From positions 1 to 27,774 of the IMG/VR virus record IMGVR_UViG_3300035034_002125: 27,774 nucleotides of DNA. The stretch is one strand, 5' to 3'. The position numbers were made by a program, and so were the translations under genes. Below are positions 1-27,774 of this stretch, in pieces. The DNA is from a virus. A model generated the notes under the pieces. That model was not told the origin of the DNA. It did no database searches and saw only the letters and a program-made list of their open reading frames with translations. Positions within the stretch are counted from its first letter, which is position 1. Every line of letters starts with the position of its first letter.

Positions 1-127
1 ATCACACTGCGAAAATGCTTCGCTTCCGATATTCACCACCGAATTTGGGATGTGAGCAAAAATTACGTCGCTGTTAGAAAACAGAGAACCACCAATCTTT
101 GACGGAAAAGGTGTCCACGGAATAAAT
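1..127. repeat. Left copy of 127-bp terminal inverted repeat
   Basis: Bases 1-127 are the exact reverse complement of 27648-27774. Identity stops abruptly: base 128 is A, whereas the matching position inside the right end gives G. On the minus strand the repeat contains an open frame with leucine-rich-repeat character. A length of exactly 127 equals the largest k-mer size commonly used in short-read assembly, so the window may simply begin and end on the same graph node in opposite orientation. A true inverted repeat, an invertible segment or an amplification chimera would look the same at this resolution. Confidence 0.95.
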
Positions 128-129
128 AG
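1..129 (-). CDS. Partial LRR (BspA-type) protein, runs off left edge
   Basis: The minus strand from 129 to 1 is open for 43 codons and continues off the window. The translation contains HIPNSVVNIGSEAFSQC preceded by KIGGSLFSNS about 23 residues earlier, the spacing and I-P-x-S-V-x-x-I-G-x-x-A-F-x-x-C pattern of BspA-like leucine-rich repeats (LRR_5 family), which are common in surface adhesins and occur in phage tail or receptor-binding proteins. No ATG is present in this frame; a TAA lies at 136-138 and the first codons are CTG-TGG. A GTG at 131-133, placed perfectly behind a late-type promoter, opens the frame one base away and meets TAA after 19 codons. Either a +1 shift joins the two, or the start is not recognisable, or the junction is chimeric. 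A virion adhesin role is inference. Confidence 0.45.
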
Positions 130-137
130 CCACAGTT

Positions 138-145
138 ATAAATAT
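138..145 (-). promoter_or_regulatory. Late-type promoter octamer ATATTTAT
   Basis: On the minus strand ATATTTAT is followed by AACT and then GTG (131-133), the same 4-nt spacing seen before the start codons at 2931, 15840 and 21315. It would drive the LRR-type gene running off the left edge. The plus strand of the same bases (137-144) also reads TATAAATA, the T4 late consensus, but there it points into the antisense of the ligase gene, so the minus-strand reading is preferred. Confidence 0.45.
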
Positions 146-163
146 CAACCGCTATCCGTTTTG

Positions 164-2101
164 CTAATCACCAATTGATTGCTCAAACATGTACTTCGAC
201 TCAAGCTTTATATTGAGTGATCTTGCTTTTGCTATTTTTGAGCTTGACGCATCAAGTGACAACGCAACCAACAACGTAGTATTTTTTGAAACAGTTGACG
301 TTACAGTTCCACCCAACGAAGTGACTCGCTGTTCCAACTGTTTATCACGAAAACCTGTGAAGCAAATATTTTGATTTGAAAATTGGCCGCCTGAATTTGT
401 TACTGAATTTATCTGTATCGTAACAAAGCTTTCTATATCACAAATGTACTCATAGAATTCGGGATAACCAGTCATTAGCTTTACAGCAGACTTCACATCA
501 AATCCGACATTACCAACTATATCAGCTTGTGTTACGGTTCCATTCAAAAACTTTGAGATGATGCAAGGGGTTGATCGTATAAGCTGTTCTATTTTTCGCT
601 TTCCAATTCCGACCCCGAACGAAGGATATGACCCCATTAAAACCTCAAACGGAATGTTTCGTAATATAGAATGCAATGACTGAAATATTTTTCTTCCATT
701 TTGCCCTAAAAAACATACTAACTGATGCTCCGTTGCTTTCACAATGGATGTTGGTGTTTGAAATCCAGCATCAAACAGTTTTGCAACTGATCCTTCCTTT
801 AACATTTCAACATTCATAGATGTTGCCCACGCCAATAGTTGCTTTTGTTTAACCTCTGTTGTGTTCGTATTCTTTAAAATCAAATCAACATTATTTTCGG
901 ACCAGTCATAATCCTCTATATTTGGTGGTAAGTCAGAGGATGTGCCCTCTACTACTCGCAGAATGTAGGGGATAACATCACCACTACGTGTCATCTCAAC
1001 AACTGCCCCTTTACCGATTTTATTGTCAACTATAAATTTTGCATTGAACCCCGTTGTGTTGCTGATTGTTACATTCTGCAACGTAAACGGAACCAACTTT
1101 ATCTTTGGCTTGGCATATCCATGTTTCGATAAATTCCACTCGACGGATTCAACTACTGCGTTTACAACATTACCTACATCAAGTATCTTATATTTTGCGG
1201 CATATGCAGGGTTTAGAGATTCAGATATTAGGCGACTTCGTGCTGTATACCCATTTGCCTCGACTACAATCCCATCAATCGCATAATCAAGCTTATGTTT
1301 TCTGATATTAATATGTTCCGCAAGTAGATCGTCCGACAGTTTATCAGATTCAATTATATCAAAACCGACTACATTAAAGCCCAAGTCCGTCAGCATATAT
1401 AACGTTTCGCTTTTTGAACTATACGAGTTATCATCAAAAAGTTCATATACAAACAAGCTTAAATTCTTACATGCCAACTCATTCACCTGCTTTTGGTTCA
1501 TCAGCCCACTAACTGCGTTTCGTGCAGTCTTGAACGTTGACCCATCCTTTCTAGTTATCTGTGATTGAATGGTCACAAATTTTGATTCCGAAAACTCAAT
1601 TTCTCCCCGAATTGCCATTTTACCTTGTAATTGCTTTGGAACATCAGGAATTAGTTTTACATGACGAGTAATATCCTGACCCTCAGTACCATTTCCTCTG
1701 GTCAACGCAATTTGGAGACGTCCATCGTCCCCATAAACTAACAGCACAGAAATTCCATCCATTTTATCAGTCACAAGCATCTGTTCTCCCGACAGCTCTT
1801 TACTTTTTACCCAATTTTTTACTTCCCCAACAGAAACTTGATCTAAGCTACCCATCTTGTACGGTAGTGTGATTTTGTTCGTTCTAACTGCTGACCCTAC
1901 ACCAATAAAATATGGGTTGGTTGGAATGATTGACTGTACAGTTTTTCGAAACATATCATACTCTACGTCAGACAGATAGCTTTCATCTTGCCCGAAATAT
2001 AGTTCATCCAATTCTCGTAAAATCTGCAATGACTGAACTGTATCGTCTATGTGCAGGTTACCAGAGGCAATAATGCTCTGAGCAAATTCTATATTGTTCA
2101 T
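164..2101 (-). CDS. ligA: NAD+-dependent DNA ligase (LigA-like), zinc finger missing
   Basis: 645 residues. Seals nicks in phage DNA, for example between lagging-strand fragments, through a lysine-AMP intermediate made from NAD+. Visible parts: domain Ia with SDVEYDMF (44-51) and MGSLDQV (83-89), nucleotidyltransferase motif K113-M-D-G, TRGNGTEGQD (134-143), RGE (165-167), DYAIDGIVVE (272-281), AAKYK (301-305), an OB-fold region (about 315-400), helix-hairpin-helix region (about 440-540) and a C-terminal BRCT domain (about 577-643, starting NICFTGF). The four-cysteine zinc finger normally between OB and HhH domains is absent. T4 itself uses an ATP-dependent ligase, so the enzyme class differs from the T4 paradigm. 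It follows the nuclease gene at 2139 by 37 nt and has its own promoter in that gap. The start is ATG 2101. Confidence 0.93.
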   Translation of the reverse strand: MNNIEFAQSIIASGNLHIDDTVQSLQILRELDELYFGQDESYLSDVEYDMFRKTVQSIIPTNPYFIGVGSAVRTNKITLPYKMGSLDQVSVGEVKNWVKSKELSGEQMLVTDKMDGISVLLVYGDDGRLQIALTRGNGTEGQDITRHVKLIPDVPKQLQGKMAIRGEIEFSESKFVTIQSQITRKDGSTFKTARNAVSGLMNQKQVNELACKNLSLFVYELFDDNSYSSKSETLYMLTDLGFNVVGFDIIESDKLSDDLLAEHINIRKHKLDYAIDGIVVEANGYTARSRLISESLNPAYAAKYKILDVGNVVNAVVESVEWNLSKHGYAKPKIKLVPFTLQNVTISNTTGFNAKFIVDNKIGKGAVVEMTRSGDVIPYILRVVEGTSSDLPPNIEDYDWSENNVDLILKNTNTTEVKQKQLLAWATSMNVEMLKEGSVAKLFDAGFQTPTSIVKATEHQLVCFLGQNGRKIFQSLHSILRNIPFEVLMGSYPSFGVGIGKRKIEQLIRSTPCIISKFLNGTVTQADIVGNVGFDVKSAVKLMTGYPEFYEYICDIESFVTIQINSVTNSGGQFSNQNICFTGFRDKQLEQRVTSLGGTVTSTVSKNTTLLVALSLDASSSKIAKARSLNIKLESKYMFEQSIGD

Positions 2102-2108
2102 TTATGAA

Positions 2109-2137
2109 TGATTACAGTAACTAACCGAACAAGTCAA
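2109..2137 (-). promoter_or_regulatory. Sigma70-like promoter for ligase, leaderless geometry
   Basis: Minus strand: TTGACT (2132-2137), 17-nt spacer, TAATCA (2109-2114), then 7 nt to ATG 2101. The -35 box is good and the -10 box poor, but the 17/7 spacing is identical to that at 12682 and 22216. The predicted transcription start falls on the start codon. The -35 box sits in the gap just after the end of the upstream nuclease gene. Confidence 0.55.
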
Positions 2138-2138
2138 A

Positions 2139-2717
2139 CTAAATAGATTCGAACAAAAACTTTAGCCATTTTCTGGAAGGGGTTAAGCCACCGAAAATAC
2201 AATCTACATTATTTATGTCCGAGTTATGCAACTTTAATGACGAATAACTTGAAGACTCGTAAACTTTTGTTGGCCATTGGCTAAATTCAGAGCAACTATC
2301 TAAACTGACAGTTCCTATCCAAATTTTGTTAATTTTTCTGTCACCGAAATCACACTTCATTAACAAATGCCATGACGTTTTATTAGAATATGGATGACCT
2401 GTCATACTATTTGACATATTGGCACCGAATTTATGTTCTATTGGAATTGAACCGAACACAGAATCATACCCTAACCCTCCCACCATCTTCCAACTTGGGT
2501 TTACTTTTGAACAGATGTGCTTTATTATCTGCTCATTTAAGGGAGACAACATAGACGAAAGCTGCTGAGTTCTTTGGCTAGGGTCTTCATTTTTTATGAC
2601 CTCGATTAGAGATTTGGTTCTGTATGCCGATAACCAATATCCTATTGATTCATTCCAAGCAAGTAAGAATTCCCTTCTAAATATCTGTTTTTCTGTTTCC
2701 GAAAATAATTTTCCCAT
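2139..2717 (-). CDS. Probable PD-(D/E)XK nuclease (restriction-endonuclease-like)
   Basis: 192 residues; I do not recognise a specific family. The segment GYDSVFGSIPIEHKFGA (83-99) contains D85, then E94-x-K96 on a predicted strand, fitting the D...ExK catalytic pattern of PD-(D/E)XK nucleases, followed by a hydrophobic strand WHLLMKCDF. Such small stand-alone enzymes include type II restriction endonucleases and phage nucleases. No methyltransferase is in the window, so a role in host DNA degradation, exclusion of rival phages, or nicking are all open. It is the first gene of a minus-strand pair with ligase, behind two tandem strong promoters, so early expression is likely. ATG 2717 begins a roughly 20-nt A/T-rich leader's coding region and has no Shine-Dalgarno. 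Function is inferred from one motif. Confidence 0.5.
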   Translation of the reverse strand: MGKLFSETEKQIFRREFLLAWNESIGYWLSAYRTKSLIEVIKNEDPSQRTQQLSSMLSPLNEQIIKHICSKVNPSWKMVGGLGYDSVFGSIPIEHKFGANMSNSMTGHPYSNKTSWHLLMKCDFGDRKINKIWIGTVSLDSCSEFSQWPTKVYESSSYSSLKLHNSDINNVDCIFGGLTPSRKWLKFLFESI

Positions 2718-2743
2718 TTTTTGATTGACAATTTATATTCAGT

Positions 2744-2771
2744 ATAATAGATATTTCCCAAATTTTGTCAA
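2744..2771 (-). promoter_or_regulatory. Sigma70 promoter P1 for the nuclease-ligase pair
   Basis: Minus strand: TTGACA (2766-2771), 16-nt spacer, TATTAT (2744-2749). Just upstream is CTTCTTACATC and an A/T-rich tract resembling an UP element. Predicted start about 2737, giving a leader of about 20 nt that is A-rich before ATG 2717. Confidence 0.8.
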
Positions 2772-2805
2772 GATGTAAGAAGTTTTTTTATTTTTACAAT
2801 TAGTA
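2766..2805 (-). repeat. 40-bp promoter-upstream repeat, copy 1
   Basis: The plus strand 2766-2805 matches 2852-2891 at 37 or so of 40 positions, differing only in a three-base patch after TGTCAAG. Both copies carry the -35 box and the AT-rich block upstream of it on the minus strand. The 86-bp offset duplicates a whole promoter module. Confidence 0.85.
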
Positions 2806-2829
2806 GTACTATAAATATTCAATTATTTT

Positions 2830-2857
2830 ATTATAACAGATTTTTTAATACTGTCAA
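2830..2857 (-). promoter_or_regulatory. Sigma70 promoter P2, consensus boxes
   Basis: Minus strand: TTGACA (2852-2857), 16-nt spacer, TATAAT (2830-2835), a perfect consensus pair, preceded by CTTCTTATAAC and an A/T tract. It lies 86 bp behind P1 and points the same way, so the nuclease and ligase should be transcribed early and strongly by host RNA polymerase. Confidence 0.85.
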
Positions 2858-2891
2858 GTTATAAGAAGTTTTTTTATTTTTACAATTAGTA
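2852..2891 (-). repeat. 40-bp promoter-upstream repeat, copy 2
   Basis: Second copy of the repeat described at 2766-2805, carrying the -35 box and upstream A/T tract of promoter P2. Confidence 0.85.
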
Positions 2892-2918
2892 ACTGTTTGC
2901 TGAGTTTTGGGTCATCAT

Positions 2919-2926
2919 ATATTTAT
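2919..2926 (+). promoter_or_regulatory. Late-type promoter ATATTTAT before baseplate operon
   Basis: ATATTTAT, then AGAT, then ATG 2931. The 4-nt spacing is shared with 15828, 21303 and the left-end copy. A T4-like late promoter (consensus TATAAATA at about -13 to -6) in this position would put the transcript start at or next to the ATG. An exact TATAAATA also occurs on the plus strand at 2810-2817, about 110 nt upstream, and is an alternative or additional late promoter. Confidence 0.55.
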
Positions 2927-2930
2927 AGAT

Positions 2931-5273
2931 ATGTCAAAGCTGTTAGATATATACAGAACTCATCAATCGTTTACGGTTTTAGAGCAACGTGATGTTTCGT
3001 CGCCCATTGGATTAGGAAATTCGTCTCCAAAAAGCTTTGGTGTATCCTTACCACAAACAATTACGGGGTTATTTAATGATGGAAGTGATGTTTACCGTGA
3101 TTCCGTTGGATTTACCGATAATTCTGGTTTTGGTTTTGGCTTTAGACAACCATATGTATATACAAAGCTTACCGCGTCGAACTTTAAAAAACATATCAAA
3201 AAATATGATTCTCGGACATTTCCGATAGGTTCAGCTATTCACGACACAATTAGAATGACTAAATTTACAGCTTCTGGTAAAGGTCTATTATGGTTGGCGA
3301 AACAACAGCTGTTGCACCAACAAGCTAAGTTTGACGAAACTAACATCGTTGATCCAACATCACATATTATTTCGGCTGCTAGACCTACTTCACTGGGATT
3401 AATTCCGCGAGTAACCAAACATGTGAGTGGAGGGAGTGCTATTGGTGGACTGGTTTCACTACTTACAGGTGCAGAACTCGGTGAACCGAAGTCTACAGTT
3501 GACTATCAGGATGCAATTCCCATGGCGTGGACGGTAACTAGGGCAAAAAGCAAGTATGGGTTGATTCGTGGAAATACCGCAACAAAAGCACGGGCAATTT
3601 CATTTTCTGGAAAGTCATCTCAAGGTGGGTTTATAAGTAGTTTTGTTAAGTCTATATTTGGCGAAAGTTTTTCTGCTAGTCAACCAAAGGGTGTATTCAA
3701 GGATGAAACCACAAACTCTGTGTTTAGAGCAGACCAAGACTTTTATGAGCATAATATTTTAAATGCGAACGTGGACCGTGGAGGGGTTTATGTTGTTGGA
3801 ATACGAGGATTTCCTACTGAAATGCGTCCAACATTGCATAAGTTTATGGGTGCTGGTAAAAAGGGTGGGTTCAACACAAAACGAAGGTTCGTGTATACGA
3901 TTTATAGCGAAGGAGGGAATAAACTTGGAATAAACCATTCTGAGCACGAACAACTAGACGTTCCATCAAGTGACGTTGGAATTACTGGGAAAAAATCATA
4001 CGCTAAATTCATCGATTCATTAGAAAGTAAATCGTTTATTATCCATTTCAGAAACAAGTGGACGTCAACCAACGTTTTAAGTTCATCAAAGGGAAATGGA
4101 ACACAGTCCACATCAAACTACAATTTATTGGGTCAATTTTGGATTAATAGCAGATTCACCGGAATTCAAGGCAGCGATTTATATGCAGCCGACTCTGTTA
4201 TTGAACCTGCCAGAAGCTTGTCAACGGACGAAACGGAAATTCCATCGGACGCTAACAACATAAGTGCGTATGAAAAGCGAATTGGTAGTGAATCTCGATT
4301 GGCCAAGTTTTTAGACTCAATGATTGATGCTAATCTAACAAATACAACTCAACAGCTAAAGCATAGTAAGCACTCAAACATTTTACACAAAAATCCTGTA
4401 CACTTCAACAATGAGCAGTTTATCGAGGACTTAGACAAAACCTTTGATATTGCATTCACACCACAGACCAAACCACACATTAGAGGATTGAAACAACTGT
4501 CACAGGTTAGTCGCATAAATAGTAGATACATCAACGTGGGAAATAGCAAAATATCAGATTATGATATTGGTGATCGAATGCGTGATGTGTATCTTGGGTT
4601 TGGAAACTATGGAATTGATAAAAAATTGGCGGGGCAAGGTTCACGAACACGAATTGACGTTTTGAACAGTGTTGGGGTGTTACCCGAAGACAAATATCCA
4701 AATATCAAGGACATTATCAACTTCTCGTTCCACGATGTTGTAAACGAACGAGTGATATTTTTTAGAGCAACATTAAAATCTATTTCAGACAACATAACCT
4801 CAGAGTGGTCAGACATAAAATATTTGGGGCGGGCAGATAAAGTGTTTGCTTATAATGGGCTGTCTCGATCTGTGAGCTTTAACTTTAGAGTTTACGCGAC
4901 TAGTAAAATTGAAATGCGTCCTATGTGGCAACGTATCAACTATTTATGTGGGCTGGCGTATCCATCCAAAATCAGCTATCCTTCACAAGAAGTTGCTGGT
5001 TTTACCTCGTTTGGAATAAATCTTCCACCGTACGTTAAGCTAACCATTGGGAATTTATATGATCGTCAACCGATTTTACTGAATAGTATTGGATTAACAG
5101 TTCCTGACGAAGCTTCGTGGGAAATAGATGATGGACTTCAATTACCAATGCTTGTAGATTTTTCGATCTCTGCTACGTTCCTAGAAAAAGCAGCTCCACA
5201 AACTAATATTCCCCACTTTGATAAACTAAGTTCCGATTCATATTTAATCGCGGGAAACGCCATAAATGAGTAG
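2931..5273 (+). CDS. Large baseplate/tail-tube structural protein
   Basis: 780 residues. First gene of a four-gene structural operon. The N-terminal two thirds are not recognised: Ser/Gly-rich early segments (FGFGFRQPY near residue 70) and a hydrophobic Gly-rich stretch near 172-185. The C-terminal 200 residues have the pattern of phage tail/baseplate proteins: a strand-rich domain with YLGRADKVFAYNG, then SFNFRVYATS, MRPMWQRINYLCGLAYP, a later LTIGNLYDRQPILLNSI and a W-containing end. This resembles domains near the tail tube-baseplate junction in T4-like phages (gp48/gp54 class), but the assignment is from memory of pattern, not a match. I chose ATG 2931, because the longer frame begins with TTG upstream of a late-type promoter. 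It overlaps the next gene by 8 nt. Confidence 0.55.
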   Translation: MSKLLDIYRTHQSFTVLEQRDVSSPIGLGNSSPKSFGVSLPQTITGLFNDGSDVYRDSVGFTDNSGFGFGFRQPYVYTKLTASNFKKHIKKYDSRTFPIGSAIHDTIRMTKFTASGKGLLWLAKQQLLHQQAKFDETNIVDPTSHIISAARPTSLGLIPRVTKHVSGGSAIGGLVSLLTGAELGEPKSTVDYQDAIPMAWTVTRAKSKYGLIRGNTATKARAISFSGKSSQGGFISSFVKSIFGESFSASQPKGVFKDETTNSVFRADQDFYEHNILNANVDRGGVYVVGIRGFPTEMRPTLHKFMGAGKKGGFNTKRRFVYTIYSEGGNKLGINHSEHEQLDVPSSDVGITGKKSYAKFIDSLESKSFIIHFRNKWTSTNVLSSSKGNGTQSTSNYNLLGQFWINSRFTGIQGSDLYAADSVIEPARSLSTDETEIPSDANNISAYEKRIGSESRLAKFLDSMIDANLTNTTQQLKHSKHSNILHKNPVHFNNEQFIEDLDKTFDIAFTPQTKPHIRGLKQLSQVSRINSRYINVGNSKISDYDIGDRMRDVYLGFGNYGIDKKLAGQGSRTRIDVLNSVGVLPEDKYPNIKDIINFSFHDVVNERVIFFRATLKSISDNITSEWSDIKYLGRADKVFAYNGLSRSVSFNFRVYATSKIEMRPMWQRINYLCGLAYPSKISYPSQEVAGFTSFGINLPPYVKLTIGNLYDRQPILLNSIGLTVPDEASWEIDDGLQLPMLVDFSISATFLEKAAPQTNIPHFDKLSSDSYLIAGNAINE

Positions 5274-5532
5274 AATCAACACAACAGTAAAAAATCGATT
5301 TGATGGTAAGCGTTTTTACGCTTCACCAAATTTACCAATCATTCCAGTTTCTGACTCTGATATCTTTATTACATCGAATTCTGAAACACGACTCGACATC
5401 TTGGCATTGGAGTACTATGGAAATTCTTCGTATTGGTGGGTGATTGCAAAAGCAAATAACATAGGGTTTGGGTATTATGTTCCGTTTGGAGAACAAATAC
5501 GAATTCCCGCACACATAGAAAAATATCTGTAA
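5266..5532 (+). CDS. 53: Baseplate wedge protein, gp53-like (LysM-type)
   Basis: 88 residues. Contains an early strand YASPNLPIIPVSDSDIFI and then the LysM-like block: TRLDILALEYYGNSSYWWVI, followed by AKANNIG, a Pro-Phe turn and EQIRIP. This is the signature of small phage baseplate proteins related to T4 gp53, which joins wedges in the baseplate rim; the YG-x-x-x-YWW-V-I-A-x-x-N pattern is characteristic. It overlaps the preceding gene by 8 nt (ATG inside ATGAGTAG) and shares one base with the next ATG (TAATG), so it is probably translated by coupling; no Shine-Dalgarno is visible. It is shorter than T4 gp53 (about 196 residues) and corresponds to the LysM core. Confidence 0.78.
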   Translation: MSRINTTVKNRFDGKRFYASPNLPIIPVSDSDIFITSNSETRLDILALEYYGNSSYWWVIAKANNIGFGYYVPFGEQIRIPAHIEKYL

Positions 5533-7817
5533 TGTCACACAATTTCTACCCACTTAGCAATTTCGAACCAGAAATTGTGAACGAGCTTAATAATCGACGA
5601 GAAAATCGCCCAAACAATGAGCAAGGAATGCCGTATAGACCACGAATGGGTTGGTCCAGAGTTGCATCATTGGGAAAAGTTCGATATAAAGCAGACGTTG
5701 AACGTAATGGATTTGTTATGTACTCTAACACAGGGTTTGATAAATCATATGGGTTCGACACGACCGATAAATCTTCTATCCTTGGGTATACTATTGGTGG
5801 TCAAGAACATAGAGTATCTGATATAAATCTACCCGACTTGAAACGACCGAGCCCCGGGGTTTTAAGTCTAAGTTCTGAAATGCATAGTGCCGAAGGAAAG
5901 TTTGTTAAATGTGTGTTGAAGTGGCGTTGTAATGACCAGTTTCAATTACAGTACATTTTTCCATTTTTTATGACCCCCGGAATAACAGTTGCGGTTGAAT
6001 GGGGGTGGGGTGATAGATTACCCGCAAATCTTCTTCCTATCCACGATGAACAACGTATGAAAGAGATTCGTGGTGATTGGAAATTAGAGCAACAACGAAG
6101 ACTTGAAGCTAACGGAAACTATGAAATGTTAATTGGTAGGATTTCAAAATATGACTTTTCGTTGTCACCGGACGGTGGGTTCGAGTGTTCGACTGAGTTG
6201 ATGTCGATTGGTTTTTCTATGTATGGACTAGTGAATGACGAGAAAAAAGAGGCAGAAACTGATGGTGAAAAAAAATCCCGTCAAACTGCTGCAAAGCGGA
6301 TTCCGAAGCTACTTGATTCGTATTTGGAGGGCGATTTCACGAAATTGGATAGGGACTGGATCATATTAGATGAGTTGGACGGAAAAAAGATAGAAAATTA
6401 TCAAGCAGCAAAGCGAAATTTATCAGACCTTCCATACAGCAGTCCAGAGGTTCGTGGTTTCTCATCAAAAATAATAGAACGGAAGCTATCCAACTGCAAC
6501 TCGAAGATTAGTAACAAGGATGGATGGGTTTCGTTTGGGTTGTTTATATCGCTACTCAATCGTGAAAAGAAAATGCGGTTCACGAACGAAACTGGCAAAG
6601 ACAAAGAAGCATTCTTTATTGACATATCACGGTCATGGATCTCTGCACACCCCAACCTAAAGTCAACAGACGGGTCAGTGTTATTAATTCCAAATCCGTT
6701 TGCCCCTGCGTTTGCGGTTGAAGACGATAACGTTGAGCTTGTGTCACAAGACGTACTTAAGCCTACATTAAATAACTTTTATTCTGCAACAGCCGCACTT
6801 AAACTGTCTAACGAACTGTTGTCGAGTAGAACATCTGGATACAAAGGATCAATGCACCGTATTAACCTTGCAAACATAATAACGAAAAATCGAGAAGATG
6901 TGGAAGACATTAGAACACGCTCGTTTCCAGATACTATATATGGCTATGCAGGTCACATTTCTAATCTATATATCCACAAATCATTAGTTCGAGAATCGTT
7001 GCAAGTAGCACATCTCACAATTCAGTCAATTTTTGATATTCTAAAAAAGATGTCGTATGCTGCGACTGGAATATGGGACTTTGATATTATGGCGAGTGAA
7101 CACAATAAAACCCAAGTAACAATAATTGATAAAAACTTTCCGGGGTTTGACGTTGATGGAAATTTACAAGATATAACCCGAATACAAAGTAAACAAGATT
7201 TTTTTACATTTTCAACCTTAGAACATAACTCTATTGTTCGGAGCCTAGATTTCTCAGTGTCGCTGAGTGATGAAATTGCCACCCAAACCATGTTTTCTGG
7301 TAAAGACTCGAACGTATCACGTGACGACGACACTTTTTTTCAGCAAGCGTTCGGTTCGAAACAGGGGGTTGGTATTTATGATTATATGACACCTGTAGAA
7401 CCATCGGTTTCTGCTAGTGTAAGTTCTGGCGACAATGATGAGGTTGAGCCTGCAATAGTTCCACAAAATGATGAGGACTATTACATAGTTGAGATTGACA
7501 CCCCAAATAGAAAAACGGTAACGTTGCGACTTGTTGAACCCAATGAAGAAATTGTAAAATCCGCAATTCGACTGGATGACAACAAACAAAATTCCGCTAG
7601 GTTTAATGGGTTAGTTCAAGGTATTACGGTTAAAGTCGGATTAACTGGAATTTCAGGAATAAAGTTCATGGATGTTTTCAACATTGCAAATTTACCGTAT
7701 CCATACAACCCACATGCATTGTTTCAAGTTACAAATGTACGACATTCGTGGAGCCATAACGACTGGTCAACCGAGTTGGATGCAATGATCCGTCCGTCCC
7801 CAAACCTTTTTATATAG
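5532..7817 (+). CDS. Large baseplate hub-like structural protein
   Basis: 761 residues, not recognised at family level. Visible features: VKCVLKWRCNDQFQLQYI then FMTPGITVAVEWGWGDR near residues 130-165, a strand repeat FSLSPDGGFECSTELMSIG near 205-225, a charged linker (KKEAETDGEKKSRQ) and a C-terminal segment GLTGISGIKFMDVFNI ... FQVTNVRHSW ... W-S-T-E-L-x-x-M-I-R-P. The final pattern (strand, F-x-V-x-x-V-x-H, W-x-T-x-L, RP) is shared by late-control-D/gp27-type hub proteins, which form the trimeric centre of the baseplate under the tail spike. Together with gp53 next door this supports a baseplate hub or hub-associated role. The start ATG overlaps the previous stop by one base. A tail spike or lysozyme partner such as gp5 is not seen in the window. 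Confidence 0.5.
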   Translation: MSHNFYPLSNFEPEIVNELNNRRENRPNNEQGMPYRPRMGWSRVASLGKVRYKADVERNGFVMYSNTGFDKSYGFDTTDKSSILGYTIGGQEHRVSDINLPDLKRPSPGVLSLSSEMHSAEGKFVKCVLKWRCNDQFQLQYIFPFFMTPGITVAVEWGWGDRLPANLLPIHDEQRMKEIRGDWKLEQQRRLEANGNYEMLIGRISKYDFSLSPDGGFECSTELMSIGFSMYGLVNDEKKEAETDGEKKSRQTAAKRIPKLLDSYLEGDFTKLDRDWIILDELDGKKIENYQAAKRNLSDLPYSSPEVRGFSSKIIERKLSNCNSKISNKDGWVSFGLFISLLNREKKMRFTNETGKDKEAFFIDISRSWISAHPNLKSTDGSVLLIPNPFAPAFAVEDDNVELVSQDVLKPTLNNFYSATAALKLSNELLSSRTSGYKGSMHRINLANIITKNREDVEDIRTRSFPDTIYGYAGHISNLYIHKSLVRESLQVAHLTIQSIFDILKKMSYAATGIWDFDIMASEHNKTQVTIIDKNFPGFDVDGNLQDITRIQSKQDFFTFSTLEHNSIVRSLDFSVSLSDEIATQTMFSGKDSNVSRDDDTFFQQAFGSKQGVGIYDYMTPVEPSVSASVSSGDNDEVEPAIVPQNDEDYYIVEIDTPNRKTVTLRLVEPNEEIVKSAIRLDDNKQNSARFNGLVQGITVKVGLTGISGIKFMDVFNIANLPYPYNPHALFQVTNVRHSWSHNDWSTELDAMIRPSPNLFI

Positions 7818-7823
7818 CACACA

Positions 7824-8222
7824 ATGAACGCTGTAGAAACGTATCAACGCATTTCAACGTCGAACTTAACTTCTGTCTCACAGCTCAAGTTTCCATCCGA
7901 CTTTTCACCAACTCCTAGTAACACCGACTATCAACGTTCGAAAAGTATAAAGCGTAGCTTTTGTATAAAGTTAAATGATAATACGATAACAGAAATAAGT
8001 CCTACCGAGGCCAATCTTTACAAAAACAACATGTTTTTGAAGGTTAGCACCGTAAACTGGAAGATTTCGGGTCCAGAGCGTAATGTTATAAAAAATGGAA
8101 TTGTTATTGATCGAGGGGCGTTTGAACTGAATTCTATTGCATTGGATCAGCTGAAACAGGCGGGGTTGGTTGGAATCCACCAGTTTATTGATCCATTAGA
8201 TTTGTATAAAAATTTCTTATAA
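7824..8222 (+). CDS. Hypothetical baseplate-operon protein
   Basis: 132 residues; no family recognised. Ser/Thr-rich N-terminus (about 1-45, no hydrophobic segment, probably flexible), then a compact strand-rich part containing SFCIKLNDNTITEISPTE, KVSTVNWKISGP and GIVIDRGAFELN, ending in a helix-like LDLYKNFL. It starts 6 nt after the hub-like gene and is the last gene of the structural operon, so a small tail or baseplate component is likely by position only. Its last codons double as the T/A-rich element upstream of the promoter of the next gene. Confidence 0.6.
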   Translation: MNAVETYQRISTSNLTSVSQLKFPSDFSPTPSNTDYQRSKSIKRSFCIKLNDNTITEISPTEANLYKNNMFLKVSTVNWKISGPERNVIKNGIVIDRGAFELNSIALDQLKQAGLVGIHQFIDPLDLYKNFL

Positions 8223-8228
8223 ATTGAC
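8205..8228 (+). repeat. 24-bp identical promoter module, copy 1
   Basis: Identical over 24 bases to 10452-10475. It spans the A/T-rich upstream element CTTATAAA and the TTGAC of the -35 box. Here its first part encodes the C-terminus of the preceding gene (codons TAT to TAA). Confidence 0.9.
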
Positions 8229-8254
8229 GCACAGCCAGTTTTTTGCTGTACTAT
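8224..8254 (+). promoter_or_regulatory. Sigma70-like promoter, leaderless geometry
   Basis: TTGACG (8224-8229) preceded by TTCTTATAAA; the best -10 is TACTAT (8249-8254), with a long 19-nt spacer, and lies exactly 7 nt before GTG 8262. TGTACT at a 17-nt spacer is the alternative. The transcription start is predicted on or within two bases of the GTG. Confidence 0.6.
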
Positions 8255-8261
8255 ACAAACA

Positions 8262-9632
8262 GTGGATATTAAATACATAGAACATCGTGATCAGTTACGT
8301 GATGAGTACGCATTTCAACAAAGCTGCTTGATAATGACGATTCCACTATCGTTTGATGATCATGCGGTATACGGAAAAATTTCACTGGTGTTATGTTGGA
8401 TTCGAGAAAGTAACGTATTATATGTTATAAATCACCAACATAATGACTTCCTAGATTCTGTGTCAATTTCTGATATTAAACACTGGCTTTCGCAGTTTAA
8501 GACGATATATTGCATAGACTCGAAAAAAGAGGCTCACTATCTTGGCCTTGATGCCACCGTGGACATCAATATAGTGTCGTATATTTCGACTTTGGAGATA
8601 TTGGACATATCTACTGTGTATCATAACAAATACCATAATTTCTTTAAGTTTTCGTTTCCAACAATACACCCGATAAATTGCTTTGTACCATGCTTCTTTT
8701 TTGTGGATTTGTTCAAGAGTGTAATACAGTTTTGTGAAACAACACTTAAGTCGTATTCACCACGACTTCAAACTAGTGAATATGTTGGAACTCGGGAATT
8801 GTCGTCATGCCTACACCAAATAGAAGCTGCTGGTTTGTATGTTGACACTGCCACATTCGAGCAAATTTTTGATGACCGATTTCATGCAAATGTACATGAC
8901 AGTAAATTGTTTTCGGAATATTCATTGTTTACGGCAACTGGAAGACCCTCAAATAAATTCGGTGGAATAAATTTTGCTGCATTGAACACGAAAGACGACA
9001 CACGAAAAAGTTTTGTGAGTAGGTTCGGAGACAATGGACTGCTGTTTGACATAGATTTTAAAGCGTGTCACCCACACTTGATAGCACAACTCATTGGTTA
9101 TGTGATTCCGAAAAACGTAGATATATACGAGTATCTTGGAAACTTTTACTTTAATACGTCCACATTAACAACACAACAACTGGCTGACAGTAAAGTTATA
9201 ACATTTCGTCAGTTGTATGGCCATGTAGATTCTAAGTTTAAACACATTCCATACTTTGCAAAGAAACAAGCGTACACGAATGAAATGTTGGATTTCTTTA
9301 AAACTAATGGGTTTATCAAAACTCCTATTTTCAACCGAAAAATGGACTTAAAAAACTTTGGTCAAGAAAACCCCGAAAAGATGTTCGCGTATTTACTACA
9401 AAGCTTTGAGACCGAAGCAAACTTATTAAAGGGCCAACAGATCTTACGGATGTTGCAATCATACCGCAGCAAACTGGTGTTATATACATACGATAGCTTT
9501 TTAATTGATTTTTGTAAAGATGACCCTAAAGAGCTAATTTTAGATATTACTGTCGAGTTAGAAAAAGATAATACACCCGTGTCGGTTAAATCTGGAACGA
9601 ACTTCAAGGAACTTAAAAAAATAGCGATTTAA
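8262..9632 (+). CDS. Family A DNA polymerase-like protein (second polymerase)
   Basis: 456 residues, GTG start. The C-terminal half carries the PolA palm/fingers signature: TATGR (224-228), RKSFVSR, motif A around D265 (FDIDFKACHP), the O-helix motif K311-x3-F315-x3-Y319-G320 with the spacing of E. coli Pol I K758/F762/Y766, and motif C TYDSFL with D411 in place of the usual HD. Both metal-binding aspartates are kept, but the Arg before the O-helix Lys and the Glu after the motif C Asp are not (S412). The N-terminal 200 residues have no recognisable exonuclease carboxylates. It is about half the length of Pol I and shorter than T7 polymerase. A complete family B polymerase is encoded at 22252, so this is not the obvious replicase; repair, translesion or primer synthesis are guesses. 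Confidence 0.8.
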   Translation: MDIKYIEHRDQLRDEYAFQQSCLIMTIPLSFDDHAVYGKISLVLCWIRESNVLYVINHQHNDFLDSVSISDIKHWLSQFKTIYCIDSKKEAHYLGLDATVDINIVSYISTLEILDISTVYHNKYHNFFKFSFPTIHPINCFVPCFFFVDLFKSVIQFCETTLKSYSPRLQTSEYVGTRELSSCLHQIEAAGLYVDTATFEQIFDDRFHANVHDSKLFSEYSLFTATGRPSNKFGGINFAALNTKDDTRKSFVSRFGDNGLLFDIDFKACHPHLIAQLIGYVIPKNVDIYEYLGNFYFNTSTLTTQQLADSKVITFRQLYGHVDSKFKHIPYFAKKQAYTNEMLDFFKTNGFIKTPIFNRKMDLKNFGQENPEKMFAYLLQSFETEANLLKGQQILRMLQSYRSKLVLYTYDSFLIDFCKDDPKELILDITVELEKDNTPVSVKSGTNFKELKKIAI

Positions 9633-9643
9633 TATATATTATT

Positions 9644-10447
9644 ATGGAATACACGGAATTTATTGACTATATTTTACGCGAATCATGTGCCGATGAGAGA
9701 ATACATAATGGAATCATAGATGTAACCAACATACAGCATTTACATGTTATTCGAGAACACATTCTACGTCGCACTGATGACGAGTTTGCAACCAAAGTAT
9801 TTAAAGCATTAACATCTGACCTGAACCTAACAGAAGGAAACTTTCCTGAGCGTCAAGCGTATAACACAGACGGTACGCTTGTAACCTTTCCAGACCCAGA
9901 ATCAAAAAAAGCTGCGATTGAACGTGGTAGTCACTTTGAACAACCTAAAACGCGACCAACAACCGATACATCACCCACAACATCTGACGATGAACCGTCA
10001 ACACCAGTAAATGTGTTTGCGACAACAGAGACCCCTGAACAGCGGTCAGAAAAACGCAAACAACAGAATACCATGATTCCGTCAGGAACAAACATTTCAT
10101 TAGATGATATTCAATTATCGGATAGATACAGTGAAACGGATACCGCGTCTGACCCACATCAGTTATATGACATTTTAAAATCCCTACAATCGATCAATAT
10201 AAATAATACAGACGTGTCAGCTGACGAATCATTCACGCTAGATAAATTGCATCCATCTGTTTTATTTGCGTTAAGTGAAAAATGGACGTTTGACAAATCG
10301 GGGGATTGGTACGATGAGTTTAATAAATTCAAAGGAAACACTGATAGACGTGGTCAAGTACAGGCAGCAAGATCAGATGACAAGGATAAAATGGACATGT
10401 GGATTTCTGACTACGAGCGACGAAAAAGTGGCATCGATACAAATTAA
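9644..10447 (+). CDS. Hypothetical protein with disordered Thr/Pro/Asp-rich centre
   Basis: 267 residues; not recognised. Three parts: a helical N-terminal domain (1-70, IDYILRESCADERIHNGI, HLHVIREHILRRTDDEFA), a low-complexity Thr/Ser/Pro/Asp/Glu linker (about 100-150), and a C-terminal helical part with KLHPSVLFALSEKWTF, GDWYDEFNKF and a charged tail. It begins 11 nt after the polymerase-like gene and is followed by the ssb promoter. Position in the replication block suggests an accessory replication protein, but T4 gp59 (loader) and gp61 (primase) features are not visible, so no function is claimed. Confidence 0.6.
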   Translation: MEYTEFIDYILRESCADERIHNGIIDVTNIQHLHVIREHILRRTDDEFATKVFKALTSDLNLTEGNFPERQAYNTDGTLVTFPDPESKKAAIERGSHFEQPKTRPTTDTSPTTSDDEPSTPVNVFATTETPEQRSEKRKQQNTMIPSGTNISLDDIQLSDRYSETDTASDPHQLYDILKSLQSININNTDVSADESFTLDKLHPSVLFALSEKWTFDKSGDWYDEFNKFKGNTDRRGQVQAARSDDKDKMDMWISDYERRKSGIDTN

Positions 10448-10451
10448 ATAT

Positions 10452-10475
10452 TATAAAAATTTCTTATAAATTGAC
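10452..10475 (+). repeat. 24-bp identical promoter module, copy 2
   Basis: Second copy of the module at 8205-8228, here wholly intergenic, 4 nt after the stop of the preceding gene. Confidence 0.9.
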
Positions 10476-10499
10476 AACTAATAACTTCTCAGATAAACC
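10471..10499 (+). promoter_or_regulatory. Sigma70-like promoter for ssb, with leader
   Basis: TTGACA (10471-10476), 17-nt spacer, TAAACC (10494-10499). Predicted start about 10506, giving an A-rich, unstructured-looking leader of about 37 nt before ATG 10543 (AAACAAAAAAT just before the start, no Shine-Dalgarno). Unlike most promoters here, it is not placed for a leaderless transcript. Confidence 0.6.
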
Positions 10500-10542
10500 T
10501 TTAGTTGAACTTACAAATATCAATAAACACTAAACAAAAAAT

Positions 10543-11340
10543 ATGAGCATAAATGTAGAAGCACTAAAACGACGTTTGGGAGAAATCTCAAATAAAAGCA
10601 AACGAAGCGTTCTTCTTTGGAAACCTTCCACTGGAAAACAATTAATACGGATTGTACCGTATGCAAAAGACCCTGAAAATCCATTCATTGAAATGCAATT
10701 TCATTATGGAATCGGAAATAGAACTTATCTGTCACCGCAAACGTATGGCCGACCTGATCCTATCATTGAGTTTGGTGAAACCATCCGAAAAACAGGTGAC
10801 AAAGATGACTATGAATTGTCTAAAAAGTTCTTTCCAAAGATTAGAATTTATGTTCCTGTCATTGTCAGAGGGGAAGAAGACCAAGGCGTAAGATATTGGG
10901 GTTTTGGTATGCAGGTGTACCAAAGTTTATTGGGACTTATATCTGATGCAGACTACGGTGATATCGCGAGTCTGAGTGAAGGTAATGATATTACCGTCAT
11001 ATATAAACCAGTCGAAGAAACCAAAAAAGCGTTTCCAGAGACAGACATTCTTCCTCGACCAAAGAAAACGTCTGTTGGTACAGGGGCAAACATCACAGAA
11101 GAAAAGCTGATCGGGTTGATTAAAAATCAAACTGATATTACCGAAATGTTCCAAGAATCGACTTATGAAGACTTGAAGTCTGCATTGGATAAATTTTTGG
11201 ATCCAGAAGAAACCGACTCAACGGTTACGGAAGATGAAGCACCAGTAGACTCGGACACTCCAGCTGATTCTGAAACAGAAAAAAAGGCCGCAGTAAAACC
11301 AGCAGGAAAGGACGATTGGGATAATTTGTTTGGTGAGTAG
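10543..11340 (+). CDS. 32: ssDNA-binding protein, gp32-like
   Basis: 265 residues. Coats single-stranded DNA at the fork and organises replication and recombination proteins. The N-terminus LKRRLGEIS plus basic KSKRS resembles the gp32 cooperativity region; the OB-fold core has LWKPSTGKQLIRIVPY, FHYGIG, YVPVIVRGEEDQGVRYWGFG and QSLLGLISDADYGDI, typical of gp32 homologues. From about residue 215 the tail is very acidic (Asp/Glu/Thr/Pro) and ends DDWDNLFGE, the usual protein-docking tail. The T4 zinc site (His-Cys-Cys-Cys) is absent: the protein has no cysteine at all. It has its own promoter and a strong terminator directly after it, fitting the need for large amounts. ATG 10543 begins the conserved domain; no other start is plausible. 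Confidence 0.9.
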   Translation: MSINVEALKRRLGEISNKSKRSVLLWKPSTGKQLIRIVPYAKDPENPFIEMQFHYGIGNRTYLSPQTYGRPDPIIEFGETIRKTGDKDDYELSKKFFPKIRIYVPVIVRGEEDQGVRYWGFGMQVYQSLLGLISDADYGDIASLSEGNDITVIYKPVEETKKAFPETDILPRPKKTSVGTGANITEEKLIGLIKNQTDITEMFQESTYEDLKSALDKFLDPEETDSTVTEDEAPVDSDTPADSETEKKAAVKPAGKDDWDNLFGE

Positions 11341-11361
11341 TCGCCATTGGTTTGTAGTGCT

Positions 11362-11392
11362 AAGGGGTGGGAGATTCCCACCCCTTTTTTTT
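11362..11392 (+). terminator. Strong intrinsic terminator after ssb
   Basis: Perfect 11-bp stem AAGGGGTGGGA/TCCCACCCCTT with a 3-nt loop (stem arms 11362-11372 and 11376-11386) running into T8 (11385-11392). It lies 21 nt after the ssb stop and before uvsX, with no clear promoter following it. Confidence 0.93.
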
Positions 11393-11414
11393 ACAACAAT
11401 CTAAAAAAGCATTT

Positions 11415-12626
11415 ATGGCAAAAACTAAAAAAGTAGAATTCGAAACAGATAACGACACAGAGAAACTTATTTCGGACATCGCGTCGTTAATAAACAAATC
11501 GAATACAGGCGGCGGCAACGTTGCGTTTGTATTTGGTGATGAGGCTGATGATGATCCCTCAAAAATAATAGATTGGATTCCAAGCGGGAATGATGAGTTG
11601 GATTTGGCAATGGCTAATAGACCAAATTGTGGATATCCTGTTGGAAGAATTACTGAAATAACTGGTTTAGAGGGGGCAGGAAAGACTTTGCTCGCAATGC
11701 ATAGCTTGGTGGAAACTCAAAAAAAGGGTGGCGTTGCCGTATTTATTGATACCGAGTCGTCTTTGGATATTAATTTTGTGCGTGCAGTTGGAGTTGATGT
11801 TAGTAAACTTCTGTATATTTCATGTGATCATGTAGAAGAAATATTTGATCATATCGAAACACTAATTCATAAAGTTCGATTGTCGAATAGAGGCAAATTA
11901 GTCACGATAGTCGTAGATTCTGTAGCTGCGGCCAGTTGTAAAACAGAAATGGAGTCGGACCACGGAAAAGATGGATACGCAACTGCCAAGGCGATTATTA
12001 TTTCTAAGGCAATGCGAAAAATTACACAGCTTATTGCGAGACAACGTATTTGTTTGATATTCACAAACCAGTTACGTCAAAACTTGGGAGCCATGTTTGG
12101 TGATAAATGGACTACGAGTGGTGGTAAGGCAATAGCGTTTCATGCATCTATTAGATTGCGTCTATCAAAGATCAAACAAATAAAAAATAAGAGTGATGAC
12201 ATTATAGGATTCACAACCGATGCAAAAGTTGTGAAGAATCGACTTGGGCCACCGATGCGACGGGTTGGGTTTGATTTGTTTTTCGACAGAGGACTAGATA
12301 ATTACGGTAGTTGGTTTGCCACCATCAAAGAGTTGAAAATTGCGTCTTCTGCAAAAACACAAGACCAAAAAAAAGCTGCTCTCAAAAAGGACGAACACTC
12401 ACTGGATAAACTTATTGAATGTGAGGGAGCTGGAACAAAGTTGCAATTTACATTGTCGGATGGAACAACGTACGAGTTCACGAAGTCAACCTTTACGGAA
12501 CTACTTAAAAATGTACCATTGCTAAAAAAAGAGCTATACGATCAAATATGTGAGCACAAAATCATGAAGTATAAAGATCAAAGTGAGTGCAAGGAAGAAG
12601 ACCTTGTGTACGAAGATGACGACTAA
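11415..12626 (+). CDS. uvsX: UvsX/RecA-type recombinase
   Basis: 403 residues from ATG 11415. ATP-dependent strand exchange for recombination and recombination-primed replication. Visible: Walker A GLEGAGKT (84-91), FIDTES (110-115), Walker B strand LVTIVVDSVAA (D168), FTNQLRQNLG with the post-Walker B polar residues, and a RecA loop 2-like TTSGGKAIAFH. The C-terminal 90 residues are charged and end in an acidic tail (YEDDD). A longer frame starts in the terminator upstream and is rejected because the RecA-like fold and a good ATG begin at 11415. No promoter is apparent between the ssb terminator and this start, so expression may rely on read-through, making uvsX less abundant than ssb. A terminator follows. 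Confidence 0.93.
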   Translation: MAKTKKVEFETDNDTEKLISDIASLINKSNTGGGNVAFVFGDEADDDPSKIIDWIPSGNDELDLAMANRPNCGYPVGRITEITGLEGAGKTLLAMHSLVETQKKGGVAVFIDTESSLDINFVRAVGVDVSKLLYISCDHVEEIFDHIETLIHKVRLSNRGKLVTIVVDSVAAASCKTEMESDHGKDGYATAKAIIISKAMRKITQLIARQRICLIFTNQLRQNLGAMFGDKWTTSGGKAIAFHASIRLRLSKIKQIKNKSDDIIGFTTDAKVVKNRLGPPMRRVGFDLFFDRGLDNYGSWFATIKELKIASSAKTQDQKKAALKKDEHSLDKLIECEGAGTKLQFTLSDGTTYEFTKSTFTELLKNVPLLKKELYDQICEHKIMKYKDQSECKEEDLVYEDDD

Positions 12627-12650
12627 AATCGAGCTACTTCATTAAATTCA

Positions 12651-12676
12651 AAGTCTGGCAACCGCCAGACTTTTTT
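12651..12676 (+). terminator. Intrinsic terminator after uvsX, fused to next promoter
   Basis: 9-bp stem AAGTCTGGC/GCCAGACTT (12651-12659, 12664-12672) with AACC loop and T6 tail. The T tail is also the T-rich element in front of the next -35 box at 12682. Confidence 0.88.
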
Positions 12677-12681
12677 ATACA

Positions 12682-12710
12682 TTGACTTTATGAACTATCG
12701 ACCTTATAAC
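12682..12710 (+). promoter_or_regulatory. Sigma70 promoter for exonuclease-helicase pair, leaderless geometry
   Basis: TTTTTATACA, TTGACT (12682-12687), 17-nt spacer, TATAAC (12705-12710), 7 nt, ATG 12718. Good boxes and ideal spacing; the transcript should begin at the ATG or one base before it. Confidence 0.8.
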
Positions 12711-12717
12711 ATAATAC

Positions 12718-13806
12718 ATGGCACTTACTCAAATCGAAAAACGAAAGCTATTTTCATTGTTTACTAGCAATAACAATGGTGATACACAATCGTTGAATAA
12801 AACACAAAAAAGCGATATTCTACTTATCGACGGCAATAATACATATATGCGAGCATACTCTGCAAACCCGTCACTAAATGCGGATGGTGAGCACGTTGGC
12901 GGTATTGACGGCTTTTTTCGTTCTATTGGATATGCCATACGCATGGTTAACCCGACCAAGTGTATAGTTATATTTGATGGTCAGGGAGGATCACTAAAAC
13001 GACGATCAATATACCCCGATTACAAAAATAAACGACGGTCCAAAGTTCGGTTGAATCGAATATACGAAGACCTTACAGACAAAGACATGGAAGAACAAAG
13101 TATATTGCGACAAATGCAAAAAGTTGTTACGATGTGCCAACGCCTACCGATCACATTAATTGCAATTGATAACATAGAAGCGGACGACACGATTGCATAT
13201 TTGGCAACTGAGTTCTATAATACGGATGATACAGAGTCCGTTATAATCATGAGCAGTGATAAAGATTTCTATCAGCTTATTAACTCTAAAGTTAAAATTT
13301 GGAGCCCAACTAAACAGCGAATGTATGGGCCAAAGGAAGTGTTTGACGAGTTTGGTATTACCACACAAAACTTCATTTACTATAAGATCATACAAGGGGA
13401 TGCATCGGATAACGTAGATGGAGTAAAAGGTGTGGGACTAAGAACTATCCAAAAGATTTTGCCGATACTTAGCCAAGAAACGGCATACTCATTAGATGAC
13501 GTAATTAGATATATTTCCGATAACGCGAATGGAAAATTAAAAGCACAACAGTCGCTCGCAGAAAATGTAGACATTATTCAACGAAACTTTCGGTTGATGC
13601 AACTGTCTGATGTGGACATTTCTACCATCGCAAAAATAAACATACAAGATTGCGTGGCAAAGCCTGTGAGTCAATCAAATATCTACGAGTTTACCGCGTT
13701 ACTCACAAAATACAAAATGCTAAGTGTATTTAAAAGTCACCACACTTGGCTTCGAGAAACGTTTAGTCATCTGGACGCGTATGCCACACAACAATTAACT
13801 AATTAG
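12718..13806 (+). CDS. rnh: 5'-3' exonuclease / T4 RNase H-like flap nuclease
   Basis: 362 residues. Removes RNA primers and 5' flaps from lagging-strand fragments. Metal-ligand motifs in order: ILLIDGNN (D38), VIFDGQGGSLKR (D87), IEADDTIAYLA (E154, D156, D157), MSSDKDF (D181, D183) and the helix-hairpin-helix GDASDNVDGVKGVG (227-240), with the basic arch residues RRSIYPDYKNKRR before them. Length and order match T4 RNase H and related phage exonucleases. It precedes the helicase by 4 nt, so the two are co-translated. The N-terminal 30 residues are extra and polar. The predicted transcript start coincides with the ATG. Confidence 0.9.
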   Translation: MALTQIEKRKLFSLFTSNNNGDTQSLNKTQKSDILLIDGNNTYMRAYSANPSLNADGEHVGGIDGFFRSIGYAIRMVNPTKCIVIFDGQGGSLKRRSIYPDYKNKRRSKVRLNRIYEDLTDKDMEEQSILRQMQKVVTMCQRLPITLIAIDNIEADDTIAYLATEFYNTDDTESVIIMSSDKDFYQLINSKVKIWSPTKQRMYGPKEVFDEFGITTQNFIYYKIIQGDASDNVDGVKGVGLRTIQKILPILSQETAYSLDDVIRYISDNANGKLKAQQSLAENVDIIQRNFRLMQLSDVDISTIAKINIQDCVAKPVSQSNIYEFTALLTKYKMLSVFKSHHTWLRETFSHLDAYATQQLTN

Positions 13807-13810
13807 CTGT

Positions 13811-15205
13811 ATGGGATACGCTACAACCGAGCACTTAGATACACTAAGTAAATATGGGTTATCATTTCAGTCAAAATGTATAACGGCAGTTTTGTTTGAT
13901 AAAGACTTTCTGGATAGAATATTTGATATCCTACATGAAGATTTTTTTGACACTGAGTCATCAAAATGGATTGTTCGAGTTATAATACAATATTACCTAG
14001 AATATCATAGTTTACCCACGTCTGACGTATTTAGGCATAGAATATCGGAGTTAGGAAATGATGCATTAGAACAAGATGTCTTGAATGCGTTGCGGGTGTG
14101 TAAGCAAAAACTATCTGAAACGGATTCCGATTTTGTCAAAGCTGAATTTCTAAGCTTCTGCAAAAACCAGAAGATTAAAAGTGCTATTTACGAGTCAGTT
14201 GATTTGTTGAAACTAGGAAAATATGAGAACATCAAAACTAATTTCGATGACGCATTAAAAGCGGGCATGGAAAAAGATGATGGTCATGACTATCTGTCGG
14301 GTATTGAAAGTCGATTAGATGATGATTGTCGGGAGCCTATACCAACAAACTTTGATGTTATCGACGGCTTAATGGATGGTGGGCTAGGGCCGGGTGAACT
14401 TGGAGTAGTTGTTGGTTCTGCGGGTGCCGGAAAGTCGTGGATGTTAAACCGACTAGGAACCGAGGGACTACGAGGTAATAAAAATGTAGTTCACATCACA
14501 CTCGAACTTATGCAGAAATATGTGGGTCGTCGATATGATTGCTGCTTTACAGGTGTAGATTTTCAAAACATTTCAACTCATAAATCGGAAGTTGTGTCCG
14601 CATTGGCAGATATTACATCATTCCTTAAAATAAAGTATTATCCCACAAAAACTGCGACTGCGTTAACGATTAAATCATATATCGACCGAATTCAAACACT
14701 AAGTGGAAAGAAAGTTGATTTAGTTGTTGTAGACTACGCTGACATTTTACGCCCGATGGTGTACGGTAGAGGCGGCGATACATATACAGACGCAGGAAAT
14801 ATATACGAAGAATTGCGTGGTGTGGCCGGAGAACTACAAGTTCCGATTTGGACAGCGAGTCAAGGAAATCGTGGCTCAACCAAGTCAGAAATTATCGAGC
14901 AGGATGGTGTTGCGGATTCGTTTAAAAAGGTTATGACCGCTGATTTCATTTTATCGATAAGCAGACGTAAAGAGGATAAGGCGTTAAACACTGCCCGTAT
15001 GTATGTTATGAAAAATAGATTCGGTCCAGACGGGTTAACCTTTCCTGCACATTTTGATGCCTCGAATGGAGATATCAAAGTATACGACAACTCGTCTGTG
15101 GAAGGAGCCCTTTTATTATCGAAAATGCGGTCTGTGGAGGATACAAACCGAGAAAGACTAAAGAATATATGGGATCGGAACAAAAACGGGAAGGATTTGG
15201 GATAG
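13811..15205 (+). CDS. 41: Replicative DNA helicase, DnaB/gp41-like
   Basis: 464 residues. Hexameric 5'-3' helicase that opens DNA at the replication fork. An N-terminal helical domain (1-150) with weak DnaB-N similarity is followed by the RecA-like motor: TNFDVIDGLMDGGLGPGELG, Walker A GSAGAGKS (202-209), ITLEL after it, Walker B VVVDYADIL (305-313), and the SQGNRGST / RKEDKALNTARMYVMKNRFG segments typical of DnaB motifs 3-4 and the arginine finger region. Size equals T4 gp41 (475). A primase domain is absent and no separate primase gene is in the window. It starts 4 nt after the exonuclease stop with no Shine-Dalgarno. Confidence 0.92.
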   Translation: MGYATTEHLDTLSKYGLSFQSKCITAVLFDKDFLDRIFDILHEDFFDTESSKWIVRVIIQYYLEYHSLPTSDVFRHRISELGNDALEQDVLNALRVCKQKLSETDSDFVKAEFLSFCKNQKIKSAIYESVDLLKLGKYENIKTNFDDALKAGMEKDDGHDYLSGIESRLDDDCREPIPTNFDVIDGLMDGGLGPGELGVVVGSAGAGKSWMLNRLGTEGLRGNKNVVHITLELMQKYVGRRYDCCFTGVDFQNISTHKSEVVSALADITSFLKIKYYPTKTATALTIKSYIDRIQTLSGKKVDLVVVDYADILRPMVYGRGGDTYTDAGNIYEELRGVAGELQVPIWTASQGNRGSTKSEIIEQDGVADSFKKVMTADFILSISRRKEDKALNTARMYVMKNRFGPDGLTFPAHFDASNGDIKVYDNSSVEGALLLSKMRSVEDTNRERLKNIWDRNKNGKDLG

Positions 15206-15214
15206 TTTTTATAC

Positions 15215-15241
15215 TTATACAGAGCAACCAGCGAGTATAAT
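15215..15241 (+). promoter_or_regulatory. Sigma70-like promoter, leaderless geometry
   Basis: TTTTTATAC, TTATAC (15215-15220), 15-nt spacer (16 if CTTATA is used), TATAAT (15236-15241), 7 nt, ATG 15249. Consensus -10, weak -35, but the T-rich TTTTTATAC block matches those at 12682 and 24994. Confidence 0.6.
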
Positions 15242-15248
15242 AATTTAA

Positions 15249-15695
15249 ATGAGCCCAGCGGAAATCCCACCATCAGTATGGATAATTTTATCCTCTACAG
15301 GAGCAACCTTAGTTTCTTCTTTTTTAACGTACGCTGGTATGAAGCGAAAAGGGGTGTCGTCAGCGTTTGATTCTATTTTAGAAGCCAACGAACGGTTTAG
15401 GTCAGAAATTCGATCCGACCTAGTTTCTTCAAGAGAAGATGCAGAACGATTACGGGATTCACTAAAGTCAATAGAAGCAAAATATCTGGGATCAATTGAG
15501 GAAATTACTCGATTGCGAAAGATTGTGGTTGATTACCAACAAGAAATCTTGGACGTAAAGCACTTAGTTGCGACATATCAACAAGAGACGTTGATACTAA
15601 AAAGTGTGGCAAATGAATACAGATCCCAAATACAAGCATTGCGATCAGAGCTTGCAGTGAGTTCTCTTTTAGAGGACCGACAAACTGACGACTAA
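15249..15695 (+). CDS. Membrane-anchored coiled-coil protein
   Basis: 148 residues. One hydrophobic segment near the N-terminus (about 10-29, WIILSSTGATLVSSFLTYAG) followed by basic MKRKG and then a long helical heptad-like region (about 40-140: EANERFRSEIRSDL, EDAERLRDSLKSIEAKY, VDYQQEILDVKHLVATYQQE, SQIQALRSEL). The Lys/Arg after the segment suggests the coiled coil faces the cytoplasm (positive-inside rule). An inner-membrane spanin-like or scaffold role is possible from shape alone, but spanins face the periplasm and no partner lipoprotein is visible, so I leave function open. It has its own promoter and stands between the helicase and a late gene. Confidence 0.6.
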   Translation: MSPAEIPPSVWIILSSTGATLVSSFLTYAGMKRKGVSSAFDSILEANERFRSEIRSDLVSSREDAERLRDSLKSIEAKYLGSIEEITRLRKIVVDYQQEILDVKHLVATYQQETLILKSVANEYRSQIQALRSELAVSSLLEDRQTDD

Positions 15696-15827
15696 TATTT
15701 TGGTAGTTCACGTTTCTATGTTCTAACTAAAAAATTTCGTGAACTCTGAGATAAATCTATCTATTGTTGAGGGTTAATAGTCTTTATTCCGTGGGTGGCT
15801 GTTAACTTCATAATTTCTGGATCATTT

Positions 15828-15835
15828 ATATTTAT
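15828..15835 (+). promoter_or_regulatory. Late-type promoter ATATTTAT
   Basis: ATATTTAT, then TTGT, then ATG 15840, the same 4-nt spacing as at 2919 and 21303. The 144-nt gap before it also contains an 8-bp inverted repeat (AGTTCACG at 15705-15712, CGTGAACT at 15738-15745) with a 25-nt loop and no T-run. Confidence 0.55.
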
Positions 15836-15839
15836 TTGT

Positions 15840-17144
15840 ATGAAAGATGTTCAGAAGTTCAAAAAGGTTATTTCACAATTAGTTACCGAGCAAATAAACA
15901 CCGACCGATGCTTGGTGAAAGAGTTGGACGATCTGGACAATGAACTAAAAAAACTGGATTCATCATATAAAGCGATGATCAACAATTCGTTTTCACGAGT
16001 AGTGTTAGATGATGGTGCAAACGGACAAAAGTTTGATGTTCAATTATACCCTGTGCGTTTGTGTCAACAATCAAACGCATACATCTATGATATGCGAGGA
16101 TACTTTAATGGCTCAGACAGAATATATAAAACAGGTGTTTCTGTTAATGACATTATAGATTTTATAAAAAACCAACTATCAGACCTTATCGGGGCAGAGA
16201 ACTCATACCAACGACGATCACTAAAGAAAGGGAAGTTCGTCTATTGGAATTCCGATGAATATAAATACAATGATGGTAAACAAGTGGTGAATGAACCAAC
16301 TGATGAAATGACCACGGTAAAAGAAGTTAAGAAACAACGGGATTTTGCACCGAAAGATAGTAAACAACGCGACTCTTCTGAGATTGAATTGAATTTAGAC
16401 AAACTAGCCGAAAAGATAGAAAACGCTGTTTGGGGAGCAATAAAGAGGGAAGGTGAATCAACCCACACAAAAACTGCGAAAGCAACTCACACGGTGTCCG
16501 ATGATGAAACTAAAAAAGACGGCCACACGCTAACTACGTCTAAACTAAGAAAAGCGAAAACGAAAAAGATCCAAGACAAATCTAAAGATGTCGAACATTC
16601 TGCGAACCTAACCAGCACACCAACAAAATTCGGAACGCCTAAAAGCATAAAAAGCTTACGTGAGAATAAAGAAAATTTGGAAGATGGGTTGTTTGATAGA
16701 GCCAAAGCATCAGTAAAAGGAACAATGTCAGGTGCCAAGGCATCACTCGCACATAAAGCCAGTAAACTAGCTTCAAAAACTCAACAAATGGCAGCTAAAG
16801 CCTCGAACGATGCCGTTGGATTCGATCAAGCAACAAAGAATTCTCGTCGTCTTGCAGACAAAGAGCGATATAGAGGCAACAACAAGTCGGGAAAGCGAAG
16901 CATATTTAAAACTGAAAAGGAAAGGGCTGCGGCAGGCAGCTTGTTTTTGGGACATTCGAAGAAACTAACCACACGATTTAATGAATTTAAGACAGATTTG
17001 GCGAAGGCTCTTGACATACAAGAGGTGGACATTGTTCCTAAATTTGCAGCCATGGGGTTGACTAACCAATCAAAGGCGTTAACACAGCTTGCCAATGATC
17101 TACAATCATTCAATAAATTTTCACAGTCACAGGTTAAAAAATGA
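15840..17144 (+). CDS. Lys/Ala-rich protein with FDR...GT..G repeat domain (paralogue 1)
   Basis: 434 residues; no named family recognised. An N-terminal globular part (about 1-140, with FDVQLYPVRLCQQSNAYIY and GYFNGSDRIYK) is followed by a very basic linker rich in Lys/Thr/Ser (about 155-275), then a C-terminal helical part: NKENLEDGLFDRAKASVKGT, an Ala/Lys-rich stretch (KASLAHKASKLASKTQQMAAK), and a terminal helix pair ending NDLQSFNKF. The GLFDR-x5-KGT-x2-GAK element recurs as GIFDR-x5-HGT-x2-G in the next gene, so the two are paralogous in this part. I chose ATG 15840 behind the late-type octamer rather than an upstream GTG. Late timing and basic composition would suit a virion or internal head protein, but this is inference. 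Confidence 0.65.
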   Translation: MKDVQKFKKVISQLVTEQINTDRCLVKELDDLDNELKKLDSSYKAMINNSFSRVVLDDGANGQKFDVQLYPVRLCQQSNAYIYDMRGYFNGSDRIYKTGVSVNDIIDFIKNQLSDLIGAENSYQRRSLKKGKFVYWNSDEYKYNDGKQVVNEPTDEMTTVKEVKKQRDFAPKDSKQRDSSEIELNLDKLAEKIENAVWGAIKREGESTHTKTAKATHTVSDDETKKDGHTLTTSKLRKAKTKKIQDKSKDVEHSANLTSTPTKFGTPKSIKSLRENKENLEDGLFDRAKASVKGTMSGAKASLAHKASKLASKTQQMAAKASNDAVGFDQATKNSRRLADKERYRGNNKSGKRSIFKTEKERAAAGSLFLGHSKKLTTRFNEFKTDLAKALDIQEVDIVPKFAAMGLTNQSKALTQLANDLQSFNKFSQSQVKK

Positions 17145-17557
17145 AAAAGCACCAAAATCGGCAGATATTAAACGAGTCAGAGGACTCGGTTTCAAACAAT
17201 AGAAAAGCGAAAACACCCAAATCCGCGAAAACAATCTCTGATTGTTCAAGTGAACTTAATATGCTGTTGTCGGAGGGGATATTCGACCGTGGGTTGGCAA
17301 AGGTACATGGAACAGTGGCTGGTGTGGCACAAGCAGGTAAGAATATAATGGGCAACCCGCTGGACCAACGAAGAGTACAAGATGCCGCACGTGCAAAACA
17401 AGCCGCAGTACTGTTTGATCGGTTCAAAAGTGATATGATGAAACTAATAAGTTCTATGCAATCCGATTTTGGTCGTTTTGAAAACATAAACTTACAACGC
17501 ATTCCAACTCGCTTAAACTCCACGGTCAAGAAGTTGGGTTTAACTGGTAATAGCTAA
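17141..17557 (+). CDS. Small paralogue with FDR...GT..G element (paralogue 2)
   Basis: 138 residues; unknown function. Basic, polar N-terminus (KKHQNRQILNESEDS), then LLSEGIFDRGLAKVHGTVAG (42-61), an Ala/Gln-rich helix (RVQDAARAKQAAVLFDRFKS) and an amphipathic C-terminal end (LQRIPTRLNSTVKKLGL). The arrangement parallels the C-terminal third of the preceding protein, including a helix ending in F-D/K-x-F-K-x-D and a final 'P..L..L...L' segment. ATG overlaps the preceding stop as ATGA, so translation is coupled. The pair may have arisen by duplication. Confidence 0.65.
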   Translation: MKKHQNRQILNESEDSVSNNRKAKTPKSAKTISDCSSELNMLLSEGIFDRGLAKVHGTVAGVAQAGKNIMGNPLDQRRVQDAARAKQAAVLFDRFKSDMMKLISSMQSDFGRFENINLQRIPTRLNSTVKKLGLTGNS

Positions 17558-17671
17558 CTCAACAGATAGTTGGAGCCAACCAAAACGTAGCAGAAGGAAA
17601 ATTTTTATATCTGATTCCGCGATCTTAAACAGATGGTGGTGGTTGTAAACGAGTTGAATGGTGCGTTAATT

Positions 17672-17689
17672 CGTCACGTTGACGTTTTT
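17672..17689 (+). terminator. Possible weak terminator before rIIA
   Basis: CGTCA-CGT-TGACG followed by TTTTT. The stem is only 5 bp, so a role as a protein-binding site is equally possible. It lies in the 194-nt gap between 17557 and 17752, in which I see no coding frame. Confidence 0.3.
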
Positions 17690-17720
17690 GGTTGACAAAT
17701 TATATTTTTATGGCATGAGT
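17679..17720 (+). promoter_or_regulatory. Possible rIIA promoter
   Basis: TTGACA (17692-17697) has no convincing -10 at 17 nt (ATGAGT at 17715). TTGACG (17679-17684) pairs with TATTTT at 17703 (18-nt spacer). Either would leave a leader of about 25-40 nt before ATG 17752. Two -35-like boxes 13 bp apart suggest a promoter is here, but the exact one cannot be decided. Confidence 0.35.
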
Positions 17721-17751
17721 GGTTCAACACATACCTTGAACCTTACATACT

Positions 17752-19881
17752 ATGATACTAACAGACGCCCAAACCACATTAAGCAAAATCGGCATTGGTG
17801 AAACCACCGCCTTTAAAATAAAAACGTCGTCAAAGAGCTTTAAAATTCTTTCTAAAGGGATTTACACAGACGAAATACGTGCTCCCATTCGAGAACTCGC
17901 CACAAATGCATGGGATTCTCATGTCGCGGCCAAAAATATAGCAATTCCGTTTGAGGTACACCTACCATCTATGCTGGAACCATACTTTTATGTTCAGGAC
18001 TTCGGGGTTGGCATGGATGAAACTGAGGTAGAAACAATTTACACCACCTATTTTGAATCAACTAAAGTCGAGAGTAACGATTATGTTGGTTGTTTGGGGC
18101 TTGGTTCAAAGTCACCGTTTTGTTACACGGATGCATTTACGATAGAAAGCATAAAAGATGGCGTGAAGTGTCATTATATGGCATTTGAAGACAATGGGTC
18201 GCCAACGCTAACAAAACTAAAGCGAGAAAATACGAATGAGCGGTCTGGAATGAAAATTTCCTTTGCGGTGAAAACAGCAGACATTCCAAAATTTATTGAA
18301 CACGCTCATGATATATATTCAGTGTTTCAACACAAACCAAAAATTTTAAATTGTTCTGATTTGAAGTTGGAGCACGCGGAATATGCAATCGTTGGAAAAG
18401 ACTATAAATTTGGAAGTAAAGCGTTGGTCGGTCTTCGCGTTGTTATGGGAAACATAGCGTATCCCGTTCCAGAAACAAATCTTCCGATACTTTCTCGAAC
18501 GTTCATAAAATCGTATGGTGCAGAAATAACAATGCCAATCGGCTCGGTTGAGATTTCGACGAACCGTGAGTCGTTATATTTTGACGATAGAACCAAACGT
18601 AATCTTACAAGTAGAGTAGTTACATTAACCAAGGATATTCTTACTAAGCTGCAACAAAAAATAGATTCATTCGAAACATACTATGATATGATTTCGTTTG
18701 TTGATGACTATAGCGTATTTAAGCTAAACGTGCCACGGCAACATCTAGTCGTTAATCAATTAACTTATAAAGGTCGGAACATCAGGTCGCTTTATCCTAC
18801 TATTTGGTTCGAGACAACGCCGCCGACGTATTTGATACCGGAGAATCAATATAAAATATGTATGGTTTATATGAAATCAACATCACTTTTTCCTACGATA
18901 GTAAATATAACGCAGTTTTCTGTTAATAGACATACCGTTTTCGCGTTTAACGATCTTACAAAAGGTGGCATTGCTCGAATCAAACACTTTGTGTGTAATA
19001 ACCCCACCAAGAGGGTGTTTATATTAAAAGATAAAAATAGTGTACGTGTGTTGGACAAGTTAGCCGAACGGATACTTGATCACTTTGGTGTTTCGGAGCA
19101 ATTGGTATTGCATACGTCTTCATTACCGAAGGCTCCGGTTGCTATTCGTACCGCCCCCAAACAGCCAAAGATTGTCAATAACGAACGACTGTTTATGCAT
19201 CTTCCCACAAAGACACCACATCGGTCATATAATGGTTACTCTGCATCTTGGTGGTCCGCGATGTTGATACCCGACATATCAGCCGATAACTACGTGTATG
19301 TATTAACAAAAGCATCGGAAGTTGTTACTAAAAAGTATTCAAGTCATGTGGATTTAGCCAACGACATTAAAAATTCGGCAACCCGTGTAAAGCCTGTTCG
19401 TAGATTTGTTGCCGAAGAGTTGGAACTATACAAACAGCTTACAAAGTCTAGTTCGTATATTACTATAGTTGGTGTTCCGTACCAACAATGTAGGGCGGTT
19501 TACTCGTTGCACAATTGGACGCATTTTTATGACCTTCTACAACAATCAAAGCGAGAATTTGTTACACAACATAGAGCGGCCTACACAGCTGTTATTAAGC
19601 AAAGTGCAGCAGTTCAATTTGTAAATCGGTCGGACGTTTTGCTACTTCTTAATTTTTTTCCGAATAATACCGAGTTAAAAAATGCGTTGGATGCTCTGGA
19701 TGCAGTCGCCAACAATCAACAACTAATTAGATTGTTTGAGTTGTGTCAAACGGGTGGGAATTTGGTTGACGTATCTAAGGTAGTGTTATCTAGTATCGTG
19801 ACTACATTGTACAACAAGTATCCTATGCTAAACCCAAATAAAACTAGAACTGAAATACTGGAGTATATCAACAATAACTAA
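17752..19881 (+). CDS. rIIA: rIIA-like GHKL ATPase protein
   Basis: 709 residues. T4 rIIA is a membrane-associated protein of uncertain biochemical role that affects lysis timing and resistance to the Rex exclusion system of prophage lambda. Here the N-terminal domain shows a GHKL (Hsp90/MutL-type) ATP site: N box RELATNAWDSH (E48, N52, D55), G1 box VQDFGVGMD (D83-G87), and G2 region GCLGLGSKSPF (113-123). Length agrees with T4 rIIA (725). It is followed by the rIIB homologue 50 nt downstream, the T4 gene order, which strengthens both calls. The C-terminal 250 residues are helix-rich and not recognisable by motif. ATG 17752 gives MILTDAQTTLSKIG, a natural family start. Confidence 0.88.
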   Translation: MILTDAQTTLSKIGIGETTAFKIKTSSKSFKILSKGIYTDEIRAPIRELATNAWDSHVAAKNIAIPFEVHLPSMLEPYFYVQDFGVGMDETEVETIYTTYFESTKVESNDYVGCLGLGSKSPFCYTDAFTIESIKDGVKCHYMAFEDNGSPTLTKLKRENTNERSGMKISFAVKTADIPKFIEHAHDIYSVFQHKPKILNCSDLKLEHAEYAIVGKDYKFGSKALVGLRVVMGNIAYPVPETNLPILSRTFIKSYGAEITMPIGSVEISTNRESLYFDDRTKRNLTSRVVTLTKDILTKLQQKIDSFETYYDMISFVDDYSVFKLNVPRQHLVVNQLTYKGRNIRSLYPTIWFETTPPTYLIPENQYKICMVYMKSTSLFPTIVNITQFSVNRHTVFAFNDLTKGGIARIKHFVCNNPTKRVFILKDKNSVRVLDKLAERILDHFGVSEQLVLHTSSLPKAPVAIRTAPKQPKIVNNERLFMHLPTKTPHRSYNGYSASWWSAMLIPDISADNYVYVLTKASEVVTKKYSSHVDLANDIKNSATRVKPVRRFVAEELELYKQLTKSSSYITIVGVPYQQCRAVYSLHNWTHFYDLLQQSKREFVTQHRAAYTAVIKQSAAVQFVNRSDVLLLLNFFPNNTELKNALDALDAVANNQQLIRLFELCQTGGNLVDVSKVVLSSIVTTLYNKYPMLNPNKTRTEILEYINNN

Positions 19882-19896
19882 AACATCACTTTTTAG

Positions 19897-19924
19897 TTGA
19901 CTTCTTACTAATATAATATACGGT
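19897..19924 (+). promoter_or_regulatory. Sigma70-like promoter for rIIB, leaderless geometry
   Basis: TTGACT (19897-19902), 16-nt spacer, TACGGT (19919-19924; keeps T1, A2, T6), 7 nt, ATG 19932. A TATAAT at 19912-19917 lacks a well-placed -35 and would start about 8 nt before the ATG. A short T-rich block (CTTTTTAG) precedes the -35. Confidence 0.45.
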
Positions 19925-19931
19925 ACTAAAT

Positions 19932-20864
19932 ATGCAAGCTATTATCAATACACATTCAATCGGGATTTTTCTTAACAACAAGCTCGAAATTATAAATGGG
20001 GACCACCCACACTTTATTCAAATTCGTGACGCGTTAAAACAAAATAATGAACGCGAGGTACAGCGATTACTAAACTTATCACAGCAATTTGAATGTGACG
20101 GTATAACAGAGCGAAATGGTACGTTATATTTGTATGGGGTTCGAGTGGATACGCAGTTAACTCGACGGTTGTTTCAATTGCGAGCTGACGGTTTTCCGAC
20201 CGATAATATGCTTTGCTTTCTAAAAAACTTGTACAAAAACCCATCAAAACGAGCAGTGGACGAGCTATATACGTTCCTAGAAAAGTTTGTCTTACCGATT
20301 ACGGAAGATGGCTGTTTCTTGGCGTACAAGGCTGTTCGCAACAATTATATGGATATCTACTCTGGAACATTCTCTAATAAAGTTGGGGATAGTCCATCGG
20401 TACCTCGATTCACTGTTGATGATGATAAACGCATTGGTTGTTCAACTGGACTACACGTTGGTGCGATTGGGTACGTGAAGCAATATGGTGGAGTAGTAGA
20501 ACCACCACAAAACACTCACGGAAATCGTGTGATGATTGTCAAGGTAGACCCACAACATGTTGTTAGTGTTCCGATTGACTCGGGGTTTCAAAAAGTGAGA
20601 GTGTGTGAGTATACTGTTGTATCTGAAATGGACGACTACACCAACGTACTATCAAATGCAGTGTACACTTCAACTGCAACTGAATGCAAGCCGTCACGTA
20701 CTGTGGATAAATCAACACAGAACAGTAAAGACGAAGAATATTTTGAAGGGCGTCGCAACGGAGAATTAGATATGCGGTCTGGTGTTGAATATGCACTTGA
20801 CAACAATCGGTCTACGAAATATAACCGTGGCTACCGCAACGGATACTTTAAATCAATTAACTAA
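19932..20864 (+). CDS. rIIB: rIIB-like protein
   Basis: 310 residues, the size of T4 rIIB (312). Acts with rIIA in T4. The recognisable core is LYTFLEKFVLPITEDGCFLA, then YKAVRNNYMDIYSG, VPRFTVDDDKRIGCSTGLHVG, VMIVKVDPQHVVSVP and KVRVCEYTVV, the conserved block of rIIB homologues. The N-terminal part contains a helical segment with repeated Gln/Arg-Leu. The C-terminal 55 residues (EYFEGRRNGELDMRSG...NRGYRNGYFK) are a two-fold R-N-G/Y-R-N-G-type tail not typical of T4. Seven bases separate it from the next gene. Confidence 0.88.
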   Translation: MQAIINTHSIGIFLNNKLEIINGDHPHFIQIRDALKQNNEREVQRLLNLSQQFECDGITERNGTLYLYGVRVDTQLTRRLFQLRADGFPTDNMLCFLKNLYKNPSKRAVDELYTFLEKFVLPITEDGCFLAYKAVRNNYMDIYSGTFSNKVGDSPSVPRFTVDDDKRIGCSTGLHVGAIGYVKQYGGVVEPPQNTHGNRVMIVKVDPQHVVSVPIDSGFQKVRVCEYTVVSEMDDYTNVLSNAVYTSTATECKPSRTVDKSTQNSKDEEYFEGRRNGELDMRSGVEYALDNNRSTKYNRGYRNGYFKSIN

Positions 20865-20871
20865 AGACTAT

Positions 20872-21237
20872 ATGAAAAAAAATACACTTATAATTAACTG
20901 GCCAACATCGTTTTTTACGATTAAAGACATTTGTGATAAACATCCAAATGAAAAAAATATCACGATTCGTTTTAGGATTAATCGAGCAATAGAACGTAAT
21001 GAGATTGTGTGTATCGGAAAAAATAAAGTTGTGTACGGACGCCCTACAATCGTCTTTGTGCCATGTCCCGTATCAACCGCAGTCATTCAATCAGCGGTAA
21101 ACAGCGGAGTCATTTTAAACGAAAGCTTTGAGGGCGTAACTGTGACTGTTGGTAAGATTGATTCATCTACCAGTCAAGGAAATCAACAACAAAGTAACGC
21201 AGTTACCTCTAAACTATCGGAAATGTCAATGGCATAA
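20872..21237 (+). CDS. Small winged-helix-like protein
   Basis: 121 residues from ATG 20872; a longer frame would overlap rIIB by 80 nt and is rejected. FFTIKDICDKHPNEKN, then ITIRFRINRAIERNEIVCIG, then NKVVYGRPTIVFVPC has the order helix-turn-helix (TIKDICDKHP), recognition helix (TIRFRINRAIERNEI) and beta-wing (IVCIGKNKVVYGRPTIVF) of a winged-helix DNA-binding domain. The last 45 residues are Ser/Gln/Thr-rich and probably flexible. It follows rIIB by 7 nt and a terminator follows it, so it is the last gene of the rII operon. A transcription regulator acting on early/late promoters is possible; no family is claimed. Confidence 0.55.
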   Translation: MKKNTLIINWPTSFFTIKDICDKHPNEKNITIRFRINRAIERNEIVCIGKNKVVYGRPTIVFVPCPVSTAVIQSAVNSGVILNESFEGVTVTVGKIDSSTSQGNQQQSNAVTSKLSEMSMA

Positions 21238-21262
21238 CTTAACATATAAATTAATTTAGTCC

Positions 21263-21296
21263 ACAGCGAACCAGTAACTTTGTTCGCTGTTTTTTT
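21263..21296 (+). terminator. Intrinsic terminator of the rII operon
   Basis: 9-bp stem ACAGCGAAC/GTTCGCTGT (21263-21271, 21282-21290), 10-nt loop, T7 tail. It directly precedes the late-type promoter at 21303, separating the two units. Confidence 0.88.
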
Positions 21297-21302
21297 GGCT
21301 GG

Positions 21303-21310
21303 ATATTTAT
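21303..21310 (+). promoter_or_regulatory. Late-type promoter ATATTTAT
   Basis: ATATTTAT, then CTAC, then ATG 21315. It begins 6 nt after the T tail of the rII terminator. Same 4-nt spacing as at 2919 and 15828. Confidence 0.6.
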
Positions 21311-21314
21311 CTAC

Positions 21315-22034
21315 ATGGTTCACTCTAAAGAAATTCAAGCAAACTCAACAACGTTTTTTATTATAAAGGCGTTTAACAAGTATATATGTTACGAGTCATG
21401 CTTTGGAAATGTGGTTAAAATACAAGGTCAAACAGCGGTTGGAGCTATAAGCAGGATGTGCCACTTATTACCGTTTTTAAAACGTCGCGATGACACTACC
21501 CGTTTTAGGATATTTTACTTTGAACCACATCCAGTGAATGGTCTACAACAAAAGCCGCTGCCGTCGTTACTCGTTGGTAGATCAAACACTCCGTTCGAAT
21601 ATAAACCATCCGCCCCTCGGTTACTACGGCCACATTATTCACCCGTGTACGACATGATTGTTCGTGGTGCCCGTTTATACTATTGCATTCAAGTACAAAC
21701 AACATATTTTTTGTACGATGATGACTTTGGTGACCCGTTAGCTGCGGATATAACCGACAACACAGGAAATGTGGTAATCTTAAAGTCTGGATCAAAAAGC
21801 AACACACTAAAAATAATCAACAGTTTACCATCAACCGCAATTGTTTACTCGTTGAAAGTTACAGTCAACGGTTTGGTGGAAGGTTCCGATGATTTACGTA
21901 GAGTAACCGTCGGGCCAGCCAAAGAACTCAATACAAAAACGAATAAAGAAAAAATAACAGACGGCACGCGAACAAAACTCATAAAAAATGAGATTAAGCA
22001 GCGGAACATCGAAGCACTTACTTCAAAACGATGA
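21315..22034 (+). CDS. Hypothetical late protein
   Basis: 239 residues; not recognised. An N-terminal strand-rich segment (STTFFIIKAFNKYICYES, FGNVVKIQGQTAVGAISRM), then a Pro-rich region (PHPVNGLQQKPLPS, PSAPRLLRPHYSP), a second strand-rich part (ARLYYCIQVQTTYFLYDDDF, LKIINSLPSTAIVYSLKV) and a basic C-terminal tail (TRTKLIKNEIKQRNIEALTS). The two halves both carry a Y-I/F-C-Y/V-type strand but are not clearly repeats. Expression from its own late-type promoter suggests a virion or assembly protein. No signal peptide or membrane segment is apparent. Confidence 0.6.
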   Translation: MVHSKEIQANSTTFFIIKAFNKYICYESCFGNVVKIQGQTAVGAISRMCHLLPFLKRRDDTTRFRIFYFEPHPVNGLQQKPLPSLLVGRSNTPFEYKPSAPRLLRPHYSPVYDMIVRGARLYYCIQVQTTYFLYDDDFGDPLAADITDNTGNVVILKSGSKSNTLKIINSLPSTAIVYSLKVTVNGLVEGSDDLRRVTVGPAKELNTKTNKEKITDGTRTKLIKNEIKQRNIEALTSKR

Positions 22035-22040
22035 TCGATT

Positions 22041-22202
22041 ATGGAAACATCAATATTCACAGTGAAATGGGACTTGGACAGTACATATGAATTGTATTAT
22101 AAGAATGATTTAATTGGAACTGGTATGGCTCCGCAAAACCTTGTGGATGAATATGTTAGGTTAATGAATTGGGCATATGAACAAGGAGCATCCTCCACCT
22201 AA
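22041..22202 (+). CDS. Small hypothetical protein, 53 residues
   Basis: ATG 22041 to TAA 22200-22202, 6 nt after the preceding stop. Translation begins METSIFTVKWDLDSTYELYY and continues YKNDLIGTGMAP, then a helical VDEYVRLMNWAYEQG. It alternates hydrophobic and charged residues like a small alpha/beta protein. It fills the gap exactly between the late gene and the polymerase promoter, whose upstream element begins within its stop codon. Composition and position make it a probable real gene. Confidence 0.6.
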   Translation: METSIFTVKWDLDSTYELYYKNDLIGTGMAPQNLVDEYVRLMNWAYEQGASST

Positions 22203-22215
22203 AACTTCTTATAAT

Positions 22216-22244
22216 TTGACATTTCACATACTATCTGTCAACTA
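22216..22244 (+). promoter_or_regulatory. Sigma70-like promoter for DNA polymerase, leaderless geometry
   Basis: CTTCTTATAA, TTGACA (22216-22221), 17-nt spacer, CAACTA (22239-22244), 7 nt, ATG 22252. Perfect -35 and upstream element, poor -10; the call rests on the exact 17/7 spacing shared with other promoters. Confidence 0.5.
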
Positions 22245-22251
22245 ACTGGCT

Positions 22252-24975
22252 ATGTATCAAAACATTTACTTTAGTCGCAAAGATAACATAATCGTTTTGT
22301 TTGACGACGAGTTTGGAATAAAAGAACTCGAATATATTCCGTATGGATATAAAAGATCGGACAACGGGTCGGAAACTTCAATTTACGGAGATAAACTGGA
22401 AAAAACCTTTGACGTTAATACTTTTGCCGGAGAACTATTTGAATCCGACGTTCATCCATTAACTAGAACACTAATCGACGCGTACGAGGATGACGATTCT
22501 ATAAGCAAGAACCACGTTATATTTAACTTTGATATTGAAGTTGATACTGAGGGTGGGTATGCCCCTGTAAACGATACATGGCAAGCCATAACGTCTATAG
22601 CATTCAAGGATTCTGTTTCTAATGTACGCACCGTGCTAATTCTCGATACAGAACGTAACGTGTTGGATACTGAGTGCACTGATGATCGCGGTCCGGTACA
22701 AATATACAGTTTTTTTACGGAAAAACAGTTACTGAAATTCTTTTTACGTCGATATACTACCATAAAACCGACTATTCTTACTGGATGGAATACAGATGGA
22801 TATGATATACCGTACTTATACAACCGATTAAAAAAAGTATTGGGAAACAATTATGCTAGACAACTTAGCCCAATCGGAATTGCATATATAAAGAAACACT
22901 ACACAGAGGATGCGTTCGACACGGTTATTGCGGGAGTATCATCACTGGACTATCTTAGGCTATACAAACAATTTACATACTCTGAATTACCTAATTATCG
23001 ATTAGGAACCGTTGGCTCTCTCGAAGTTGGTCTTGATAAGATTGAATTTGAAGGAAATTTGAAGATGTTGTTTCAAACTGATATCAATAAGTTTGTACAA
23101 TACAATCTACGGGATATTGATATTGTTGATGCATTGGATACGAAGTTAAAGCTTATTGAACTCGTACAAGGTATTTGTCATGTGTGTCACGTGCCATATG
23201 AGTTTATTCATTATTCATCAAAGTTTCTTGAGGGAGCATTACTAACATATCTTCGTAGACAAAAGTTGGTGGCACCCAACAAACAAAAGCGTTCGCATGT
23301 TGAGGATGCTGACGACAATGATGATTCTGTCGGGTTTAAAGGTGCGTTTGTTAAAAATCCTGTGCGTGGGAAATATCGCTGGATATTCTCGAATGACATT
23401 AACTCACTATACCCCAGTACGATACGCAGCTTGAACATCTCACCAGAGACAAAAGTCGGAACCATCCTTAATTGGGACGACGTGGCCACTGAAAATGTAT
23501 GGGAAACCAATAAATTGGTCAAACCGAACAGTGAGCTTATATTCAAAAGTTCAAAGGGAACATCAACTATTTCGGACAAGCAATTGGATGAAATGCTTAC
23601 TAAGTACGATTTAGCAATTTCATCTGCGGGTGTTTTATACTCACAAACAGAGCGAGGGTTGCTACCGTCTATTTTGGATAAGTGGTACGCGGATAGAAAA
23701 GAGTTTCAGAGGTTAAAACGTGAGGCGGGCGACGCAGGACAAACTGATCTCGAAATGTTTTATGACAAACGCCAACATATACAAAAAATTCTATTAAATT
23801 CTTTGTATGGTGTGCTGGGGTTACCTGTATTCCGCTTTTATGATTTGGATAACGCGTTATCTGTTACTGCAACTGGTCAAACAATTATAAAGGCAACCGC
23901 AAATAAATCAAATGAAACATATTCTGCGATTTTAGCCAAGTCGGGGCGTGTATCGGATGCGGATGAAGACCATGTTATATACGTGGACACGGATTCTACG
24001 TATATGTCTAATAACAAGTTAGTTACACAACTAGGTATTCATGAAAACGACGAAAAGTGCAAGCAACTTACAATTAAAGTTGCCAACAATATAGTTGACG
24101 TCGTAAACGACTATTATGATACGTTGATGTCAACGGCTTTCAACGTTTCTAACCACTGTATCCAAACCAGTGGAGAAACTATCGGTCGGACTGGTATATG
24201 GATCATAAAAAAGCGGTACTGCATTCACAAGGTGTACGACCTAGAAAAAAATGTGGACGTTGATAAATTTCATATCAAGGGATTAGACGTGGTTCGTTCG
24301 TCATTTCCAAAGAAATTTCGAGAACTGATGCTGGATTCTGTTACTAAAACAGGTATAATAGCAGATTTTCTATTAGACGCACCAAAGGCAGTTGTAGACA
24401 AAAAGATTTTAGATTTTAGACATCAATTACACGAATTTCCAGTAGATGAAGTTGCTCGAAACACATCGGTAAAAAATATCACCAAATTTGAAAAACTTGT
24501 TAGCACACTGGTACTTGGTCAGTTCCCAAAAATATTTAAGAATGATAAAGGTCGAACTATTGGATTTCCAGCACATATAAAATCTGCTATCAACTTCAAT
24601 AAACTGATCCAGCTATTGGGACTAACCAAAATCGTGGAACAAATTTCAAACGGTGAAAAAATTAAGTATGTATATTTGAAACCGAATCAATATGGAATAG
24701 AAGTGCTGGCGTTTAGAGGTTATCATGACCCACAACCAATAGTAGACTTTATTAGCACTTATTATGATGGGTTAGCGTTGTATGAGCGTGAACTACGGAC
24801 TAAAATTGACGATTTCTATGACGCAATGAAGTGGCAGCCCGCGAGTGAAAGTGATGAAATTGTTGCACGTTATTTTATTGAGGATGCCAATGTGCAATAT
24901 CATAAACCAACAAAAAATAAGCATGTCGAGCAGATAGTGGATAATAGTTCCACCGTCTCAAAATTCTTTAGTTGA
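22252..24975 (+). CDS. 43: Family B DNA polymerase, gp43-like replicase
   Basis: 907 residues (T4 gp43 is 898). Replicates the genome with 3'-5' proofreading. Proofreading motifs: Exo I FNFDIEV (D94, E96), Exo II region TGWNTDGYDIPYLYNRL (178-193), Exo III YNLRDIDIVD (D288). Polymerase motif A DINSLYPSTI (382-391), motif B K512-x3-NSLYG (516-520), motif C YVDTDST (D579, D581). A short acidic insert (EDADDNDD, 351-358) precedes motif A. The C-terminus STVSKFFS could be the clamp-binding peptide, as the T4 enzyme binds its clamp through its last residues; this is inference. The clamp gene follows 68 nt later under its own promoter. No intein or frame break is present. Confidence 0.95.
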   Translation: MYQNIYFSRKDNIIVLFDDEFGIKELEYIPYGYKRSDNGSETSIYGDKLEKTFDVNTFAGELFESDVHPLTRTLIDAYEDDDSISKNHVIFNFDIEVDTEGGYAPVNDTWQAITSIAFKDSVSNVRTVLILDTERNVLDTECTDDRGPVQIYSFFTEKQLLKFFLRRYTTIKPTILTGWNTDGYDIPYLYNRLKKVLGNNYARQLSPIGIAYIKKHYTEDAFDTVIAGVSSLDYLRLYKQFTYSELPNYRLGTVGSLEVGLDKIEFEGNLKMLFQTDINKFVQYNLRDIDIVDALDTKLKLIELVQGICHVCHVPYEFIHYSSKFLEGALLTYLRRQKLVAPNKQKRSHVEDADDNDDSVGFKGAFVKNPVRGKYRWIFSNDINSLYPSTIRSLNISPETKVGTILNWDDVATENVWETNKLVKPNSELIFKSSKGTSTISDKQLDEMLTKYDLAISSAGVLYSQTERGLLPSILDKWYADRKEFQRLKREAGDAGQTDLEMFYDKRQHIQKILLNSLYGVLGLPVFRFYDLDNALSVTATGQTIIKATANKSNETYSAILAKSGRVSDADEDHVIYVDTDSTYMSNNKLVTQLGIHENDEKCKQLTIKVANNIVDVVNDYYDTLMSTAFNVSNHCIQTSGETIGRTGIWIIKKRYCIHKVYDLEKNVDVDKFHIKGLDVVRSSFPKKFRELMLDSVTKTGIIADFLLDAPKAVVDKKILDFRHQLHEFPVDEVARNTSVKNITKFEKLVSTLVLGQFPKIFKNDKGRTIGFPAHIKSAINFNKLIQLLGLTKIVEQISNGEKIKYVYLKPNQYGIEVLAFRGYHDPQPIVDFISTYYDGLALYERELRTKIDDFYDAMKWQPASESDEIVARYFIEDANVQYHKPTKNKHVEQIVDNSSTVSKFFS

Positions 24976-24993
24976 GAATGTAGTTTTTATACA

Positions 24994-25022
24994 TTGACTA
25001 TACAACTTAACTTCGCTATGAT
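24994..25022 (+). promoter_or_regulatory. Sigma70 promoter for clamp operon, with leader
   Basis: TTTTTATACA, TTGACT (24994-24999), 17-nt spacer, TATGAT (25017-25022). Predicted start about 25029, giving a 15-nt A-rich leader before ATG 25044. The 10 bases before the -35 are identical to those at 12672-12681. Confidence 0.75.
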
Positions 25023-25043
25023 CACAATCAAACAATTAAACAT

Positions 25044-25781
25044 ATGGAAAAAGAAAAACTAACGGGATTCATTTCCCGATATAATCTAGGTGGCTGCATC
25101 GAGACTGTTAAAGTCGATTCGGATGAATTAACCAAACGCATTACCACGAGTTTTGTGTCCGAAGAAAAATTTGTTTTAGGAACAGTATCTTTGCTTAATG
25201 AGCATATTGGAACTAGGTCAATGGGAATTTACGATACAACAAAATTAAAGTCACTGTTGAAAGTATTAAACTCTGAGATTTCTGTGACTGGTGTTCAAAT
25301 AGACGACCGCGTAATCTCATTACAACTATCAGACTCAACCACATCTGTAAATTTTATGCTTTCGGATTTATCTGTGATTCCGCAAATGCCTGTATTAAAA
25401 GGGTTGCCGGAGTGGGATGTTGTTATCGATCTAACCAAGGATTTTGTTACTCGGTTTATAAAGGCCAAGGACGCTTTAAAGGAAGCTATGTCATTCACGT
25501 TGGTGCGAAACAAAAAGAGTTCCAAAATAGAACTTGTTATTGGGTATTCATCCATTAATTCTAATAGAATTTCAATGGATGTTGATATCGTAGATAATAA
25601 AAGTGATTTGACATCAACAATCTCGTTTTCTGCAAAATATCTTAGAGAAATACTGGTTGCCAACATTGATTCTACTGATTCACAACTAAAAGTATCCTGT
25701 AAAGGGTTGGCGAATATAAAGTTTAGTTCGGATACTTATACATCAGAGTACTATTTAACTGCAATACCACAAACTATTTAA
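25044..25781 (+). CDS. 45: DNA polymerase sliding clamp, gp45-like
   Basis: 245 residues (T4 gp45 is 228). A trimeric ring that tethers the polymerase and, in T4, also activates late transcription. The sequence shows the double clamp-domain texture: two halves, each with alternating strands and an amphipathic helix, for example MGIYDTTKLKSLLKVLN (58-74), VIDLTKDFVTRFIKAKDALK (126-145) and FSAKYLREILVAN near 196-208, ending in strands YTSEYYLTAIPQ. Gene order polymerase-clamp-(protease)-clamp loader supports the call. If late transcription here is clamp-dependent as in T4, this protein links replication to the ATATTTAT promoters; that is inference. Confidence 0.85.
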   Translation: MEKEKLTGFISRYNLGGCIETVKVDSDELTKRITTSFVSEEKFVLGTVSLLNEHIGTRSMGIYDTTKLKSLLKVLNSEISVTGVQIDDRVISLQLSDSTTSVNFMLSDLSVIPQMPVLKGLPEWDVVIDLTKDFVTRFIKAKDALKEAMSFTLVRNKKSSKIELVIGYSSINSNRISMDVDIVDNKSDLTSTISFSAKYLREILVANIDSTDSQLKVSCKGLANIKFSSDTYTSEYYLTAIPQTI

Positions 25782-25784
25782 TTT

Positions 25785-26486
25785 ATGTCAGAACACATTA
25801 TAACACAAACCGACTCAGCCGAAATTCATCGCTATATAATATCTGGGGAGTTTGACGACGAGTTGTGTAAGGATTTCCTAACATTTCATTGTGGATGCAT
25901 CAAATCTGGAGTGACCGAAGCGTTGTTGTATATAAATTCTCCCGGTGGATACCTAAACGCATTATCTACCATGATAAATTTAGTAAGTAGTGGAGAGGTG
26001 GCATATCATACCATTGCAATGGGCCAAGCTTGTTCCGCCGCATGTGTTCTAACTGCGTTTGGAACATTTAGATGGGCGGTACCAGAAACTGTATTTTTAT
26101 TTCACGATGCCTCGTATGGAGCATACGGAAATCAGAAGCAACTTGAAGAATCGGTGGTTGCACAAAAAGCATTCACCGACAAAATTATGGCTCGGTTTGC
26201 CACCCAAACGAATAAAGATTTGGATTTTTGGATGAATATGGCCTACTCACGGCACACAAACGACTTTTACTTTGATAGTGAGAAAGCGTTGGAATATGGA
26301 CTAATTGACTTCATTGGTATGCCGACCATTGTACAACAATCACAATATGTGGTTGAACTTCCAATTGATATGGTTGAGTTTGAAGCGATGCTGGCTCGCC
26401 GTAAAAAAGAGGAAGCTATAGCAACAGGTACGACTAAAAAGGCAACCAAGAAATCAACCAAGAAATCAACCAAGAAAAGAACGTAA
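25785..26486 (+). CDS. ClpP-like serine protease with Lys-rich tail
   Basis: 233 residues. S14-type (ClpP) fold: LYINSPGGYLNAL (48-60, oxyanion Gly-Gly), nucleophile elbow MGQACSAACVLTAF (S84), FLFHDAS (H107), and Asp160 in TNDFYF, positioned like E. coli Asp171 relative to ALEYGLID. The triad is therefore intact. The usual Met after the catalytic Ser is Ala, as in many phage variants. The tail (218-233) is four KKxT units, encoded partly by a 12-bp tandem repeat. It lies 3 nt from both the clamp and the clamp-loader genes, with no ClpX/ClpA partner here. Phage ClpP-like proteins elsewhere are head-maturation proteases; this one sits in the replication operon, so its substrate may differ. Role is inference. 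Confidence 0.88.
   Translation: MSEHIITQTDSAEIHRYIISGEFDDELCKDFLTFHCGCIKSGVTEALLYINSPGGYLNALSTMINLVSSGEVAYHTIAMGQACSAACVLTAFGTFRWAVPETVFLFHDASYGAYGNQKQLEESVVAQKAFTDKIMARFATQTNKDLDFWMNMAYSRHTNDFYFDSEKALEYGLIDFIGMPTIVQQSQYVVELPIDMVEFEAMLARRKKEEAIATGTTKKATKKSTKKSTKKRT
26448..26471 (+). repeat. 12-bp tandem repeat encoding KKST units
   Basis: Two perfect copies of AAGAAATCAACC (26448-26459 and 26460-26471), flanked by degenerate copies, encode the end of the ClpP-like protein's KKAT-KKST-KKST-KKRT tail. Such a unit can change copy number by slippage without shifting the frame. Confidence 0.85.
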
Positions 26487-26489
26487 GAT

Positions 26490-27440
26490 ATGTTTTTTGA
26501 GCAGCCAACGCAACACAAGCAAGATCATTTCATTTGGGCGGAAAAATATAGGCCAACGTCATTAGACGATTACTTGGGAAACGAGGCGTTTAAAGACACC
26601 ATTTCCGAGTTTATAGCACGTCAGGAAATTCCGCACTTGTTACTTCATTCACATAAGCCCGGTACGGGAAAAACTACCCTCGCAAAGCTTATCGCAAATA
26701 GCATACACGCGGACGTGTTGTACATAAATGCTTCCGATGAAAGTGGAATTGACGACGTACGACAAAAAATAACATCATTTGCGTCAACGTTGGGGTTTAG
26801 TAAATTAAAAATTCTGATACTTGACGAGTGTGACCGTATATCAGTTGCTGGGCAAATGGCGTTACGCAACATAATGGAGACATTTTCTCAACATACTCGA
26901 TTTATATTAACATGCAATTATGTTGAGAAAATCCTAGAACCTCTTGTGTCTCGCTGTCAATCATTTCACGTTCAACCACCTGATAAAGCTACCGTTGCCA
27001 GACATATATCATCGATATTAGCCACAGAAAACATCACGTTTAATCCAAGGGACTTTAAGGTATTGATGAAATATTATCCCGACATCCGCCGAATTATCCA
27101 GACAGCTCAACAACATTCGACCTCGGGAACATTGATAATAACTGAGCGAGAGGTCATAGAAAGCGACGGAAAGCTTAAACTGTTGGAAATACTCAGTTCC
27201 ATTAAACCTGATAAGGACAAACTACGAGAATGTAGACAGCTATTAGCAAACAACAACATAAGCCAGTACGATGATTATTACGACTTTTTATATAATCACA
27301 TTGAAGAATTTGCGGCTGCTTCAATTGCAAACGTTATAGTTGAGATCGCAGAATATCAATACCGTGATGTGTTTGTTCCACAAAAAGAAATCAACTTCGC
27401 TGCTTGTATTGTTGGGATACTTAAGGTTCTTAAAAACTAG
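26490..27440 (+). CDS. 44: Clamp-loader AAA+ subunit, gp44-like
   Basis: 316 residues (T4 gp44 is 319). Loads the clamp onto primer-template DNA with ATP. Motifs: WAEKYRPTSLDDYLGN (16-31), Walker A HKPGTGKTT (55-63, K61), Walker B ILILDECDR (108-116), sensor 1 TCN (141-143), and SRC (154-156) with the arginine finger; the DECDR/SRC pair is diagnostic for RFC/gp44-type loaders. The C-terminal collar region is helical. In T4 the small partner gp62 follows directly; here the next gene runs on the opposite strand and overlaps this stop by 4 nt (CTAG), and no gp62-like gene is seen. It begins 3 nt after the ClpP-like gene. Confidence 0.93.
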   Translation: MFFEQPTQHKQDHFIWAEKYRPTSLDDYLGNEAFKDTISEFIARQEIPHLLLHSHKPGTGKTTLAKLIANSIHADVLYINASDESGIDDVRQKITSFASTLGFSKLKILILDECDRISVAGQMALRNIMETFSQHTRFILTCNYVEKILEPLVSRCQSFHVQPPDKATVARHISSILATENITFNPRDFKVLMKYYPDIRRIIQTAQQHSTSGTLIITEREVIESDGKLKLLEILSSIKPDKDKLRECRQLLANNNISQYDDYYDFLYNHIEEFAAASIANVIVEIAEYQYRDVFVPQKEINFAACIVGILKVLKN

Positions 27441-27649
27441 AACGGTAGTTGTGGATAGCCGTCGTTTGTGAACTGAGATGCGGGCCATCCACTTGCAGAG
27501 GTTGGATAATAAATCTTAAAGCCGGACTTTGCACCATTAAACACTTGATCTCCAATGGTGGCTGGAGCATTTCCGCTAAAAGTGGCCGAATCTAAACTAG
27601 AGCAATAGTTAAACGCAAAGCTACTTAGGGTAGTTACAGAATTTGGCAT
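27437..27649 (-). CDS. C-terminal part of an LRR (BspA-type) protein
   Basis: 70 residues on the minus strand, from ATG 27649. It begins directly in mid-repeat, PNSVTTLSSFAFNYCSSL, the I-P-x-S-V...F-x-x-C pattern of BspA-like leucine-rich repeats; then ATFSGNAPATIGDQVFNG, and a C-cap with YYPTSASGWPASQF and a terminal PQLPF. An intact protein would need many more repeats upstream. TAA lies directly before the ATG, and the inverted repeat (from 27648) begins within the ATG, so this is most likely the 3' end of a longer gene cut at the repeat junction, not an independent gene. It converges on and overlaps the clamp-loader gene by 4 nt. Virion adhesin is the likely role of the full gene, by inference. 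Confidence 0.6.
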   Translation of the reverse strand: MPNSVTTLSSFAFNYCSSLDSATFSGNAPATIGDQVFNGAKSGFKIYYPTSASGWPASQFTNDGYPQLPF

Positions 27650-27774
27650 TTATTCCGTGGACACCTTTTCCGTCAAAGATTGGTGGTTCTCTGTTTTCTA
27701 ACAGCGACGTAATTTTTGCTCACATCCCAAATTCGGTGGTGAATATCGGAAGCGAAGCATTTTCGCAGTGTGAT
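27646..27774 (+). CDS. Partial LRR protein running off right edge
   Basis: The plus-strand frame from 27646 to the end (43 codons) gives the same LRR sequence as minus-strand 1-129, because it lies in the terminal repeat. In this copy the first codons upstream are AAT-TTG-GCA after a TAG at 27631, with no convincing start or promoter. It is back to back with the minus-strand LRR fragment, an arrangement that a simple gene order does not explain. Confidence 0.35.
27648..27774. repeat. Right copy of 127-bp terminal inverted repeat
   Basis: Exact reverse complement of 1-127. Identity begins at 27648, inside the ATG of the minus-strand LRR fragment. See the left copy for interpretation. Confidence 0.95.

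Follow-up and report, generated by a model that had tools for sequence, protein, structure and literature searches.

Many genes heading transcription units in the uncultured T4-like phage analysed here, and in its closest relatives, are probably expressed as leaderless mRNAs, or with a leader of 0-2 nt, as suggested by two promoter classes whose motifs hold a fixed position relative to the start codon. The window, the whole stretch of 27,774 nt that was analysed (IMG/VR record IMGVR_UViG_3300035034_002125), encodes genes that are T4-like in the broad sense according to PHROGs and Pfam (PolB, UvsX, gp32-like ssb, DnaB-like helicase, rIIA/rIIB, clamp loader and gp25-like), together with a clamp-like protein (25044-25781) named by its position and by 31-38% matches to relatives; a peptide search with rIIA found no relative. 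An original prediction had proposed systematic leaderless mRNAs from six sigma70-like promoters that end exactly 7 nt before a start codon. We scored the 24 called starts of the window for TTGAC position and Shine-Dalgarno (SD) motifs, and compared them with three related contigs, G001, G002 and G003, which together with the window form tier A (115 starts).

All six coordinates and spacings could be reproduced, and five of the genes carry a TTGAC box at -35 to -38 of the start codon. On the minus strand, the NAD-ligase gene is preceded by TTGACT (2132..2137; first base at -36 of the ATG, complement of 2101) and by a weak -10 box, TAATCA (2109..2114), which ends 7 nt upstream of the ATG and falls outside TANNNT. 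On the plus strand, the polA-like gene starts with GTG (8262) behind TTGACG (8224..8229; first base at -38) and TACTAT (8249..8254; end 7 nt before the GTG), and its orthologue in G001 likewise uses GTG, with TTGACA at -36. The exonuclease gene (ATG 12718) shows TTGACT at -36 (12682..12687) and TATAAC ending 7 nt before the start (12705..12710), with TTGAC at -35 in the orthologues of G001 and G002. For rIIB (ATG 19932), the boxes are TTGACT at -35 (19897..19902) and TACGGT, again ending 7 nt upstream (19919..19924); in G001, the box lies at -36, the spacer has diverged and M1 is aligned. The polB gene (ATG 22252) has TTGACA at -36 (22216..22221), but only a very weak -10 box, CAACTA (22239..22244; 7 nt upstream), outside TANNNT. 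The sixth gene (ATG 15249) has a good -10 box, TATAAT (15236..15241, plus strand, 7 nt upstream), but its upstream box, TTATAC, matches TTGACA at 2/6 positions and the promoter is not conserved in the G001 orthologue; as this box is not TTGAC-type, we removed the gene from the class. The predicted distance of exactly 7 nt is arithmetically correct, but it depends on which hexamer is chosen as -10 and widens to 5-8 nt in the relatives.

Because two of the -10 boxes had been picked for their spacing, only the position of TTGAC was tested, using a criterion set before the held-out contigs G002 and G003 (54 starts, not used in forming the hypothesis) were examined. In the window, TTGAC occurs at -38..-34 in 4/24 ATG starts compared to 8/950 non-start ATGs (Fisher p = 1.2e-4; GTG start left out). 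Across tier A, it was found at 16/115 starts (0.8 expected), while 34/4863 non-start ATGs have it (Fisher p = 6e-15). The original prediction had been made to depend on an excess of this spacing among relatives, and the held-out contigs show it (6/54 starts, 0.41 expected, p = 9e-6); in them, complete TTGAC-N15..19-TANNNT promoters ending 5-8 nt before the ATG were found at five starts (0.11 expected). Among TTGAC boxes within 100 nt upstream of a start, 14/31 lie at -36/-35. A plain promoter-consensus scan of the window gave 65 sites compared to 63 +/- 7.5 in shuffled sequences; the promoter signal is carried by the locked position alone and not by the number of sites. All 16 members of the class (16/16) are located at transcription-unit heads (gap >=15 nt), and they include the genes for ligase, exonuclease, rIIA, rIIB, PolB, a Mom-like protein, RNA ligase and NAMPT. 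No TTGAC signal was detected in our first comparison set, PolB-based relatives at 40% identity (L001-L065); this set includes SD-using relatives and was reused as a contrast.

A de novo positional scan of the window and G001, with no motif supplied, returned two elements only: TTGAC and a late-type element that had been missed in the original prediction and gives the stronger signal. ATATTTAT lies at exactly -12 to -5 of late-type genes at 17/115 tier A starts (0.05 expected); its core TATTTAT is located exactly at -11 in 17/115 starts compared to 2/4863 non-start ATGs (p = 7e-27) and in 10/54 held-out starts (p = 1e-16). In the window, it was found on the plus strand at 2919..2926 before the ATG of a baseplate-region gene (2931), in identical position in all four tier A contigs, at 15828..15835 before ATG 15840, and at 21303..21310 before ATG 21315, whose G001 orthologue has it at -12 too. 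The class sits at transcription-unit heads in 15/17 cases (gap >=15 nt) and comprises the baseplate-region gene of all four contigs, a head-tail adaptor and homing/HNH endonucleases. With an AT-rich element before virion genes and no conserved -35, it has the layout of T4-type late promoters; its sequence differs, as the motif reads ATATTTAT(A) and TATAAATA is rare. In T4, TATAAATA occupies -13..-6 relative to the transcription start (PMC1524935), so that ATATTTAT at -12..-5 would place the first transcribed base on the ATG, give or take about 1 nt.

The original prediction had stated that these genes have no SD motif, and indeed none of the 24 called starts of the window (0/24) has an SD-like one. 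Tier A as a whole shows no enrichment (11/115 compared to 9/115 in the control), as expected for leaderless genes, in contrast to two SD-using relatives, G009 and G010 (92/400 compared to 26/400). In the latter, the late motif precedes the tail sheath, tail tube and portal genes and is followed by a leader, with a median position of -24/-26. It lies far from the start in 56 and near it in 9 cases in G009/G010, but far in 3 and near in 18 in tier A (p = 3e-9). Control scans with known phages gave SD as the top signal for T4, with TATAAATA at -45..-20 and no start-codon locking of the TTGAC kind; for Thermus phage phiYS40, the strongest signal was TTGAC at -35. Together with the held-out contigs, these scans support the leaderless interpretation of the original prediction.

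The word systematic, however, goes too far. The locked spacing is common but not universal, since in orf192, clamp, ssb and rIIA the TTGAC box lies away from the start and a leader is kept. The clamp gene has TTGACT-N17-TATGAT (24994..25022, plus strand; TTGAC at -50) followed by 21 nt and ATG 25044, orf192 has TTGACA-N16-TATTAT (2744..2771, minus strand; TTGAC at -54) followed by 26 nt and the ATG (complement of 2717). TTGACA is found 72 nt upstream of the ssb ATG 10543 (10471..10476, plus strand) and 60 nt upstream of the rIIA ATG 17752 (17692..17697, plus strand). rIIA of G001 has TTGAC at -35, while ssb, which lacks an SD in the window, shows SD-like AGGA/GAGG in G001, G002 and G003. Leaders of 15-40 nt follow some of the TTGAC promoters of tier A.

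Among other explanations, very short real leaders of about 3-10 nt, i.e. compacted promoters with the ribosome still binding a short 5' UTR, appear unlikely, though less so than the rest. Deviants of this kind exist: rIIB of G002 has TTGAC at -44 and a leader of about 7 nt, and tier-B relatives are more loosely spread (TTGAC -33..-50, TATTTAT -11..-16). Short leaders predict such a spread, yet both tier A motifs peak at a single position (-35/-36 and exactly -11), which fits +1 at the start codon, and 3-10 nt are too short for a well-placed SD, none of which was seen. It is very unlikely that the locked motifs are translation or DNA-binding signals. AT-rich -10-like motifs are easily over-read near starts and the consensus scan found no promoter excess, but both motifs are found preferentially at transcription-unit heads, the -35 and -10 boxes are spaced as in sigma70 promoters, and TATTTAT in the relatives behaves like a promoter, as it precedes T4-type late genes by 20-35 nt and is separated from them by a leader.

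Slightly less probable still are start codons called too far upstream, with ordinary leaders before the true ones. Wrongly assigned starts are known to make genes look leaderless, and the N-termini of the baseplate-region gene cannot be aligned at M1. However, the start codons are fixed by orthologue alignments: rIIB aligns from M1, exonuclease from residue 2, and the PolB N-terminus MYQNI is kept across the family, including distant relatives and operon-internal copies. Non-start ATGs, moreover, seldom carry either motif. Chance, or a favourable selection of -10 boxes, is hardly credible: two of six were accepted for their spacing, as the original prediction itself admits, but the test used TTGAC position only and both motifs recurred in the held-out contigs.

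We thus favour leaderless expression of many transcription-unit heads. Sigma70-type promoters of the form TTGAC-N16/17-TANNNT-N6/7-ATG would head replication and takeover genes, presumably early or middle, and the -35-less ATATTTAT-N4-ATG would head virion and homing-endonuclease genes, presumably late. The first base of the transcript would be the A (or G) of the start codon, with the 5'-terminal AUG bound directly by the ribosome, possibly as 70S. Leaders, accompanied by an SD in several relatives, may be kept where large amounts of the product are probably required (ssb, clamp and, in more distant relatives, tail sheath and tube). Two poor -10 boxes of six, the non-universal spacing, the looser spread in tier-B relatives and the absence of gp55 from our hits count against this reading: neither a gp55-like late sigma factor (phrog_234) nor Sigma70_r2 had a match in the tier A/B contigs, which are fragments.

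phiYS40 is the clear precedent, a large myophage with TTGAC at -35 of the ATG whose middle and late mRNAs were reported to be leaderless (Sevostyanova et al. 2007, as cited in PMC3594737). It differs in gene set and host, its scan lacked the ATATTTAT late element, and many of its genes have SD motifs (0.41 compared to 0.14 in the control). Bacterial leaderless genes carry TANNNT about 12 bp from the start codon without a ribosome-binding site (Zheng 2011, PMC3160421; Zhong 2025, PMC12340547). Placement of the -10 for +1 at the start codon is shared by our phage, but those genes are cellular, mostly from Actinobacteria and Deinococcota, whereas here a phage usually adds a -35 box and possesses a late-type element. 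T4 likewise combines sigma70-type promoters at early-type genes with a short AT-rich late element; its late system is gp55/gp33/gp45 (PMC1524935), however, and its genes have SDs, with TATAAATA located 20-45 nt upstream of the start codon. Microcystis phage Mel-JY01 and Flavobacterium Immutovirus have the replication module in common with our phage (PolB 40% for Mel-JY01; helicase 42% and 39%), but in neither of them is TTGAC or TATTTAT held at a fixed distance from the start codon, and Mel-JY01 uses SD.

Leaderless initiation is usually seen as a minor mode in phages, and we found no report of leaderless T4-like phages in the literature searched. The chances seem evenly balanced that this clade turned both its sigma70 early/middle and its late promoters leaderless while relatives keep leaders and SDs, that leaders are reserved for the most abundant proteins with distance acting as an expression-level switch, and that a host or phage-altered ribosome favours 5'-terminal AUGs. 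The locked promoters would be a clue to the translation machinery of the host. psbA was not found, leaving a cyanobacterial host without support, and a search for the host gave three MAG contigs only, of mixed and unreliable assignment, so that we claim none. As near relatives that share the late motif do not appear leaderless, the clade and its relatives offer a natural comparison for viral gain or loss of leaders, and the locked motifs provide a rule by which start codons in genomes of this kind can be corrected from the sequence.

Upstream sequence was inspected for all genes of the window, in which six sigma70-like promoters had been predicted to end 7 nt before a start codon. Five of these sites carry TTGAC at a similar distance, its first base lying at -36 for ligase (complement of 2101), exo (12718) and polB (22252), at -35 for rIIB (19932) and at -38 for the polA-like gene, counted from its GTG (8262). 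At the sixth (15249), however, TATAAT ends 7 nt before the ATG but the upstream box is only TTATAC. The original prediction had conceded that some -10 boxes are weak, which holds for polB and ligase, and its claim that Shine-Dalgarno (SD) sequences are absent is borne out by 0/24 called starts with an SD-like motif. Labels like exo, polA, clamp or late gene rest on homology or position.

To avoid a circular choice of the -10 box, we scored the TTGAC position alone and compared starts with every other ATG in the same contigs (controls). The lock was found at 4/24 starts of the window (8/950 controls, p = 1.2e-4) and at 10/61 starts (16/2468 controls) when G001 was added, a viral contig of 38,973 nt that is the nearest relative found, with the same gene order and most proteins at 50-65% identity. 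The position rule was fixed before the other two tier-A relatives, G002 (33,335 nt) and G003 (27,384 nt), were read, and the spacing is enriched in these held-out contigs as well (6/54 vs 18/2395 controls, p = 9e-6). The four tier-A contigs (the window and G001-G003) together give 16/115 starts against 34/4863 controls (p = 6e-15). Among these 16, the hit at G002:30916 could be fortuitous and overlaps a coding region upstream of it. The full pattern TTGAC-N15..19-TANNNT ends 5-8 nt before the ATG at 11/115 tier-A starts (0.19 expected). Members of this class are ligase, exo, rIIA, rIIB, PolB, a Mom-like protein, RNA ligase and NAMPT; the polA-like gene keeps TTGAC at -34 to -38 across tier A and the looser-spaced tier B, despite ~33% protein identity. 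In G004, a relative of 129,856 nt (helicase 44%), TTGAC lies at -38..-34 in 16/161 starts (0.9 expected). The motif position recurs in independent contigs and, judged from sequence, the start codons of the genes tested are correct.

When the window and G001 were scanned de novo for 5-7-mers at a fixed distance from the start codon, just two elements emerged: TTGAC(A) at -35/-36 and, missing from the original prediction, ATATTTAT at -12..-5. TATTTAT at exactly -11 precedes 17/115 tier-A starts compared to 2/4863 controls (p = 7e-27), and 10/54 in the held-out contigs alone (p = 1e-16), with no conserved -35 before this class. It stands before the same baseplate-region gene in 4/4 tier-A contigs, before homing/HNH-type endonucleases and, in G004, before a head-tail adaptor gene. 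T4 late promoters have no -35 and cover positions -13 to -6 relative to the start of transcription (PMC1524935); by analogy, transcription from ATATTTAT would begin at the A of the ATG, within about one base. The late sigma factor gp55 was not detected in the tier-A and tier-B contigs searched, all of which are fragments.

In G009 (172,973 nt) and G010 (169,328 nt), relatives with PolB at about 41%, TATTTAT stands before the genes for tail sheath, tail tube and portal. Its median position in these two contigs is -24 and -26, and an A-rich or AGGA leader comes after it. Tier A has 18 motifs near the start (-16..-9) and 3 far from it (-45..-17), G009 and G010 together 9 and 56 (p = 3e-9). SD-like motifs show enrichment in G009 and G010 (92/400 vs 26/400) but none in tier A (11/115 vs 9/115). 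A single motif therefore occurs at two distances that track the presence of SD. G004 is intermediate (19 near, 7 far), and in G004 and G005 a stretch of about 35-45 nt, with an AGGA-type SD in it, separates TATTTATA from tail sheath and tube.

The same positional scan was run on 100 kb each of T4 and phiYS40. T4 gave an SD (GGAGA at -10) and TATAAATA at -45..-20, while in phiYS40 TTGAC at -35 was the strongest signal. Altered initiation factors have reportedly been suggested for phiYS40. Leaderless middle and late mRNAs were described for this phage (PMC3594737). Neither TTGAC nor TATTTAT is locked at the start codon in Mel-JY01 and Immutovirus.

That mRNAs at the heads of transcription units would commonly be leaderless is a well supported reading, and it extends to the putative late class. 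The original observation is partly confirmed. The predicted mode is not universal: in the window, TTGAC lies at -54 for orf192, -50 for clamp, -72 for ssb and -60 for rIIA, and leaders are thus expected there. In every tier-A contig the 60 nt before the ssb start are free of TTGAC, which lies at -65 in G001 and at -70/-85 in G003 and is missing from the 100 nt upstream in G002; ssb of G001-G003 carries SD-like GAGG/AGGA. Since T4 makes large amounts of its ssb, clamp, sheath and tube proteins, leaders may be retained at genes needing high output. Outside tier A, a distant marine group that includes SD users has a TTGGAT-N17-TATAAT-type promoter ending 5-6 nt before the ATG of the helicase gene in several members (L065, L030, L050, L028, L037, L048), and single leaderless-type promoters hence occur there too.

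The window is a complete IMG/VR record of 27,774 nt, itself a genome fragment. Its proteins match PolB (top phage record Microcystis phage Mel-JY01, 40%), UvsX, gp32-like ssb, exonuclease, DnaB-like helicase, rIIA, rIIB, gp25-like baseplate, NAD ligase, ClpP and an AAA/RFC-type clamp loader; on sequence grounds the phage is T4-like in the broad sense. The small PolA-like protein (8262-9632, 456 aa), encoded beside PolB, shows 26% identity to an Immutovirus 'DNA polymerase family A' and had no match in Pfam, PHROG or PDB sequence searches. LR756508.1, a 484-kb uncultured jumbo phage without SD enrichment, has the same baseplate/polA/ssb/uvsX/exo/helicase order at about 237-270 kb (helicase 44.6%). 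The helicase gene is split near residue 209 or 382 in G001 (L066/L067), G002 (L318) and G003 (L321), and uvsX is split in G001; both are intact in the window. In G002 the insert in the helicase gene carries a gene for an HNH-type protein, with the late-type element ATATTTAT at -12. A strong terminator-like hairpin (11362-11386) lies immediately 5' of uvsX (ATG 11415), and G001-G003 have a comparable hairpin plus T-run ahead of their uvsX. The window ends form a perfect 127-nt terminal inverted repeat (1-127 and 27648-27774), which is a genuine repeat or else a palindrome created in assembly, adjoined by a short ORF fragment that reads as a leucine-rich-repeat protein. The stretch at 2700-2900, from which orf192 and the baseplate gene diverge, holds a near-repeat of ~40 nt (tgtcaagatgtaagaagtttttttatttttacaattagta / tgtcaagttataagaagtttttttatttttacaattagta).
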